A program made the translations under genes and the position numbers. A DNA stretch of 64,000 nucleotides from the NCBI GenBank assembly GCA_016916535.1, contig CP070276.1, positions 2,170,001 to 2,234,000 of the forward strand, given 5' to 3'. This document shows positions 1 to 64,000 of this stretch, one piece after another. Position 1 is the stretch's first letter. Each line of letters begins with the position of its first letter. The notes under the pieces were generated by a model. It was not told the DNA's origin. It worked only from the letters and a program-made list of their open reading frames with translations, and ran no database searches. This stretch comes from Dysgonomonadaceae bacterium zrk40. GTDB taxonomy: Bacteria > Bacteroidota > Bacteroidia > Bacteroidales > Dysgonomonadaceae.

Positions 1-1514
1 ATGCGAGAGAAGGGCTTGAAAATCTCTTTCAGATCGGCCTCTCCGATGCCGATACCGGTGTCAGTAATCGTGACTTCCAATTTAACCTGGTGACGAAGAT
101 CGATGGTCACACTTCCCTCATGGGTGTACTTCACACTGTTTGAGATTACATTCACCAGGATCTGTTTCAGGAGGGTTTGGTCGCTTTCCGTAAAAAAGGG
201 GTGGGGGAGGTGATTATGATACTGCAGCAGTAAGCCTTTTTCCTCTGCCAAGGGACGGAACATGTCGAGTATATCCTCCATCAGTGCGTGCAACTCGAAT
301 CGGTTGTTGCGCAGCATCCCCCTGTTTCGTTCCATACGAGAGAATTCAAGCAAATTGGAAAGCATGCTGAGGATATGTCTGGCGGAATTTCTGGCGGAAT
401 GCAGCTCACGCCTTCGCGTCTCTTCCATCTCCTCGCTTTCCCACATCTCCATGTAGCCCATCATCGAGCTAAGTGGGGTCTTGATGTCGTGCGACACCGA
501 TAGGAGCAGTTTGTGTCGGCTCTCGATTAGCTCCTCGCTACGCTTTTGCTCTCTGACCAAGTTGCTTCGTGCCTTCTGTCCCTTGTTCAGGTCGTCCGCA
601 ATTAACAGTACAATGAAGAGGATCAGTATAAACGAGAGGATGCCCACGGTGAGGGCGAAAGAGAATATGCGCCGGGTGAGGGCCTCGCTTTTGCCGGCCC
701 CTTCCTTCGATTTCTCCATAGCCTCATGGTAGTACTGGGTGACTAGCTGAGAGATGCGTAGAGAGATGTTTTGCTCTGCAAAGATCAGTTCACGCACTTG
801 TCGCTCGATACCGGCCATCCGAGTGGTGTAATTCTCTGTAGCCTCGCGCGTTATCTGCTTCAGGTCACTGTATATTACGGTGTCGAGCCGAGAGGCACTC
901 CAAGCCTCCTGCTGCACATGGGCGATGGTGATGGCTGTGTCAACATCCTGTTTCGGATCAAAGAGGTTCTTCAAACGTCCCCAGAAATTTCGTTTACTGC
1001 TCTCCAGTGTCCGTACCGTATCCTGGCTGGTGGTCACCACCACCGTGTCGCGTACCATCTCATCGTAAGTCTCAATCTTGTTGTCAATCGTGGTGATTGG
1101 GTTCTGTGAACGGATTAGCAGAGCAAGCCGTTCACCGATCAGTTGTTTCTCCTGTAGCAGGGAGTCTACATCCTCCAGTAACAACTCACTTTCGGTATCG
1201 GAAGAGAGCTTCTTCACAGCCAATATTTGCCGTTCGATCTCCAGCGTGAGCGAATCATACTCCTGGATCCATCTTTTGCGGTGGGAGAGCATATAGCTAT
1301 TCAGCATCTCCTGTGCGAGCTGTATAGAGAGGATCAACCCATTGTTGAGGGAGACCAGTTGTTGCGATTGCTCCATCTCTATTTTTTGCTGTCTGATCTC
1401 TTCCCTGACGCGGCCGGAGTAGAGAAACAATCCGACAAAGTAGAGGATTACCACCAGCAGGATCAAACCGATTTTGATTCTGATGCGCTGTTCCGGTGAG
1501 TTATTGGTCCCCAT
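1..1514 (-). CDS. Sensor histidine kinase, C-terminus cut by window edge
   Basis: Membrane sensor kinase; 504 codons are visible and the frame runs off the left edge without a stop. The ATG at 1512-1514 is followed by a first membrane segment (about residues 12-32), a long predicted periplasmic, mostly helical region (about 35-245), a second membrane segment (about 255-275) and a HisKA dimerisation helix whose phospho-acceptor is His342 in the motif SHDIKTPL. The HATPase N box carries Asn459 and the G1 box DTGIG begins at residue 485. The rest of the ATPase domain and any receiver domain lie outside the window, so hybrid or classic type cannot be decided. No response regulator is next to its start. 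A TATATTTG -7 box lies on the minus strand at 1553-1560. The kinase call is solid; the signal sensed is unknown. Confidence 0.9.
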   Translation of the reverse strand, partial: MGTNNSPEQRIRIKIGLILLVVILYFVGLFLYSGRVREEIRQQKIEMEQSQQLVSLNNGLILSIQLAQEMLNSYMLSHRKRWIQEYDSLTLEIERQILAVKKLSSDTESELLLEDVDSLLQEKQLIGERLALLIRSQNPITTIDNKIETYDEMVRDTVVVTTSQDTVRTLESSKRNFWGRLKNLFDPKQDVDTAITIAHVQQEAWSASRLDTVIYSDLKQITREATENYTTRMAGIERQVRELIFAEQNISLRISQLVTQYYHEAMEKSKEGAGKSEALTRRIFSFALTVGILSFILILFIVLLIADDLNKGQKARSNLVREQKRSEELIESRHKLLLSVSHDIKTPLSSMMGYMEMWESEEMEETRRRELHSARNSARHILSMLSNLLEFSRMERNRGMLRNNRFELHALMEDILDMFRPLAEEKGLLLQYHNHLPHPFFTESDQTLLKQILVNVISNSVKYTHEGSVTIDLRHQVKLEVTITDTGIGIGEADLKEIFKPFSR

Positions 1515-1552
1515 TTCTCCTTGCCTTTAAGTGATGGTTGCATTGATAGACC

Positions 1553-1560
1553 CAAATATA
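1553..1560 (-). promoter_or_regulatory. Bacteroidetes-type -7 box for the histidine kinase
   Basis: The minus strand reads TATATTTG, matching the TAnnTTTG consensus, about 38 nt upstream of the kinase ATG. I see no clear -33 TTTG at the usual 19-21 nt spacing. Confidence 0.5.
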
Positions 1561-1806
1561 CGGTAATTATTTTAGATGAAACAGGAAATCTTTACTGATA
1601 CAATCTTTTCTGTTTGTGGAATTTCCCCAACGAAATGTGGAGGGATTCCACACTTTCCCCGATTAAATTGTGATCTAACAGATGGGTAATGAAAGCCTGA
1701 GTGTTTTATAATATACTGTAAATTAGATATATGAGATTTTTTTTCTGATTGATCCGATTTCTTTAGCATGGTAATTGTATATTAGATAGTATAGGAACAG
1801 TCTGAC

Positions 1807-1899
1807 ATGAAAGTGCTGATCGATGAAAAAGGCAAAGAGGTGAGCAAGGATCCTGTAGTAAAGGAACAAACTGAAAAGATTGAAGAACAACAGCCGTAA
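1807..1899 (+). CDS. Possible small protein, 30 residues
   Basis: ATG at 1807, TAA at 1897-1899, encoding a charged Lys/Glu-rich peptide that begins MKVLIDEKGKEV. AGGAA at 1793-1797 lies 9 nt before the ATG and could act as a ribosome binding site. About 115 nt downstream is a strong plus-strand intrinsic terminator with no other plus-strand gene to serve. I recognise no family. It could be a genuine small gene, the 3' remnant of a lost gene, or chance; no -7 box is visible upstream. Confidence 0.3.
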   Translation: MKVLIDEKGKEVSKDPVVKEQTEKIEEQQP

Positions 1900-2013
1900 G
1901 CTGTAAGGATTGATATGAAATGAACTACCCTGTTATGGACAGAAACAGACTACACTATCGCACCACTATATATATTCTACGTTAAGACACTCTTTATGCG
2001 TAACAGGGATGAG

Positions 2014-2056
2014 CCGCCCTCTCAATGTGATATCTGAGAGGGCGGACATTTTTTTT
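2014..2056 (+). terminator. Intrinsic terminator, plus orientation
   Basis: Perfect 11-bp stem CCGCCCTCTCA (2014-2024) with TGAGAGGGCGG (2035-2045), 10-nt loop, then eight T (2049-2056) that run into the aroE stop codon. On the minus strand the hairpin is not followed by a T run, so polarity favours a plus-strand transcript, although none is annotated here beyond the 30-codon ORF. Confidence 0.75.
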
Positions 2057-2813
2057 ATCCCTGCAGTTGCCAGATCTTCCAGGCGGCTTCTGCCTGTAGT
2101 TCCAGCATCTCTTTTCCGTTACGGGTGGTGGCACCTGCCTCTTTCCCCTTTTTAAGATAGAGCGTCTCTGCGGGGTTATAAACCAGGTCGTAAAGAAGGT
2201 GGTTTGAGGTGATTGCTTCATAGGGAATAGCCGGACAATTGTCGATTTTTGGATAGCTTCCGACCGGTGAAGCGTTCACAATCAGTTTGTGTGTAGCAAT
2301 GATTTCGGGGGTCAGATCATCGTAACTGATCTGTCCCTCACCAGGGGTGCGTGAGACAAATCGGTACGCGATATGCATATCCTTCAGTGCCTGAGCAACC
2401 GCTTTGGAGGCCCCCCCTGTGCCCAGTATGAGGGCACTTGTATGGATCTCTACCCTAAGCAGGGGGCGAAGTGATTCCCTGAAACCAATATAATCGGTAT
2501 TATAACCGGAGAGATGATAGGAATACATCTCTCCGGGGGATCGAGTTACCCTGATCACATTCACTGCCCCTATCTCTTTCGCTTCAGGTGAAAGCGTGTG
2601 GAGAAAAGGGATCACCTGTTCCTTGTAGGGGATCGTGACGTTCAGACCCTTCAGCGAGGGATTGAATAGGATCACCCGGCGCAATTCCGTAATATCTTCG
2701 ATCTCGAAGTTGAGGTATTCGGCATCAATCTTCTCACGAGCAAACTTCTCACTGAAAAAACGCGCGGAAAAGGAGTGCTTCAAAGGGAAGCCTATAAGTC
2801 CATACGTTTCCAT
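2055..2813 (-). CDS. aroE: Shikimate dehydrogenase
   Basis: Reduces 3-dehydroshikimate to shikimate with NADPH in the chorismate pathway, in the cytoplasm. The 252 residues are near the lower end of family length. The shikimate-binding serines lie in HSFS (about 13-16), the catalytic lysine is Lys64 in NVTIPYK, Asn85 and Asp107 (in NTDY) fit the remaining substrate contacts, and the nucleotide-binding loop is GTGGASKAV from residue 131. It is the last gene of a leftward operon, 5 bp after menG. Chorismate made through this step also feeds the men operon elsewhere in the window. Complete and unremarkable. Confidence 0.96.
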   Translation of the reverse strand: METYGLIGFPLKHSFSARFFSEKFAREKIDAEYLNFEIEDITELRRVILFNPSLKGLNVTIPYKEQVIPFLHTLSPEAKEIGAVNVIRVTRSPGEMYSYHLSGYNTDYIGFRESLRPLLRVEIHTSALILGTGGASKAVAQALKDMHIAYRFVSRTPGEGQISYDDLTPEIIATHKLIVNASPVGSYPKIDNCPAIPYEAITSNHLLYDLVYNPAETLYLKKGKEAGATTRNGKEMLELQAEAAWKIWQLQG

Positions 2814-2818
2814 ATTTC

Positions 2819-3556
2819 CTATTTCTCTGCCATATAGAGGGTGGCCACACCCATTGTATATCGTCGCAACCGGATGTTGCGGAAGCCGTTCTTTTTCAGG
2901 ATCAGCATCATCTCCCTCCCTTGTGGGAAGGCTGCAATCGATTCCGGAAGGTACTCGTAAGCTTTACGTTCGGTATGAAATAAGCCCGAGAGAAAAGGCA
3001 TTACATGTTTCGTGTAACTGTTGTACAGTGATCGCATAGGGTTTCGCTCGGGAGTGGTGAGCTCCAGGAAGAGGAAGATGCCCCCCGGCCGGAGCACTCG
3101 CAGTACCTCACGGAAACTCTTGTCAATATCCTCGAAGTTACGCACCCCAAAAGCTATGGTGACAGCATCGAAGGTCTCATCGGAAAAGGTGAGGTTGGCA
3201 CAGTCCTGCTGCTCAAAGGTGATGACATGCTCCAACCCTTTCGCTGCCACCTTCTCTAATCCAACGGCCATCATCCCATCTGAGATATCAACCGCGGAGA
3301 TCTTTTCCGGATGGAGAATCTTCTCTGCCAGCAGTGCAAAATCGCCGGTACCGGTCGCGATATCGAGGATGTGTCCTGGCCGATAACGACGTAGTTCACG
3401 AATGGCATCTTTGCGCCAGTAGTCATCGATGCCCAGTGAGAGGGCTCCGTTCAGCTTGTCATACTTAGGTGCAATCTCATTGAACATCTTTCTCACCTGT
3501 TCATTCTTGCGTTGATCCCCGTTATAGGGATTCACCTGTTCCACCTTGTAACTCAT
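2819..3556 (-). CDS. menG: Demethylmenaquinone methyltransferase
   Basis: SAM-dependent C-methyltransferase of the UbiE/MenG family that turns demethylmenaquinone into menaquinone, the last step of quinone synthesis. The 245-residue length fits. The SAM-binding glycine motif DIATGTGDF sits near residue 65, followed by an acidic strand end (VDISDGMM) and the family pattern AFGVRNF near residue 135. Its ATG overlaps the purC stop by 4 bp (3553-3556), which suggests translational coupling. The organism makes menaquinone through the men operon at 19-25 kb, so menG is the more apt name than ubiE, which assumes ubiquinone. Confidence 0.93.
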
Positions 3557-4503
3557 GAGTTCAGATATGCAGTGATGTTTTTTTCGATGCGGGCTGCCAG
3601 GTTGGCGGCATCTGCCTTTACAAATTTTTCCCCAACGATTTTTTCATACAGTTCAATGTAACGTTCCGATACACTCTCGCAATAGGCATCGGTCATCTCT
3701 GGCACTTGCTGTCCCTCCTGTCCCTGGAAGCCATTTTCCATGAGCCACTTCCTCACGAACTCTTTCGAAAGTTGCCGCTGCTCTTCCCCTTTTGCAAAAC
3801 GTTCTTCGTAGCCCTCACTGTAGAAGTAACGCGATGAGTCGGGGGTGTGTATCTCATCAATCAGGTAGATCTTTCCATCCTTCTTACCGAACTCATACTT
3901 GGTGTCCACCAGGATAAGTCCCTTCTCGGCAGCCATCTCTGTACCCCGCTTGAAGAGAGCATAGGTGTACTTCTCTAGCATTTCATATTCCTCACGGCTA
4001 ACCAGTCCCTGTGCGATAATTTCCTCCTTCGATATGTTCTCGTCGTGACCTTCATCCGCCTTAGTTGTTGGAGTGATTAGTGGTGTCTCGAACCGCTGGT
4101 TTTCACGGAGACCTTCCGGGAGGGGGATGCCGCAGAGAGTTCGTGCTCCCTTTAGGTACTCACGCCAGGCGCTGCCGGTGATGTAACCGCGGATTACCAT
4201 CTCCACCTTGTAGGGTTCGCAACGCACCCCCACGGTCACCATCGGGTCAGGCGAATCCTGCTTCCAGTTGGGCACGATGTCAGCGGTGGCATCGAGAAAC
4301 TTCGAGGCAATCTGGTTCAACACCTGTCCCTTGAAGGGAATCCCCTTGGGGAGCACCACGTCGAATGCCGAGATGCGGTCGGTGGCGATCATCACCAGTT
4401 TGTCCTCGCCGATGCTATATACATCACGTACTTTCCCGTGATAGACAGCGGTCTGTCCAGGAAATTGATAATCTGTTCTTGTAAGCGTATCCATAGGGTT
4501 CAT
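3553..4503 (-). CDS. purC: SAICAR synthetase
   Basis: Phosphoribosylaminoimidazole-succinocarboxamide synthase, which condenses CAIR with aspartate using ATP in purine synthesis. The 316 residues match the longer form of the family rather than the roughly 240-residue E. coli type. Diagnostic blocks are YHGKVRDVY near the N-terminus, [12 protein letters not shown], the central [10 protein letters not shown] and the C-terminal [12 protein letters not shown]. It sits in a leftward operon after the PurF-like gene and phoH, 76 bp from phoH, and overlaps menG by 4 bp. Putting two purine genes in one unit fits co-expression. Confidence 0.96.
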
Positions 4504-4579
4504 ATATTGATGTGTTGATTAGAAGATATACTGATATTTTGAACTGATTCCGGGATGAATCATTTCTCTATGAATGATT

Positions 4580-5554
4580 TTACCCCTCAATTTGTTCACC
4601 GGGTCTCCTGTTCTGGGTTTCCCGTTCCTCTCCTTCGTAGGCCTCCACAATCTGCTGTACCAGCCTGTGGCGCACGATGTCTTTCTTATTGAACTCCACT
4701 GTGCCGATGCCTCTGATATGCCTTAGCACGCGCATTGCGTGAACGAGTCCTGATTGTTGTGTATGGGGCAGGTCTATCTGGGTGACATCACCGGTGATAA
4801 TCATCTTGCCGTTGATACCCAACCGCGTGAGGAACATCTTGATCTGCGGTCGGGTAGTGTTCTGTGCCTCATCGAGGATTATCACTGCATCGTTGAGTGT
4901 TCGTCCCCTCATGAAGGCGAGCGGTGCGATCTGGATAACCTTGGTTTCAAGGTACTCCTTCAGCTTCAGGGGAGGAATCATATCCTCCAGTGCATCATAG
5001 AGCGGCTGCAGGTAAGGGTCGATCTTCTCCTTCATATCCCCCGGCAGGAACCCCAGCTTCTCTCCCGCCTCCACAGCAGGGCGACTCAGGATGATCTTGC
5101 GTACCTGCTTGGTCTTCAGTGCCCGAACTGCAAGGGCAATTGCGGTGTAGGTTTTGCCCGAGCCTGCAGGTCCGATGGCGAAGAGCATGTCATTCTCCTC
5201 GAAGGCATCCATCAGCTTTTTCTGGTTGGCGGTGCGTGCCACAATCGGTTTGCCGTTCAGGCCGTGGATGATTAGGTTGTCTGCGTTGACAATCGCGGGA
5301 GCTTTTCCTTTCACCATGTCCAGGATGTCCTCTTCCCGGAGCAGGTTCATCTCGATGCTGAATTTCTGCAGCTCGTGAACCTTCTCCTCGAAGGCTGCAA
5401 GTTCCTCCTCCTCACCAATCACCTTGATGACGTTACCGCGGGCCACGATTCGCAGCTTCGGGTAGAGCGTTTTCAACAGCTGGATGTTACTGTTGTTGAT
5501 GCCGAAGAAAACCACCGGGTCAATGCTCTCAAGGATGATGATGCGTTCAATCAT
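4580..5554 (-). CDS. phoH: PhoH-family ATPase
   Basis: Cytoplasmic P-loop NTPase of the PhoH/PhoL family, 324 residues from the chosen start. The N-terminal 100 residues form the family's small nucleic-acid-binding-like domain. Walker A GPAGSGKT is at 128-135 and Walker B reads VIILDEAQN. The frame is open to 5575, but MIERIII at 5554 is the usual family start and keeps the overlap with the upstream gene (stop at 5547) to 8 bp. The family is linked to RNA metabolism and ribosome maturation; its exact role here is not shown by the sequence. Its place between two purine genes says little about function. Confidence 0.9.
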   Translation of the reverse strand: MIERIIILESIDPVVFFGINNSNIQLLKTLYPKLRIVARGNVIKVIGEEEELAAFEEKVHELQKFSIEMNLLREEDILDMVKGKAPAIVNADNLIIHGLNGKPIVARTANQKKLMDAFEENDMLFAIGPAGSGKTYTAIALAVRALKTKQVRKIILSRPAVEAGEKLGFLPGDMKEKIDPYLQPLYDALEDMIPPLKLKEYLETKVIQIAPLAFMRGRTLNDAVIILDEAQNTTRPQIKMFLTRLGINGKMIITGDVTQIDLPHTQQSGLVHAMRVLRHIRGIGTVEFNKKDIVRHRLVQQIVEAYEGEERETQNRRPGEQIEG

Positions 5555-7478
5555 GCCGCTCCCTCTTAAAGTCAATGGTCAGCTGCTGTGGACCGTGTTC
5601 ATCTCCTTCAATGTAATTGATGAAGGCGTTGTTGACCAACCGGTTCCCGCCGGGAGTGGGGTAGTCGCCTGAGAAGTACCAGTCGCCGCTGTTTCCGGGA
5701 CAGGCTCTGTGGAGATCCTCAATGCGTTGGAAGACGATCTGCACCTCGGCCTTAATGTCGGGTGTGGTGAGCATCTCACCGATTTTACCGGAGATTTCTT
5801 CATCGGTGAAGGGTGCATAAATCTCTTTCACGTAATTCACAATCGCCTCCTTTGGTTTGTATTTTTGTGCCACTGACTTGCGGTATACTTCGTCGATGAG
5901 CTGCTGCATGCCCCGCTCCTTGAGCAATGCAATCGCTGCCTTAAAGGCGATGAACTCGCTCATGCGCGACATGTCAATGCCGTAACAGTCGGGATATCGT
6001 ATCTGGGGAGAGGAGGAGACAATGATGATTTTCTTCGGGTCTAGTCGGTCCAGAATCTTGATGATGCTCTGCTTCAAGGTGGTGCCCCGCACGATGCTGT
6101 CATCAATGATCACCAGGTTATCCTTGCCGCGACGCAGTGATCCGTAGGTGACGTCGTAGACATGTGCAGCCAGGTCGTTTCGTGTCTCCCCCTGCGCGAT
6201 GAAGGTGCGCAGTTTGATATCCTTTATAGCCACTTTTTCAGCCCGCACACGCTTGGATAGAATGTTGTCAATCTCCTCCTTGCTAAGAGAGCTGCCCCGT
6301 TCCAGGATGGTCTGTGCCTTACGGTGGTTGAAGTGATCTTCCAGCCCCTGTTGCATGCCGTAGTAGGCAACCTCCGCCGTGTTGGGGATGAAAGAAAAGA
6401 CGGTGTTGTCGAAATCATCGTCGATCGCCTCTATGATCTTTGGGACCAGCAGTTCTCCCAGCTTCTTGCGCTCCCGGTAGATGTCATAGTCAGACCCGCG
6501 GGAGAAGTAGATTCGCTCGAAAGAGCAAGGGGTAATCTTCTCCTTTGGTTCCTGTATTTGTTGCAGGCTGATGGTACCATTGCGCTTCACCACGAATGCT
6601 TCACCCGGTTGCAGCTCATGCACCTGCTCCTTTTTTAGGTTAAAAGCGGTCTGAATTACCGGACGTTCGGAAGCCACCACGGCCACTTCCTCGTCGTGGT
6701 AGTAAAATGCGGAGCGGATGCCCCAGGGATCACGCAAGGCAAAGGCATCACCGCTGCCAATCAGCCCACAGAGAGCATAACCACCATCCCAAATGCGAGA
6801 GGCACGTTTCAACAGGAAGGGGATATCCAATCTCTCCTCTATCTGATGACTCACCTGCGAGCCGTTCAATCCTTCCCGCTGTAGGTGGTCGTATTGGTAC
6901 TGTACTTCTCTGTCGAGGTAGTGACCAAGGGACTCCAGCATTACGAAGGTGTCGGCGTAATCTCGTGGGTGCTGTCCCTCTTCGATCAATTGGCGAAACA
7001 TCTCATCCACATTTGTCATGTTGAAGTTGCCTGCCAAGGCGAGGCTTCGTGAGGCCCAGTTGTTTCGCCGCAAGAGGGGGTGAACATAGGAGATGCCGCT
7101 CTTGCCGGTGGTACTGTAGCGGAGGTGACCGATAAACAGTTCCGCAGCAAAAGGTACCGATTGCTTCACAAAAGAGAGATCCTTGAGTTGATCAGTGCTA
7201 AATTGTCGAAATGAATCGTGTACCCGAGTGAAAATCTCTGAGATAGCGCTTGATCCCAGCGCCCTCTCCCTCGAAATAAACTCGTTTCCTGGAGAAGCTT
7301 CCAGCTTCACAGCACCTATTCCGGCGCCTTCTTGGCCACGGTTGTGTTGTTTTTCCATCAACAGATAGAGCTTGTCGAGGCCATACTGCCAGGAACCATA
7401 TTTCTTGTAGTAATAATCGAGGGGTTTGAGGAGACGAATTACGGCTATACCGCACTCATGCTTGATGATGTCAGTCAT
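5547..7478 (-). CDS. purF: Long-form amidophosphoribosyltransferase
   Basis: Glutamine PRPP amidotransferase family, catalysing or derived from the first committed purine step. After a short propeptide the presumed catalytic nucleophile is Cys9 (HECGIAV), typical of N-terminal-nucleophile amidotransferases. The C-terminal half has the PRPP loop VIIDDSIVRGTT. At 643 residues it is much longer than standard PurF (about 470-500). Extra sequence lies in both halves, and I believe this long version is known in Bacteroidetes next to a standard PurF. The open frame extends to 7637, but its first 53 codons overlap the promoter region and look non-coding; the start at 7476-7478 puts Cys9 correctly. 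A TAAATTTG -7 box lies at 7505-7512. It heads the operon. Whether it is the main PurF cannot be told from this window. Confidence 0.85.
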   Translation of the reverse strand: MTDIIKHECGIAVIRLLKPLDYYYKKYGSWQYGLDKLYLLMEKQHNRGQEGAGIGAVKLEASPGNEFISRERALGSSAISEIFTRVHDSFRQFSTDQLKDLSFVKQSVPFAAELFIGHLRYSTTGKSGISYVHPLLRRNNWASRSLALAGNFNMTNVDEMFRQLIEEGQHPRDYADTFVMLESLGHYLDREVQYQYDHLQREGLNGSQVSHQIEERLDIPFLLKRASRIWDGGYALCGLIGSGDAFALRDPWGIRSAFYYHDEEVAVVASERPVIQTAFNLKKEQVHELQPGEAFVVKRNGTISLQQIQEPKEKITPCSFERIYFSRGSDYDIYRERKKLGELLVPKIIEAIDDDFDNTVFSFIPNTAEVAYYGMQQGLEDHFNHRKAQTILERGSSLSKEEIDNILSKRVRAEKVAIKDIKLRTFIAQGETRNDLAAHVYDVTYGSLRRGKDNLVIIDDSIVRGTTLKQSIIKILDRLDPKKIIIVSSSPQIRYPDCYGIDMSRMSEFIAFKAAIALLKERGMQQLIDEVYRKSVAQKYKPKEAIVNYVKEIYAPFTDEEISGKIGEMLTTPDIKAEVQIVFQRIEDLHRACPGNSGDWYFSGDYPTPGGNRLVNNAFINYIEGDEHGPQQLTIDFKRERHD

Positions 7479-7504
7479 TGATAAACCTTTCAGTAATTTT
7501 GTTA

Positions 7505-7512
7505 CAAATTTA
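7505..7512 (-). promoter_or_regulatory. -7 box of the purF-phoH-purC-menG-aroE operon
   Basis: The minus strand reads TAAATTTG, about 27 nt upstream of the purF-like ATG. In the divergent gap there is also an inverted repeat, TTGCATC at 7529-7535 and GATGCAA at 7544-7550, which could be an operator; its function is unknown. Confidence 0.5.
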
Positions 7513-7636
7513 CGCTTAATTACGGGAATTGCATCTCTTTTTTGATGCAATATTATCAAAAAAATAATAATGGTGTTGAACCATTGCTCTTCGAAAAGCA
7601 ACCTTATCACAGAGGCCATGTTTGAGAAGATTGTCA

Positions 7637-7644
7637 TATCTTTG
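7637..7644 (+). promoter_or_regulatory. -7 box of dgt
   Basis: TATCTTTG matches TAnnTTTG exactly. A transcript starting a few bases downstream would give a leader of about 19 nt to the ATG at 7666 and almost none to the ATG at 7651, which favours 7666 as the start. Confidence 0.6.
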
Positions 7645-7665
7645 TGTCAGATGAAACAGAGCAAC

Positions 7666-8994
7666 ATGAACTGGGAACAGTTGTTATCGGCGAAACGATT
7701 CGGGATGGAGCACTATGCGGGTGTACGCACACACGAACGTACAGAATATCAACGTGACTATGATCGACTGATTTTCTCCTCCCCATTTCGCCGTCTACAG
7801 AACAAAACACAAGTATTCCCGCTGCCGGGAAGTGTATTTGTACATAACAGGCTTACCCATAGCCTGGAAGTAGCCAGTGTGGGTCGCTCTTTGGGTGAGA
7901 GCGTGGCGCGACAGCTACGTAGCCGTTATCCTGCATCAGGTGCTCATCTTGAAGAGATTGGTGCCGTTGTCTCAGCAGCATGTCTGGCGCACGACCTGGG
8001 CAATCCCCCTTTTGGGCACTCGGGTGAAAAGGCGATCTCCACCTTCTTCTCCGAGGGAAAGGGGGCCTGTCTTCGGGAAGAGGTGGAAGCAGAAGGAGGT
8101 CGCTGGACCGATTTCACTTTTTTTGAGGGAAATGCCAACGCTATTCGGCTGTTGATGCATCAGTTTCGGGGACGCAGGAAGGGTGGTTTTGCCATGACCT
8201 ATGCCACGTTGGCTTCTACCGTGAAGTACCCCTACTCTTCAGAACTGAGCGCAGGGAAAAATAAGTTTGGCTTCTTCGCCTCCGAGGAGGAGGATTACTG
8301 GCGCATTGCCGATGATCTTGGCATCAAGCGACTCAGTGACAACCCTCTCCGTTTTGCCCGCTATCCGTTGGTGTATCTGGTGGAAGCTGCTGATGATATC
8401 TGCTACCAGGTGATGGATATAGAGGATGCCCACAAGCTACACCTGATTACCACCGAGAAGGCGATGGAGCTCTTCCTGGGGTTCTTCGAGGGGGAGAGCA
8501 GAAGACGTCGAGAAGAGATCCTTTCGATGGTGAGTGATCTGAACGAGCAGATTGCCTATCTCCGTACATCGGTCATCGGACTTCTTATTGAGGAGTGCGC
8601 ATCAATTTTCATGGCAAACGAAGCGGAAATCCTTGCTGGCAGTTTCAGTGGTTCGCTCATCAGACATCTCTCACAGACCACTTCTACTGCTTACAACGCC
8701 TGTTCTGCATTTGCAGTCCAGAATATCTATCGCTCCAGGGATGTGCTTGACATTGAGCTGGCCGGTTACAGAATCATCGGGTTCCTGTTGGAGGTGTTCA
8801 CCGATGCCATTCGCAAACCGGAGCATGCCTATTCCACGCTTTTGCTCAACAGGATTCCCGTTCAATATGAAACAGATGCAACAACGCTTTACGGCAAGTT
8901 GCAGTCGTTGGTCGACTTTGTTTCGGGGATGACCGATGTCTATGCACTCGACCTTTACCGAAAGATTACCGGGATGGGTTTACCGGTGGTATGA
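7666..8994 (+). CDS. dgt: Deoxyguanosinetriphosphate triphosphohydrolase-like protein
   Basis: HD-superfamily hydrolase that would split dGTP or other dNTPs into nucleoside and triphosphate, controlling dNTP pools. From the start MNWEQ the protein has 442 residues. The N-terminal RRLQNKTQVFPL block is typical of the family. The metal site uses His65 (in LTHSLEV), His109-Asp110 (AHDLGNPPFGH) and a later Asp in VEAADDICY. An upstream in-frame ATG exists at 7651, and the frame stays open to 7570, but the -7 box at 7637-7644 makes starts before 7651 unlikely. It diverges from the purine operon. True substrate range is not shown by sequence. Confidence 0.92.
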   Translation: MNWEQLLSAKRFGMEHYAGVRTHERTEYQRDYDRLIFSSPFRRLQNKTQVFPLPGSVFVHNRLTHSLEVASVGRSLGESVARQLRSRYPASGAHLEEIGAVVSAACLAHDLGNPPFGHSGEKAISTFFSEGKGACLREEVEAEGGRWTDFTFFEGNANAIRLLMHQFRGRRKGGFAMTYATLASTVKYPYSSELSAGKNKFGFFASEEEDYWRIADDLGIKRLSDNPLRFARYPLVYLVEAADDICYQVMDIEDAHKLHLITTEKAMELFLGFFEGESRRRREEILSMVSDLNEQIAYLRTSVIGLLIEECASIFMANEAEILAGSFSGSLIRHLSQTTSTAYNACSAFAVQNIYRSRDVLDIELAGYRIIGFLLEVFTDAIRKPEHAYSTLLLNRIPVQYETDATTLYGKLQSLVDFVSGMTDVYALDLYRKITGMGLPVV

Positions 8995-9062
8995 TTGCAA
9001 TTGCTCTGACGTATCTTACAGATTGATCGAAAAGAAATATTTTTATTTTTTTATTGAAATTA

Positions 9063-9094
9063 TTTGGCCGGTTTTGATTTCTTTTTTATATTTG
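9063..9094 (+). promoter_or_regulatory. Complete Bacteroidetes promoter (-33 and -7)
   Basis: TTTG at 9063-9066, a 20-nt spacer, then TATATTTG at 9087-9094. This is the best promoter match in the window. Transcription would begin near 9098, leaving a leader of about 235 nt before the lipoprotein ATG. Confidence 0.65.
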
Positions 9095-9135
9095 TCCCGT
9101 GGTTTTTTCATAATAGTATTAGATTTAAGGTTAAC

Positions 9136-9180
9136 ATGATTGGCAGGATGTCGAGAGACATTCTGCCAACTTCATTTTAA
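9136..9180 (+). other. Leader hairpin inside a 14-codon ORF
   Basis: TTGGCAGGATGTC (9140-9152) pairs with GACATTCTGCCAA (9157-9169): 13 pairs including one G-T, around a GAGA loop. The hairpin lies within an ORF of 14 codons (ATG 9136, TAA 9178-9180; MIGRMSRDILPTSF), with AAGG 5 nt before the ATG. Downstream is only a weak T tract. It could be a leader peptide with attenuation, the 3' end of a short RNA of about 75-85 nt, or a terminator for dgt read-through. Confidence 0.4.
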
Positions 9181-9306
9181 AGGGAGTTTTCAAACACGAC
9201 ATCATCGAAAGTAATTGTGTGCGGGAACACAAATTCAAATGCTAGGTGCTCGGTTGGCATGTAAAATTAAAAATCCTATTCCTGATATATAATGGTAAAG
9301 TTTTTT

Positions 9307-9314
9307 TATTTTTG
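9307..9314 (+). promoter_or_regulatory. -7 box close to the lipoprotein gene
   Basis: TATTTTTG, about 20 nt before the ATG at 9334. It matches TAnnTTTG but lacks a clear -33 element. It may be a second promoter for the cluster. Confidence 0.45.
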
Positions 9315-9333
9315 TAAAATAAAACAATGCTGC

Positions 9334-9738
9334 ATGAGAAAATTATCCCTTCTGTTCACCTTGCTCATCCTCGCATCCTTCTTTATCCAATGTAACAGGA
9401 AAACAGACGGTCGCCTGAATGACAGGCTCACGGAAATGGCAAAAGAACTCAATGAGTCTGCTCCCGTGATGCTCGATCCTTATACACGTTTTGATGAGGC
9501 CAGTGTGACTGGAGACAATCACTTCCGCTATCGTTATTCTGTACTCAATACGAAAAATCCTGACTCTCTGCTGTCGGAACGGTTGGCGACACTCACCGAC
9601 AACATTCGTACCATGTTCTCCACCAACGAAGAGCTTGCCATCTTTCGTGAAAACAGTGTGGTGCTGGAATATGTCTATAACAACGAACAACAACAATTAC
9701 TACGTACCATCACCATCAATCCTGAAGATTACCAATAA
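9334..9738 (+). CDS. Small predicted lipoprotein, unknown function
   Basis: 134 residues from the ATG at 9334, where a Lys-Arg start and hydrophobic stretch form a signal peptide ending at Cys20 (FFIQC). The lipobox is loose, as is common in Bacteroidetes. An in-frame ATG at 9292 would put 14 residues in front of the signal peptide and overlap the -7 box, so I reject it. The mature part (about 115 residues) is polar, with predicted mixed helix and strand, and I recognise no domain. It is the first gene of a plus-strand cluster with the GYF/CD225 protein 11 bp downstream, so it probably acts at the envelope with those membrane proteins. Confidence 0.75.
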   Translation: MRKLSLLFTLLILASFFIQCNRKTDGRLNDRLTEMAKELNESAPVMLDPYTRFDEASVTGDNHFRYRYSVLNTKNPDSLLSERLATLTDNIRTMFSTNEELAIFRENSVVLEYVYNNEQQQLLRTITINPEDYQ

Positions 9739-9749
9739 AATAATAGCAT

Positions 9750-10301
9750 ATGAATCGTTATTTTTACATTGACACGTTTGGGAAACAGAAAGGGACCTTC
9801 TCACCCGAGGAACTCAGAATGGAGCAGATTAGAAAAGAAACACTTGTCTGGACACAGGGGATGGAGCAATGGAAGCCTGCAGTAGAGGTGGAGGAGCTTG
9901 CGCCACTTTTCACCGGTGATGCTGCTTTTGTTGCACAACAACAAGTGGCATCGCACGATCAGGTTCAGCATGCCGGTTACAGTACTGCAGCAGGCACTCA
10001 ACAGATGCCCAAGAGTTGGTTGGTGGAGTCTATCCTGGTCACCATCCTGCCTTTCCTGCTTTGTAGCAGTTTTCTAAGCCTGCTTGGCATTATTGCCATC
10101 GTATATGCGGCACAAGTGGAGTCGTTCTTCAACAGGGGTGATTATGCCGCTGCTGTCGAAGCCTCACGTGCCGCCGGTAAGTGGACTAGGATTGCCATGT
10201 GGATCGCCATCGGTTGGGTGTTGTTGATCATCATCGCAATAATTCTCGTTTTTGTCTTTGTAGGATCAATGGCAGGACTGAGTGAGTTGTTAAATAGCTA
10301 A
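9750..10301 (+). CDS. GYF-domain plus CD225/dispanin membrane protein
   Basis: 183 residues. Residues 1-55 look like the bacterial GYF_2 (DUF4339) domain: YFYID start, a GPF-like GTFSPEEL turn, and VWTQGMEQW. A linker (55-86) leads into a CD225/dispanin region at 87-172 with a membrane segment at about 91-120, the loop pattern AAQVESFFNRGDYAAA, and a second membrane segment at 149-172. CD225 is the fold of interferon-induced transmembrane proteins; the role of bacterial members is not established. The GYF-like part is expected in the cytoplasm and may bind a partner. It lies 11 bp after the lipoprotein gene and 26 bp before a second CD225 gene. Confidence 0.82.
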   Translation: MNRYFYIDTFGKQKGTFSPEELRMEQIRKETLVWTQGMEQWKPAVEVEELAPLFTGDAAFVAQQQVASHDQVQHAGYSTAAGTQQMPKSWLVESILVTILPFLLCSSFLSLLGIIAIVYAAQVESFFNRGDYAAAVEASRAAGKWTRIAMWIAIGWVLLIIIAIILVFVFVGSMAGLSELLNS

Positions 10302-10327
10302 TTGAAAGAATTGCATATAGATAGAAT

Positions 10328-10711
10328 ATGGAAGATCAAATGTATAATCACGAGAGTGATATTCCTCAATCGCTCCCACCCATTCCCCCATCCGCTTCGG
10401 ATGTGCAGGACGAGATCCCACCCCTGAAGCCGAACAACTGGCTCTGGCAGTCAATTATTGCCACCGTACTATGTTGTCTTCCATTCGGGATTGTGGGGAT
10501 CGTATACGCCGCAAAGGTCGATTCAAACTATTACAACGGCCGATATGCTGAAGCTGAAAGAGCGGCAGCGAAGGCCAAAATCTGGACTCTTCTAGCGGTT
10601 GGCGCCGGGCTGCTCTATATCATCATATGGGGTCTCCTGTTAGCAACAGGACAGCTGCCTGATACGATGGAGCAAATCATCGAAAACAACGCCAGCGGGT
10701 ATAACTTCTGA
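10328..10711 (+). CDS. CD225/dispanin family membrane protein
   Basis: 127 residues. A Pro-rich N-terminus (about 12-36) precedes the first membrane segment (38-61) with the characteristic CCLPFGIVGIVYAAKV, the short amphipathic loop NYYNGRYAEAERAAAKAK, and a second membrane segment (85-107). It is a paralogue of the CD225 part of the gene before it, without the GYF domain. The two share the loop pattern and spacing, so tandem duplication is likely. Function unknown; membrane shaping or fusion control is suggested only by analogy with animal members. Confidence 0.82.
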   Translation: MEDQMYNHESDIPQSLPPIPPSASDVQDEIPPLKPNNWLWQSIIATVLCCLPFGIVGIVYAAKVDSNYYNGRYAEAERAAAKAKIWTLLAVGAGLLYIIIWGLLLATGQLPDTMEQIIENNASGYNF

Positions 10712-10725
10712 TTGTTTGTTTATTT

Positions 10726-11112
10726 GTGGTGAAAAAAATAGTAAAAAGAGGAATGGTCACTCTCTTGCTGCTGTTGCTGCCGGTAGTGCTTTTCCTCTTT
10801 TATTCGTACGATCCTGCCACCGACCCCTTTTTCCCGCTCTGCCCCTTCCGTGCGGCTACAGGCTTGGAATGTCCAGGTTGTGGCTCACAACGGGCTATTC
10901 ATAGCCTGCTGCACCTTCAACCAGGGGATGCTCTTGGTTATAATCCGCTGATGGTGTTGGCGCTGCCTTATATTTTGTTAGGAGTTTGGCTGGAGTGGCT
11001 GGGAGGTGGACACCGTTACCCCAGACTGCAACGCTTTTTCTTCGGCAGATGGTCGGCATTGGTCGTGTTGTTGTTTGTGCTTTCCTACTGGATAGGCAGG
11101 AATATCTTCTAA
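10726..11112 (+). CDS. DUF2752 membrane protein
   Basis: Up to 128 residues. The likely start is GTG at 10726 or 10729, 14 bp after the previous stop; an internal ATG at 10753 is possible. Three membrane segments are visible (about 10-27, 74-92, 108-126). The DUF2752 hallmark is the cysteine cluster CPFRAATGLECPGCGSQRA (Cys39, Cys49, Cys52) after the first segment. Its function is unknown; the cysteines could bind metal or form disulfides. It often accompanies CD225 genes in Bacteroidetes, as far as I recall, and closes this cluster. It converges on uvrA with a 7-bp gap and no visible terminator. Confidence 0.8.
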   Translation: MVKKIVKRGMVTLLLLLLPVVLFLFYSYDPATDPFFPLCPFRAATGLECPGCGSQRAIHSLLHLQPGDALGYNPLMVLALPYILLGVWLEWLGGGHRYPRLQRFFFGRWSALVVLLFVLSYWIGRNIF

Positions 11113-11119
11113 GATCTCT

Positions 11120-13915
11120 TTAGCCCAGCTTCTCCTTCAAGTAACGGCCGGTATGTGATGCAGGCGATGCTGCCACCTGCTCAGGTGTACCCTCGCAAAC
11201 TATGTATCCACCTGCTTTTCCCCCTTCGGGACCGATGTCGATGACGTGGTCGGCGCACTTGATCACCTCCATGTTGTGTTCGATGATCAGCACGGTATGA
11301 CTCCGTTCTATCAGTGCATTGAATGCCTTAAGGAGGGTTTTGATGTCATGAAAATGAAGTCCCGTGGTGGGCTCGTCGAAGATAAAGAGGGTTGGTTGCG
11401 CCTTTTCCTCCCCCAAGTAGTAAGCCAGTTTCACCCGCTGGTTCTCCCCTCCCGATAGGGTGGAGGAGGATTGTCCCAGCTTCAGGTAACCCAGCCCCAC
11501 ATCCTGCAGCGGTTGCATTTTCTTAACGATCTTTTTTTCAGTGGCACCTTTCTGTTGGCTGAAAAACTCGATAGCCTGGTTTACCGTCATTTCAAGTACA
11601 GCATAGATGCTTTTTCCCCTGTATTCAATCTCAAGAACTTCGGGGGAGAAACGTTTGCCGTGGCAAGACTCGCATTCCAGTCGTATATCGGCCATAAACT
11701 GCATCTCCACGGTGATGGTCCCTTCTCCCTTGCACTCCTCGCAACGGCCTCCTTCCACATTGAAGGAGAAGTAGGCGGGTGAGAAGTTGAACTGCTTGGA
11801 TAACGGCTGTGCTGCAAAGAGCTTACGAATCTCGTCGAATGCCTTGAGATAAGTAACAGGGTTGGAACGGGATGATTTCCCGATGGGGTTCTGGTCCACA
11901 TATTCCACTCCCTTCATCAGGTTGAGGTCTCCACCGATACCGTTGAACTCAGCCCTTTCGAGGGCGGTGCCCTTGTAGTGATGTTGAAGCGCGTTGTAAA
12001 GCACGTTGTTCACCAGTGACGACTTTCCTGAACCGCTCACACCGGTGACTACGGTCATCACGTGGAGTGGGAACTTCACGCTTATATTCTTCAGATTGTT
12101 ATGCCTAGCCCCCTTCACTTCGATGTAGTTGTTCCACTTCCGGCGGCTGTCAGGTAATTCAATCAATTCCTCACCTGTGAGGTATTTCACCGTGTAGCTG
12201 TTGCTTTTTTCCCTCAGGTCTGCCACAGCACCCTGGTAAACCACTTCACCTCCCAATCGTCCTGCCTTTGGACCGATATCAATGATGTGGTCCGCTGCGC
12301 GTATGATTTCCTCATCATGCTCCACCACCACCACGGTGTTACCCAGTTGTTGGAGGTCACGCAGCACCCCAATTAACAGGCCTGTATCGCGTGAGTGAAG
12401 TCCGATGCTGGGCTCATCGAGAATGTAGAGCGAACCCACCAGGCTGCTGCCCAGTGAGGAGGCAAGGTTGATGCGCTGGCTCTCACCCCCCGAGAGGGTG
12501 TTGGAGAGGCGGTTGAGGGTGAGGTAACCCAGTCCCACGTTGATGAGAAACTGCAGCCGGTTGTGGATCTCTGTTAGCAGTCGTTCGGCCACAGCCGCAT
12601 CGGTTTCGTCGAGGGAGAGCTTGCTGAAAAAATCCTTTAATTCCGTCACAGGCATCATCACCAGCTCTGAGACCGACCTACCACTGACTTTCACGTGGAG
12701 CGCTTCCGGCTTCAGCCGAGCCCCCTTGCAAAGGGGACAGTCGGTCTTCCCACGGTAACGCGCCAGCATCACACGGTACTGTATCTTGTAGAGGTTCTTC
12801 TCCAGCATGCTGAAGAAGTCGTTGATGCCGTAAAGGTCCTGGTCGTGACGCCCATTCCAGAGGATATCTTTCTCCTCCTCCGTAAGGTCATAATAGGCAC
12901 GATGAATGGGGAAATCTACCTTGTAGGCATTGTGTACGAACTCCCTCCGCCACTCGCTCATCTTTTCTCCCCTCCAGCACTGCACACACTCTTCCTGCAG
13001 GGAGAGGCTCTTGTCGGGTATCACCAGGTTCTCGTCGATGCCCATCACCTTGCCGAATCCTTCACACTTGGGACAGGCTCCCACGGGGTTGTTGAAGTTG
13101 AACATCATCTCGGTTGGCTCCTCGAAGGTGATGCCGTCTGCTTCGAACCGGTTAGAGAAAGTGAAGCTTTCCATCCCCTCCTCTCCCCAAAAGCGGACGA
13201 TGCACTCCCCGTTGCCTTCCAGAAAGGCAGTCTGTACCGAGTCGGAGAGGCGGTTCACGGTTGCCTTGTCAGGAGAGCAGGAGAGACGGTCGATCACCAG
13301 TAACACCTCTTCCGCTGGTGGCAGCTGCTGTTGTTCGAGCAACTCGTCAATGCGGTAGAACTGTTCTCCCACATCTACGCGACTGAACCCCTCCTTCATC
13401 AAGATATCAAGTTGTTCCCGTAGGTTACGCCCATTTCGCAACTGTATGGAGGAGAGCACTGCCATTCGCGTACCGGGTCGGTATTCTTTCATCTTCTCTA
13501 CTACATCCTGCACGTAGTGCCGCTTCACCTCCTCACCCGAAACAGGCGAAATAGTCTTGCCGATGCGTGCATACATTAGTCGCAGGTACTCGTAAATCTC
13601 GGTTGAGGTGCCCACCGTTGAGCGGGGATTACGGGAGGTGGTCTTCTGCTCGATGGCGATGGCAGGGGGGATACCCCTGATCTGGTCACATTCCGGTTTG
13701 TTCATCCTGCCCAGGAATTGGCGCGCGTAGGCTGATAAGCTCTCCACGTATCGGCGTTGTCCCTCTGCATAGAGGGTGTCAAAAGCGAGAGAGGATTTGC
13801 CGGAACCTGAGAGGCCGGTAATGACGGTAAGACTGTTACGGGGAATGGATACATCGATGTTCTTGAGGTTATTGACCCGGGCACCGATGATTTCAATATT
13901 TTTTGAATTGCTCAT
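11120..13915 (-). CDS. uvrA: Excinuclease ABC subunit A
   Basis: DNA-damage recognition ATPase of nucleotide excision repair, acting with UvrB and UvrC. The 931 residues are standard length. Two ABC ATPase modules are present: the first Walker [10 protein letters not shown] lies at about 34-42, the second is GVSGSGKSS in the C-terminal half, and both signature motifs (LSGGE) and Walker B regions (LYILDEP, LFIFDEP) are visible. Zinc-binding cysteine pairs occur in CPKCEG, CPLCKG and the CEECKG/CESCHG pair. No uvrB or uvrC is in the window. A TATCTTTG -7 box lies at 13935-13942 on the minus strand. Complete. Confidence 0.98.
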
Positions 13916-13934
13916 GTCGCTGTTTTATAACCAA

Positions 13935-13942
13935 CAAAGATA
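13935..13942 (-). promoter_or_regulatory. -7 box of uvrA
   Basis: The minus strand reads TATCTTTG, about 20 nt upstream of the uvrA ATG. No clear -33 element or SOS-type palindrome is seen. Confidence 0.55.
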
Positions 13943-14000
13943 ATCACTTTGCAGGCACCTAAAAAGGATGAAAGGGGCAAATAAATCAAATATTTTTATT

Positions 14001-14008
14001 TATTTTTG
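14001..14008 (+). promoter_or_regulatory. -7 box of the antiporter gene
   Basis: TATTTTTG, divergent from the uvrA box 60 bp away. The leader to the preferred ATG at 14070 would be about 58 nt. Confidence 0.5.
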
Positions 14009-14069
14009 TCCATGATAGGGGTGGTCTATGTTTCAGCCGTTCCATTTCGAAAACAAAAAAGTAACTCCA

Positions 14070-16139
14070 ATGACAGATTTTATCACCGAATTACAGCATG
14101 AATTTGCATTGCCGTTTACCAACCCAGTTTTAATATTTGCCATCCTCTTACTCATCGTTTTGTTGGCACCCATCTTGCTCAAGCGAATCAACGTACCCAG
14201 TATCATCGGTCTGATCATTGCCGGAGTGCTGATTGGCCCCCACGGTCTCAACTGGATAGACAATGCCCACGGCGGAGTGGAGATGTTCTCCTCCATCGGT
14301 CTTCTCTACATCATGTTCCATGTCGGATTGGAGCTCGATTTAGGTGAATTTAAGCAAAATCGTAATAAGAGCTTTCTCTTCGGCTTGTATACCTTCATCA
14401 TCCCTCTCCTTATCGGGTACCCGGTATGCTTCTATCTGCTGGGGTATGATCCCAATACCAGCTTCTTGGCAGCCAGTATGTTCTCTACCCACACACTGGT
14501 GGCATACCCCATCGTAAGCCGTTTGGGAGTGGCCCGGAATCAGGCTGTTGCCGTCACCGTGGGGGGGACCATCCTGGTCGATACTGTGGTGCTGATCATA
14601 TTGGCGCTGGTATTGTCCAACAGTGATGGTGGATTGAACATCGGTTTTATGGTAGGGCTCATAATCTCGCTACTTCTCTTCTCGGTAATCATCTTTCTGA
14701 TTGTTCCGCGCATCGCTAAATGGTTTTTTCAACGGTCTGATACAGAGAAATATTCCAACTTTATCTTTGTGCTATTTATCGTCTTTTCTTCCGGATTCCT
14801 GGTCGAACTGGGAGGGATTGAACCGATCATCGGTGCTTTCGCTGCCGGTCTGGCTTTAAACCGGCTGATCCCTAACTCTTCCGCTTTGATGAACCGGATC
14901 GAGTTTTTCGGCAATGCGCTCTTTATTCCTGTTTTTCTTATATCGGTGGGTATGTTGGTGGATATATCGGTTGTGCTGAATGGCTTCCGTACGATCATCG
15001 TGACGTTGACACTCACCTCGATGGCGCTGCTAGGGAAGTGGGTTGCCGCCTTCGTTACACAAAAATCATTCCGTTACAGCTCAACACAGAGAACACTTAT
15101 CTTCGGTTTAAGTAGTTCGCGTGCGGCAGCCACCCTCGCCATCGTTATCGTGGGTTTTAATGCCGGTTTGTTCGATGAATATATTCTGAACGGGACGATC
15201 ATCCTGATCCTGATCACTTGTATCGTCGCATCGGTCTATACCCAGCGGTCGGCAAAGAAGATTGCCCTCAGTGAAGAGAACGAACCCCTTACGCCCTCTT
15301 CTATGGGAGAGTTTGCACAAGAGAAGATTTTGGTGCCGATTGCCAACCCCTCTCATATTGGTCACCATGTAGAGTTGGCCCTCCTGCTGAAAGATAAGAA
15401 ATCGATAAACCCCATCTCGCTGCTGGGGGTGGTGCCAAACAACAGGGAGGCAGAAAAAAATATTGTCAGCTTTCGAAAAAAGCTTCAGGAGTTTGTCGCT
15501 ACAGCCAAAGCTGCCGAGGTGAACGTGGATATTCTCACCACTATTGACCACAACCCTGCTGATGGAATCGTGCGAATTGCCCGTGAAACCATGTCTGACA
15601 TCGTCATCATGGGGTGGCCCGGCAAGGCTGGATTATGGGATAAGCTGTTGGGAGAGAAGGTGGACCTGGTGGTTAAGAACATGGATAAGAACCTCTTTGT
15701 TTGTCATGTCGAACAGACCCTGATCACCCACAAACGGATCGTAGTAATCTCACCACCATCGGCTGAGAAGGAAGAAGGATTCGGGATGTGGGTCAACAAA
15801 GTGACCAAACTCTCCTCTGAGCTCTCCATACCGGTGCTGCATCTAGGACACCCCGAGACACAACAGGTGATGTCCGGTTACAAAAAGGCGAGTAGCTTTA
15901 CGTTCCAACCTTTCACTGACTGGGACAATCCACTCTCCTGTGGTGACCGGATCAGAAAGGATGACATGGTGATTCTAATCTCTGCTCACGTGGGTTACAT
16001 CTCCCACCTCCCTATCATGGAAAGTCTCCCCACCCGACTGGAGAATCGTTTTCCGCACCACAGTCGCATCGTGGTCTATCCCAAGCAACAATTGGCTGAT
16101 CTGTTGCTGGGGAGTGATGATTATATATTTGTCCCATAA
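14070..16139 (+). CDS. CPA2-type cation/proton antiporter with universal-stress-like tail
   Basis: Monovalent cation/H+ antiporter of the KefB/NapA type in the inner membrane. The first 400 or so residues form about 12-13 hydrophobic segments with family patterns such as PSIIGLIIAGVLIGPHG and HVGLELDL. The C-terminal 270 residues look like two universal-stress-protein-type nucleotide-binding folds (from KILVPIANP, with IVIMGWPGK). Start: the ATG at 14070 (MTDFITEL) fits family members I know; an in-frame ATG at 14028 preceded by AGGGGTGG is an alternative that adds 14 residues. The ion carried cannot be told. A nucleotide-binding tail suggests gating by a small molecule, but that is inference. 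Confidence 0.88.
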   Translation: MTDFITELQHEFALPFTNPVLIFAILLLIVLLAPILLKRINVPSIIGLIIAGVLIGPHGLNWIDNAHGGVEMFSSIGLLYIMFHVGLELDLGEFKQNRNKSFLFGLYTFIIPLLIGYPVCFYLLGYDPNTSFLAASMFSTHTLVAYPIVSRLGVARNQAVAVTVGGTILVDTVVLIILALVLSNSDGGLNIGFMVGLIISLLLFSVIIFLIVPRIAKWFFQRSDTEKYSNFIFVLFIVFSSGFLVELGGIEPIIGAFAAGLALNRLIPNSSALMNRIEFFGNALFIPVFLISVGMLVDISVVLNGFRTIIVTLTLTSMALLGKWVAAFVTQKSFRYSSTQRTLIFGLSSSRAAATLAIVIVGFNAGLFDEYILNGTIILILITCIVASVYTQRSAKKIALSEENEPLTPSSMGEFAQEKILVPIANPSHIGHHVELALLLKDKKSINPISLLGVVPNNREAEKNIVSFRKKLQEFVATAKAAEVNVDILTTIDHNPADGIVRIARETMSDIVIMGWPGKAGLWDKLLGEKVDLVVKNMDKNLFVCHVEQTLITHKRIVVISPPSAEKEEGFGMWVNKVTKLSSELSIPVLHLGHPETQQVMSGYKKASSFTFQPFTDWDNPLSCGDRIRKDDMVILISAHVGYISHLPIMESLPTRLENRFPHHSRIVVYPKQQLADLLLGSDDYIFVP

Positions 16140-16164
16140 AAAACCTGTCTATTTCTGCTTCATA

Positions 16165-17685
16165 ATGAGAAAAATCTTCCTCCCGACTGCTTTTCTACTC
16201 TTGCTGTTCTTTTTTTCTGCCTGCGGTACCGCACGTCGCCTGCCGGTCGATGTAGCCATTGAGACTCCCAAACGGGAGTTTAGAGGCGCCTGGATCCAGA
16301 CTGTGGGACAGTCGCGTTACCGCCAGATGAACAGTGCTGCCATGAGGCATTATCTGAGTGAGATGGTACGCAAACTCGACGAAGCTGGCATCAATGCGGT
16401 AATCTTTCAGGTGCGTCCCGAGGCAGATGCTTTTTATCAGTCTGAGTTGGAGCCTTGGAGCCGTTTCCTCACCGGAGATCAGGGCAAAGCTCCTGATGAC
16501 CCGACCTTCGACCCGTTGACGTTTCTCGTTAATGAATGCCATAAACGAGGTATGGAATTGCATGCCTGGCTCAACCCCTATCGGGTAAAAACCAGCATGG
16601 GGAATGCACTTGCTCCCGATCATCTCTATCACCGTCATCCCGAACGCTTCTTGCAGTACGGTAACCAGCTCTTCTTTGACCCCGGCTTACCAGAGAACAG
16701 GGGGTACATCTGCGAGGTGGTGCGCGATATTGTGTCCCGTTACGAGGTGGATGCCATCCATATGGATGATTATTTCTACCCATACCCCATTGCCGGCACT
16801 CCTTTTCCCGATGACAACAGTTTCGATGCTTATGCCGCATCGCAGGGATTCAACGCCTCTCAGCGTGGCGAGTGGCGCCGCAACAATGTAAACCTGCTGA
16901 TACAGCAGATCAAATACACCATCGCGGGGATTAAACCCTGGGTGCGTTTCGGTATCAGTCCGTTTGGTATCTACCGTAATAAGCGCAACGATCCGGAGGG
17001 GAGCGACACCAACGGATTACAGAACTACGACGACCTTTATGCCGATATCCGTCTCTGGGTGGAGAAGGGATGGATCGACTACAACCTGCCGCAACTCTAC
17101 TGGGAGAGAGGGCATAACGCAGCAGACTACACCTCTTTGCTTAAATGGTGGAACGACCACAATTATGGGAAGCACCTCTACATCGGGCAAGACCTCAAGC
17201 GGAGTCTAGACAGGCAGGAGTTACAGACTAAGATTCGTATGACACGCGAGATGACGCAGGTACATGGCAACTGCTACTGGTACGGTTATCAGATCCTTGA
17301 AAATGTTCAGGGTACAGCCGACACCCTCCGCCAGGCCATACACCGAAGCAAGGCGCTGATTCCTGCTTACACCCATATGCACGAGGGAAGGCCAGAAAAG
17401 GTGAAAAAGCTTATCGAACAATTTACCGAAAATATGCATTTCCTTACCTGGGAGCACAAAAGAGAACCGTTACAGCCGGAAAAAGCACAGAAGTTTGTCC
17501 TCTATCGCTTCCGCGAGAGTGAGAAAATCGACATTGAACAGGCGGAGCATCTGTTGGCTGTGACACATGACAATTTCTTCATTCTCCCCTATGAAGGGGG
17601 TGAAAATCGATATACCTATGTGGTGACTGCACTTGATGCCTTCGGCAACGAATCGAAAGTGAGAAAGATCAAGGTGACGTTGTGA
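16165..17685 (+). CDS. GHL10 (DUF187) family lipoprotein with C-terminal Fn3-like domain
   Basis: 506 residues from the ATG at 16165; the signal peptide ends at Cys20 (FFSAC), so a lipoprotein. The main domain is a TIM-barrel glycosyl-hydrolase-like 10 (DUF187) fold: FRGAWIQTV start, FQVRPEADAFY, LHAWLNPYR, and the DAIHMDDYFYPYP block where catalytic acids are expected. The last 80 residues resemble a fibronectin type III module (YRFRESEKI through VVTALDAFGNESKV). Substrate is not established; related proteins are associated with cell-wall or extracellular polysaccharide. It starts 25 bp after the antiporter stop. An upstream ATG at 16114 overlaps the antiporter and is rejected. Confidence 0.88.
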   Translation: MRKIFLPTAFLLLLFFFSACGTARRLPVDVAIETPKREFRGAWIQTVGQSRYRQMNSAAMRHYLSEMVRKLDEAGINAVIFQVRPEADAFYQSELEPWSRFLTGDQGKAPDDPTFDPLTFLVNECHKRGMELHAWLNPYRVKTSMGNALAPDHLYHRHPERFLQYGNQLFFDPGLPENRGYICEVVRDIVSRYEVDAIHMDDYFYPYPIAGTPFPDDNSFDAYAASQGFNASQRGEWRRNNVNLLIQQIKYTIAGIKPWVRFGISPFGIYRNKRNDPEGSDTNGLQNYDDLYADIRLWVEKGWIDYNLPQLYWERGHNAADYTSLLKWWNDHNYGKHLYIGQDLKRSLDRQELQTKIRMTREMTQVHGNCYWYGYQILENVQGTADTLRQAIHRSKALIPAYTHMHEGRPEKVKKLIEQFTENMHFLTWEHKREPLQPEKAQKFVLYRFRESEKIDIEQAEHLLAVTHDNFFILPYEGGENRYTYVVTALDAFGNESKVRKIKVTL

Positions 17686-17698
17686 AGCTTAAAATCGT

Positions 17699-17706
17699 TA
17701 TATTTG
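17699..17706 (+). promoter_or_regulatory. -7 box of the THUMP methyltransferase
   Basis: TATATTTG, 25 nt upstream of the ATG at 17732, in the 46-bp gap after the GHL10 gene. It suggests separate transcription. Confidence 0.5.
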
Positions 17707-17731
17707 CAGCCGATTAATCCCAATAACTAGA

Positions 17732-19237
17732 ATGATTGAATCCCAACGATTCTCACTGATTGCCAAAACCATGGCGGAACTTGAAGATGTTCTTGCCGAA
17801 GAACTGATCGCCCTTGGCGCTGACAACGTGGAGATAGGCACCCGAATGGTATCCTTTACCGGTGATAAGGCGCTGATGTACAAGGCCAATATCCATTGCC
17901 GGACTGCATTGCGCATCCTTAAACCAATCCATTCCTTTAAGGCGGAGAGTGCCGATGAGGTATACGAGGCGCTGAAACAGGTGAACTGGGAGGATTATCT
18001 TTCCCTGGATACCACTTTTTCGATTGATGCGGTGGTTTATTCCCACATTTTTACCCACTCGAAGTTCGTCGCCTATAAAGTGAAGGATGCCATCGCCGAC
18101 TGGTTCATGGAGCGTTACGAAAAACGTCCCTCGGTGAGTCTCACCAACCCAGACATGGTGTTTAACATCCATATCTCTCATAACAAATGCACCCTCTCTC
18201 TCGATAGTTCGGGCGAGTCGTTACACAAACGAGGCTACCGTGTGGCACAGACCGAAGCACCAATTAGTGAGGTATTGGCCGCCGGCATGATCCTCAAGTC
18301 GGGCTGGCGTGGTGAGAGTACGCTGGTGGACCCCATGTGCGGGTCTGGCACCATACTGATTGAAGCGGCCATGATCGCCCTGGGAATTCCTCCGGGTATC
18401 CATCGCCAGCACTTCGGCTTTGAGAGATGGAAAGATTTTGATCAGGAACTCTTCAGTCAGATCTATAATGATGACTCGGGGGCGAAGGAGTTTAAACACC
18501 GCATCATCGGGTCCGACAGTTCACCCGTTGCAATTTCAGTTGCAGAGCGTAACATTAGAAACGCGGGACTTAAAAACAAGATAGAGCTCAGTGTAAAGCC
18601 TTTCCAGCAGTATACCGAAGCCCCTGCACCGGAGGGATTAGTGATCACCAATCCCCCTTACGGAGAACGAATCAAGGTGGATGAACTGGATGAACTCTAC
18701 GGGATGATTGGTGAACGGTTGAAACATGTATTTACAGGGTTTAATGCCTACATCTTGAGCTACCGCAAGGAGTCGTTCGATGCCATCGGGCTGAAACATA
18801 ATCGCCGCTTCTTTCTCTACAACGGAGCACTAGAGTGTGAGATGCGAGAGTATGAGATTTTCTCCGGCAAGCGTAAGGAACAATCTCGTGAGGAGCGTTC
18901 TCGCAATCGACGCGACGACGCCTTCCTGAAGGAGCGCAACTCCAGAGAGGGTTATCGCCGTTCGCGACGGGAGGAACGTGAAGAAAGAGAGGCACCCGCC
19001 GAGAAATCGGAGAGACGTTCATTTAATTCCGAACGCAAGCCTGCACGTCGCTCATCTGATGGAGAGCGTGATGGCAGACGATCATTTGGGAGGAGTGACG
19101 ATAAGCCAAAGAGTATTCAGAAGAAACCCTACGGTAAACGTGAGGAGAATTCCTCACGTGACCAGAAAGGAGATGGGACAAAAAAAGTATTCCGGTTACG
19201 CCGGTCCCCCGGAAAGGGAGGCGACAGGGATTCTTAA
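17732..19237 (+). CDS. THUMP-domain RNA methyltransferase with basic C-terminal tail
   Basis: Class I SAM-dependent methyltransferase related to the N-terminal half of RlmL (23S rRNA guanine N2), cytoplasmic. A ferredoxin-like/THUMP region spans about 5-165 with FNIHISHNKCTLSLDSSG near its end. The Rossmann domain has motif I VDPMCGSGT (199-207) and the catalytic NPPYGER (307-313). From about residue 380 to 501 the protein is a low-complexity tail of Arg, Glu, Lys and Ser with little hydrophobic content, probably disordered and RNA-binding. It lacks the RlmK half of the E. coli fusion. An intrinsic terminator follows at 19267-19298, inside the convergent menE. Confidence 0.88.
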   Translation: MIESQRFSLIAKTMAELEDVLAEELIALGADNVEIGTRMVSFTGDKALMYKANIHCRTALRILKPIHSFKAESADEVYEALKQVNWEDYLSLDTTFSIDAVVYSHIFTHSKFVAYKVKDAIADWFMERYEKRPSVSLTNPDMVFNIHISHNKCTLSLDSSGESLHKRGYRVAQTEAPISEVLAAGMILKSGWRGESTLVDPMCGSGTILIEAAMIALGIPPGIHRQHFGFERWKDFDQELFSQIYNDDSGAKEFKHRIIGSDSSPVAISVAERNIRNAGLKNKIELSVKPFQQYTEAPAPEGLVITNPPYGERIKVDELDELYGMIGERLKHVFTGFNAYILSYRKESFDAIGLKHNRRFFLYNGALECEMREYEIFSGKRKEQSREERSRNRRDDAFLKERNSREGYRRSRREEREEREAPAEKSERRSFNSERKPARRSSDGERDGRRSFGRSDDKPKSIQKKPYGKREENSSRDQKGDGTKKVFRLRRSPGKGGDRDS

Positions 19238-19241
19238 TGTA

Positions 19242-20339
19242 TCAACCGTTTCCTGATAAATTACCCGGCATCGGAACTTGTTCCGATGCCATTTTTTTGG
19301 CCGCCTTTCGATCAGTCTTGCCGCTCCCGGTCAGCGGAATATGCTCCACTACAAGGATATGTTTCGGTTGCTCCAGGCGGGGAAGAAATAGTGAACATAT
19401 TTCGCCGGCAGATGCGGGGTCTGAGTAAGGTGTGATTAGCAGTACCAGTACTTCTCCCAGCTTAGGGTCCGGCACAGAGGTGACCGCAAAGGGATAGCCC
19501 ATATGGGGGCGCAGCACCTCCTCAATCGCTTCGATCTGTATCTTGATGCCTCCGCTGTTCACTACGTTGTCTTTTCTTCCCATAATGCGGAAGGAGCCAT
19601 CAATCGCTATCTCCGCGATGTCGTTTGTGATCACCGGTACATCGGCCACCAGGGGGGCATCGATCAGTAACGTTCCCTCTTCCGTCATCTTCACCCGGAC
19701 CCCAGGCAGAGGGATATATCCTTCAGTTGCCTCTTGGCCACTGATCCTACGCAGTGCGATATGGGATAGTGTCTCTGTCATCCCATAGGTGGAATATATC
19801 GGATGAGGGCAATCTTTTAAAACTCCTTCCAGTTGCGGGTCGATGGCACCTCCACCGATGATCAGTTTACCGATACCCAAGAGCCGCTCTCTCTCCTCTT
19901 CTCTTTCAAGGGAATTGTATACCTGCAGCGGCACCATCGCAGCAAAGTCGATCTGACCACCGATTCCAGCCAGAGGGCGACCAGAAGGCTCCGCCAGAAG
20001 CAGGTTGAGTCCCCCGTAAAGGGCACGCACCACCATCATCTTCCCGGCAATATATTCCAGCGGGAGGCAGAGCAGTGCTGTCTCATCCTCTTTCAGTTTC
20101 AGGTAGTGGCAGGTGATGGCCGCGCTCTGCATCATCTGCTCCTTCCGAACTGTGATCGCTTTCGGCTTGCCGGTCGAACCTGAGGTGTGCAGGGTTAGCA
20201 GCGGGGAGGGGGCATACCACTCTTTCAGGAAGAGGGCCAGCTGACGATGGAAAGGGGTGAGTGAGGCAAAAGAGGGAAGATTCTTACCTAAAAACGACTC
20301 ATGCCGATAGCATACCCCCTCAATCGTGATGGAATTCAT
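19242..20339 (-). CDS. menE: o-Succinylbenzoate-CoA ligase
   Basis: Adenylate-forming enzyme that activates o-succinylbenzoate with ATP and CoA in menaquinone synthesis. 365 residues from the ATG at 20337-20339, shorter than the typical 450-490, which is common for Bacteroidetes MenE with a reduced N-domain. The P-loop is TSGSTGKPK (52-60), A5 reads STYGMTETL, and the C-terminal lysine motif is GSGKTDRKA. About 18 further residues follow (KKMASEQVPMPG region), encoded by the terminator hairpin of the opposite strand. The open frame extends to 20579 but overlaps menC; the chosen start overlaps menC by 20 bp. Last gene of the men operon. Confidence 0.9.
   Translation of the reverse strand: MNSITIEGVCYRHESFLGKNLPSFASLTPFHRQLALFLKEWYAPSPLLTLHTSGSTGKPKAITVRKEQMMQSAAITCHYLKLKEDETALLCLPLEYIAGKMMVVRALYGGLNLLLAEPSGRPLAGIGGQIDFAAMVPLQVYNSLEREEERERLLGIGKLIIGGGAIDPQLEGVLKDCPHPIYSTYGMTETLSHIALRRISGQEATEGYIPLPGVRVKMTEEGTLLIDAPLVADVPVITNDIAEIAIDGSFRIMGRKDNVVNSGGIKIQIEAIEEVLRPHMGYPFAVTSVPDPKLGEVLVLLITPYSDPASAGEICSLFLPRLEQPKHILVVEHIPLTGSGKTDRKAAKKMASEQVPMPGNLSGNG
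19267..19298 (+). terminator. Intrinsic terminator inside the 3' end of menE
   Basis: Perfect 10-bp stem GGCATCGGAA (19267-19276) with TTCCGATGCC (19281-19290), CTTG loop, then A and seven T (19292-19298). It follows the plus-strand methyltransferase stop by 29 bp but lies within the last codons of menE. On the minus strand there is no T run after the stem. Confidence 0.85.
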
Positions 20340-21384
20340 ATGTTTGCAAGGGTTTATCGGGAAAAGTACCCGACGGGTTGAACCATAGATTGTCACCCCT
20401 GATCGACAACGGCAGAGGGATGTTATTGTGGTAAAGCGAACCGGTGCCGAGTCCCTGCGGCAGTTGATTGCCGAGGGTGGCGCACCATTGGGAGATGCTG
20501 TTGAGGCCGATATTGGACTCCAGGGCTGAGGTGATCCACCATCCGATCCCGAGTTCGGTAGCCAGTGTGATCCATTCATTGCAACCGCTGATACCGCCGT
20601 GCAGTGATGGCTTTAGGATGATGTAGTGCGGTCGGATCGTTTCCAACAACCTTCTCTTCTCCTCCGGCCGGTGGATGCCGATCAGTTCCTCATCGAGGGC
20701 GATGGGTAGGGGAGAGGTCTCACATAAACGGGTCATCCCTTCCCACAGTCCCGCCCTAATCGGTTGTTCGATGGAGTGGATATCCAGCGGGGCGAGCATT
20801 TGAAGCTTCTCATCAACCTCTCTGGGTGCAAAGGCACCGTTGGCATCCACGCGGAGGGTTATGGTTGGATGGTTGTTGCGGATGAACTGCAGCAGCTCCA
20901 GTTCCTGATCAAACCCTATGGCGCCAATCTTCAGCTTGATGCATTGGAACCCTTTTTGCAGCAATTTTTCTGCCTGTTGTTGCATCTCATCATAACTGCC
21001 CATCCAGATAAGTCCATTGATGGGGATTCCCTCCTCACCCCGGCTAAAAGGGCTCTCCAGAAGCTGCCACGAGTGCTGTTGGTAATGTTGTAGGGCGCTC
21101 TCCAGGCCAAAGAGAATGGAGGGGTATGGGCGTATTGGCTCAATGTCCAGTTGCTGCCACTCCTCCAGGATCCGGCAGAAATGGCTGAGCGTTTCCGCAT
21201 AGCGGGCATTGTAGTCGCAGCTCAGACCTGGCAGCGGTGCGCACTCGCCGATACCGATATGGGTTGGATCTTCATTGTCGTGTAGCACTACATACCATAC
21301 CCGGTGCTCGCGGTAGACCCCTCGGGAAGTGCCGGCAGGCTGCTTGAAGCGAAGAGTGTAGGGAATGATCTCGGTAGTGAACAC
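20320..21384 (-). CDS. menC: o-Succinylbenzoate synthase
   Basis: Enolase-superfamily dehydratase forming o-succinylbenzoate from SHCHC. 354 residues. The catalytic pair is Lys150 and Lys152 (KLKIG). The metal ligands are Asp180 (RVDANGAF), Glu206 (SIEQPI) and Asp231 (ALDEELI). The N-terminal capping domain carries GIGECAPLPG. It begins 12 bp after the menB stop and overlaps menE by 20 bp. Related racemases share the fold, but the position between menB and menE makes menC nearly certain. Confidence 0.93.
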   Translation of the reverse strand: MFTTEIIPYTLRFKQPAGTSRGVYREHRVWYVVLHDNEDPTHIGIGECAPLPGLSCDYNARYAETLSHFCRILEEWQQLDIEPIRPYPSILFGLESALQHYQQHSWQLLESPFSRGEEGIPINGLIWMGSYDEMQQQAEKLLQKGFQCIKLKIGAIGFDQELELLQFIRNNHPTITLRVDANGAFAPREVDEKLQMLAPLDIHSIEQPIRAGLWEGMTRLCETSPLPIALDEELIGIHRPEEKRRLLETIRPHYIILKPSLHGGISGCNEWITLATELGIGWWITSALESNIGLNSISQWCATLGNQLPQGLGTGSLYHNNIPLPLSIRGDNLWFNPSGTFPDKPLQTYEFHHD

Positions 21385-21396
21385 GTTCTTTGCAGG

Positions 21397-22218
21397 TTAG
21401 GGTAGTTTAGGGAATTTTTTGAAATTGGGTTTCCGTTTCTCCAGGAAGGCCTGTTTCCCCTCCTGTGCTTCCTCTGTAAGATAGTAGAGCATGGTGGCAT
21501 CTCCAGCCAGTTCCTGGATGCCTGCCTGCCCGTCCAGCTCGGCGTTGAGGCCCGCCTTGATCATACGCAGCGCCAGGGGGCTGTGCTGCATCATCGTCTC
21601 TGCCCACTCCACCACCTCATCCTCGAGTTGGTCGAAGGGCACCACCTTGTTCACCAGCCCCATCTCGAGTGCTTCCTGCGCGTTGTACTGGCGGCAGAGG
21701 AACCAGATTTCACGTGCTTTCTTCTGTCCCACGATGCGGGCCAGGTAAGAGGAGCCAAAGCCGGCGTCAAAGCTTCCCACACGGGGCCCTGTCTGACCGA
21801 AGATGGCATTCTCGGAGGCAATGGAGAGGTCGCACACCACGTGCAGGACATGTCCGCCGCCGATTGCGTAGCCATTCACCATGGCGATCACCGGCTTGGG
21901 GATGGAGCGGATTTGTTTCTGTACATCGAGCACGTTGAGGCGCGGCACGCCATCCTTACCGATGTAACCTCCCTTCCCCTTCACGTTCTGGTCGCCACCG
22001 GAGCAAAAGGCCTTGTCGCCGGCGCCGGTGAGCACCACCACGTTCACCTCCTCCATCTCGCGGCAGATGCGAAGAGCATCGCTCATCTCTGTGGTGGTGG
22101 TAGGTGTGAAGGCGTTGCGGTAGCGGGGGCGGTTGATGGTGATGCAGGCGATACCGTTGTAAAAATCAAACAAGATATCTTCATATTCCTTGATGGGGGT
22201 CCATTCTCTCTTTGTCAT
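21397..22218 (-). CDS. menB: 1,4-Dihydroxy-2-naphthoyl-CoA synthase
   Basis: Crotonase-fold enzyme that cyclises o-succinylbenzoyl-CoA to DHNA-CoA. 273 residues. Family marks are [11 protein letters not shown] (oxyanion loop), [11 protein letters not shown], and [18 protein letters not shown], which distinguishes MenB from other crotonases. Its ATG overlaps the menD stop by 4 bp (22215-22218). Complete. Confidence 0.96.
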
Positions 22219-23891
22219 TTTCTATTGTGTTTGAATTGTTCGTAATAGGATGCGATCACTTGTCGGTTCTCCTCTATCGAGGTGAAGACCTCCAGTAAAA
22301 CAGGTTGCTCCCCTTCCCTGTTCATGAAGAGGGGCAATTGTTGCTGCAGTTCCTCTCCGTTACGGGCCGTCATTACGCGGAAACCCTGTTGTTCCGCCCA
22401 TCTGCATGCCTCGGTGTGGTGTGCTGTCGCCACGTAGTCGTCCAGCGCTTCCGACCGGTTTAATCCCGGCAGGGTATGGAAAATGCCGCCTCCGCCGTTG
22501 TTGTTCAGCAGGATGCGCAAATTCGGAGAGAGGTGGCGATTCCAGAGAGCATTCATGTCGTAGAAGAAGCTTAGGTCACCCGTCAGCAGGAAGGTGAGCC
22601 GTCCCGAGGCTGCAGCATAACCTACTGCGGTGGAGAGCGATCCCTCGATGCCATTGGTGCCCCGGTTGCAGAAAAGTTCCACATCGGCAGGGGGGGTGAA
22701 CAGCTGGGTCTGGTAGACTGCCTGGCTGTTGGCCAGGTGAAGGGCCGCTCCCACAGGTAACTGTTCCAGGAAGCTCCCAGTTACAGCAAGGTCGGAGAAG
22801 AGAGCCCTGGGTGGAGTGATTGTCGCAGCTGCATTGATCCAGTCTTGCCGGAACCTATTGCTGCACCTGTTGGCCGGTCTTGCTGCCAGCCGTTGCAGAA
22901 AAACAGCAGGCTCGCACCGAATGAGCTCGGTCACCTTCTGAAAGGTGTCAGTCACCTCCCCTGAGGGGGTGAGGTGCCATAGCTCCCTGATTTCCGCCTT
23001 TCGGACGAAATGCTTCAATCGCTTGGATGTGAGATGCCCCCCTAGTGTGATGACTAGTTCTGGTGTCAGTTCCTGTTGCTTCTCCTCGTCTACGCTTCGT
23101 AACAGGGCATCATAGCGGTGTATCATAGTGGCGGGAATGTTGGAGAGTCGGTCAACCAGCAGCACCACCCCTTGTTCCTCTGACAGTTTTTGCAGGGATT
23201 CTGAGAGTCCGTGACCAGGGGGCAGTTGCCCCACGATGATCATCTTCCTCTCAGTTTTCCGGAACCGAACGAAATAATCCTCTTCCACATCCCGCGGAAG
23301 CGTGTAAATCGTTCTTGACCGGCGGATCACTCTTACTATCGGCAGTTGCTCACTGTTGAAAGAGAAGAGCGGCTCCGAGAGGGGGATGTTGATGTGTGCC
23401 GGACCGTAGATGCCATCATTGTTGATGGCCAGGATGGCCTCGTTGATCAGCCGGTTGCAGTGCCACTCCTCCTCTTCGTCTTTCACCTCGGGGAGTTGTA
23501 CCGAACGACGAACCATTGAGCCGAACATTTTCTCCTGGGGGATGGTCTGCCCATCCATTTGCCCGACCCATGCCTGAGGGCGGTCGGCGGTGATCACCAG
23601 TAGCGGGAGTTGTTGATAGTAGGCCTCTGCGACTGCGGGTCCCAGGTTGAGTGCCGCGGTTCCGGAGGTACAGCACACTACCACCGGCTGTTGCACTGCC
23701 TGTGTGACACCCAAGGCGAAAAAGCCGGCACTCCGTTCATCCACTACACTGTAACAGGTGAAGTCACTGTCCCCCGCGAAGGAGTGAATCAGTGGTGCAT
23801 TGCGTGAGCCAGGGGAGAGCACCACCCGGGTGATACCATGTGCCTTGAGCAAGGCTGTCAATTGCAATACACTTTTTTTGTCTGAGTACAT
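22215..23891 (-). CDS. menD: SEPHCHC synthase
   Basis: Thiamine-diphosphate enzyme that joins 2-oxoglutarate-derived succinic semialdehyde to isochorismate. 558 residues from MYSDKKSV (ATG at 23889-23891); the open frame runs to 23951, but that part overlaps menF and looks non-coding. Recognisable blocks: [12 protein letters not shown] near residue 20, [11 protein letters not shown] with the catalytic Glu, [19 protein letters not shown], and the C-terminal ThDP/metal segment [13 protein letters not shown] followed by LNNNGGGIF. It overlaps menB by 4 bp and lies 11 bp after menF. Confidence 0.96.
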
Positions 23892-23902
23892 GATTTCAGC
23901 GA

Positions 23903-24991
23903 TTAAATGATACTCCCCATCGTTCCTATCTTCTGCTCTGTCTCTTTCCACTCCTCCCTGCAGCTGGAGGAAGCCAGTAAGCCGCTGCCGGCAAAGAGGG
24001 TGAGCCTGTTTTTGCCGATTTGCATGCAGCGCAGGTTGACGTAGAGGGTGGTCTCCGCCTCCCGGTCTAACATCCCCAGGAAACCGGTGTAGTAGCGACG
24101 GTCATACCCCTCATGATTCTGTATGAAGTCGAAAGCATCTTCCTTTGGCAGCCCGGATACAGCAGGGGTGGGGTGGAGAGCCTGCAGCAGCGATCCTATC
24201 GCTGTCTCCGCAGGCAGTTCAAAGCGGATATCGGTCTTCAGGTGGGCTAAGTTACCCGCCCGTGCGGTATAGGGACCGTGAATCTCGGGGGTAATCCGGA
24301 AAGAGGTGAGTTGCCGTAGCAAGTAGGAGGTGACCAAGTGCTGCTCACGCAGGTTCTTGTCGTCCCACGAAACATGCCCTGAACGGGGATAGCGGGTGCC
24401 CGCCAGGGCAACGGTCTGCCAGTTGTTCTCTTTACCGGTGAGGATAATCTCGGGTGTACTCCCCAGCCAAGTACCACTCTCCGGTGTATGGAAGAGATAA
24501 ACACAGGAGCGTTCATATTTTTGTGCTGCCCGCCAGAAGGTGCGCCCCGGCGAGAAACCTTTCCGGCGCACCACGCACTTACACCGGGAGAGCACCACCT
24601 TCTCCAACCTGCCGCTCAGCAGCGGTTGCATGAATTGCAGGAAACGTTCCCGGTAATCAATTTTGCCACCGTGGACTCTCTCAGGGTCATTCGTTTTTTT
24701 GGTTTCTTCGAACTGTTCAGATGCAGGAGTCACCAGTAGGTCGGAGAGTTGGGGCATCACTGTCTGGTCTGCACGAATCACCAGCAGCGGTGAGGAGGGG
24801 GTGATTCGGAAAGGAGCCACCACGAACCCTTTCTGGTCGTTCAGTGACTCCAAATCCTGCAGTCGCAGAGGAGTGCCACTCTGCTGCATCACAAAGCGAG
24901 GTTCCGTTTCTCCGGGGAGTCGGCAGATGGCAAAGGAGGCATCCCGTTCAATCAGTGCATCCAGGATCAGATGCTTCTCTTCGTCACTCAT
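23903..24991 (-). CDS. menF: Isochorismate synthase
   Basis: Chorismate-binding enzyme that converts chorismate to isochorismate with Mg2+, the entry to menaquinone synthesis. 362 residues. The catalytic domain covers the last 250 residues: VVLSRCKCV, ALAGTRYPR, the block HPTPAVSGLPKEDA, and YTGFLGMLD near the C-terminus. The N-terminal 100 residues are weakly conserved, as usual. In this operon menF rather than entC is the apt name; no siderophore genes are nearby. Overlaps the thioesterase gene by 4 bp (24988-24991). Confidence 0.94.
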   Translation of the reverse strand: MSDEEKHLILDALIERDASFAICRLPGETEPRFVMQQSGTPLRLQDLESLNDQKGFVVAPFRITPSSPLLVIRADQTVMPQLSDLLVTPASEQFEETKKTNDPERVHGGKIDYRERFLQFMQPLLSGRLEKVVLSRCKCVVRRKGFSPGRTFWRAAQKYERSCVYLFHTPESGTWLGSTPEIILTGKENNWQTVALAGTRYPRSGHVSWDDKNLREQHLVTSYLLRQLTSFRITPEIHGPYTARAGNLAHLKTDIRFELPAETAIGSLLQALHPTPAVSGLPKEDAFDFIQNHEGYDRRYYTGFLGMLDREAETTLYVNLRCMQIGKNRLTLFAGSGLLASSSCREEWKETEQKIGTMGSII

Positions 24992-25428
24992 CGTCTTTTC
25001 AATATGCTGTTGACCACCCGTACGGTGGAGATTATTCTTCCGTCTCCGGCGGTGACATCGATGTTCCAGATATGGATGGTTCGTCCCTGCTGTAGTATGG
25101 TTCCCACGGCATGTACGGTTTCACCCTCCCTTGCCGGGGAGAGATGGTTGCCGCTCACCTGGATGCCGGCAGGTACCTCGCCCTCGCCGCATAGCATCAG
25201 TGATCCTTGTCCTGCCACAGTCTCTGCCAGTGCCAGAGTGGCTCCCCCGTGCAGTATCCCGAAGGGTTGGCACACTTTTTTCTCGACCCCCATCACTGCC
25301 TCGCAGCGACCCTTGGAGAGTAAGGTAAAGTGTATCCCCAGCGAGGCCATGAGGGTGCCCCGGTTCCCTTCGTTGATACGCTCCAGGGTGATCTCATCCG
25401 GAGAGGGATTTTGTATCTTTTCGTTCAT
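24988..25428 (-). CDS. menI: Hotdog-fold thioesterase, probable DHNA-CoA hydrolase
   Basis: 146 residues of the PaaI/YdiI type. The active-site pattern is HGGATLALAETVAG, where the Glu is the expected catalytic residue, following FGILHGG. It is the first gene of the men operon and overlaps menF by 4 bp, so hydrolysis of 1,4-dihydroxy-2-naphthoyl-CoA (MenI step) is the best guess. The family is broad in substrate, so the assignment rests on context. The -7 box at 25450-25457 gives a leader of roughly 20 nt. Confidence 0.82.
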   Translation of the reverse strand: MNEKIQNPSPDEITLERINEGNRGTLMASLGIHFTLLSKGRCEAVMGVEKKVCQPFGILHGGATLALAETVAGQGSLMLCGEGEVPAGIQVSGNHLSPAREGETVHAVGTILQQGRTIHIWNIDVTAGDGRIISTVRVVNSILKRR

Positions 25429-25449
25429 GCTTATGTTGTTTGTTGCCTA

Positions 25450-25457
25450 CAAAAATA
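25450..25457 (-). promoter_or_regulatory. -7 box of the men operon
   Basis: The minus strand reads TATTTTTG, 22 nt before the thioesterase ATG and after the terminator of the upstream PUL. It implies that the men genes are transcribed independently. Confidence 0.55.
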
Positions 25458-25492
25458 GTCAATCAATTGGCATGAACCTCATAAGAATCTTT

Positions 25493-25524
25493 AAAAAGTG
25501 TGGGGAGCCTTCCGCCCTCTCCAC
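25493..25524 (-). terminator. Intrinsic terminator closing the PUL
   Basis: On the minus strand GTGGAGAG (25524-25517) pairs with CTCCCCAC (25507-25500), 7 of 8 positions with one A-C mismatch, 9-nt loop, then AC and five T (25497-25493). It lies just after the GH43 stop at 25531. Confidence 0.6.
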
Positions 25525-25530
25525 TCACTT

Positions 25531-27363
25531 TCAGTTTTTGGTCTGTGGTGAGATACCGTTCTCGTTGAACGCCTCAATAGCGAAATGATATTCCACCCCT
25601 TTGTTAAGAGCACGTAGCTCATAGGCTGTCTTGCCGTAGATCATCACCGAATTATTCAGTTTGTCCGGTTCAATGCCCCAATAAAGCACATACCCCATCG
25701 CATCTTTTACTGGATCCCAGCTGATGTCAGCGTTTCTTGCATCGGTCTGTCGCACAGCCTTGAATGAGCTCGGTGGGGAAGGTTTTTCTCCTTTGCCGTC
25801 GCCGAAGACGCGAAACTCACCGATGCCGAGGTAGCGGTTGGGGAAATATTTGTTGGTGAAGCGGATATAACGTCCTTCTACCGGCTCTTCCAGTTCGACA
25901 TAAGCGTGGGGACGGTCCTCGTTGTTCTCCGAGTAGTCGACGGTGGTTCGCCATTCGTTCCCGTCGATCGAGGTCTCGATCACGAACTGTTGCCGCAACG
26001 TGTCGGGTTTACCGAAAATGGTGGCGTTGAAATCTTGGAAGTTCAATTGAATGGCTCTTAAGGTCATTTTACGACCCAGGTCCATTTCGAAGCGAAGGGT
26101 GTCGCTGTTGTTCTCTGCTACCCAGAGGGTGCGGATGTTCTCATCATTGATCTTCCCGATGCTGTAGTCAGCAACCTCCTGTTCCGGCAAGTATCCCTTT
26201 TCATCTTCATCCGCCACGTTTCGATGTACACCGGTCAGCACCGAGTTGCTCTTCACCGGTTTATCCTTTGAGAGCAGCATCCATCCAGTGAAGCGATGTT
26301 TGTGATCATCCACCTCTACATCGGGCAGGTAGTGGGGGTAATCGCCATAAGCAGTGTTGACATACATCTGTCCGTTCTCCTCAAAGCCGGCGGGGTACAT
26401 ACCTAACCGGCGTTCAAACTTGTAGTTAACCGAGATGGCCATGGTGGAGAAGTGCCAGTGATTCCCATGGTTATCCATTACCGCGCTGCCGTGACCCGAT
26501 CCGTTGAGAAAACCGCCCGGCTTATATGCCACCGGGTTGTAGGGGGCATAGGAGAAGGGCCCCAGGGGGTTGTCGGAAGTATACACCCCATCAGCATAGA
26601 CATTCCACTGCGTGCCTGGGGCACCATACATAAGGTAGTAGGTGCTGTCATGCTTCACCATCCAAGGTCCCTCAATGAAAGGCGCTACGTCGGAGCGGTG
26701 ATCCTGCCCGAAGCGCTCCCATCCGTGGTTGTCGGGATCGAGTTTGAAAAGATCGACCTGTTCTCCTTTCGGGATGAAGTAGTTCTCGGCATCGAGCTCC
26801 ACACCCCTGATGGGCCATCGGTTGGAAGACTCCTCAAACAGGTAAACCCTGCCATCTGTATCCACAAAGAGATTGGGGTCCTGTATTCCACCCGGTGGGT
26901 TGATTACGGCATAATTTGTTTTCCAACTTCCCAAATCTGGATTATCCGTTTCAATTATGGGACCATAACCTGAGGGATCACCATATGCGATGATTTTATC
27001 ATCATTTACTGCTGCGGCTGGAGCATTGGAGCCACTGAAATACCAGTTCTGTGGGCGAATAAATCTCCATTTGCTCATATCCTCTGATACCCAGTAGCCA
27101 TGGGAGCGTGTGACAAACAGGTAGTACTTACCCTTGAAGTTTACGACCGCCGGATCTGCTCCAGAGCGGTAGGATACATCCCTCTCTGCGCGATAGTGCG
27201 ACATGTAAGTGTAGTCGATGTCTATCGGGTTGCAGTAGGTGGACTGGCTTCTATCTGCTGTTGCCATCGGTTTGATTTCCTGCCGCTCGGTGTCGCAGGA
27301 GAGTTGTATAATCGCTATCAGTAGAATCAGGGGAATGACGAAGGTTTGTTTCATAGGTTTCAT
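25531..27363 (-). CDS. GH43 family lipoprotein with F5/8C and Fn3 modules
   Basis: 610 residues; lipoprotein signal peptide to Cys23 (IIQLSC). The N-terminal 350 residues form a five-bladed GH43 propeller with its three acids: Asp in SGADPAVV, Asp in IQDPNLF and Glu in FIEGPWMV. Next is a discoidin (F5/8 type C, CBM32-like) domain around 385-510 with RYIRFTNKYFPNRYLGIGEFRVFG, then an Fn3 module to the C-terminus. GH43 enzymes act mostly on arabinose, xylose or galactose linkages; the specificity here is unknown. It is the last PUL gene and overlaps the sulfatase stop by 4 bp. If the PUL degrades beta-1,2-glucan, this enzyme would remove side groups or serve another substrate. Confidence 0.88.
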   Translation of the reverse strand: MKPMKQTFVIPLILLIAIIQLSCDTERQEIKPMATADRSQSTYCNPIDIDYTYMSHYRAERDVSYRSGADPAVVNFKGKYYLFVTRSHGYWVSEDMSKWRFIRPQNWYFSGSNAPAAAVNDDKIIAYGDPSGYGPIIETDNPDLGSWKTNYAVINPPGGIQDPNLFVDTDGRVYLFEESSNRWPIRGVELDAENYFIPKGEQVDLFKLDPDNHGWERFGQDHRSDVAPFIEGPWMVKHDSTYYLMYGAPGTQWNVYADGVYTSDNPLGPFSYAPYNPVAYKPGGFLNGSGHGSAVMDNHGNHWHFSTMAISVNYKFERRLGMYPAGFEENGQMYVNTAYGDYPHYLPDVEVDDHKHRFTGWMLLSKDKPVKSNSVLTGVHRNVADEDEKGYLPEQEVADYSIGKINDENIRTLWVAENNSDTLRFEMDLGRKMTLRAIQLNFQDFNATIFGKPDTLRQQFVIETSIDGNEWRTTVDYSENNEDRPHAYVELEEPVEGRYIRFTNKYFPNRYLGIGEFRVFGDGKGEKPSPPSSFKAVRQTDARNADISWDPVKDAMGYVLYWGIEPDKLNNSVMIYGKTAYELRALNKGVEYHFAIEAFNENGISPQTKN

Positions 27364-28919
27364 TTTATTCCAGGTTGTAGATGGTCTGGGGGCACATCAC
27401 ACGTTGCCTGCAGTTTTTTCAGCTCATGCTTCAGTTGGCGGGTAATCTGTTCTGTGCCTTTCTCGCCGTAGAGGTTATTGATCTCAAGTGGGTCGTTCTG
27501 TTGGTCGTAGAGTTCCCACTTCTGTTCCCCGTAGAAGTGGATCAGTTTGTAGCGTGTCGTTTTTATACCGTAGTGGGCACGGACGCTGTGGAAGCCGGGG
27601 TATTCGTAGTAATGATAATAAAGAGAATTTCGCCATTCCTCAGGCGTTCGGCCTGTTTCGACCAATTTTCTGAAAGACTCACCCTGAATATCTTCCGGTA
27701 TGTCAATGCTGCAGAAGTCGAGAAGGGTGGGGGCAAAGTCGATGTTCTGTGTCAATCCCTCAACCTGTGTGCCCGGCTGGATATGCTCCTTGTACTGCAT
27801 CAGAAGGGGCATTCCGAATGACTCTTCGTACATGAATCGCTTGTCGAACCAGCCATGCTCACCCAGATAGAATCCCTGGTCACTGCTGTATATGATGAGG
27901 GTATTTTCGTCCAGTCCGGTTGCTTCCAAGTAGTCGAGTAACTGTCCCACGCTTTCATCCACCGCCCGGATGGTTGCCAGGTAATCCTGCAGGTAACGTT
28001 GATACTTCCACTGGGCAATCTCCTTTTCGGTCATCGGAATGGTATGAAAGGCATTGTTACGCTTCCGGTAGGCAGCGAAGAATCGTTGCTGCTCGCCGGG
28101 AGTCATAGTGCCCAAAAAGGCATGGGGCCAGGGGTCGTAGAGCAGGCTGTCGCTGTCAACACCGTTCACCATCTTCAGGTCGTGTCCCTCATACATGTCG
28201 CGGTAGATGTTCATCTCTTGGTGAGCCGCTGCAAAGCGTCCCTCATAATCGTCGAAATAGCTCTCGGGTAGCGGGAAGGTGACATCCTCGTAGAGGTGGT
28301 AATGTCGCTCTGCCGGCACCCAGTTGCGGTGGGGTGCCTTGTGGTTCATCATCAGGAAGAATGGTTTGTCATCATCTCTTGTCTGCAGCCATTGTTTGGT
28401 GAAGGTGGTAATCAGGTCGGTTACATAACCGGCATACTGCACAGTATCGTTCTCCGTGATGAAGTCCGGGTTGTAATATTCCCCCTGGTCGTTCAGGATC
28501 ATCCAGTGGTCGAAGCCGGTAGGTTTAGAGATAAGGTGCCACTTGCCGATAAGCGCTGTCTCGTAGCCATGTTCCTGTAGGATCTTGGGAAGCGTCTGCT
28601 GAGAACCATCGAACGCCCTGTTCCAATTGGCGAGGAAGCCGTTCTTGTGGCTGTGCTTGCCGGTTAGGATGCTGGCACGGCTGGGACCTGAGATGGAGTT
28701 GGCGCAGTAGTTGTTCCGGAAGATAGCACCATGGCGGGCAATCCGATCGATGTTGGGTGTAGGTGCCAACTCCGAGATAGGATGTCCATAGGCGCTGATA
28801 GCTTGGGTAGCATGGTCGTCGCTAAGGATGAAGATGATGTTGGGGCGGTGCTCTGTTTGCTGTGCCATTGCCGTCAAAGCCGTCAAGGCCAGTGTCCCTA
28901 TGGTGAGATTTCTCTTCAT
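27360..28919 (-). CDS. Serine-type sulfatase family enzyme
   Basis: 519 residues with a cleavable signal peptide (MKRNLTIGTL to AMAQ). The active-site signature is Ser77-Gly-Pro-Ser-Arg81 followed by ASILTG, so formylglycine would be made from serine by an anaerobic SAM-radical maturase (not in this window). The metal site begins with Asp34-Asp35-His (SDDH), and a second acidic pair lies in YSSDQGFYLGEHG. Family S1 covers sulfatases and some phosphodiester-type hydrolases, so substrate is open. It sits 19 bp after the GH3 gene and overlaps GH43 by 4 bp. It suggests a sulfated or otherwise acid-substituted glycan. Confidence 0.9.
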   Translation of the reverse strand: MKRNLTIGTLALTALTAMAQQTEHRPNIIFILSDDHATQAISAYGHPISELAPTPNIDRIARHGAIFRNNYCANSISGPSRASILTGKHSHKNGFLANWNRAFDGSQQTLPKILQEHGYETALIGKWHLISKPTGFDHWMILNDQGEYYNPDFITENDTVQYAGYVTDLITTFTKQWLQTRDDDKPFFLMMNHKAPHRNWVPAERHYHLYEDVTFPLPESYFDDYEGRFAAAHQEMNIYRDMYEGHDLKMVNGVDSDSLLYDPWPHAFLGTMTPGEQQRFFAAYRKRNNAFHTIPMTEKEIAQWKYQRYLQDYLATIRAVDESVGQLLDYLEATGLDENTLIIYSSDQGFYLGEHGWFDKRFMYEESFGMPLLMQYKEHIQPGTQVEGLTQNIDFAPTLLDFCSIDIPEDIQGESFRKLVETGRTPEEWRNSLYYHYYEYPGFHSVRAHYGIKTTRYKLIHFYGEQKWELYDQQNDPLEINNLYGEKGTEQITRQLKHELKKLQATCDVPPDHLQPGIK

Positions 28920-28938
28920 TGTTGCGTTGTTTTACTCT

Positions 28939-31233
28939 TTACTCAACTGAAAATGTAGCTTCATTCTCATTGTCATTGGAGCTCTGGGCTACCCATAACT
29001 TAAAGTTTCCTGGCTCGGTCTTTTTCTGCATATCGATGCCATAGAAGGCCAGCTCTTCGGAGCGTAGTTCAAAAGTGACCTGCTTGTGTTCTCCCGCCTT
29101 CAGCGCGATCTTCTGAAAACCTTTCAATTCCTTCACCGGACGGGTGACGCTTCCTACCAGATCGCGTACATAGAGTTGTACTACCATCTCACCATCCATT
29201 TCGCCACTGTTAAGTACGGTGGCAGTGATAGTGATCATGTCACTGTCTGCTTTCATGGAAGGTTTGTCGAGTATCAGGTCGCTGATGGCATAGCTGGTGT
29301 AACTGAGTCCATAGCCAAAGGGGTAAAGCGGGGTGATGGAGCTGTCGAGGTAGTTCGACTTGTAGTCGACCCGCTCATCGTTCAGGTCTACCGGACGGCC
29401 GGTGTTCTTGCGGTTGTAGTAGATGGGAATTTGTCCCACATTTCGGGGAAACGACATCACCAGTCGTGCCGAGGGATTGTAATCACCGGCTATTACATCA
29501 GCAATGCCGTGACCACCTTGTGTCCCTGGGAACCAAGCCTGCAAGATGGCATCCATCTCTTCATTCTCCCTCGATAGGTCGAGGGGTCGACCACTCAAAT
29601 TGACCAGTACAATCGGCTTTCCTGATTCTTTGAGGGCCTCCAGCAACTGGCGCTGTGCCTCTGGTAGGCGGATGTCGGTGCGTACAGCAGCTTCGCCAGA
29701 CCAATGGAAGCTCTCTCCCACAGCTGCAATTACGATATCAGCTCTGCGTGCAGCGGAGACCGCATCGGCAATTCTTTGGGGAGTGGTTTCATCAATCGAT
29801 GCCCCCTCCGCATAAATCAATTTTACAGCACTCTCCTTATATTTCTCGGTAAGTCCCTTGAGAATGGGAACGCTATTGTTGCGGTCTCCCAATCCGGCCC
29901 ATTCACCATTGAGGTTAATGGAATCGTTCATTAGAGGCCCCACCAAAGCAAGGGTGACCGCTTTCTCTTTCGTGATGGGAAGGATGGTATGCTCGTTCTT
30001 CAATAGCACCACCGAAGCGGCTACGGCCTTACGCGCTGTCTCCAGAAACTCAGGTGTCATGCTGTTTTGTCTTGCTCGCTCTTCATTGAGGTAACGGTAG
30101 GGGTCATCAAAGAGCCCCAGCAGGAACTTCATCTCAAGGATGCGGCGGGCAGCGTTGTCGATGGTCTGTACCGGCACATTACCCTCTTCCACCGATTTAC
30201 TGAGATACTTGATGAAGCTGGCACCTGTCATATCCATGTCGATGCCCGCATTTACCGCCAGCTCGGCAGCATGCTGTTCATCCTCCGCAAATCCGTGGAG
30301 TACCAGCTCGTTGACTCCAGTATAGTCGCTAACCACGAAGCCCGTAAAACCCCACTCACCACGCAGGATATCGGTCATTAGCCACCGGTCGCCGGTAGCG
30401 GGTACACCGTTAATCTCGTTGAACGATGCCATGAATGTGCCCACCCCTGCATTTGCAGCTGCCTCATATGGGGGCAGGTAAATGTTGCGCAGGGTGTGCT
30501 CGGAGAGCTCGGCGGTGTGGTAGTCCCTGCCTGCTTCAGCCGCACCGTAGGCTGCCAGGTGCTTGCCCGTAGCCAGTAGGGTATGCAGCTCACCCAATGC
30601 TTTTCCTTCGGCACCTCCCTGGAAGCCGATGACACGTGCTTCGGCGACCCTGCTGCCCAGGTAGGGATCTTCGCCGGCACCCTCCATTACACGGCCCCAG
30701 CGGGCATCGCGGCCGATGTCAACCATCGGTGCGAAGGTCCAGTTGATACCGTCGGAGGCTGCCTCAATGGAAGCGATTTCAGCGGTTCGGCGCATCATCT
30801 CCAGGTCCCATGAGCAGGCTTCCGCCAAGGGTATTGGGAAGATGGTCTTGTAGCCGTGGATCACATCCTGTCCGAAAAGGATGGGAATCCCCAGCCGGGT
30901 AGAGTCGACCGCAATTTGTTGCATGTTCCGAATTCCCTCCACCGAGGTGGCGTTGAAGATACTGCCTATCAACCCTTTTTCCAGGTAGGGTTTAAAGTCG
31001 TCAGACATCACCGGCCCGGTGATGGACCAGTTGGCAGAGAACTGGGTCATCTGTCCGATCTTCTCCTCCAGGGTCATTAGTTTCAACAGGGAGTCAACGC
31101 GCCTCTCCACCTCTTTGTCGCCGCTGTAACTGACCCACCTGCCGGTACCGGATCTGTTGGATGTGGGTGAACAGCTGTTGGTAAAGAGCATTAGCACTAC
31201 TATCCATACCATTGGAATTGCAATTTTATTCAT
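28939..31233 (-). CDS. GH3 beta-glucosidase, lipoprotein
   Basis: 764 residues; lipoprotein signal to Cys21 (FTNSC). The order is GH3 N-terminal barrel, (alpha/beta)6 sandwich and C-terminal Fn3-like domain (from about 660, YVRDLVGSVTRPVKELKGF). The catalytic nucleophile is the Asp in VVSDYTG, and substrate residues appear in KHLAAYGAAEAGRDY and GRDARWGRVMEGAGEDPY. BglX-like. With two GH144-type genes beside it, cleavage of beta-1,2-linked gluco-oligosaccharides (sophorose type) is likely by analogy with the Bacteroides thetaiotaomicron GH3 that accompanies a GH144; the sequence alone does not prove linkage. No -7 box is visible in the 123-bp gap upstream. Confidence 0.93.
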   Translation of the reverse strand: MNKIAIPMVWIVVLMLFTNSCSPTSNRSGTGRWVSYSGDKEVERRVDSLLKLMTLEEKIGQMTQFSANWSITGPVMSDDFKPYLEKGLIGSIFNATSVEGIRNMQQIAVDSTRLGIPILFGQDVIHGYKTIFPIPLAEACSWDLEMMRRTAEIASIEAASDGINWTFAPMVDIGRDARWGRVMEGAGEDPYLGSRVAEARVIGFQGGAEGKALGELHTLLATGKHLAAYGAAEAGRDYHTAELSEHTLRNIYLPPYEAAANAGVGTFMASFNEINGVPATGDRWLMTDILRGEWGFTGFVVSDYTGVNELVLHGFAEDEQHAAELAVNAGIDMDMTGASFIKYLSKSVEEGNVPVQTIDNAARRILEMKFLLGLFDDPYRYLNEERARQNSMTPEFLETARKAVAASVVLLKNEHTILPITKEKAVTLALVGPLMNDSINLNGEWAGLGDRNNSVPILKGLTEKYKESAVKLIYAEGASIDETTPQRIADAVSAARRADIVIAAVGESFHWSGEAAVRTDIRLPEAQRQLLEALKESGKPIVLVNLSGRPLDLSRENEEMDAILQAWFPGTQGGHGIADVIAGDYNPSARLVMSFPRNVGQIPIYYNRKNTGRPVDLNDERVDYKSNYLDSSITPLYPFGYGLSYTSYAISDLILDKPSMKADSDMITITATVLNSGEMDGEMVVQLYVRDLVGSVTRPVKELKGFQKIALKAGEHKQVTFELRSEELAFYGIDMQKKTEPGNFKLWVAQSSNDNENEATFSVE

Positions 31234-31356
31234 ATTTTTCTCTCTTTTTATGTTGTTTTTTGTCCTGTGATCCTGCTTCTATTTTTATTGTTTTTGAACA
31301 GCTAACTTCAATCTTTTTTAACCTACGGTCTGATCAACCTTCCAATCTCAGAAATC

Positions 31357-32724
31357 TTATTTGAATTCTAGCTTCTTTAGGCCTTCCTGAACCTCTGGTG
31401 CACCCATAAAAAGGTTCCATAGCAGTCCGCTGCGGTGGTTCTCGATCATCGGGGCGATGGTGAGTTGGTCGATGGCGAGATAGCGTTGTGGGTACCACTC
31501 ATGTTCGATGCTGAAGGCATCGTAGAAGCCATATTTTCCCCAGATGCTGTCTCCCAGTTCGAAGTAGAAATGTTTCAATGCCTTCATCGACTCTTCAGGT
31601 GTGTAAGGGAAGCTGGAGAGTGCTGCCGTGGGGGTGATCACTCCACGGTCGTTCTCCATTGGCTTGTGGCCGGTGTACCCTTCCACCGAGTAACTTGCGG
31701 TGAGTCCCCAGCAGGCATCGCTGTATCCTTTGAACCCTTTTGGGTTCTGCGCACAATAGGCATGATTGATCAGAGTATGATTGCGGTTCAGCTCCCAGTA
31801 GTCGGCATACCGGTCGCTCAGTCCCTTCGGACTGAGACCTATGTAGGAGTAGTGTGACCAGAAGAGTGGACCGCCATATACCTCAGCTCCGTTGTGTCGG
31901 AGAATCAGAGGATAGCCAAAGGCACTTTTGCTGCTTTTAATCTCACCTCCCCGTGCCCACCCGTTGTGGTATGCCGATGCCGGGATGGGATGGGTGGGTG
32001 AGGAAGCTGCCAGGATATAGGTGATGAGGCACTCGTTGTATCCCTCCAATGGGAAGTTCATCTCCCAGCCGTAGTCAGGACTCCAGTGCCAGTAGAGTAC
32101 ATCCTGCCCGTTGAGGTGCCAGTCCCATTCCATCTCCCGCCAGAGGATGTCGATCTTGGCAGCGAGTGCCTGCTCTACCGGGTTACCATTCTTGAAATAC
32201 TCACGTACGATGAGTAGTCCCTGCATCAGAAAGGCGCTCTCCACCAGGTCTCCGCCGTTGTCTTTCTTGCTGAAGGGTTTTGTCTTTCCGGTGGAACCCT
32301 CCAACCAGTGGGGCCATATCCCGTGGAAACGGTCGGCAGTAGCCAGAAAATCGGCAATTGTATGCAACCGCTCCACACCCTCTTCACGGGGAATGAATCC
32401 TCGTTCAATGCCGACAATCAGTCCTGCCAGGCCGAAACCGCTGCCGCCCGTGGTCACCACAGAAGCATCGTTTTGTGGGTAGTTGCCGTCGATGTGAATC
32501 CGTTCTCGAGCCAGTCCGGAGGTGGGCTCTGCACCTTCCCACATATAGTTGAGATGGCTGTGCTGGATGTAATTGAGCAGCTCTTCATCCGATGCGAATG
32601 TGATCGTTCGTCTCTCTTCCGGGGAGGCTGTTTTTTTTCTGTTGTTGTTGCCACAGGCAGTGAAGAAGAGAGTGGCCGTAATAATCATTGCCAGTGTCGT
32701 GTATAAACCTTTTTTCATTTGCAT
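31357..32724 (-). CDS. GH144-like (PF10091) lipoprotein, candidate endo-beta-1,2-glucanase
   Basis: 455 residues; signal peptide to Cys24 (FFTACG); start MQMKK, or M3. The whole mature region is an (alpha/alpha)6-type glucoamylase-like domain (PF10091): SGLARERIH, TTGGSGFGLAGLIVGIERGF, GGDLVESAFLMQGLL, YWHWSPDYGWEMNFPLEGYNE, the aromatic/acid block GLSDRYADYWELN, ENDRGVITPTAALSSFPYTPEES and the C-terminal ENHRSGLLW. Biochemically known members with this fold in Bacteroidetes are endo-beta-1,2-glucanases (GH144). It probably acts at the surface or in the periplasm and feeds GH3. It is a paralogue of the gene at 33820-35463, with the metallophosphoesterase between them. Confidence 0.85.
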   Translation of the reverse strand: MQMKKGLYTTLAMIITATLFFTACGNNNRKKTASPEERRTITFASDEELLNYIQHSHLNYMWEGAEPTSGLARERIHIDGNYPQNDASVVTTGGSGFGLAGLIVGIERGFIPREEGVERLHTIADFLATADRFHGIWPHWLEGSTGKTKPFSKKDNGGDLVESAFLMQGLLIVREYFKNGNPVEQALAAKIDILWREMEWDWHLNGQDVLYWHWSPDYGWEMNFPLEGYNECLITYILAASSPTHPIPASAYHNGWARGGEIKSSKSAFGYPLILRHNGAEVYGGPLFWSHYSYIGLSPKGLSDRYADYWELNRNHTLINHAYCAQNPKGFKGYSDACWGLTASYSVEGYTGHKPMENDRGVITPTAALSSFPYTPEESMKALKHFYFELGDSIWGKYGFYDAFSIEHEWYPQRYLAIDQLTIAPMIENHRSGLLWNLFMGAPEVQEGLKKLEFK

Positions 32725-32771
32725 CTATCTCTTTATATAGTTTGATTGATGGATTGAGAGAACATATACAT

Positions 32772-33773
32772 TCAGTGTCTTTTCTGCCGATCGTTCAGTT
32801 TCAGATCAGTGAAAATAAAATTGTGCACCGGAGATGGATGATATTTGTCTTCCAGTGTAGAATAGGTTTTCACCTCCAGCGTTCCTTTCTTCCGGTCAAA
32901 GGTGACAATCCGCAGGTAACCGTTGCCTCCTTTTTCTGAGCCCTTCACTCCTCTTTGATAGTTTGCCAACATTTGATACACCTTGTTCCCCTGTTTGCCG
33001 TTGCTCACAAGGGTGCCTACTCCTTCGTTGAGAACATGTCCACAAAACAGGGCCACGATATTGGGATGATTAGATGCAAATTTCTCCCATATTTGTGCCC
33101 CATCGTTGACAGTACGGGTGGTGTCTTTTCCAATTCCGTAGGATTGCGGTCGCCACCAGTCACCATTGTCAAGCAGTGTACTGTCGCTGTAGAGATAGGC
33201 ATGCGTGTTGACGATTATCCATTTATCCCGATTCTCTTCAGCCACCCTGTTTGCCCAGTCGAGGACATCATCAGATGGGCCGAACTCAAGACTCATAATA
33301 AGCCACTCTTTACCTCCCGCACGAAGCGTGATGTAATGGTTGTCAATAGTCATCTGATCATGACTCCCTCCCCACTCTTTTTTCGTTTTGAAGCGGCTCA
33401 CCGGGAAGAACCTGTTGGCCAGTGAGGTGTCGTGTTGATCAGCAAATAGACCCGGTTTACTTCCCATGTCGTGGTTACCCAGTGAAAAGGTGTAAGGTAA
33501 CGCAATTTCTTCGATATCGGAAAAGTAGCGGGAGAGCAGCATCCACTCCACGGGATGGTTATCCTGTGTAAGGTCCCCCACATGAATAAGGGCATCTATC
33601 ATGTTGTGGTTGTCGGAAATCCAGTTGAACTGTGATTCCAATACTTCCGGGTAGGCTTCCAGATATGTTTGTGTATCGGGGAGCACTACAAAAAGCGCTT
33701 TGTGGGAACGGCACGAGATGAATACCCACAGTGACAACGACATTAAAATCAGATATGTAATTTTATTTTTCAA
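32772..33773 (-). CDS. Calcineurin-like metallophosphoesterase lipoprotein
   Basis: 333 residues; lipoprotein signal to Cys21 (WVFISC). Metal-binding motifs are in the expected order: LPDTQTY (D-x-x), HVGDLTQD, LGNHDMG, VNTHAYLYS and FCGHVLNEG. It is therefore an exported phosphomono- or phosphodiesterase. It lies inside the PUL between two GH144-like genes (gaps 47 and 46 bp). Removal of phosphate or phosphoglycerol groups from the glycan is a reasonable guess, but substrate cannot be read from the sequence. Confidence 0.88.
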   Translation of the reverse strand: MKNKITYLILMSLSLWVFISCRSHKALFVVLPDTQTYLEAYPEVLESQFNWISDNHNMIDALIHVGDLTQDNHPVEWMLLSRYFSDIEEIALPYTFSLGNHDMGSKPGLFADQHDTSLANRFFPVSRFKTKKEWGGSHDQMTIDNHYITLRAGGKEWLIMSLEFGPSDDVLDWANRVAEENRDKWIIVNTHAYLYSDSTLLDNGDWWRPQSYGIGKDTTRTVNDGAQIWEKFASNHPNIVALFCGHVLNEGVGTLVSNGKQGNKVYQMLANYQRGVKGSEKGGNGYLRIVTFDRKKGTLEVKTYSTLEDKYHPSPVHNFIFTDLKLNDRQKRH

Positions 33774-33819
33774 TTTATTTAATTTAATCAGCTATTAATT
33801 CACTGGACAGTTTCCTGTA

Positions 33820-35463
33820 TTACCAAAGAAATCCCAGCAGGGTAAGTCCCCATTTAATTTCATCGTCGTTCATCAGTAGGTCCCATAGTAGTCCGCTCCT
33901 GTGGTTCTCAATCATCAGGATGATCGGTCCCTGGTTGATGGCGAGTTGTTGATTGGTGAACCATCTCTCCGAGAGGTTGAATGCATCGGTAAAGCCATAA
34001 TCAGTCCAAATCCTGTCTCCCAGCTTGTAGTAGAAGAAGTGGAGTGCTCTCATCGATTCTTCCGGCGTGTAGGGTATAGAGGAGAGCGCTGCTGTGGGTG
34101 CTATTACACCACGGTCGTTGGAGGGTGAGTGCGCGCTGTAACCCTTGTCGCCGTCACAGGCGGTAAGTCCCCAGCACTCTTTGCCATAGCCGTAGTAGCC
34201 ATTAGGATTTGCCACACAATGGTTGTAGTTGATGAGGGCATGGTTCCTGTTCTGTTCCCAGTAGTCGGCATAACGGTCGCTCAACCCCTCTGGGCGAATG
34301 CCCAGGAAGGAGTAGTGGGCGAAGAAAAGTGGTCCTCCCTGTGGTGGTCCCAGCGGAAGCCGATACCCGTAGTAAGTGGCGTTGTTGGTCATGTTGCCGC
34401 CACGTGCCCATCCATGCTCATACATCTCCCTGTTGATTGCGTGCGAAGGGGAGGAGGTGGCGAGCAGGTAGACGATCAGACTCTCGTTCCATCCGCTGAT
34501 GGGCAAGTTCTTCTGCCATCCGTATGTGGGGCTCCAATGCCAGTAGAGCACCTGTTCCTCTCCTTTGTGAAACCAGTCCCATTCAACCGCTTCCCACAGT
34601 CGGGTGATCACCTCCCTCAGGGTTGTTTCCTCCGGCGTGGTGCGGTTGAAGTACTGCCTGGCAGTGAGCAGTCCCTGCATAAGCAGCGCGGTCTCCACCA
34701 GGTCGGCTCCATCATCATAGGTGCTGAAAGGGATTGTTTCACCCGTCTCACCATGGATCCAATGGGCAAAGGCACCGTGGTACCTGGTGGCTTTCTGCTC
34801 TAGGAAGGTGGCGATCTGCTGCACCTGTTGGAGTGCCTCTTCCCGGGTTATAAATGCTCTTTCGGTCGCGACTATCATTGCCATCACGCCAAAACCGGTA
34901 CCACCGGTGGTGACGGTGTTACCCGAACTAGTCCGTTCGCGGGCCATGCCACTCACTGGGTGGGCGAATTCGCGGAAATAGCGGAAAGTATGTCGCTGTA
35001 CCAGTGTCAGCAGCTCCTCGTCAGGAATGCGAGAGAACTTGTCGGTACTGTCCAGACCCGTGGTGAGCGGGAAAATCTTTCCCGTGGTGATCCTACTGCC
35101 GGAAAGGGCTCTCAGGCCGTTGTGTATCTCGAGGCGATAGTCGCTGAAGGCAACCAGTCTGTTCACCGCTTCGATATGGAGTTCCGACTGGTCCGGGGTG
35201 AAGTGAAGTTCTATCCTTTCACCACTCTTGTGCTGCAGGGTAATGTTGGCTTCCATCGTGACAGGGTCAACCGGTTCCGAAAAACGAAAGGTGACCACCA
35301 GTGAGGGGTCCAGGTGATGGTAGGAGTGAGCATCCGCCACCTCACCGATCCGAATGGTCTCCAGATGGAAAAAGGCGGGTGGCGGTTGTTCGTCGCTACT
35401 GCCACAACCCCAGAGGAGGATGGAGCAGAGGATGCCTGTCCATATACCAATTGCTCTGTTCAT
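33820..35463 (-). CDS. GH144-like lipoprotein with N-terminal Ig-like domain
   Basis: 547 residues; lipoprotein to Cys20 (LLWGC). Residues about 35-130 look like an Ig-like Big_5/SbsA domain (VTFRFSEPVDPVTMEANITL, AFSDYRLEIHNGL). The remaining part repeats the PF10091 blocks of its paralogue: SGMARERTS, TTGGTGFGVMAMIVATERAF, GADLVETALLMQGLL, YWHWSPTYGWQKNLPISGWNES, GLSDRYADYWEQN, SNDRGVIAPTAALSSIPYTPEES and ENHRSGLLW. Same family, clearly diverged, so the two may differ in chain length preference or location. It follows a perfect 9-bp hairpin after the LamG gene. Confidence 0.86.
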   Translation of the reverse strand: MNRAIGIWTGILCSILLWGCGSSDEQPPPAFFHLETIRIGEVADAHSYHHLDPSLVVTFRFSEPVDPVTMEANITLQHKSGERIELHFTPDQSELHIEAVNRLVAFSDYRLEIHNGLRALSGSRITTGKIFPLTTGLDSTDKFSRIPDEELLTLVQRHTFRYFREFAHPVSGMARERTSSGNTVTTGGTGFGVMAMIVATERAFITREEALQQVQQIATFLEQKATRYHGAFAHWIHGETGETIPFSTYDDGADLVETALLMQGLLTARQYFNRTTPEETTLREVITRLWEAVEWDWFHKGEEQVLYWHWSPTYGWQKNLPISGWNESLIVYLLATSSPSHAINREMYEHGWARGGNMTNNATYYGYRLPLGPPQGGPLFFAHYSFLGIRPEGLSDRYADYWEQNRNHALINYNHCVANPNGYYGYGKECWGLTACDGDKGYSAHSPSNDRGVIAPTAALSSIPYTPEESMRALHFFYYKLGDRIWTDYGFTDAFNLSERWFTNQQLAINQGPIILMIENHRSGLLWDLLMNDDEIKWGLTLLGFLW

Positions 35464-35480
35464 TTTACTACTCTTTGGAG

Positions 35481-35505
35481 ACCACCGGTATTTAGAACCG
35501 GTGGT
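35481..35505 (-). other. Perfect hairpin inside the PUL transcript
   Basis: ACCACCGGT (35481-35489) and ACCGGTGGT (35497-35505) form a 9-bp GC-rich stem around a 7-nt loop. No T run follows on either strand. It lies between the transport/binding genes (susC, susD, LamG) and the enzyme genes, where it could stabilise or limit the upstream mRNA. Confidence 0.55.
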
Positions 35506-35535
35506 TCCCTTGTTATCACCTGTCTACACTCCTGC

Positions 35536-36330
35536 TTATTGATTTGACAGCCTTTCTATCTCCGATGCAGGGAGGGCCTTGTTGTAGATGCGCACATCAT
35601 CGATCAGGCTTTGGTCAGAGAGGTGTCCCCATTCATTGAAGCGGGGTGCACCCGAGCCGATCGACATGATGTCGCAACCATTCCAGCTGATACCGGTGAA
35701 GTTGGACGCAGCCACCTCCACCCCTGCCATGTAAAAGGAGGCTTTGTCGGGTGACAGCACCAGGGCGACATGAACCCATCCGGCCGTTGCCGGATCCAGG
35801 TCAGCCTTTGTCCCACCGTCTAGCCAGCTGTCTGCCGTACCATTTCCGACATTGGCTTTCACCCGCTGTTTGCCTCCCGCATTTTCACGGAAGATACGGA
35901 TGCCGGCAGTGCGGTTGTTTTGCGCATTGGCTGGTTTTCCCTCATGCGGAGGGCCGATCACCAGGATGCCTGCCCGGTCGGGGGTGCCGTTCACCTTGTA
36001 CCAGAAGGTGAAAGTCATGGAACTGCCGAGCGGTGCCGCCATGTTGGCCACGTCAAAGGTGAGGTAGCTGTTGACAGCGCCGGCATAAGCCTTGCCGCTC
36101 TTGCCGTCTGTAAAGGTGGGTGTGCCCACTACAGCGGCTTCCATCAGGCTTTGGTAATCCTCCAGATCCTCATCGAAAGAGAGGTAGAACATCTGACCGT
36201 CCGCACCGATGGGAGGTGGCGTGGGCTGTTCGGGGAAGTCGAATGGGGGGTTCTGTCCCAGGTCCTGAAAGCAGGAGGTGAAGATGACCCCTGTCATCAT
36301 CAGAATTAGGAGATATGCTGTTTTCTTCAT
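35536..36330 (-). CDS. LamG-type surface glycan-binding lipoprotein (candidate)
   Basis: 264 residues from the ATG at 36328-36330; signal peptide to Cys20 (VIFTSC). After a Pro-rich linker (PEQPTPPPIG) the protein is one concanavalin/LamG jelly roll: FYLSFDEDLEDY, SMTFTFWYKVNG, GWVHVALVLSPDKASFYMAG and SLIDDVRIYNKALPASEIERL, the usual end. It directly follows susD (13-bp gap), where PULs commonly encode surface glycan-binding proteins. No catalytic signature is seen. The longer open frame to 36543 overlaps susD and is rejected; an ATG at 36339 is an alternative start three residues earlier. Confidence 0.85.
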   Translation of the reverse strand: MKKTAYLLILMMTGVIFTSCFQDLGQNPPFDFPEQPTPPPIGADGQMFYLSFDEDLEDYQSLMEAAVVGTPTFTDGKSGKAYAGAVNSYLTFDVANMAAPLGSSMTFTFWYKVNGTPDRAGILVIGPPHEGKPANAQNNRTAGIRIFRENAGGKQRVKANVGNGTADSWLDGGTKADLDPATAGWVHVALVLSPDKASFYMAGVEVAASNFTGISWNGCDIMSIGSGAPRFNEWGHLSDQSLIDDVRIYNKALPASEIERLSNQ

Positions 36331-36343
36331 AGCGATCATTGTG

Positions 36344-37885
36344 TTAATAGTTAGGATTCTGTACCAGTACACCGTTTGATTTGTCAACCTCGTTCTGTGG
36401 CAAGGGAAGCAGTTCATGTTTCTCCTGATAACCGGTCTTGCCGGCAGCATGCAGCACCTCTTGGGCGATGCCCCAGCGTACCAGGTCGTAGAATCGGTCG
36501 AACTCCATGCCCAGCTCCACCCGACGCTCGTGGCGGATGGCATCGCGCATCTCTGCCTGGTTAGTTGTGGTCACTTTGGGTAGTAGGGATGCATTTGTGC
36601 CGCGCGCTCTCGCCCTGACCATTTCAAGATGATCTGACGCTTCTCCGGTACTTCCCAGTTCATTGGCAGCTTCGGCCGCCATCAGCACCACGTCGGCGTA
36701 ACGTATCAGCCGGATGTTATACCAGTACCCTCCCTTTGTATAGGTGGCCCGCAGGCTGGGGTTGGTATAGGCTTTCTTGTTGTAGTACTTGTTGATCACA
36801 TCGGCGTTGGAGATAGGTTTCTCACCGTAGGGTTGATTCGCCGGGATGGAAGAGGGATCACCTCCCGTCTTGATAAAATAGAGCAGTGTCTCGTTTCTTC
36901 GGGGGTCTCCCTCCTCAAAAGCGTCTGCCAGAAACTCCGTAGGGGTGTGCCACCCCCATCCAAGATTCCATTCGCCAGCACCTCTTACACCCTGCACCTG
37001 TGCAAACTGGCTGCCGATGTCGTTGGAGCCGGGTTGAGAGGCAGTGGCGGTACATTGCAGTTCGAATACAGACTCGCTGCTGTTCTCTCCCGTCTCGCGG
37101 AAGATTTGGTTGTAGGGGGTATTGAGGTTGTAGAGTCCAGATTGGATCACCTCCATCGCTGCGGTGTGCATGTTGTTCCAATCGTTTCTCATCATGTAGG
37201 TGCGCGCATGAAGTGCCCTTGCGGCACCCCAGGTGAGGCGGCCGGTGTATACTGGTGGCCAGCTCTGCGGCAGATGGGCCTCTGCTGTCTCCAGGTCAGC
37301 GTCGATCAGTGCATAGATTTCAGCGGCGGGTGATTTGGGGATGTTGGCCTCTTCGGCATTCACAATTCGGAAATCGATCTTGGGTACATCGCCGAAGGCT
37401 CGTACCAGGTTGAAGAAGGCAAACGCACGGAAGAAGTGGGCTTCCGATCGGTTAATCAGGTCACCCTCAGAGAGGACTCCCTTTTCTGCTTCACTCATTG
37501 CAATATCGTCGAGGATCTTGTTGGCCAGGATGATGATCTCGTAGTTAGCAGTCCAGTAGGAGCCGATCAGGCCGTTGGTGGCGATGTATTCGAAGTCGTC
37601 GAACATCCTGCCGTGTGCGGCACCGTCGGAGGCGGTGCTCCCTTTTTCGGCATCCTCGGAGCGGAAGGAGTGGATGGCGAGGGCAGTGGTACCAGAAGTG
37701 ACGTGGTAACCGCGTAGTTTTGCATAGAGGGTGAAGATGTCGGACTGGAAAGAACCGCCGCTACCCTCATCGCCTTCTACCCATTCGCCCTGTGGCTTTT
37801 GGTCCAGGAGGTCGGAACAGCCACCAAGGGCTAGAGAGTAAATTGCTGCAAAGATGAGCCAAATATATATCTTGTTCAGTTTCAT
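36344..37885 (-). CDS. SusD/RagB-family glycan-binding lipoprotein
   Basis: 513 residues; lipoprotein to Cys23 (ALGGCSDLLD). The N-terminal SusD-like domain shows GSYWTANYEIIILANKIL and NRSEAHFFRAFAFFNLVRAFGDVP, the latter the core TPR segment of the family. The C-terminal RagB part has YNIRLIRYADVVLMAAEAANELG, the segment EMRDAIRHERRVELGMEFDRFYDLVRWG and LPLPQNEVD near the end. It binds glycan on the outer membrane and caps the SusC transporter encoded 12 bp upstream. Confidence 0.97.
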   Translation of the reverse strand: MKLNKIYIWLIFAAIYSLALGGCSDLLDQKPQGEWVEGDEGSGGSFQSDIFTLYAKLRGYHVTSGTTALAIHSFRSEDAEKGSTASDGAAHGRMFDDFEYIATNGLIGSYWTANYEIIILANKILDDIAMSEAEKGVLSEGDLINRSEAHFFRAFAFFNLVRAFGDVPKIDFRIVNAEEANIPKSPAAEIYALIDADLETAEAHLPQSWPPVYTGRLTWGAARALHARTYMMRNDWNNMHTAAMEVIQSGLYNLNTPYNQIFRETGENSSESVFELQCTATASQPGSNDIGSQFAQVQGVRGAGEWNLGWGWHTPTEFLADAFEEGDPRRNETLLYFIKTGGDPSSIPANQPYGEKPISNADVINKYYNKKAYTNPSLRATYTKGGYWYNIRLIRYADVVLMAAEAANELGSTGEASDHLEMVRARARGTNASLLPKVTTTNQAEMRDAIRHERRVELGMEFDRFYDLVRWGIAQEVLHAAGKTGYQEKHELLPLPQNEVDKSNGVLVQNPNY

Positions 37886-37897
37886 AATGCTGTCAGT

Positions 37898-40800
37898 TTA
37901 AAAAGTTAAGTTCAGACCAAAGGTATAGATCATCGGCATGGGATAGGTGCCGCCATCGATTCCGAAAGCGAGTGCAGAGCCGCCAATCTCGGGGGTATAG
38001 CCTGTATTGCGTGTCCAGGTCTTCAGATTCTGCACGTTGGCGAAGAGCCGTAGCGACTTGAGGTATACCCTCTGCAATAATTCAGTTTCAAAGGTGTAGC
38101 CCAGCTGAACGTTGCGGATGCGGAAGAAACTGCCATCCTCGATGAAGTAGTTGGAGTTGATCAGGTTGATGGAGCGGGAAGGGTTGAGTATTGGCTCCCA
38201 GTTGGAGGTTCCTTCGCCGTTCCAGCGATCCATACGATTGGTCAGGTAGTTGAGCTGTGCGTAGGTGGGGTCATCCCATGTGCGGTAGATTTCATTTCCG
38301 TAGACCCCCATCATCTCGACATCGAAGTCGAAGTTGTGGTAGTCCAGGTTGAGGCTGAGGCCATAGGAGAAGTCGGGTGTCGGGTTGCCGATCATGGTGC
38401 GGTCCTCCTGTGTGATGGCACCATCTCTGTTTATATCCTCGAACTTGAGGTCGCCCGGTGCGACACTCCCCACGCTGTTGGGGTAGTAGGTCTTCACATC
38501 CTCCCTGTTCTGGTAGACACCAGCCACTTTGTATCCGAAGAAGTGTCCCACGGGATAACCTTCCAGTGAACGGGATATGCCGCCCGAGGCGAAGATGGCA
38601 TCCTCTGGACCACGGCCGAGTGAGAGCACCTTGTTATCAATGGTGGTGAAGTTGCCTGCAAGCGAGTAGGAAAGGCCGTCGCTACCAATCTGGTCGTTCC
38701 AGGTGGCGGAGAGTTCGAGACCCCTGTTTCGTATCTCACCCAGGTTCTCCAATGAGTTCTTGGCTCCGGAGAAACCGGCCAGCATCACGATGATGTCGCG
38801 AGTGGTTTTGTTGTAGAAAACCGGTTCGATCCGCAGACGGTTGTCGAGAAGGTTGACCTCGACCCCAGCCTCCCAGGCGTATGTCTTCTCCCAATTGAGA
38901 TCCTGGGGCAGATACTGCACCGAGTAGCCGGTGATGATGTTGTCGCCGAAGACGGCACTGCCGGAGCTTTGCAGGCGGGGGTAGGTGGGGTAGTTATAGC
39001 CGCCGGTGTTCTGACTGCCCAGCACACCCCAGGAACCCTTGAACTTCAGGTAGTCGATCAGTGCCAGACCTTTCATGAAATCTTCTTCCGAGGCAACCCA
39101 GCCGGCACCGAAGGAGTAGAAGTCATCCCAGGTGTTGCCCACCGAACGAAAGACTGAAGCACCATCTCGCCGGTAGGAGGCGTTGAAGAGGTATCGGTTC
39201 TGAAAGTTGTAGAGCCCCCTCAATAAGTAGGACATGGTGAACCGCTTGTACTGACTCCCACTGTTTGACATCGATTTGTTCGAAAGGGAAGAGATCCACC
39301 ACTTGTCGGTGTCATCGCTTGGAACTGAGAAGATGATCTCTTCGATATTCTGGCTGCGCGAACCGCCCAGAGAGGAGTATTCGGTGAAGTTGGTTGTAAC
39401 ACCGGCGGTGGCGGTCAGGTTGTGATAACCAAAGGAGTTGTTGTAGGTGAGGATGTAGTCACTCTGTGCCACGGTCCGGGTCGATTTCGACTGTGATACC
39501 GACTCACTCGTGGTGAGGTTTTCCGCCCCCTCTATGTCGGGGTTGTAGACCGTGATGATGGGGCTGAGGCTGCGGGATTCGTTCACTGCATAGTCGAGCG
39601 AGAAGGTGCTCTTGAAGCTGAAATGTTCCAGGAAGTCCACCTCCCCGTAGATGTTTCCCGCCGCACGGTGGTTCTGTGCTTGGGCATGGTTGGCCCTAGC
39701 CTCCACCTCGATCAGGGGATTCCAGACCTGTGCCCTTTGAAAATCGGGAAGAGTGTGAATAAGACCTTCAGTTGCGTCATAAAGCGGAGCGATGGGAGCT
39801 GCCCTGATGGCACCGCTCACTCCCTTGGCGTCGGTGGGGTTGGTCCTGGATGCGTTCACCTGATAGCCGAAGCGTAGTGCTTCACTTACGCTGTACTCGC
39901 TGCTCAGGTTGAGTGTCAACCGCGAGTATTTCTCATATTTAATGTTACCCTCCTCGGAAGTGTAGCCGATACCGAGGTAGAAGCGGTTTTTCTCACCTGA
40001 ACCGGTGATGCTGACATTGTTATTGGTGAGGAATCCCTGCTGGAAGATCACATCCTGCCAGTTGGTGTCTGCTTGCCAGTCACTGTAATCGAAGCTGGAT
40101 AGTCCCTGGTTAACACGCTGTTCGTCATACAACTCGCGAAACTGAGCCGCGTTGGCCATCGGCATCATGTGGGTCACTTCCTTGAAGCCGAGTGAACTGT
40201 TGAAGTTGACCACTGTCTGGCCCCGTTTAGCCCTTTTCGTGTTGACGATGATCACCCCGTTGGCTCCCCGGACACCGAAAATAGCAAGCGAGGAGGGGTC
40301 TTTCAGGATCTCCATTGACTCTATATCAGCAGGGTTGAGGTAGTTGATGTTGTCGGAGAAGAGTCCGTCCACCACGTAGAGCGGGGAGTAACCGTTGATG
40401 GAGTTGGTACCGCGGATACGGACTTCCGGGTCCTGTCCGGCACGGCCACTGTTAACGATTTGAACACCGGCCACCTTACCCTGCACGGAAGATAGGAGGT
40501 TGGTGGTTGGCCTGTTGGCGATCTCCTCGGCACTTACGCTGACGATAGATCCGGTCAGGTCACGTTTCTTGGCACTGCCGTAACCGATCACCACCACCTC
40601 TTCCAGTGCCTGCACATCTTCGTTCATCACCACGTTGATGGTAGTGCGGCCGTTGAGGGGTTCTTCTACCGAGAGCATACCGATGTAACTGTACTGAATG
40701 GTTGCGTTGGAAGGCACGTTCTCAAGGGTGTAGTTCCCGTCATAATCGGTCACGGTACCGATTGTAGTGCCTTTTACCAATACGGTGACACCGATTGCCG

Positions 40801-40912
40801 GATCACCGGTTGCTCCTTCCGTCACCATACCGGTAACCGTTACGGTCTGTTGTGCGGACAACAGGAAAGTGAACAACAGCAGATGCAGAATGATTGCGAT
40901 TTTCAATTTCAT
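37898..40912 (-). CDS. SusC/RagA-family TonB-dependent transporter
   Basis: 1004 residues. Signal peptide (to about 21), a carboxypeptidase-regulatory-like domain (about 22-105; GMVTEGATGDPAIGVTVLVKG), the SusC pattern VVVIGYGSAKKRDLTGSI, a TonB plug (through IVNSGRAGQDPEVRIRGTN and YVVDGL), then a long beta barrel ending in a phenylalanine (GLNLTF). It imports oligosaccharides across the outer membrane with TonB energy. First gene of the PUL operon proper; 206 bp separate it from the regulator gene. No TAnnTTTG box is obvious, consistent with activator-dependent transcription, and two palindromes lie upstream. Confidence 0.97.
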   Translation of the reverse strand: MKLKIAIILHLLLFTFLLSAQQTVTVTGMVTEGATGDPAIGVTVLVKGTTIGTVTDYDGNYTLENVPSNATIQYSYIGMLSVEEPLNGRTTINVVMNEDVQALEEVVVIGYGSAKKRDLTGSIVSVSAEEIANRPTTNLLSSVQGKVAGVQIVNSGRAGQDPEVRIRGTNSINGYSPLYVVDGLFSDNINYLNPADIESMEILKDPSSLAIFGVRGANGVIIVNTKRAKRGQTVVNFNSSLGFKEVTHMMPMANAAQFRELYDEQRVNQGLSSFDYSDWQADTNWQDVIFQQGFLTNNNVSITGSGEKNRFYLGIGYTSEEGNIKYEKYSRLTLNLSSEYSVSEALRFGYQVNASRTNPTDAKGVSGAIRAAPIAPLYDATEGLIHTLPDFQRAQVWNPLIEVEARANHAQAQNHRAAGNIYGEVDFLEHFSFKSTFSLDYAVNESRSLSPIITVYNPDIEGAENLTTSESVSQSKSTRTVAQSDYILTYNNSFGYHNLTATAGVTTNFTEYSSLGGSRSQNIEEIIFSVPSDDTDKWWISSLSNKSMSNSGSQYKRFTMSYLLRGLYNFQNRYLFNASYRRDGASVFRSVGNTWDDFYSFGAGWVASEEDFMKGLALIDYLKFKGSWGVLGSQNTGGYNYPTYPRLQSSGSAVFGDNIITGYSVQYLPQDLNWEKTYAWEAGVEVNLLDNRLRIEPVFYNKTTRDIIVMLAGFSGAKNSLENLGEIRNRGLELSATWNDQIGSDGLSYSLAGNFTTIDNKVLSLGRGPEDAIFASGGISRSLEGYPVGHFFGYKVAGVYQNREDVKTYYPNSVGSVAPGDLKFEDINRDGAITQEDRTMIGNPTPDFSYGLSLNLDYHNFDFDVEMMGVYGNEIYRTWDDPTYAQLNYLTNRMDRWNGEGTSNWEPILNPSRSINLINSNYFIEDGSFFRIRNVQLGYTFETELLQRVYLKSLRLFANVQNLKTWTRNTGYTPEIGGSALAFGIDGGTYPMPMIYTFGLNLTF

Positions 40913-41006
40913 AGATTCATATTTTACTTGTTCATAAATGGCAGATGAAGCAAAGGAAATATATGAATCTGATCAGGTAAAATAATAAACCTCGTTAAAG
41001 ATACGT

Positions 41007-41022
41007 TATGTTTTATAACATA
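41007..41022. promoter_or_regulatory. Palindrome TATGTT-4-AACATA upstream of susC
   Basis: Perfect 6-bp half sites with a 4-nt centre, about 95 bp upstream of the susC ATG. Candidate operator; the link to the PUL regulator is inference. Confidence 0.35.
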
Positions 41023-41056
41023 TTTTTAAAGGATACTTTTTTACTACACTTTCAGT

Positions 41057-41074
41057 ATTTAAAATATTTTAAAT
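41057..41074. promoter_or_regulatory. 18-bp AT-only perfect palindrome upstream of susC
   Basis: ATTTAAAATATTTTAAAT reads the same on both strands, about 145 bp before the susC ATG and 45 bp after the regulator stop. It is a candidate binding site or could reflect AT richness. Confidence 0.35.
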
Positions 41075-41118
41075 CAGTATGAATGGCAGTGTGATATTAA
41101 TAAGTGTACAGTATCCAT

Positions 41119-44004
41119 TTATTGGAATTTAATCATGAATTCCACCAGATTGTCAGCTTCTGAAAGGGTTAGTTTCTTGCGTAACCGATAGCGGGCAGCT
41201 TCCACACCCCGGATGGAAATGTTCAACATCTTCCCGATTTCCTTTGAAGAGTAGTTCAGTCTAAGTAGGGCACACAGTTTTAGATCGGAGGGTGTGAGCA
41301 AAGGATATCGTTCCTTCAGTTTGCGGAAGAAGTTCTCGTGAATCAGGTCGAAGGTATCCTGAAACTGGTTCCATTCATCTTCATCGGAGAGGCCATTGTT
41401 GATCATGGACAACAGTTCGTTCCCTTCGTTACGTTTGAGTTTGCCGTTCAGTATGAGAGATTGAATGGTGCTGCGCATATTTTTCAGAAACTCGGTATGG
41501 TTGATGATCATCATGGTGGCGCTAGCCAACTCCTTACTCTTGTGTGTCAGTTCAGCCTCAAGTTTTTCATTGCGTAACCGGGTGATCTCTCTCTCCTGTT
41601 TCTCCAGCTGTGCCAGTCGACGGTTCTCCTGTTCGACAAAGAGCTGGTTTTTCTTCTTTATGATACGGCGTACGCGGTTGCCGATGAGTAGTCCGCTTGC
41701 CAGAATGATCAACAGGATATAGAGAAGTGTGGCCCACCATGTTTTGTACCATGGGTTTTTTATACGGAATGCAAAGGTAACCTCTGACAACACTTCTTCC
41801 CTATCATCCAGTACCCTCGCTCTGAGTCTATAATCATTGGGAGGTAGATTGTTGTAGGTCACAGCAAGATCTCCGGCTACGGGAACCCAACGATTGTCAT
41901 ATCCCTCAAGGATGGATTCCACCAGCAGGGGTTTACGGGTGAATTCAGGAAAGACAAGCTGAAAGGAGAGATTGTTGTGTCGGTAGGCGATCACCTCTTT
42001 AGTCTTTGTGTTCAGATCTTGGTTCTCTCTCCATTCGCGGTCATGGCTCATGGCAGAAGCAATTCTCAGATTGCTGATAGACAACGCTCCTGTTTGCTGA
42101 CCTATAAGGTATTTTCCGATGCCGCCATTCAGAGAAAAATATGAAACTGTATCATTCACGATGAAAATGTCTGCCCGTCCCTCATTGGGAGGGTTGTTGA
42201 GGATTCCGTAAGGGATTCTGTCCCTGAGGCGAAAGTGATCAGCGGTGTATTCCACCAGCGCATACTCTTTGTTGCGGATAAACCAGAATAAATGATCATT
42301 CTGGGGAACGATGCGATAGGTGTCGGCAAATTCCGGAAGATCTTGGTTCAGAGGTTCAAAGGGGATGATTTTACGGCTGATGTCATCGTAGGTATAAAAT
42401 AGCTTTCCATCTGCAAAGAGTACTCTTCCTTTCAATTTCATCACTTTTACGGGACGATATGGCTCATTCAGGGCGGTATCGAACGTGAGGAAGTTCTCAA
42501 TTTCTGTAACCTTATCCAGATCGGAGGATAGCTTCAATCGATAAACACCTTTGTACATGTGGCCGGCCCAGATGTTGCCGGTATGATCAATTTCGATGTT
42601 ACGGATCAGGTCGGAAAAACCTTTCACCTGGTGACTGAACTGCCAATTGCCAGATGGGTCCTGGTCATATACATAAAGTGCTGTGTAGGACGATTGAAGC
42701 AAGTGGTTTTCCCCGTTCAGGATTATCTGTTTCATATCCAATCCACCGGTACGTGCTTGCGGAATATCAACTAAACGTTCCTTTTCCAGCAACGATGTGC
42801 CTAGGTTGTGTCCCACAAATAACTGACGGTTGAATTGTTCAATAAACCACGACTGGGTGTCAAAATGGGCATAACGTCTGAAGTTCCTTTCCTCTTTGGA
42901 GTAAGTGTAGATTCCCTGGTTTGTTGCCAAAAATAGTGAGTGATCGTTCTCGAGGATATCCTCCACCAATCCAATCTGGATGTCGGAAGGCTCAAAAAAG
43001 GAGTAAGGGGAGTGGGAAAGAAAATGGGCTATGCCGTTGTCCAGCGCTGCCCATATATTTTGTTCTCGATCGCTGAAAAGTGAGAGCACTGTGTTGTTGT
43101 GCAGTCCATTGTTACGATTGATGTGCCATCGCTCTTCACCCTTGTGGTTTAATGCAAAAAGACCGTCGTTCAGGGTCCCTATCACGATCAGTGAATCACC
43201 ATTCAGGGTTGCTCGGTTGACCACTCCCTCCCTCAGCCGTTTGTCAGCTGTTGTTGGCCATGGCTGGAGTGTTTCAAGGTCGTTGCCGAGATGGAAGATC
43301 CCGTTTTTTTCCGTTACCAGCAGCTGCTCTTCACCCAGAGGAAGGACTGCCACAACATTGTCGTTATTGAGTTGCTTGCGGGTGAACAGTTCCCTGAAAT
43401 GTTCTCCGTCAAACAGGGTGAAGTGGTTGTTGATCAACTGTGCGAACAGGTTGTCCCCAACCGGAAAAAAATAGAGAACGCCGGGATAGGGTTTATGGGT
43501 TTTGATGGAGTTTTCTTCCAGGACAAAGAATGCAGAAAATGATTGAAAGTAGATCTTCCCCCTGTGTTGACAGATTTTCCATATCTCGTCGTTGTGGAAT
43601 TGATAATCCTTCACCCGTTTCCTGAGTGAGTGGTAGATGAGCCGGTTGTAGCGATCCCGTTCAAAATATCCAAATTCCTCGAACGATCCCACATAGATGC
43701 GATTGGGGTGTTGATTAAAATCGATAAATATCGATTTCACAGCCAGATTGTTGGGGAGCTTGTGGAGGTTCCAGTTTACACCGTCAAAGCTGAGCAGTCC
43801 GTTGTTGTTACCGAAATAGATTACACCCTCCTGATCCTGTGCGATGGACCAGTTTTGATTCCCTGCCTTATAGTGCGCAGTGGTGTAGTTGTATACAGGA
43901 GGAATGAATGGTATTTCGAGCGAATAACCCTTCCATGGGAAGAGTGAGCATATGAGGGTGAAAAAGATCCCGGAGAAATTGACGATTGGCATTTTTTTTC
44001 TCAT
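41119..44004 (-). CDS. Membrane-spanning one-component PUL regulator (propeller, Y_Y_Y, LuxR HTH)
   Basis: 961 residues from the ATG at 44002-44004. A signal-like hydrophobic start is followed by a periplasmic Reg_prop-type beta-propeller (repeats such as SIAQDQEGVIYFGNNNGL and NIWAALDNGIAHF), a Y_Y_Y domain (about 670-750; NNLPPNDYRLRARVLD), one membrane segment (about 757-777), a charged coiled coil (about 780-850) and a LuxR/GerE-type HTH in the last 60 residues (LTPSDLKLCALLRL, SSKEIGKMLNISIRGVEAARYRLRKK). No kinase or receiver domain is present, so it is not a hybrid two-component system; DNA binding would occur at the membrane. It lies directly upstream of susC in the same direction. 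The frame extends to 44076 but would overlap the preceding gene. Confidence 0.92.
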   Translation of the reverse strand: MRKKMPIVNFSGIFFTLICSLFPWKGYSLEIPFIPPVYNYTTAHYKAGNQNWSIAQDQEGVIYFGNNNGLLSFDGVNWNLHKLPNNLAVKSIFIDFNQHPNRIYVGSFEEFGYFERDRYNRLIYHSLRKRVKDYQFHNDEIWKICQHRGKIYFQSFSAFFVLEENSIKTHKPYPGVLYFFPVGDNLFAQLINNHFTLFDGEHFRELFTRKQLNNDNVVAVLPLGEEQLLVTEKNGIFHLGNDLETLQPWPTTADKRLREGVVNRATLNGDSLIVIGTLNDGLFALNHKGEERWHINRNNGLHNNTVLSLFSDREQNIWAALDNGIAHFLSHSPYSFFEPSDIQIGLVEDILENDHSLFLATNQGIYTYSKEERNFRRYAHFDTQSWFIEQFNRQLFVGHNLGTSLLEKERLVDIPQARTGGLDMKQIILNGENHLLQSSYTALYVYDQDPSGNWQFSHQVKGFSDLIRNIEIDHTGNIWAGHMYKGVYRLKLSSDLDKVTEIENFLTFDTALNEPYRPVKVMKLKGRVLFADGKLFYTYDDISRKIIPFEPLNQDLPEFADTYRIVPQNDHLFWFIRNKEYALVEYTADHFRLRDRIPYGILNNPPNEGRADIFIVNDTVSYFSLNGGIGKYLIGQQTGALSISNLRIASAMSHDREWRENQDLNTKTKEVIAYRHNNLSFQLVFPEFTRKPLLVESILEGYDNRWVPVAGDLAVTYNNLPPNDYRLRARVLDDREEVLSEVTFAFRIKNPWYKTWWATLLYILLIILASGLLIGNRVRRIIKKKNQLFVEQENRRLAQLEKQEREITRLRNEKLEAELTHKSKELASATMMIINHTEFLKNMRSTIQSLILNGKLKRNEGNELLSMINNGLSDEDEWNQFQDTFDLIHENFFRKLKERYPLLTPSDLKLCALLRLNYSSKEIGKMLNISIRGVEAARYRLRKKLTLSEADNLVEFMIKFQ

Positions 44005-44032
44005 AAAGTCGGGAATGGGTTTGTAGAATGGG

Positions 44033-44764
44033 TCAACTCTGCTTTTTTTCCAGCAACTGTTCGATCTCTGCTTCACTGAGCACTTTCACATTGGTGAAGA
44101 TAAACCTGGTGTCGAGGAAGTTGCCGTACTGATTGCACTCCTGCACTGCAGCAGTCAAGTTTGTATGGATATCTCTTTCAAATGATAAGAGCATGAGGAT
44201 GGAGAAATAGTTGTCTTTGATCTCAAATTTCTCAATCACCACTTCAGCCTGCTGTAGCTGAAATGTGAATTCTCTTTCCACAATCTCCCTCTGCAGGGAG
44301 GTGAGTGTCTCTTTGTTGTGGGTTGTGAAGAGTGAAAAGAAACGTAGCTTCTTATCCAGTCCCCCCAGTCCGGAGGAGATATAAACCTGCTGTTTCCCGG
44401 AGAGATCGGAACTCAATATGATTCGGCTGCTCACCAGCGCCATGGCCGACCAGTGTGCCAGTTCGGGCTCGGCAGGACTACTGTGATAGGTCTCAATGGC
44501 ACGGTATGCTCCTACGTCTGGGATGGATGCCAACAGTGTCAGACATCTTTTTTTCCGTTCTGCCGGTATGTCGGGTGTGAAGAGGATAGCGATCTCATCA
44601 TCCCGTACGAAAGGCTTGTTTTCCTCGCGTAGCTGGTCGAAATAACGGAAATAGGCCATCTGTTCCTCAATGGGTACAAGCTCCTCCAGGATATGAAAAG
44701 AGTCTATACCCTGTTCGTTGAGGGACTGTCTCAACTTGGCCAAAAGATCTTCCTGACTGCTCAT
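44033..44764 (-). CDS. Conserved-looking cytoplasmic protein of unknown function
   Basis: 243 residues, no signal peptide or membrane segment, Glu/Leu-rich and probably mostly helical with some strands. I do not recognise a family. It lies 28 bp upstream of the PUL regulator in the same direction, and no promoter is seen between them, so the two are probably co-transcribed. A TATCTTTG -7 box at 44769-44776 ends only 4 nt before the ATG, which would make the mRNA leaderless or nearly so; the next in-frame ATG is about 34 codons later and would cut into a well-behaved coding region. Confidence 0.75.
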   Translation of the reverse strand: MSSQEDLLAKLRQSLNEQGIDSFHILEELVPIEEQMAYFRYFDQLREENKPFVRDDEIAILFTPDIPAERKKRCLTLLASIPDVGAYRAIETYHSSPAEPELAHWSAMALVSSRIILSSDLSGKQQVYISSGLGGLDKKLRFFSLFTTHNKETLTSLQREIVEREFTFQLQQAEVVIEKFEIKDNYFSILMLLSFERDIHTNLTAAVQECNQYGNFLDTRFIFTNVKVLSEAEIEQLLEKKQS

Positions 44765-44768
44765 CTGA

Positions 44769-44776
44769 CAAAGATA
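44769..44776 (-). promoter_or_regulatory. -7 box of the unknown gene and PUL regulator
   Basis: The minus strand reads TATCTTTG, 4 nt upstream of the ATG of the 243-residue gene. An exact consensus match. Confidence 0.5.
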
Positions 44777-44793
44777 GTTTTTTTTGTAAATTT

Positions 44794-44832
44794 AGCCTCT
44801 CTTCTTCGTCAAAAGATAATAGAAGAGTGGCT
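44794..44832. repeat. Inverted repeat in the divergent region before dut
   Basis: AGCCTCTCTTCT (44794-44805) and AGAAGAGTGGCT (44821-44832) pair at 11 of 12 positions (one T-T mismatch) with a 15-nt loop. It lies between divergent genes; operator or RNA hairpin are both possible. Confidence 0.4.
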
Positions 44833-44918
44833 TCTTAATCCTTAAATTTCATCAAACAGGCCAAATATCTCACCAGAAATGTATAAATTCGCACAATCAA
44901 TTTAAAATGTGCCCTCTA

Positions 44919-45353
44919 ATGAGAATCAGGATTGTGAACCAGTCGAAACACCCTTTGCCCGCCTATGCCACCGCGCTCGCCGCAGGGATGGATTTACGGG
45001 CCAATATTGATGAGCCATTGATGCTGAAGCCTCTGGAGCGAATCCTCGTGCCTACTGGTCTCTATCTGCAATTACCGGAGGGCTATGAAGCCCAACTTCG
45101 TCCCCGCAGCGGGTTGGCTCTCCGTCATGGCATCACACTGCTCAACAGTCCCGGCACCATTGATGCCGATTACCGGGGCGAGATTGGGGTGATTCTGGTG
45201 AATCTCTCCGATGAACCTTTCACCATCCTGGATGGTGAACGCATTTGTCAGATGGTGGTGGCACAGCACTCCCGCATAGAGTGGGAACCGGTAGCGTCAC
45301 TCAGCGAGACAGGACGTGGCGACGGTGGATTTGGACATACCGGAAAAAAGTAA
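44919..45353 (+). CDS. dut: dUTP diphosphatase
   Basis: Trimeric dUTPase that splits dUTP to dUMP and pyrophosphate, keeping uracil out of DNA. 144 residues from MRIRIVNQS; an ATG at 44907 adds four residues. The five family motifs are present in order: [43 protein letters not shown] and the C-terminal P-loop-like [10 protein letters not shown]. It leads a plus-strand run with the TPR gene 12 bp downstream. Confidence 0.97.
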
Positions 45354-45365
45354 CAATCGATTCAC

Positions 45366-47093
45366 ATGCACAACAGATATACGAGACAAATTTTTCTGAT
45401 ACTGTCGTTCTTGCTCTTCTGCCCAATCGGCTCCATTGCCACTGAAGTGTCACTTACGCAGGAAGAGAGGCGGAAATTTGATCATTTCTTTTACGAGGCA
45501 TTGAACGCCAAGGCCCAGGGCAAGTACGACGAAGCGATGGATCTTTTTCGCTACTGCCATGCCCTCGACTCCACCAATGCCAATGTCCTGGTGGAACTGG
45601 GTACTTTTTACAATGTCTTGCAGGAGAAAGACAAAGCACTCACATACCTGCAGAAAGCAGTCACTCATGATCCCTCGAACTACTATTACAACATGATGCT
45701 GGCAGGGCTCAGCAAGGAACTGGACCGTAAGCAGGATGTGGTTGATATCTATGCCGCGATGCATGAACGCTACCCCGACAAGCAGGAGTTGCTCTACGAG
45801 TTGGCGTCGGCACATGCCGACAATGGCGAACTACAGCAGGCAATCGATATGCTGGACCAGCTGGAGAAAAGCACCGGCATCATCGAGACGGTTACCATGA
45901 GCAAGTTTCGATACTACTCGATGTTGGAACAAAAGGAGGAAGCATTTGAAGAGATAGAGCAGATTATCGAAAAGAATCCCTCCAACCCCGCCTATCTGGT
46001 ACTAATGGGAGATCTCTACATGGAGGACAATCAGTCTGAAAAAGCATGGGAATATTATGAACGGGCTTACAAGGTTGACTCTTCATTTCCGGCACTCATT
46101 CTTTCCAGGATCAACTATTACGAAAAGCACAACCGAAAAAGGGAGGCACAAGAGGAGCTGGAAACGGCAATCACCGGCAGTTCAATGGATGCAGAAACGA
46201 AGGTACAACTGCTTACCCGGTATCTTGGTATCCTTCAGCAGGAGCAACAGGATTTGTCCCAGGCCAATCCTCTTTTCGAGTCTCTCTTCAAGCAATATCC
46301 CAACTATTCGCGCCTGAGGATGATTTACGGAAATGTCCTGATGATGCAGAATGATAAAAAAGGGGCTATGAAGCAGTTTCGGGAATATATCACTGAGCAA
46401 CCGGACGATCCGGCCGGATATGAGCAGATCATACGCATCGCTTTACCCGAGGAGGATATGGAGACGCTCAAATCAATCACCGAGGAGGGAATCAAAAATA
46501 TTCCACAAGAGCCTCAGTTCTATTTTTACCTTGGTGCGGCCCATTATCAGGAAGAAAACCATGAAGAGGCCCTTCGTGTTTTCAAAGAGGGGCTGGAACA
46601 TGCTGTGATTGAGAATCCCCTGCTTGAGTCAGACTTTTATGGACAAATAGGTGATCTCAATTTTTTTCTTGGACGCAAGGAGGAGGCATTTGAGAACTAT
46701 GAGAAAGCACTGCAACTCAACCCGCAGAATCTGCCGGTGTTGAACAATTACAGTTACTACCTCTCGCTCGACAAGAGGGATCTCGACAAAGCGGAGATGA
46801 TGAGTGGCATCACCATCAAAGCCGAACCGATGAATCCCACCTATCTGGATACCTACGGATGGATTCTATACGAACAGGGATCCTACATCATGGCGAAAAT
46901 TTACCTTGAGAAAGCTGTTGAATACAGCGGGGAGAACCCCTCAGCCGAAGTGCTTGAACATTATGGTGACCTGCTGCATAAAACCGGAGAGAAAGAAAAA
47001 GCGGTTGAGCAGTGGATCAGAGCCAAGGAGCTGGGAGGCGATGCTGAAACGCTGGAACGAAAAATCAAGAATATAACCAACCCAACACTATGA
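45366..47093 (+). CDS. Exported TPR-repeat protein
   Basis: 575 residues with a signal peptide (to about 25). Nearly the whole mature protein is tetratricopeptide repeats (for example the stretches from AQGKYDEAMDLFRYC, DKALTYLQKAV, NQSEKAWEYYERAY, KEEAFENYEKALQLNP and DKAEMMSGITIKAEP), which form a protein-binding superhelix. Probably periplasmic or on the inner face of the outer membrane. Its stop overlaps the DUF4292 gene by 4 bp. The grouping dut, TPR, DUF4292, EnvC looks like a conserved Bacteroidetes cluster and suggests an envelope assembly role. Confidence 0.88.
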   Translation: MHNRYTRQIFLILSFLLFCPIGSIATEVSLTQEERRKFDHFFYEALNAKAQGKYDEAMDLFRYCHALDSTNANVLVELGTFYNVLQEKDKALTYLQKAVTHDPSNYYYNMMLAGLSKELDRKQDVVDIYAAMHERYPDKQELLYELASAHADNGELQQAIDMLDQLEKSTGIIETVTMSKFRYYSMLEQKEEAFEEIEQIIEKNPSNPAYLVLMGDLYMEDNQSEKAWEYYERAYKVDSSFPALILSRINYYEKHNRKREAQEELETAITGSSMDAETKVQLLTRYLGILQQEQQDLSQANPLFESLFKQYPNYSRLRMIYGNVLMMQNDKKGAMKQFREYITEQPDDPAGYEQIIRIALPEEDMETLKSITEEGIKNIPQEPQFYFYLGAAHYQEENHEEALRVFKEGLEHAVIENPLLESDFYGQIGDLNFFLGRKEEAFENYEKALQLNPQNLPVLNNYSYYLSLDKRDLDKAEMMSGITIKAEPMNPTYLDTYGWILYEQGSYIMAKIYLEKAVEYSGENPSAEVLEHYGDLLHKTGEKEKAVEQWIRAKELGGDAETLERKIKNITNPTL

Positions 47094-47935
47094 AACGTTC
47101 GACCAAGAGGATCCTTTTTTTATGTTTCTTATCGGCCACTCTCTTGTTGACAGCCTGTAAATCGCGCCAACAATATATCTATTCAACCACACCGGTTGAA
47201 GATAAAGAATACAATGAATTGTTTCATGACATCATTGAGAGTGAATTCTCCTTCCAGACATTCGCTGCCAAAATGAATATGAACCTGACCACCGGTAAAC
47301 GATCTCTCAGCTCCAAGGCCAATATCCGGATTGTGAAGGATAATGCTTTGCAGATTTCAATACAACCGTTGTTCGGTGTAGAGATGTTTCGTCTCTACAT
47401 CAATCCTGATACCCTGATTTTACTCGACAGAATGAACAAGCGTTATGTGATGGAGCCAATCGCCGAACTAAAAGCGCAATATCCGGTAGGGTTCGATTTT
47501 TATACCATGCAGTCAGTATTCACAAATGCGTTGTTTATCTCGGGCAAAAACGAGGTCGAGCTTGCTGACTACAGGAAGTTCAACTTTACACGCACCTCAG
47601 ACCACAACTATTACCTCACGGCAAAAGATAAAACCTCGGGCATCGATTATGCTTTCACCGTGAACGGTGACGATCGGATCACCTTCACCCATTTGTTGCA
47701 ACCGGAAGGTAGTCATTCACTTCAGTGGGGATACAATAATTTCGCACTACTGAATGAGATTAGTTTTCCGCACAAGATGAATATCTCACTCAGTTCAAAC
47801 AGTAAGAAAGTAGATGCGGAGTTGCTTTTTTCAGATGTGGTGACCAATCTGCCGATTGAACTCACAAAAAGTGTACCGAATGGTTATTCCAGAACTACTA
47901 TTGGTGAGATCATGAAAATCCTCGCTACAAATTGA
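47090..47935 (+). CDS. DUF4292 lipoprotein
   Basis: 281 residues; lipoprotein signal to Cys23 (LLLTACKSR). The mature part is rich in beta strands (FAAKMNMNLTTGKRSLSSKANIRI, LQISIQPLFGVEMFRLYINPDTLILLDRMNKRY), a pattern like an unclosed LolB/LolA-type barrel that would hold a lipid or lipoprotein. That structural comparison is inference. Translationally coupled to the TPR gene (4-bp overlap) and 10 bp before the EnvC-like gene. Confidence 0.88.
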   Translation: MKRSTKRILFLCFLSATLLLTACKSRQQYIYSTTPVEDKEYNELFHDIIESEFSFQTFAAKMNMNLTTGKRSLSSKANIRIVKDNALQISIQPLFGVEMFRLYINPDTLILLDRMNKRYVMEPIAELKAQYPVGFDFYTMQSVFTNALFISGKNEVELADYRKFNFTRTSDHNYYLTAKDKTSGIDYAFTVNGDDRITFTHLLQPEGSHSLQWGYNNFALLNEISFPHKMNISLSSNSKKVDAELLFSDVVTNLPIELTKSVPNGYSRTTIGEIMKILATN

Positions 47936-47945
47936 TGAAACGAGC

Positions 47946-49334
47946 ATGAGAAAAACGGTTGTTCTGTTATCTTTCTTCCTCCTCTTGTCAAGCAGTCTGT
48001 TGGCGCAAACCCCTCAGATTGAGCGCTTGCAGCAACAACAGCAGGCCCTGCAGGAGGAGATACGCAATGCCAACCGTCTCTATCTCGATGTGAAGAAACA
48101 GACCAGCACCATCTTGGACCGAATCAATCTGATCAATAAACAGATCAATTCCCGGAAGGAACTGATAAGCGTACAGCGTGAAGAGGTGGCTGCATTGCGT
48201 AGGGAGGAGACAAGGCTGGAAGAGGAGATTCAACGACTCAACAAGGAGCTGGTTGAGACACAGGACAAATATGCCAATGCGATCCGTGGAATGTTACGCC
48301 ACAATGTAAGCCAGAACAAACTGCTTTTTATCCTTTCGGGCCGCTCGTTTGGGGAATCGATACGCAGGATGCAATATCTGAAAGATTATTCCCGCTGGCA
48401 ACAGTCGCAGGCTGAAGAGATCAAAAAACAAAACCGTGCGATAGCCGATAGGAAAGAGCTGCTTACCAAAGCAAGGGCAGACCGGGAGAAGGCGCTCACA
48501 ACCCTCGAGCAGGAGCAACAGAAACTGCAAAAGGAGGAGCAGTCAAGACAGCAGGAGATCACTGCTGCAAGGGGTAAAGAGCAAGAACTGCAGAAGACGT
48601 TGCAGCAGAAACAGCGGCGGGTGAACCAACTGAATGCTCAGATTGAACAGTTAATCGCTGAGGAGGTAGCGCGTCAGGAGCGTGAGGCGGAAGCGCGCCG
48701 CAGGGCAGAGCAGGAGGCTTTACGCAAGAAAGCAGCGGCGGAGGCTGAACGGGCAGCACGCCGCAGTAAGGATGAAAGCAAAGAGGAGGCCGCAACCAAG
48801 GAGGAAGCTGCAACCAGGGAAGAGCCTGTTCCCAAGAAGGAGGCAGCACCGGAGAAACCTGCAGAGACCGGTCCCAGGATAGAGGCGGGGGGCAGTGCCA
48901 CTACCGAGACTTTCCGGCTTTCCAAGAATTTTGCTGCCAACAAAGGGAAGCTGCCCATGCCGGTGACGGGAACTGCCTCCATCGTTGGCGGATTCGGTGC
49001 CAAGAAGCACAGTGAGTGGAATGTGACCACCAACAGCAATGGTGTCGATATCCAGGCGCAGAAGGGAGCCAGTATCCGTTCAGTGTTCGACGGTGAGGTG
49101 TCGAAGGTGTTCTCATTCCCCGGTTCAAACACCTGTGTCATAGTGCGTCATGGTGAATATTACACTTTCTATGCCAACATCTACGATCTCTTTGTGAAAC
49201 AGGGTGACAGGGTGAAAACAGGCCAGTCGCTGGGACGCATCTATGCCGATCCTGATACCGGCATTGCCACCATGCATTTCCAGTTGTGGCAAAAGACCAC
49301 CAAGCTCAATCCTTCTCCCTGGCTCAGCAGATAA
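47946..49334 (+). CDS. EnvC-like murein hydrolase activator with degenerate LytM domain
   Basis: 462 residues. Signal peptide to about residue 21, a long coiled coil (about 22-270), an Ala/Glu/Lys-rich linker (repeats of ATKEEAATREE type), and a C-terminal LytM/M23 fold (about 345-462; VDIQAQKGASIRSVFDGEV, GDRVKTGQSLGRI). The zinc-site residues are partly lost: the usual HxGxD is SNGVDI and the HxH is TMHF, so catalysis is unlikely and activation of an amidase is the likely role, as in EnvC and NlpD. It closes the dut-TPR-DUF4292 cluster. Confidence 0.9.
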   Translation: MRKTVVLLSFFLLLSSSLLAQTPQIERLQQQQQALQEEIRNANRLYLDVKKQTSTILDRINLINKQINSRKELISVQREEVAALRREETRLEEEIQRLNKELVETQDKYANAIRGMLRHNVSQNKLLFILSGRSFGESIRRMQYLKDYSRWQQSQAEEIKKQNRAIADRKELLTKARADREKALTTLEQEQQKLQKEEQSRQQEITAARGKEQELQKTLQQKQRRVNQLNAQIEQLIAEEVARQEREAEARRRAEQEALRKKAAAEAERAARRSKDESKEEAATKEEAATREEPVPKKEAAPEKPAETGPRIEAGGSATTETFRLSKNFAANKGKLPMPVTGTASIVGGFGAKKHSEWNVTTNSNGVDIQAQKGASIRSVFDGEVSKVFSFPGSNTCVIVRHGEYYTFYANIYDLFVKQGDRVKTGQSLGRIYADPDTGIATMHFQLWQKTTKLNPSPWLSR

Positions 49335-49360
49335 AAACCACAACACTATAAGTTAACGTT

Positions 49361-50644
49361 ATGTCACTCAAGCTTCGACTCATCATCATGAACTTCCTCC
49401 AGTTTGCCGTCTGGGGGGCCTATCTCACTTCGATGTCCCGTTATCTGGGGCCTGCCGGTATGGGGGCACACATCGGCATCTTCTATTCCGTACAGGGACT
49501 CGTTTCCATTTTCATGCCGGCCATCATGGGCATCATCGCCGACCGTTGGGTGCCGGCACAGAAGCTGCTGGGTGCATCGCACTTGCTGGCCGCAATCTTC
49601 ATGATATCTGCAGGCATTTATGGTCTGCAAGCCGGGCCCGATGTCTCATTCTCCATCCTCTTCACACTCTACACGTTGAGTGTCGCTTTTTACATGCCCA
49701 CGCTGGCACTCTCCAACTCTGTAGCCTACACCATCCTGGAGCGGGGTGGCATGGATACGGTCAAGGCATTTCCTCCCATTCGCGTATTTGGCACCGTGGG
49801 ATTTATCTTCACCATGTGGTTTGTCGATCTTGTGGGCTACCAGACTTCATCGATGCAGTTCGTGGTGAGTGCCGTAATCGGCCTGATGCTGGGACTCTAC
49901 TCCTTTACCCTTCCCAATTGCCCAATCAGTACCGACACCACAGACAAGACACTGGCCCAGGCGCTTGGCCTGGATGCCTTCAAGCTGTTCAAACAGCGTA
50001 AGATGGCACTTTTCTTCATCTTCTCCATGTTGCTGGGTGTATCCCTGCAGATCACCAACGGTTTTGCCAATCCCTTTATCGCCAGTTTCGAGGCAAACCC
50101 AATTTTTGCCGATACCTTCGGTGTGCAACATTCAAACATGCTGATCTCCCTGTCACAGATATCAGAAGCACTCTGCATTCTGTTGATCCCATTTTTCCTG
50201 CGGCGTTATGGCATCAAACGGGTGATGATCATTGCCATGCTGGCCTGGGTGATGCGCTTCGGATTCTTCGGACTGGGTAATCCCGGTAGTGGTGTCTGGC
50301 TCCTTGTGTTATCCATGCTGGTTTACGGTGTTGCTTTCGATTTTTTCAATGTCTCCGGCTCGCTCTTTGTGGATAAGGAAACCCCTCACCACATCCGTTC
50401 CAGCGCACAGGGAATGTTCATGCTGATGACCAATGGCATCGGTGCCACCATCGGCACGCTTGGGGCCCAATGGGTCGTGAATCAGTTTACTTCCTGGCAG
50501 GAGGTGATGGTGGGAGGTGAAACTAAATCGCTGATGCTGGGCGAGTGGTCCTCTGTCTGGTTTATCTTCGCAGGCTATGCCTTGCTGGTTACCATCTTCT
50601 TTGCCATACTCTTCCGTTACAAACACGAACGAACTCATTCATAA
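49361..50644 (+). CDS. MFS transporter, NupG/nucleoside-proton symporter type
   Basis: 427 residues with about 12 membrane segments. The start MSLKLRLIIMNFLQFAVWGAY and GRYLGP-like segment (SRYLGPAGMGAHIGIFYSVQG) match the NupG/XapB nucleoside:H+ symporter family, and a cytoplasmic loop divides the two six-helix halves. It begins 26 bp after the EnvC-like stop. A nucleoside phosphorylase gene occurs at 57 kb, which would fit nucleoside salvage. The GH31 gene 94 bp downstream leaves room for a sugar substrate instead; this family is sometimes misassigned. Confidence 0.85.
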   Translation: MSLKLRLIIMNFLQFAVWGAYLTSMSRYLGPAGMGAHIGIFYSVQGLVSIFMPAIMGIIADRWVPAQKLLGASHLLAAIFMISAGIYGLQAGPDVSFSILFTLYTLSVAFYMPTLALSNSVAYTILERGGMDTVKAFPPIRVFGTVGFIFTMWFVDLVGYQTSSMQFVVSAVIGLMLGLYSFTLPNCPISTDTTDKTLAQALGLDAFKLFKQRKMALFFIFSMLLGVSLQITNGFANPFIASFEANPIFADTFGVQHSNMLISLSQISEALCILLIPFFLRRYGIKRVMIIAMLAWVMRFGFFGLGNPGSGVWLLVLSMLVYGVAFDFFNVSGSLFVDKETPHHIRSSAQGMFMLMTNGIGATIGTLGAQWVVNQFTSWQEVMVGGETKSLMLGEWSSVWFIFAGYALLVTIFFAILFRYKHERTHS

Positions 50645-50738
50645 ATAATTCCAGTTTCACCTGTTGATCATATTGGTTTTGCGAATTTTTGTTTGTTGAA
50701 CTTGAATGATTAATATTACTGAAAATAAATTGTAATAC

Positions 50739-53603
50739 ATGGAACGCATTTTATCGATCGCATTGGGGATTCTCTTGTTTGTCTCCTGCACATCTACAGG
50801 CATTGAAAAAACAGATCATGGGATCATTGTCCATTTACAACCGGAAAACAGCAGGGGGGTACGCAACATCCGGCTGCAGGTCGTCAACGAAAAGATTATT
50901 CATGTTTCTGCCACCAGCGAGAAAAGCTTTTCAACGGAGAAAAGTCTGATCACCAAACCGGGACTGACCTATTCGGACAAATTCACGGTTGAAGAGAAAG
51001 AGGATAGGGTCATCCTCTCCACCGATTCCCTCGATGCAGTCGTTCTACTGGAAACAGGAGAAATCGCTTTTCTGAACAAAAAAGGAGAATCCATCCTGCA
51101 GGAACTAAAAGGTGGCGGGAAAACGCTGACCCCCATCGAAGTGGAAGGGACCAAGGGCTATACAATTCACCAGTTGTTCGAGTCGCCCAATGATGAGGCC
51201 TTCTACGGATTGGGACAACATCAGGCCGATGATTTTAATTATAAGGGTAAAAATGAGTCGCTGTTTCAGTACAATACCAAAGTATCGGTGCCCTTCGTCG
51301 TCTCCAACAAAAATTACGGAATCGTATGGGATAATTATTCGTTGAGCAAGTTTGGCGATGTACGTGATTATGCCGATCTCGATCAGTTCAGGCTTTACGG
51401 CAGCGACGGTTCGGAGGGAGGACTTACGGCTGTCTATGCGAAAAAGGATGATCCCTCAGTGATGATTGAACGGAAAGAGACAAAACTCGATTATCAGTTT
51501 ATGTCGTTGCTGCACAATTTTCCGGAGAATTTCGACCTGAACGACTCGCGGGTGGTCTGGAGCGGTGAGATAGAAGTGCCTGAAAGCGGTTTATACCGTT
51601 TCTTCCTCCATTATGCCGGTTACACAAAGGTTTTCCTCAACAACGAACCGGTGGTGGAGGAGCGTTGGCGTACCGCCTGGAATCCCAACAGTTTTAAGTT
51701 TGACTATCCGCTTCAAAAAGGAGAAAGAGTCCCCCTGCGTATCGAGTGGGAGCCCGATGGGGATGTCTCCTATATCGCGTTGAAAGCATTGAGCCCTGTT
51801 CCGGATGAGTTGCAGAACAAACTATCGCTTTGGAGTGAGATGGGCAATGGAATCGATTACTATTTCGTGGCGGGTAACAGCATGGATGATGTGATCAGCG
51901 GATACAGAACCCTCACCGGGAAATCACAGATCATGCCCAAATGGGTAATGGGTTTCTGGCAAAGCCGCGAACGATATAAAACGCAGGATGAGATTGTGGG
52001 CACACTCGCCGAATTCAGGAAAAGAGAAATACCGATCGACAACATCGTACAGGACTGGAGCTATTGGCCCGAAAAGGAGTGGGGCAGCCACAAGTTCGAC
52101 ACGACCCGATTCCCCGACCCTCAGGGAATGGTAGACCGAATCCATGCAATGAATGCCCGGATCATGATTTCCGTGTGGCCTAAATTTTATGTGGGTACCG
52201 ATCATTACAAGGAGTTCGACAAAAATGGGTGGATGTATCAGCAAGCGGTGAAAGACAGCATCCGCGATTGGATCGGAGAGGGTTACATCGGCTCGTTCTA
52301 TGATGCCTATTCCGAGGGTGCCCGCCAACTATTCTGGGAACAGCTCGAAGAAAATCTCTATTCCTACGGTGTGGATGCCTGGTGGATGGATGCTTCCGAG
52401 CCCAACATACAGGACAATACCGACATGGATTACCGGAAGAAACTGTGTGGCCCCACAGCGTTAGGACCCTCCACGAAGTATTTCAATGCCTATGCCCTGG
52501 TCAATGCCGAAGGTATTTATGAAGGACAGCGGGGCGTCAATCCCGATGAACGGGTGTTTCTGTTGACGCGATCAGGCTTTACCGGAATCCAGCGCTATTC
52601 AACCGCTGTCTGGAGCGGCGATATCGGTACCCGGTGGGAAGATATGAAAGCACAGATCTCTGCCGGACTCAACTTTGCCTTGTCTGGGATCCCCTACTGG
52701 ACAATGGATATCGGCGGTTTTTGTGTCGAAAAACGATACGAGCAGGCACAACGTATCTACGATGCTACCGGTGTGGAAAATGAGGATCTCAAGGAGTGGC
52801 GTGAGCTGAACAGTCGCTGGACCCAGTTCGGTGCTTTTGTGCCGTTGTTCCGCTCCCATGGACAGTTCCCATACAGAGAGCTGTTTAATCTCGCGCCGGA
52901 AGATCATCCCGCCTACCAATCCATGCTCTACTACACGAAACTCCGATACCGGCTGATGCCCTATATCTATTCGATGGCCGGGATGACCTATTTCAACGAT
53001 TACACCATGATGCGTGCCCTGGTGATGGATTTCGGTAAAGATCCGAAAGTAAATGACATCGGTGACCAGTATATGTTTGGCGATGCACTGATGGTTTGTC
53101 CGGTCTACACCTACCAGGCCACTGACCGGGAAGTCTATTTCCCCACAACCACAGGCTGGTATGATTTCTATACCGGAGCATTTGTGGAGGGGGGCCAAAA
53201 AATAAGGGTCGAAGCTCCCTACAGCCGCATGCCACTTTTCGTGAAAGAGGGAGCGATTGTTCCGTTTGGACCGGAGATTCAGTACAGCGACGAGAAAAAG
53301 CCGGAACAGATCACCCTTTATCTCTATGCCGGTAAGAACGGAAAATTCACGCTCTACGAAGACGAAGGGGTGAACTACAACTACGAGCAAGGAGCCTATA
53401 CCACCATCGACTTCAATTATAACGATGCCTCCCGCACACTTGAAATTGGAGAGCGGCAGGGGTCGTTCGACGGCATGTTGCAGGAGCGCACTTTCCAACT
53501 TGTCTATGTCGATAAAAACAGACCTCAGGGTGTAAACCCCGATGCGACGGGAATCGAAGTGGTCTACACCGGTCAGCCACAAACAATCAAGTTAGGGGAA
53601 TGA
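50739..53603 (+). CDS. GH31 alpha-glycosidase with PA14 insert (alpha-xylosidase-like)
   Basis: 954 residues; lipoprotein to Cys17 (LLFVSC). Order: N-terminal beta sandwich, a PA14 module inserted at about 245-350 (GEIEVPESGLYRFFLHYAGYTKVFLNNEPV), the GH31 barrel and C-terminal beta domains. The nucleophile is the Asp in WWMDASEP and the acid/base Asp lies in VWSGDIGTRW. The PA14 insert and DASEP context resemble bacterial GH31 alpha-xylosidases active on xyloglucan oligosaccharides, but alpha-glucosidase activity cannot be excluded. It is not beside a susCD pair. A terminator follows at 53635-53669. Confidence 0.9.
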   Translation: MERILSIALGILLFVSCTSTGIEKTDHGIIVHLQPENSRGVRNIRLQVVNEKIIHVSATSEKSFSTEKSLITKPGLTYSDKFTVEEKEDRVILSTDSLDAVVLLETGEIAFLNKKGESILQELKGGGKTLTPIEVEGTKGYTIHQLFESPNDEAFYGLGQHQADDFNYKGKNESLFQYNTKVSVPFVVSNKNYGIVWDNYSLSKFGDVRDYADLDQFRLYGSDGSEGGLTAVYAKKDDPSVMIERKETKLDYQFMSLLHNFPENFDLNDSRVVWSGEIEVPESGLYRFFLHYAGYTKVFLNNEPVVEERWRTAWNPNSFKFDYPLQKGERVPLRIEWEPDGDVSYIALKALSPVPDELQNKLSLWSEMGNGIDYYFVAGNSMDDVISGYRTLTGKSQIMPKWVMGFWQSRERYKTQDEIVGTLAEFRKREIPIDNIVQDWSYWPEKEWGSHKFDTTRFPDPQGMVDRIHAMNARIMISVWPKFYVGTDHYKEFDKNGWMYQQAVKDSIRDWIGEGYIGSFYDAYSEGARQLFWEQLEENLYSYGVDAWWMDASEPNIQDNTDMDYRKKLCGPTALGPSTKYFNAYALVNAEGIYEGQRGVNPDERVFLLTRSGFTGIQRYSTAVWSGDIGTRWEDMKAQISAGLNFALSGIPYWTMDIGGFCVEKRYEQAQRIYDATGVENEDLKEWRELNSRWTQFGAFVPLFRSHGQFPYRELFNLAPEDHPAYQSMLYYTKLRYRLMPYIYSMAGMTYFNDYTMMRALVMDFGKDPKVNDIGDQYMFGDALMVCPVYTYQATDREVYFPTTTGWYDFYTGAFVEGGQKIRVEAPYSRMPLFVKEGAIVPFGPEIQYSDEKKPEQITLYLYAGKNGKFTLYEDEGVNYNYEQGAYTTIDFNYNDASRTLEIGERQGSFDGMLQERTFQLVYVDKNRPQGVNPDATGIEVVYTGQPQTIKLGE

Positions 53604-53634
53604 CAAACAGCTAAGTAGAGTTCCAAAAAAAGAG

Positions 53635-53669
53635 GCCGTTTCAATATATAAATGAGATGGCTTTTTTTT
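53635..53669 (+). terminator. Intrinsic terminator of the GH31 gene
   Basis: GCCGTTTCA (53635-53643) pairs with TGAGATGGC (53653-53661), 9 pairs with two G-T, then eight T (53662-53669). It starts 32 bp after the GH31 stop. Confidence 0.75.
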
Positions 53670-53734
53670 ATCCCACCCACTAAGATTCGCCTTATATGGC
53701 TTTTTACTGCGTATCAATTCAGTCGTAACTGACT

Positions 53735-53768
53735 CTAATCTGGTTCGAATCTATTAGAACCAGATTAG
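53735..53768. repeat. 12-bp perfect inverted repeat
   Basis: CTAATCTGGTTC (53735-53746) and GAACCAGATTAG (53757-53768) with a 10-nt spacer. The right arm overlaps the first units of the tandem repeat. Confidence 0.65.
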
Positions 53769-53807
53769 AACCATATTAGAACGAGATTAGAACGAGATTA
53801 GAACCTG
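53753..53807. repeat. Five-copy 11-bp tandem repeat
   Basis: Five consecutive units with a constant ATTAGAAC core and a variable last three bases (CAG, CAT, GAG, GAG, CTG). The unit length is close to one DNA helical turn. No spacers of CRISPR size, no coding frame. Confidence 0.8.
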
Positions 53808-53874
53808 TAACGAAGAAGGTAGGCTGTCTCTTCCTGAAATAGGGCTACTCAAACTGTAACGTATAAACACAAAA

Positions 53875-53911
53875 AGGCCATCTCATGTTGAATGATGAGA
53901 CGGCCTCTTTT
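53875..53911. terminator. Bidirectional terminator between GH31 and the M16 peptidase
   Basis: AGGCC-A-TCTCAT (53875-53886) pairs with ATGAGA-C-GGCCT (53895-53906), 11 pairs with one A-C mismatch, 8-nt loop. Five A precede it and CTCTTTT follows, so it can work on both strands; it is best placed for the minus-strand peptidase gene. Confidence 0.7.
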
Positions 53912-53952
53912 ATTAGTTGGTCTTGTCGGATCACTCTATGATCCAACGCCCT

Positions 53953-56745
53953 TTAGGGAATCATGATGATGGTTTTCAGGTTGCCCTGCTTGAGCAGTTC
54001 AGCAGTGAACTCCTGTACATCTTTCGGTGTCATGGCGTTGACGGCATCAATGTAACCTGTGTGCATGTCTTCTCCGTAGAAGTAGAGCTGATCCAGGATG
54101 TTTGTCCAGTAACGGTTCTCCTTCAGGTTCTCGTTGAAGCTCTTGTTCATGTATTCCTTCACCTTGATGAAGTCCGATTCACGGGGACCATTGGCTGCAA
54201 TCCCTTCCAGTTCCTTCAGGATGATGGCATTCAGGTGATCTTTCTTTTCGGGATCGGTATCGAACATGATCTGGAGCACGGTCTGTCCCTCCGGGTAACG
54301 GGAAATGGCTCCCGCTGAGGAGACACCATAGGTGCCACCTTCTTCTTCCCGAACCTTTTCGGTGTAGACGATGTCGAGAATCTGGTCGAACATGCTCATC
54401 AGGATCTGGTTCTTCATGTTACGCTCCATGTTGCCGGTAACAGCATTGAAGACAGAAGCCTTCGGGTTCTGCATCTCCCGATTGAAAACATTCTCTGTTT
54501 TGCCCTCGTTGAATGACATTGGCACCTTGATAAACTCACCCTTCACTGCATCACCCGGCAGCGAGGCCAGATACTGTTCCACAACGGGACGAACTTTTTC
54601 GGCATCTACATTGCCAACAAAGGTGAAGGTGAAGCTACCCGGATTGCGGAACTGCTGTTTGAACATTTCCATGATACGGTCGTAATCAACCTTGGCGAGA
54701 TCAGATAACTTGATTCTGTTTGTCAGCGGGTTGTTGCCGTAGATGGCATGGTTGATGCTGTCACTGAAGGCCACCATCGGTTCTGCCTCCTGGTTTTTGA
54801 GCTGTGTCTCCATCCGCTGAATGAAAGACTTGAAGGCATCAGCGTCTTTACGCGGTGCAGTGAAGTAGAGGTAAACCAACTGCAGCATGGTTTCGAAATC
54901 TTTGATGGATGAAGAACCGTTGAAGTCCTGCGTGGTAAGGCTGATGCTGGGACGCACTGTCGCTGTTTTACCGGCCAGCACCTTCGGCAGATCGGTGGCA
55001 CTGAAATTACCCACACCGCCAAGGTTCATCACGGAGCCCATGATACGGCTGTTGATGGGGTCCTGTACCGCATATTGGGAGTATCCCCCCGTGCTGGTAG
55101 CAGTCATCAATATTTCATCATCCTTGAAGTCGGTGTTCTTCAGGATCACTTTTATACCGTTCTGCAGGGTCCAGATGGTGGCATCCATCGCTTCGTTTTG
55201 TTCTTCTTTCACTATCTTACCGGGTGTGGGAGGCGTGGCGATCAACGGTTCATCAATCACCTGTTCCGCGTATGCTTCAATCTCTTCCGCTTTCACGCTG
55301 CTAACCACCGCGAGCAATTCTTCTTCAGAGGGGTATGACAGTCCCTCCTTCTCCGGACCCGTGACGGCAATCACGATGTTTTCATCGGTGATCAGCTGCT
55401 GCAGGGTCATGTTGATTGCTTCCACAGGGATGTTGGGGACGAGTGCCTGCATGAACTGGTATTCGAATTCGATGCCCGGTATTGGCTCCCCATCAGTGAA
55501 TGCGCGCACGTACTCTTGAGAGTAGGAGGAGTTTCGTTGTTTGTCGCGGTTGTTATAGCTGTTTTCGATGCTTTTGAGGATGTTGGTGCGAGCCACTTCA
55601 TATTCAGAAGCAGTGAAGCCAAATTTCTTCACCCTTTCAGTCTCGCGTATCATCGCTGCCAGCGCGTCGTCAATCTTATCCTCCGCACTCTGGGCCACAA
55701 CCGTCCAGGCGTCCTTCGTCTTGGCTACGAAATAGTCATCGTCGTAGGCATAGGCCGTTGTGAAGGGTGCATCAGGCTTCTGCGTGATCTCCTCGAAACG
55801 CTGGTTCATCATGGAGGATGCAGCATTCAGAAGATAGGTGGTAATGTAGCCCATTTGTGTGTTCTTCAGCTCTTCGGGCAGCGGGTCATGCTTGTAGAAA
55901 AGCATTAGCTGTGTGCTCCTTGCTTCCTTGTCGGTTGCAAAAGCCACCAGGGGTTCCTTGTTGTCCGGAACGGGGAAGTAGACCCTTTCAGCTCTCTCTT
56001 CCTCCAGCTTGATGGGTGAAAAGAGTGCCTTTACCTTCTGCTCCATCTCATCCAGATCGAAATCACCCACAACGATGATCCCCTGAAGATCGGGACGATA
56101 CCATTTGTGGTAGTAGGCACGTATCTCCTCCGGCTTGAAGTTGTTGATCACGTCGATGCTGCCTATGGGCATTCGGTTGGCATACTTGCTGTCGGGGTAC
56201 ATCTTTGGTAAAAGCTGATCCCACAACCGTTGCTGTGCACCCCCGCGGGTGCGCCACTCTTCGCGGATCACTCCCCGTTCATTTTCCAGCTCTTCCTCTT
56301 CCAGCGCGATGGCACTCGACCAGTCGTGAAGCACCAAAAGGGCTGAGTCCACCAGGTTCTGGTTGTTGGTAGGGATGTCGGAGATGTAGTAAACCGTTTC
56401 ATCGAACGAGGTGTAGGCGTTGATGTTGGTCCCGAACTTGATGCCGTTGTCCTGCAAGTAGTTGAGCATCGCCTTGCCGGGGAAGTTCTTGGTGCCGTTG
56501 AAGGCCATGTGTTCCAGGAAGTGTGCCAGACCTGCCTGGCTGTCTTCCTCCTGCATGGAGCCCACTTTCTGTGCGATGTAGAAATCGGCTCTGTTTTCCG
56601 GTTGCCCGTTATGCCGGATGTAATAGGTCAGCCCATTCTCCAGCTTTCCTGTTCTCACCTCCGGATCCACAGGAAGGGGAGGATTCTGTTGTGCCGTGGC
56701 CGCAAACGTTGCGACAAGCAGCAGCAAGGTAAAAATTCTTCTCAT
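53953..56745 (-). CDS. M16 family zinc peptidase (insulinase-like)
   Basis: 930 residues with a signal peptide (to about 19), so exported. Two M16 halves are present. The inverted zinc motif is His75-Phe-Leu-Glu78-His79 in the first half, with the distal Glu in the ELENERGVIREEW block. The second half (from about 510) lacks the motif, as usual, but keeps the fold (NGIKVILKNTDFKDDEILM, YLYFTAPRKDADAF). It probably degrades peptides in the periplasm. The gap of 71 bp to the nucleoside phosphorylase upstream shows no clear promoter. Confidence 0.95.
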   Translation of the reverse strand: MRRIFTLLLLVATFAATAQQNPPLPVDPEVRTGKLENGLTYYIRHNGQPENRADFYIAQKVGSMQEEDSQAGLAHFLEHMAFNGTKNFPGKAMLNYLQDNGIKFGTNINAYTSFDETVYYISDIPTNNQNLVDSALLVLHDWSSAIALEEEELENERGVIREEWRTRGGAQQRLWDQLLPKMYPDSKYANRMPIGSIDVINNFKPEEIRAYYHKWYRPDLQGIIVVGDFDLDEMEQKVKALFSPIKLEEERAERVYFPVPDNKEPLVAFATDKEARSTQLMLFYKHDPLPEELKNTQMGYITTYLLNAASSMMNQRFEEITQKPDAPFTTAYAYDDDYFVAKTKDAWTVVAQSAEDKIDDALAAMIRETERVKKFGFTASEYEVARTNILKSIENSYNNRDKQRNSSYSQEYVRAFTDGEPIPGIEFEYQFMQALVPNIPVEAINMTLQQLITDENIVIAVTGPEKEGLSYPSEEELLAVVSSVKAEEIEAYAEQVIDEPLIATPPTPGKIVKEEQNEAMDATIWTLQNGIKVILKNTDFKDDEILMTATSTGGYSQYAVQDPINSRIMGSVMNLGGVGNFSATDLPKVLAGKTATVRPSISLTTQDFNGSSSIKDFETMLQLVYLYFTAPRKDADAFKSFIQRMETQLKNQEAEPMVAFSDSINHAIYGNNPLTNRIKLSDLAKVDYDRIMEMFKQQFRNPGSFTFTFVGNVDAEKVRPVVEQYLASLPGDAVKGEFIKVPMSFNEGKTENVFNREMQNPKASVFNAVTGNMERNMKNQILMSMFDQILDIVYTEKVREEEGGTYGVSSAGAISRYPEGQTVLQIMFDTDPEKKDHLNAIILKELEGIAANGPRESDFIKVKEYMNKSFNENLKENRYWTNILDQLYFYGEDMHTGYIDAVNAMTPKDVQEFTAELLKQGNLKTIIMIP

Positions 56746-56816
56746 GTTACTTTTTTTTAAAAAATTGATTCTTGTTGAATAGGTGATACACTCATTTTTT
56801 GTAGTGAGTTTATTCG

Positions 56817-57683
56817 CTAAATACGATCTAACACAATTTTAATCAGTTCTTCGGTAGATCCCTTGTAGTTGGCATTCGATTCAAGTGCCACGCGGTTTGC
56901 GATGATGGCACAAACCGTCATCGCCTTGTGACCCATCATCTTGCCCAGGCCGGCGACTGCGGAGCTCTCCATCTCGTAGTTGGTGATGCAATGATCCCCG
57001 AAACGGAAGGACTCAATCTTCGCATTCAGGTCCGGATCTGCCAACGGCAGACGTACATGCCTTCCTTGTGGACCGTAGAAACCAATTGCTGAGATGGTGA
57101 CTCCACGGATCATGTCATGACCGATGCGTTCCACCAGCTCTTCGTCAGCACTTACCACATAGGGGGAGCAATGAAAGGGCGACCAGTTGACATGCTTCTG
57201 GAAAGCCTCCTCGAAATCCTCTTCCCGTATGGTGTGAGCGTTGGCATAATAGTGAATCAACCCGTCGAAACCGATTGACTTCTCCGAGATGACGTAGGAT
57301 CCCACGGGACAGTGGGGCTGCATACCTCCCGAAGTGCCCACGCGGACCATTGTGAGTTGTCGGAACTCCTCCTTCACCATGCGGGTGTTAAAGTCGACGT
57401 TGGCCAGCGCATCCAGTTCGGTAAGCACGATGTCGATGTTGTCGGTGCCAATGCCGTGCGAGAGTGCCGTGATTCTTTTACCCTTGTAGGTCCCGGTGAC
57501 GGTATGAAACTCACGGCTGGAGACGTCACATTCGATATGGTCAAAAAAACCGGCAGTCATGGTGACCCTACCGGGGTCTCCCATCATCACGATCTTGTCA
57601 GCCAGCTGATCGGGCCGGATGTGCAAATGAAAGGCACTGCCATCGGAGTTGATGATCAGCTCCGATTCGGGAATGATTCTCAT
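56817..57683 (-). CDS. Nucleoside phosphorylase (uridine phosphorylase-like)
   Basis: 288 residues of the PNP/UDP superfamily, cytoplasmic. Phosphate site GDPGRV (about 36-41) and RVGTSGGM (about 112-119), and the C-terminal ribose/metal region NYEMESSAVAGLGKMMGHKA. The EMESSA pattern is the usual nucleoside-binding Glu-Met-Glu motif. Splits a nucleoside, probably uridine, with phosphate; exact base preference is open. It lies 37 bp downstream of floA in the same direction and may pair functionally with the NupG-like transporter at 49 kb. Confidence 0.9.
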   Translation of the reverse strand: MRIIPESELIINSDGSAFHLHIRPDQLADKIVMMGDPGRVTMTAGFFDHIECDVSSREFHTVTGTYKGKRITALSHGIGTDNIDIVLTELDALANVDFNTRMVKEEFRQLTMVRVGTSGGMQPHCPVGSYVISEKSIGFDGLIHYYANAHTIREEDFEEAFQKHVNWSPFHCSPYVVSADEELVERIGHDMIRGVTISAIGFYGPQGRHVRLPLADPDLNAKIESFRFGDHCITNYEMESSAVAGLGKMMGHKAMTVCAIIANRVALESNANYKGSTEELIKIVLDRI

Positions 57684-57720
57684 AATAATTTCAGTATGTT
57701 AGGTTCAGTTAAAATAACGT

Positions 57721-58707
57721 TTATTTCTTGTTGTTGCCACCGCTTTGTGGTTTTGCAATGGAGTCACGCATGTCGGTATCAGCCTTGATGTTCTCCATCC
57801 GGTAATAATCCATGATGCCCAGGTTGCCACTGCGGAACGCCTCTGCCATTGCGATGGGCACCTCAGCCTCGGCCTCGATCACTTTGGCTCTGGCTTCCTG
57901 AGCCTTGGCCTTCATCTCTTGCTCAAGGGCGATGGCCATGGCCCGGCGTTCTTCGGCACGTGCTTGTGCGATGTTCTTGTCGGCCTGTGCCTGATCCATC
58001 TGCAGTACCGCACCGATGTTCTTGCCGATGTCGATGTCGGCGATGTCAATGGAGAGGATCTCAAATGCAGTACCGGCATCTAGCCCTTTTTTGAGAACCA
58101 GTTTCGAGATGGAGTCAGGATTCTCCAATACCGACTTGTGGGAGACAGCCGATCCGATGGAGGAGACGATTCCCTCACCCACGCGGGCCAGGATGGTCTC
58201 TTCGCCGGCGCCCCCTACCAACTGCTTGATGTTGGCACGAACTGTTACGCGTGCCTTGGCGATCAACTGAATGCCGTCAATGGCCACGGCGGTCACTGGC
58301 GGAGTGTCAATCACCTTCGGGTTTACTGACATCTGTACAGCTGTCAGTACATCGCGCCCGGCCAGGTCGATGGCGGTAGCCATCTGGAAGGATAGGTCGA
58401 TGTTGGCCTTTGATGCAGAAACCAGTGCATGAACCACCTTTTCCACATCACCACCAGCCAGGTAGTGAGCTTCCAGGTTGTCACGGGTGACATCTCTCAG
58501 GCCTGCCTTGTGGGCCTCTATCATCGCATAAACGATGGTGTGGGGTGGTACCCGTCGCAGCCGCATCAGGAAGAGCTGGACCAGTGAGATGCGCACGCCT
58601 GCCGACAAGGCATTGATCCACAGGAAGAATGGGACGTAATGGAAGAAAATCATCAAGAAGATGACGATGACGGCAATTGTAATGATTAAGGGAAATGATA
58701 AAGCCAT
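57721..58707 (-). CDS. floA: Flotillin-like protein FloA
   Basis: 328 residues. An N-terminal hydrophobic segment (about 5-28) anchors the protein, followed by an SPFH-like region with the UPF0365 marks [37 protein letters not shown] and [15 protein letters not shown], then an Ala/Glu-rich coiled coil (about 240-300) that drives oligomerisation. It organises membrane microdomains. The upstream nfeD-like gene (82-bp gap) is the usual partner. Complete and typical. Confidence 0.97.
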
Positions 58708-58789
58708 AATGTTATGTTTAGAGTGAATATTTTCTTTTTTTCATGTTGATATGCAACACCCAATTTGGGTTTTTGTTTCTGTGAAGAGA

Positions 58790-59287
58790 TTAAACCTTTT
58801 CAGTTTCTGTTTTTCTTACAACCTGTATCTGGTAAGTATCGATTCTTATCACTTCAATCTTTTCGTCTTCATCGATAAACTCACCGTTGTACGATTTACC
58901 TTCCACTATCAATTCGTTCACCATCACTTTTCCGGTTGGATTGAGCCTTGAAAGAGCAATACCGGTATCACCGACGCTTATTTTCGCGAGGTCTGAATTA
59001 TCCACCTTACTCTCGATATTGGTCTCGAGCGAGATTCTGCGCAATGATTTTGATTTCAGCAGCAAGAAAAATGAGGCTCCCATCGCTATGGCTGATGCGG
59101 CCAGGGTTATGTTGCCGGCAGTGCTGCCGATGAAGAGGTAGGAATAGACAATCCCTCCGATCAGGAAGATGGCACCGGCAATTCCGGCAACAGAGATCCC
59201 CGGCAACAGAAATATCTCTGCAAGCATAAAGAGGATGCCCACCAGGATCAGGGCAACTACTATCATTAGTTCGAACGTCATATCCAA
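58790..59287 (-). CDS. NfeD-like membrane protein
   Basis: 165 residues; start at MDMTFEL, or M3. Two to three membrane segments (about 7-25, 30-52, 57-75) and a C-terminal OB-fold NfeD domain (about 100-160; VGDTGIALSRLNPTGKVMVNELIVEGKS). This is the short NfeD form that accompanies floA, without the serine protease domain. It begins 5 bp after the TPR/propeller gene stop, so the three are probably one transcript. Confidence 0.93.
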   Translation of the reverse strand: MDMTFELMIVVALILVGILFMLAEIFLLPGISVAGIAGAIFLIGGIVYSYLFIGSTAGNITLAASAIAMGASFFLLLKSKSLRRISLETNIESKVDNSDLAKISVGDTGIALSRLNPTGKVMVNELIVEGKSYNGEFIDEDEKIEVIRIDTYQIQVVRKTETEKV

Positions 59288-59292
59288 TCTGT

Positions 59293-60714
59293 TTATCTGG
59301 TTAGATTTCTGATTTCTTCGTTGCGGGCTTCATTTTTCAATCTCTCAATTTGTCGGTACAGGATTTCACTTTCTTCTTCAAGTTCAAGCATTGATGTGAT
59401 GAGTGAACTGTCAGTTCCCCCCCCTTTTGCAATAAACTCTCTTTTTTCCTTCAATTCATTCGTTAACACTTCCAACTGTTTGGTGAGTCCAATCGCCTGT
59501 GAGTAAAGAGAACGCGCATTACTGAAGGTGAAATCATCCAATCGGTGGTACACTTTTTCATCGTTGATGATGAACTCAAATTCAACCGTATTTTCCTCTT
59601 CCCTGTTGTCACTCAATTGCGCTGCTTCACGGAACGTGCCATATTCAACTCCCTCTCGCCAGCTGTCGGCAATGGATGTGATACGTGCCCTGCGATAGAT
59701 GTATGCCTCATCGTCACTTTCCAGCAGTGTTATCTGAGGATTGGGAAGAAAGGTGTATACACAGACAAAACCATCCGGTTGAAAACGGTCGCTTGCAAAC
59801 CAGCCTACTCCTTTCTTCTCATCGATGACCATCATGTAGTCGTTGAAGGGTGAGTTAAAGGGCATGTTCAGCTGGTTGGGAGTGAGGTATGAATCTGAAG
59901 CCAGGTTGTATCGTGTTACATACAGGTCATAGCCACCCAGCGACTGGTGACCGGTAGATGCAAAGTAGATAGTGAGGCCGTCACTCATCACATAGGGGTA
60001 GGCTTGATTGCCCTTCCCGTTGATTGTTTCCGGGAGTTTTTGTTCATTGCCGAAGCGATTCAGCAGCTTGTCCATGGTGAAGAGGTCTTGACCGGATAGA
60101 CTGTTCTCCTGCGAGTAATAGACCTTGTCACCTCGTTCGTTCAAAAAGAGCGTTTCGTTCCCTTCAGGGAACTCCCTGAAGAAGGTGTGAATCGGTTCGA
60201 GGGAACCGGATGAGCGGGAGAGATTGTATGCCGAAAGGAATTCGCTTTTGGGGAGGACCAGGCTGTCGATGATTTGTACATCTTCAGAGCGAAGGACTCT
60301 TCGTCTCAGTTGGGCCGTTTCTTCCCTGAATTGATCCAACTTCGCCAATGCATCTTTGTTGCGACGATTTGTTTTCTGGTATTTCTCAAAAACAGATTCG
60401 GCTTCCTCGAAGCGATACTGTTTGCTGTAAAGCTCTCCCAGGTAGAGTGACGCCTCCGGTATTTTCTTCTCATCAGAGAACAGGAGATAACTTTCTGCCT
60501 CGACAATTTTTCCCGTTTTCAACAGACTCACTCCGAGCCATTGATTCAGTGCAGGATTCAACGAATCGTCAGCATAGGCTTTTTGGAAGATCGGTAGGGC
60601 ATCGGCATATCGACCTTCCAGGTACCAGTTCCTGGCATCATCGAGTGTCTGTCCCTTGAGGGTAAACAGTGCAGTGCTGATCAGTATCGTAGATATGAGA
60701 TATTTGTGATTCAT
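59293..60714 (-). CDS. Exported TPR and PD40-propeller protein, unknown function
   Basis: 473 residues with a signal peptide (to about 21). TPR units cover about 22-130 (ARNWYLEGRYADALPIFQKAY, FEEAESVFEKYQKT). A WD40-like PD40 propeller part follows (about 180-330; GNQAYPYVMSDGLTIYFASTGHQSLGGYDLYVTRYN), the pattern seen in envelope proteins related to PorE/OmpA-associated factors. A coiled coil closes the protein (about 405-465). Role not known; it heads the nfeD-floA transcript behind a TATCTTTG box at 60734-60741. Confidence 0.85.
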   Translation of the reverse strand: MNHKYLISTILISTALFTLKGQTLDDARNWYLEGRYADALPIFQKAYADDSLNPALNQWLGVSLLKTGKIVEAESYLLFSDEKKIPEASLYLGELYSKQYRFEEAESVFEKYQKTNRRNKDALAKLDQFREETAQLRRRVLRSEDVQIIDSLVLPKSEFLSAYNLSRSSGSLEPIHTFFREFPEGNETLFLNERGDKVYYSQENSLSGQDLFTMDKLLNRFGNEQKLPETINGKGNQAYPYVMSDGLTIYFASTGHQSLGGYDLYVTRYNLASDSYLTPNQLNMPFNSPFNDYMMVIDEKKGVGWFASDRFQPDGFVCVYTFLPNPQITLLESDDEAYIYRRARITSIADSWREGVEYGTFREAAQLSDNREEENTVEFEFIINDEKVYHRLDDFTFSNARSLYSQAIGLTKQLEVLTNELKEKREFIAKGGGTDSSLITSMLELEEESEILYRQIERLKNEARNEEIRNLTR

Positions 60715-60733
60715 TTTTCGTGCTTTCTACATT

Positions 60734-60741
60734 CAAAGATA
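60734..60741 (-). promoter_or_regulatory. -7 box of the TPR-nfeD-floA unit
   Basis: The minus strand reads TATCTTTG, 19 nt upstream of the ATG at 60714. No convincing -33 element. Confidence 0.55.
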
Positions 60742-60919
60742 AGTAAAATAGAAATACCAACGTTATATCGGGTTACATTCCTTAAAAATTGTCATCTGAG
60801 ATGGGATATTTATATTGCAATAAATAATTATTCCATTGCAGCATCAAGGGTCATCCATCCTTTTAGTTTTCCACTGCCGAAACAGTTTTACGGATGAATA
60901 ATTATTTTCATTCTTTTTG

Positions 60920-60927
60920 TATCTTTG
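60920..60927 (+). promoter_or_regulatory. -7 box of guaA
   Basis: TATCTTTG; the leader to the ATG at 60991 would be about 60 nt. A TTG start at 60925 in the same frame lies within this box and can be excluded. Confidence 0.55.
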
Positions 60928-60990
60928 TCACCTAAAACTTCATCAACAGAACAGACCTGCTCACGCAATGTCTCAACACAATCAAACCCT

Positions 60991-62511
60991 ATGCACGAAA
61001 AAATTGTAATTCTCGATTTCGGCTCCCAGACCACCCAGCTGATCGGCCGCCGCGTCCGGGAACTGAACACCTATTGTGAGATCGTTCCCTACAACAAGTT
61101 TCCCTACTGCGATGCGTCGGTGAAAGGGGTGATTCTTTCTGGTAGCCCTTTTTCGGTGAACGATGAGCATGCGTTCAAAACAGATTTACAAGCCATCAGA
61201 GGGAGTTACCCCGTGCTGGGAATCTGTTACGGGGCTCAGTTGATGGCTTCCGTTTCAGGAGGAGAGGTGGGCAATCACGGATCCAGGGAATATGGCCGTG
61301 CGCACTTGCAGGTTAGCGAGAACAAAGATCCGCTTTTAGGAGACATAGCACAAAAGAGTCAGGTGTGGATGTCACACGGTGACACCATCGTTAGGATCCC
61401 CGATCACTTCAAGGTGATTGCCTCCACTGAAGATGTGGCATTGGCAGCCTACCGGATTGAGGGAGAGGAGACCTGGGGGGTGCAGTTTCATCCCGAAGTA
61501 TACCACACGGAGCAGGGCACGAAGATCCTGGACAATTTCCTCTCCATCTGCGGGATGAAGAAGGACTGGACGCCTGCCTCCTTCATTGAGTCCACTGTAG
61601 AGGAATTACGTGATCAGCTGGGTGACGACAAGGTTATCCTGGCGCTCTCGGGAGGAGTAGACTCTTCGGTGACTGCCGTACTGCTCAATAAAGCCATCGG
61701 CCGTAATCTCACCTGCATCTTCGTTGACCATGGGTTGCTGCGCAAGAACGAATTTGAGACGGTGTTGGAAAATTATGAGCACTTAGGGCTGAACGTGATT
61801 GGCGTGGATGCCAAGCAGCATTTCTATAAGGAGTTGTCGGGGGTGACCGATCCGGAACAGAAACGTAAAATCATCGGCAAGGGTTTTATTGATACTTTCG
61901 ATCGTGAAGCGCACAAGCTGCAGGATATCAAATGGCTGGCACAGGGTACTATTTACCCTGATATCATTGAGTCACTCTCCATCACGGGTGTTACAATTAA
62001 AAGCCACCACAACGTGGGAGGGCTTCCGGAGAAGATGAACCTGAAGCTGTGTGAACCACTGAAACTTCTTTTCAAGGATGAGGTGAGGCGCATCGGCCTT
62101 GAACTGGGCATGCAGCCCCACCTGATCCACCGTCACCCTTTCCCCGGTCCGGGGCTTGGTATCCGAATTCTGGGTGATATCACACCGGAGAAGGTGCGCA
62201 TGGCACAGGAGGCAGATGATATCTTCATCTCCAACCTGCGTGCAGCAGGTCTTTATGAACAGGTGTGGCAGGCGGGAGCGATTCTGTTGCCGGTACAATC
62301 GGTGGGAGTGATGGGTGATGAACGCACCTATGAAAATACTATCGCATTGAGGGCTGTCACTTCGACCGATGCGATGACGGCCGATTGGGCTCATTTGCCC
62401 TATCCTTTTCTGGCCAAGGTGTCGAATGAGATCATCAACCGGGTGAAAGGGGTTAACCGTGTGGTCTACGACATCTCCTCCAAGCCACCGGCTACAATCG
62501 AGTGGGAGTGA
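60991..62511 (+). CDS. guaA: GMP synthase, glutamine-hydrolysing
   Basis: 506 residues from the ATG at 60991. The N-terminal class I amidotransferase has the nucleophile Cys79 (LGICYGAQL) and His/Glu in [12 protein letters not shown]. The ATP-pyrophosphatase loop is [11 protein letters not shown], and the C-terminal dimerisation domain ends with KPPATIEWE, as in the family. It turns XMP into GMP with glutamine and ATP. Converges on the HD phosphodiesterase with a 22-bp gap, in which only a weak inverted repeat is seen. Confidence 0.98.
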
Positions 62512-62533
62512 ACCATCCTTACATGACAGTTCG

Positions 62534-64000
62534 TTAGGATTCTTCCTGACTCATCTTATTATCAGCTGTGTGATCTTGATCAGGCAGCTGTTTTTTTTCG
62601 CTTTTGTTAAGTTCAGGGTAAGCTATACGGGAATGATAAATGGTCTGCAACTTCTCAACAAATACATCTTTCACCGTTTGGATGTCCCGGAAGGTGATGG
62701 GAGCCAACTTGAAATAACCTTCATAGAGCTGAGCGTCGATGATCTTGTCTACCAATGTCCGGATCGATTCCTCTGTATATTCCGGAAGGCTACGGGAGGA
62801 GGCCTCCACTGCGTCTGCCATCATCATGATTGCTTCTTCACGGGTGAATGGATTGGGACCCGGGTAACGGAAATCGGACTCATTGACCTCTTTTCCGGGG
62901 TTTGCATTCTTCCATGAAATATAGAAGAATTTTGGCATGCTTGTGCCATGGTGTGTTTCGATGAAGTCGATGATCTGTTTAGGGATGTTATTTTTTTGTG
63001 CGATCTTCACCCCATCTTTCACATGATTGATGATGATGCGTGCGCTCTCTTCAAAAGGAAGTCCTGCGTGTGGATTCATGCCCGGTGTTTGGTTCTCGGT
63101 GAAGAATGCAGGATTCACCATCTTCCCGATATCATGGTAAAGCGCACCTGTACGGATAAGCGAAGCGTTGGCTCCCAGTTTTGAAGCCGCAGCCATCGCG
63201 AGGTTGGATACCTGCATCGAGTGTTGAAAAGTGCCCGGAGCCTTTTCCGAGAGCTCTTTCAGAAGTGGTTTGTTGATGTTGGAGAGCTCCACCAATGAAA
63301 CGCCGGAGATAAATCCAAACGACTGTTCTACCAGGTATACAAGGGTGTATGAGAACATGATAAAGATGAAGTTGATCAGGAAGTAAATCAGCATCACCCA
63401 GTTTGTTTCTTTGATGCTCCCCTCCTGGTATAACGTCAGACCCACATATACCAATACGTAAGTTAGCAGGATGAAAAAAGAGCTTCTGATAAGTTGTGAT
63501 CGTTCCGACAACTCTTTAAGCATAAAGATGGAAACCATCGCTACCGACATCTGAATTACGATAAACTCAAAGGGGTAGGGAACCATCAACGAGCTGAGAA
63601 TTACGGTGATCAGACTTGTGAAGAGTGCGGTACGTGAGTCGATGAAGGTACGGATCAGGATGGTCACGATGGCGTATGGGATAATGAATACGCTGAAGAG
63701 CTCAAAACGTACCGTCACGGCGGTGAGTAACAGAAAAATCACAATCAGCAATACCATGAAGACCACATGCTTGCGGTTGCGATATTCGTTGGGTCGAAAA
63801 AAGAGAAGGTACATGTAAAATGATCCGAACATCAGTAGGATCAGCATCAGTTGCCCTACAATTATTCCGCTGTTTTTGCCGGCACCACCGCTGCGTTCCT
63901 CGGTAACCCGCTTCAACGAGGAGAGGATGTTGTAGGTGTGGGCATCGACGATTTCTCCCTGGTCAATGATTCGCTGTCCTAGCTGCACCATTCCACGGCT
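62534..64000 (-). CDS. 7TM-HD phosphodiesterase (PgpH-like), N-terminus beyond window
   Basis: The frame is open to the right edge (489 codons visible) and upstream codons continue without a start, so the N-terminal part, usually a large extracytoplasmic domain, is missing. Visible: about seven membrane segments, then a cytoplasmic HD domain with PGTFQHSMQVSNLA, ALYHDIGKM (the HD pair), ETHHGTS and MMADAVEASSRS. PgpH-type proteins hydrolyse c-di-AMP, and the HD motif is intact here. The C-terminal 30 residues are polar. The c-di-AMP assignment is from family knowledge. Confidence 0.92.
   Translation of the reverse strand, partial: SRGMVQLGQRIIDQGEIVDAHTYNILSSLKRVTEERSGGAGKNSGIIVGQLMLILLMFGSFYMYLLFFRPNEYRNRKHVVFMVLLIVIFLLLTAVTVRFELFSVFIIPYAIVTILIRTFIDSRTALFTSLITVILSSLMVPYPFEFIVIQMSVAMVSIFMLKELSERSQLIRSSFFILLTYVLVYVGLTLYQEGSIKETNWVMLIYFLINFIFIMFSYTLVYLVEQSFGFISGVSLVELSNINKPLLKELSEKAPGTFQHSMQVSNLAMAAASKLGANASLIRTGALYHDIGKMVNPAFFTENQTPGMNPHAGLPFEESARIIINHVKDGVKIAQKNNIPKQIIDFIETHHGTSMPKFFYISWKNANPGKEVNESDFRYPGPNPFTREEAIMMMADAVEASSRSLPEYTEESIRTLVDKIIDAQLYEGYFKLAPITFRDIQTVKDVFVEKLQTIYHSRIAYPELNKSEKKQLPDQDHTADNKMSQEES

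Follow-up and report, generated by a model that had tools for sequence, protein, structure and literature searches.

The polysaccharide utilization locus (PUL) found in the window (the whole stretch of 64,000 nucleotides analysed, from Dysgonomonadaceae bacterium zrk40) probably serves the breakdown of a beta-1,2-glucan that bears charged side groups. The substituted beta-1,2-glucan that the sequence-only reading had proposed is well supported, in that GH144, GH3 and GH43 recur together with varying sets of sulfatase, phosphoesterase and esterase, and such variation is expected if the several acidic groups of the glucan differ by producer. Candidate producers are the Proteobacteria, with their osmoregulated periplasmic glucans (OPG), and those Bacteroidota that have giant PF10091 proteins.

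The susC gene adjoins susD and is accompanied by CAZymes and a regulator, as in PULs of Bacteroidota (Table 1). Between 25531 and 40912, neighbouring genes overlap by at most 4 bp or lie at most 123 bp apart, and this close spacing makes the stretch operon-like. All the genes that the sequence-only reading named are present, above Pfam or NCBIfam cut-offs, but its list lacked the LamG-domain lipoprotein, a probable surface glycan-binding protein with relatives in other GH144 loci, and the propeller-type regulator is a further addition. The interval it gave, 25531-44764, is a PUL from 25531 to 44004, whereas the gene at 44033-44764 has no Pfam match and no tie to the PUL. In the regulator, Y_Y_Y and DUF6377 matches fall below cut-off and the C-terminal LuxR-type response-regulator matches are weak. 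The proposed export of the metallophosphoesterase (MPE) and the sulfatase-fold enzyme follows from their N-termini as read by eye, the former lipoprotein-like and the latter resembling a plain signal sequence. The host genome comprises 3.47 Mb in 3 contigs, and a Proteiniphilum metagenome-assembled genome (Bacteroidales) carries the identical locus type at 94-99% protein identity, its GH43 truncated by a contig end. Downstream of the PUL lies an unrelated gene cluster with the pattern of menaquinone synthesis.

Table 1. Genes of the PUL on the minus strand, listed from 44004 down to 25531
Gene	Coordinates	Strand	Features
Propeller-type transcription regulator	41119..44004	-	Reg_prop above cut-off; start from MRKKMPIV
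SusC-like TonB-dependent transporter	37898..40912	-	TIGR04056, 806 bits
SusD-like lipoprotein	36344..37885	-	Above Pfam or NCBIfam cut-off
LamG-domain lipoprotein	35536..36330	-	Laminin_G_3; start from MKKTAYLL
GH144a (PF10091)	33820..35463	-	N-terminal Big_5-like stretch just under Pfam cut-off; N-terminus CGSSDE
PF00149 metallophosphoesterase (MPE)	32772..33773	-	Lipoprotein-like N-terminus; motifs PDTQ/GD/GNHD/NTH/GHVL
GH144b (PF10091)	31357..32724	-	Closest to 5gzk/5gzh; N-terminus CGNN
GH3 beta-glucosidase, BglX type	28939..31233	-	777 bits, cut-off 666
S1 sulfatase-fold enzyme with SGSH_C, serine type (S77), S1_11-like	27360..28919	-	
GH43 with F5/8C and fn3	25531..27363	-	D70/D162/E231

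The backbone of the substrate is indicated by the two PF10091 proteins (E-values 2.8e-82 and 6.5e-75), GH144a and GH144b, which are the only PF10091 matches in the host genome. The solved endo-beta-1,2-glucanase 5gzh matches both along the catalytic domain, GH144b at 3.3e-193 and GH144a at 5.0e-137; the best solved match of GH144a is 4gl3 (4.3e-160), which is named just 'putative glucoamylase'. In the founding GH144 enzyme the substitution E211Q drastically lowers activity, according to the literature covered. Counted on the alignments, the counterparts of this general-acid Glu are E231 (GH144b) and E327 (GH144a); those of D135/D139/E142 of 5gzh are D155/D159/E162 and D250/D254/E257, respectively. 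Because both proteins match 5gzh and retain the catalytic residues, their earlier assignment to GH144 stands, and with it a beta-1,2-glucan backbone is supported. From its N-terminus we take GH144a to be probably a surface lipoprotein, and GH144b to be probably periplasmic. The solved relatives of the GH3 include the periplasmic beta-glucosidase 5xxl, presumably the Bacteroides enzyme BT_3567, and Lin1840, a beta-glucosidase described in the literature covered as preferring beta-1,2-gluco-oligosaccharides. Other solved relatives outscore Lin1840, so that the GH3 alone is weak proof of the substrate.

We surveyed relatives of these genes in the order and in the phylum, with counts that take in the window's own genome. 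PF10091 is found at 1e-10 in 62 of the 247 genomes of the order, MPE matches at 1e-10 in 13 and GH43 matches at 1e-40 in 21, and among 395 genomes of the phylum the MPE has matches at 1e-30 in 8 and the GH43 at 1e-100 in 72. For most of the GH144 places in the order we fetched stretches of up to 20 kb, and we did likewise for 36 of the 72 other GH43 places in the phylum, of which 16 ranked high in the list and 20 were distributed farther down it. Neighbours were detected by similarity to the window genes and a few representatives, so that other decoration-removing families would escape detection. The resulting tally of 93 GH144 loci leaves out the window itself, its near-copy L027 and two overlapping stretches (L118, L119), and counts both L062 and L123, which overlap in one genome. 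The identity bar for relatives was 30%, and a locus with a sulfatase relative at 27% (L127) was accordingly scored as lacking a sulfatase.

The complete cassette of two GH144, GH3, GH43, MPE and sulfatase is found in two other loci, L017 and L028, in changed order and at 43-71% identity; L018 carries it without the sulfatase and L121 without the sulfatase and the GH43. The phosphoesterase and the sulfatase, which the sequence-only reading had placed in the same pathway as the GH144 enzymes, thus both recur in other GH144 loci where gene order has changed, which supports that placement.

The GH43 had been taken as a sign of a mixed substrate, and here the distribution of its relatives is informative. 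It carries PF04616 and the acids D70, D162 and E231, which are present in all 61 rows of the GH43 tree, and it sits in a clade of 51 rows (100/99). A GH144 gene lies within the fetched stretch for 36 of these 51, or 37 when L132, with its GH144 11 kb off, is counted, as compared with 0 of the 10 rows outside the clade, four of which have stretches shorter than 9 kb. The remaining 14 clade members have no GH144 in the stretch or just beyond, but GH144 occurs elsewhere in 12 of their genomes and is absent from two (G436 and G493); for seven of the 14 loci we scanned one to three neighbours each, and these were mostly housekeeping genes. On short contigs of 4.8 to 8.5 kb, outside the clade (L109, L112, L113, L116) as well as within it (L133, L138), the absence of GH144 is hardly informative. 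L117, whose stretch holds no GH144, is labelled accordingly in this tree. Judged from these sequences, the clade appears to belong to the GH144 pathway. It follows GH144 across Bacteroidota, for which reason arabinoxylan or pectin was rejected as the main reading of the GH43 substrate; the part of the mixed-substrate claim that may still apply is a branched substrate.

The linkage that the GH43 cleaves cannot be named, since its solved relatives are distant: the best in the PDB is 4qqs, at 8.1e-19 with a profile from 10 of the 51 clade rows. NCBIfam gives weak matches, with an arabinosidase model hitting 2 of 10 rows (best 8.6e-4). A predicted structure reached a pLDDT of 35.9 (two sequences) and was discarded. 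The solved relatives of the GH43 carry the names xylosidase, xylanase and arabinofuranosidase, which would suit another kind of substrate, namely a mixed polysaccharide of algal or different origin that is sulfated and combines beta-1,2-glucosyl parts with branches of pentosyl or galactosyl type. The GH43 would cut these branches, and the GH2 and GH97 of sister loci would cut others. GH2 genes are indeed present in L017, L051, L126 and L132 and a GH97 gene in L126, and a GH144 cluster with a sulfatase is known from a marine Maribacter. We nevertheless regard such a substrate as unlikely, for GH43s of the same clade also occur in loci that hold SOGP and GH35 (L065, L071, L103), which are families described for plain beta-1,2-gluco-oligosaccharides, and by Pfam the operon contains neither a polysaccharide lyase nor an endo-glycosidase family besides GH144, with the proviso that GH43 enzymes can be endo-acting.

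The proposal of charged side groups draws first on the sulfatase-fold enzyme, whose serine type, already recognized in the sequence-only reading, is confirmed by the motif S77-G-P-S-R; the enzyme also has an SGSH_C domain. Two solved structures, 5g2v and 7p24, which we take to be N-acetylglucosamine-6-sulfatases of subfamily S1_11, match it nearly end to end. The residues D359, R361 and H444, presumably the D/R/H recognition triad of S1_11, are common to it and these structures, and are invariant in all 11 PUL-linked sulfatase rows; the 20 rows of sulfatases not linked to such loci retain them too (20 of 20). In S1_11 enzymes the Asp/Arg pair reads O4 and the His reads O3, as stated in the part of a review that was available. 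The window enzyme differs from 5g2v and 7p24 in falling into a separate clade and in having a short insertion near residue 46, C72 and M370. Among solved structures, the one nearest to that clade is 9s03, which is named just 'putative sulfatase' and scores 907.6 bits, versus 673.1 for 7p24; a literature search for 9s03 found no publication. Nine of the 11 PUL-linked sulfatases form one clade (100/97; the L125 sulfatase, at 35% identity, is absent from this tree), and those of L051 and L017 lie elsewhere, so that repeated recruitment is likely. A single origin of the GH144-linked sulfatases is unsupported, with at least three label changes on the tree.

Serine-type S1 enzymes need anSME. The host genome has a sulfatase-maturase gene (TIGR03942, 492.7 bits against a cut-off of 349.45), and 2 of 14 control genomes have one above cut-off. 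There is an FGE-type gene by Pfam in L131 and a relative of it at 47% in L125, and these favour a formylglycine enzyme. Within the GH43 tree a sulfatase neighbour accompanies 10 of the 13 rows of the window's subclade, with the window and the more distant L125 counted, and 0 of the 38 rows in the remainder of the clade.

The second decoration-removing candidate is the MPE, which has a calcineurin-like fold and retains D, GD, GNHD, H and GH. Whereas GpdQ, a class III phosphodiesterase, as well as Rv0805 and Lmo2642, have the metal motifs DxH and GHxH, the window MPE has DxQ (PDTQ) and GHVL in their place; DxQ is shared by 16 of 16 other homologs, and GHxH is found in 0 of these 16. The predicted model is fair (pLDDT 69.8) and does not distinguish a monoesterase from a diesterase. 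Assignment as a phosphodiesterase by fold was rejected, as GpdQ and Rv0805 share their rank with purple acid phosphatases. The MPE is the phosphoesterase partner of the cassette in the window, L017 and L028, and in L126, L128, L129, L130, L131 and L132 an Exo_endo_phos protein lies near the sulfatase and GH43 without an MPE; none of the 93 GH144 loci carries both.

A phosphoesterase is present in 7 of 10 GH144 loci with a sulfatase and in 4 of 83 without (Fisher test, 3.7e-6), a sample in which related loci are not independent and which is enriched by 23 loci from outside the order survey, fetched by similarity to GH43, MPE or sulfatase. The strength of the association stems from these 23 loci, because the order survey alone (70 loci) gives 1 of 2 with a sulfatase versus 3 of 68 without (p = 0.11). 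This insignificance agrees with an ordinary beta-1,2-glucan PUL run by GH144, GH3 and GH43, in which the MPE and sulfatase serve another, co-regulated glycan, as does the lack of all three extras, sulfatase, phosphoesterase and GH43, in 54 of the 93 GH144 loci. The occurrence of MPE relatives away from GH144 loci points the same way. A close relative in L120 has no GH144 nearby and stands alongside two DUF2961 genes and a fucose isomerase gene, a neighbourhood that we take to be a D-arabinan-like setting, and a partial relative in L019, again with no GH144 nearby, lies beside a rhamnose isomerase gene. Seven MPE relatives of at least 45% identity lie outside the genus, four in GH144 loci (L017, L018, L028, L121) and two not, the stretch of the seventh (L029), at 5.7 kb, being too short to judge. 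In two GH144 loci, L067 and L083, an Exo_endo_phos relative is found without a sulfatase. Even so, we think an ordinary PUL of this kind very unlikely, because in L017 and L028 neither reordering nor sequence divergence has parted MPE, sulfatase and GH43 from GH144 and GH3, and because an unrelated phosphoesterase takes the place of the MPE in six further loci.

A more specific version of the charged glucan is an OPG of Proteobacteria that bears phosphoglycerol, in which case the sulfatase would act on a group so far unreported. The literature covered gives the OPG backbones of several groups as beta-1,2, and the substituents as phosphoglycerol, phosphoethanolamine, succinyl and acetyl (PMC10514313 among the sources). 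Phosphoesterases recur in the sister loci, and so do esterases: at 30% identity or more, relatives of Abhydrolase_2 are present in 10 of the 93 GH144 loci, of GDSL in 5 and of BD-FAE in 3, and such enzymes would suit the removal of succinyl or acetyl substituents from these glucans. Sulfate, on the other side, goes unnamed among OPG groups in the literature covered, and the string 'sulfat' has no occurrence in PMC10514313. Proteobacterial OPG as the specific substrate is possible, though we lean against it. A search for literature that joins periplasmic glucans with PULs, in a collection without most subscription journals, returned no match, which is uninformative either way.

We thus return to a beta-1,2-glucan with charged side groups, of either candidate origin, as the preferred reading. 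The presence of the genes, their family assignments, the retained catalytic residues and the co-occurrence across genomes are direct observations, onto which we project cell locations, an order of steps and all substrates other than the backbone as follows. The LamG protein and SusD would bind the glucan at the cell surface, where GH144a would cleave it, and SusC would take in the fragments. Within the periplasm, a phosphate-linked group may be stripped off by the MPE, the sulfatase-fold enzyme may take sulfate, or another singly charged ester, off O6 of glucose, and the GH43 may take off a side group or cleave a linkage other than beta-1,2. GH144b would then shorten the chain and GH3 would liberate glucose.

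The sulfatase-fold enzyme and the MPE, or the Exo_endo_phos protein that stands in for it, could also share a single decoration, a 6-O-phosphodiester on glucose in the beta-1,2-glucan, which we put forward tentatively as a somewhat unlikely case. Phosphonate monoester hydrolases, which are fold-mates of sulfatases, open singly charged phosphodiesters. A pocket of S1_11 type would read O3 and O4, both of which a beta-1,2 chain leaves free; the formylglycine enzyme would open the singly charged phosphodiester, and the metallo-enzyme would then clear the freed phosphate compound. If this holds, the loci contain two enzymes dedicated to stripping OPG-like glucans of their substituents. The GH43 clade would add a third, as yet unassigned, activity to the pathway. 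If both enzymes instead keep their textbook chemistry, the glucan bears sulfate plus phosphate, and the literature covered contains no such glycan.

Many Gram-negative bacteria produce beta-1,2-glucans, which are important in both symbiosis and infection, and the enzymes that degrade them are described, in the literature covered, on plain glucan or oligosaccharides. The recurrent neighbours of GH144, namely sulfatase, phosphoesterase, esterase and GH43, offer concrete candidates for enzymes that act on natural beta-1,2-glucan decorations, and a GH43 clade that has no close solved relatives gains a pathway. With comparable sets in other Bacteroidota, in which the phosphate-removing enzyme is swapped, the natural decorations of these glucans become testable.

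The type of cluster with two GH144, one GH3, susCD and a sulfatase is already published, from Maribacter dokdonensis 62-1 (PMC8072126), and for the links of GH144 with GH43 and with phosphoesterases we claim no priority. The window shares all of these components with the Maribacter cluster. In the available text of that paper, however, no phosphoesterase, GH43 or decorated substrate is named, whereas the window has an MPE and a GH43 and is, unlike the Maribacter cluster, a PUL of Bacteroidales type. Clusters for beta-1,2-glucan in B. thetaiotaomicron and Ignavibacterium combine GH144 with GH3, or with SOGP and GH35, according to the part of PMC8861115 that was covered. GH144 and GH3 are common to these clusters and the window. 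The GH43 sets the window PUL apart, as the term 'GH43' has no occurrence in the text of that paper.

Phosphorolytic variants of the beta-1,2-glucan pathway are found in three of the stretches fetched from other Bacteroidota genomes (L065, L071 and L103), where GH144 and members of the tree clade holding the PUL's GH43 adjoin SOGP and GH35 genes, and the L065 and L071 loci also carry MFS genes. Members of the same GH43 clade are adjoined in L042, L065 and L117 by a GH31 with ~28% identity to the GH31 in the window.

Genes bordering or near the PUL
Feature	Coordinates	Position or strand	Remarks
243-aa protein	44033-44764		no Pfam match
Menaquinone-synthesis-type genes	19242-24991	directly downstream of PUL	Pfam matches
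GH31 with PA14 insert	50739-53603	strand opposite to PUL	adjoins nucleoside-symporter-family gene

The sequence-only reading had extended the locus over the gene for the 243-aa protein, which probably lies outside the PUL. On the downstream side, the Pfam matches (AMP-binding, MenC-type, enoyl-CoA hydratase type, TPP enzyme and chorismate-binding) are consistent with menaquinone synthesis.

A close relative of the PUL's metallophosphoesterase lies in a susCD locus of genome G513 (L120, 6638-15477), together with two DUF2961 genes, a GH43/GH32-like gene and a fucose isomerase; GH144 is absent from the L120 stretch around it.

Weak matches to PF10091, the GH144 domain, occur in open frames ~1,900-3,100 codons long in the Bacteroidota genomes G133, G080, G222, G138, G030, G372, G307 and G260. 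These frames are similar in size to cyclic beta-1,2-glucan synthases. Bacteroidota may themselves produce glucans of this kind, and if they do, these would be an additional source of the PUL's substrate.
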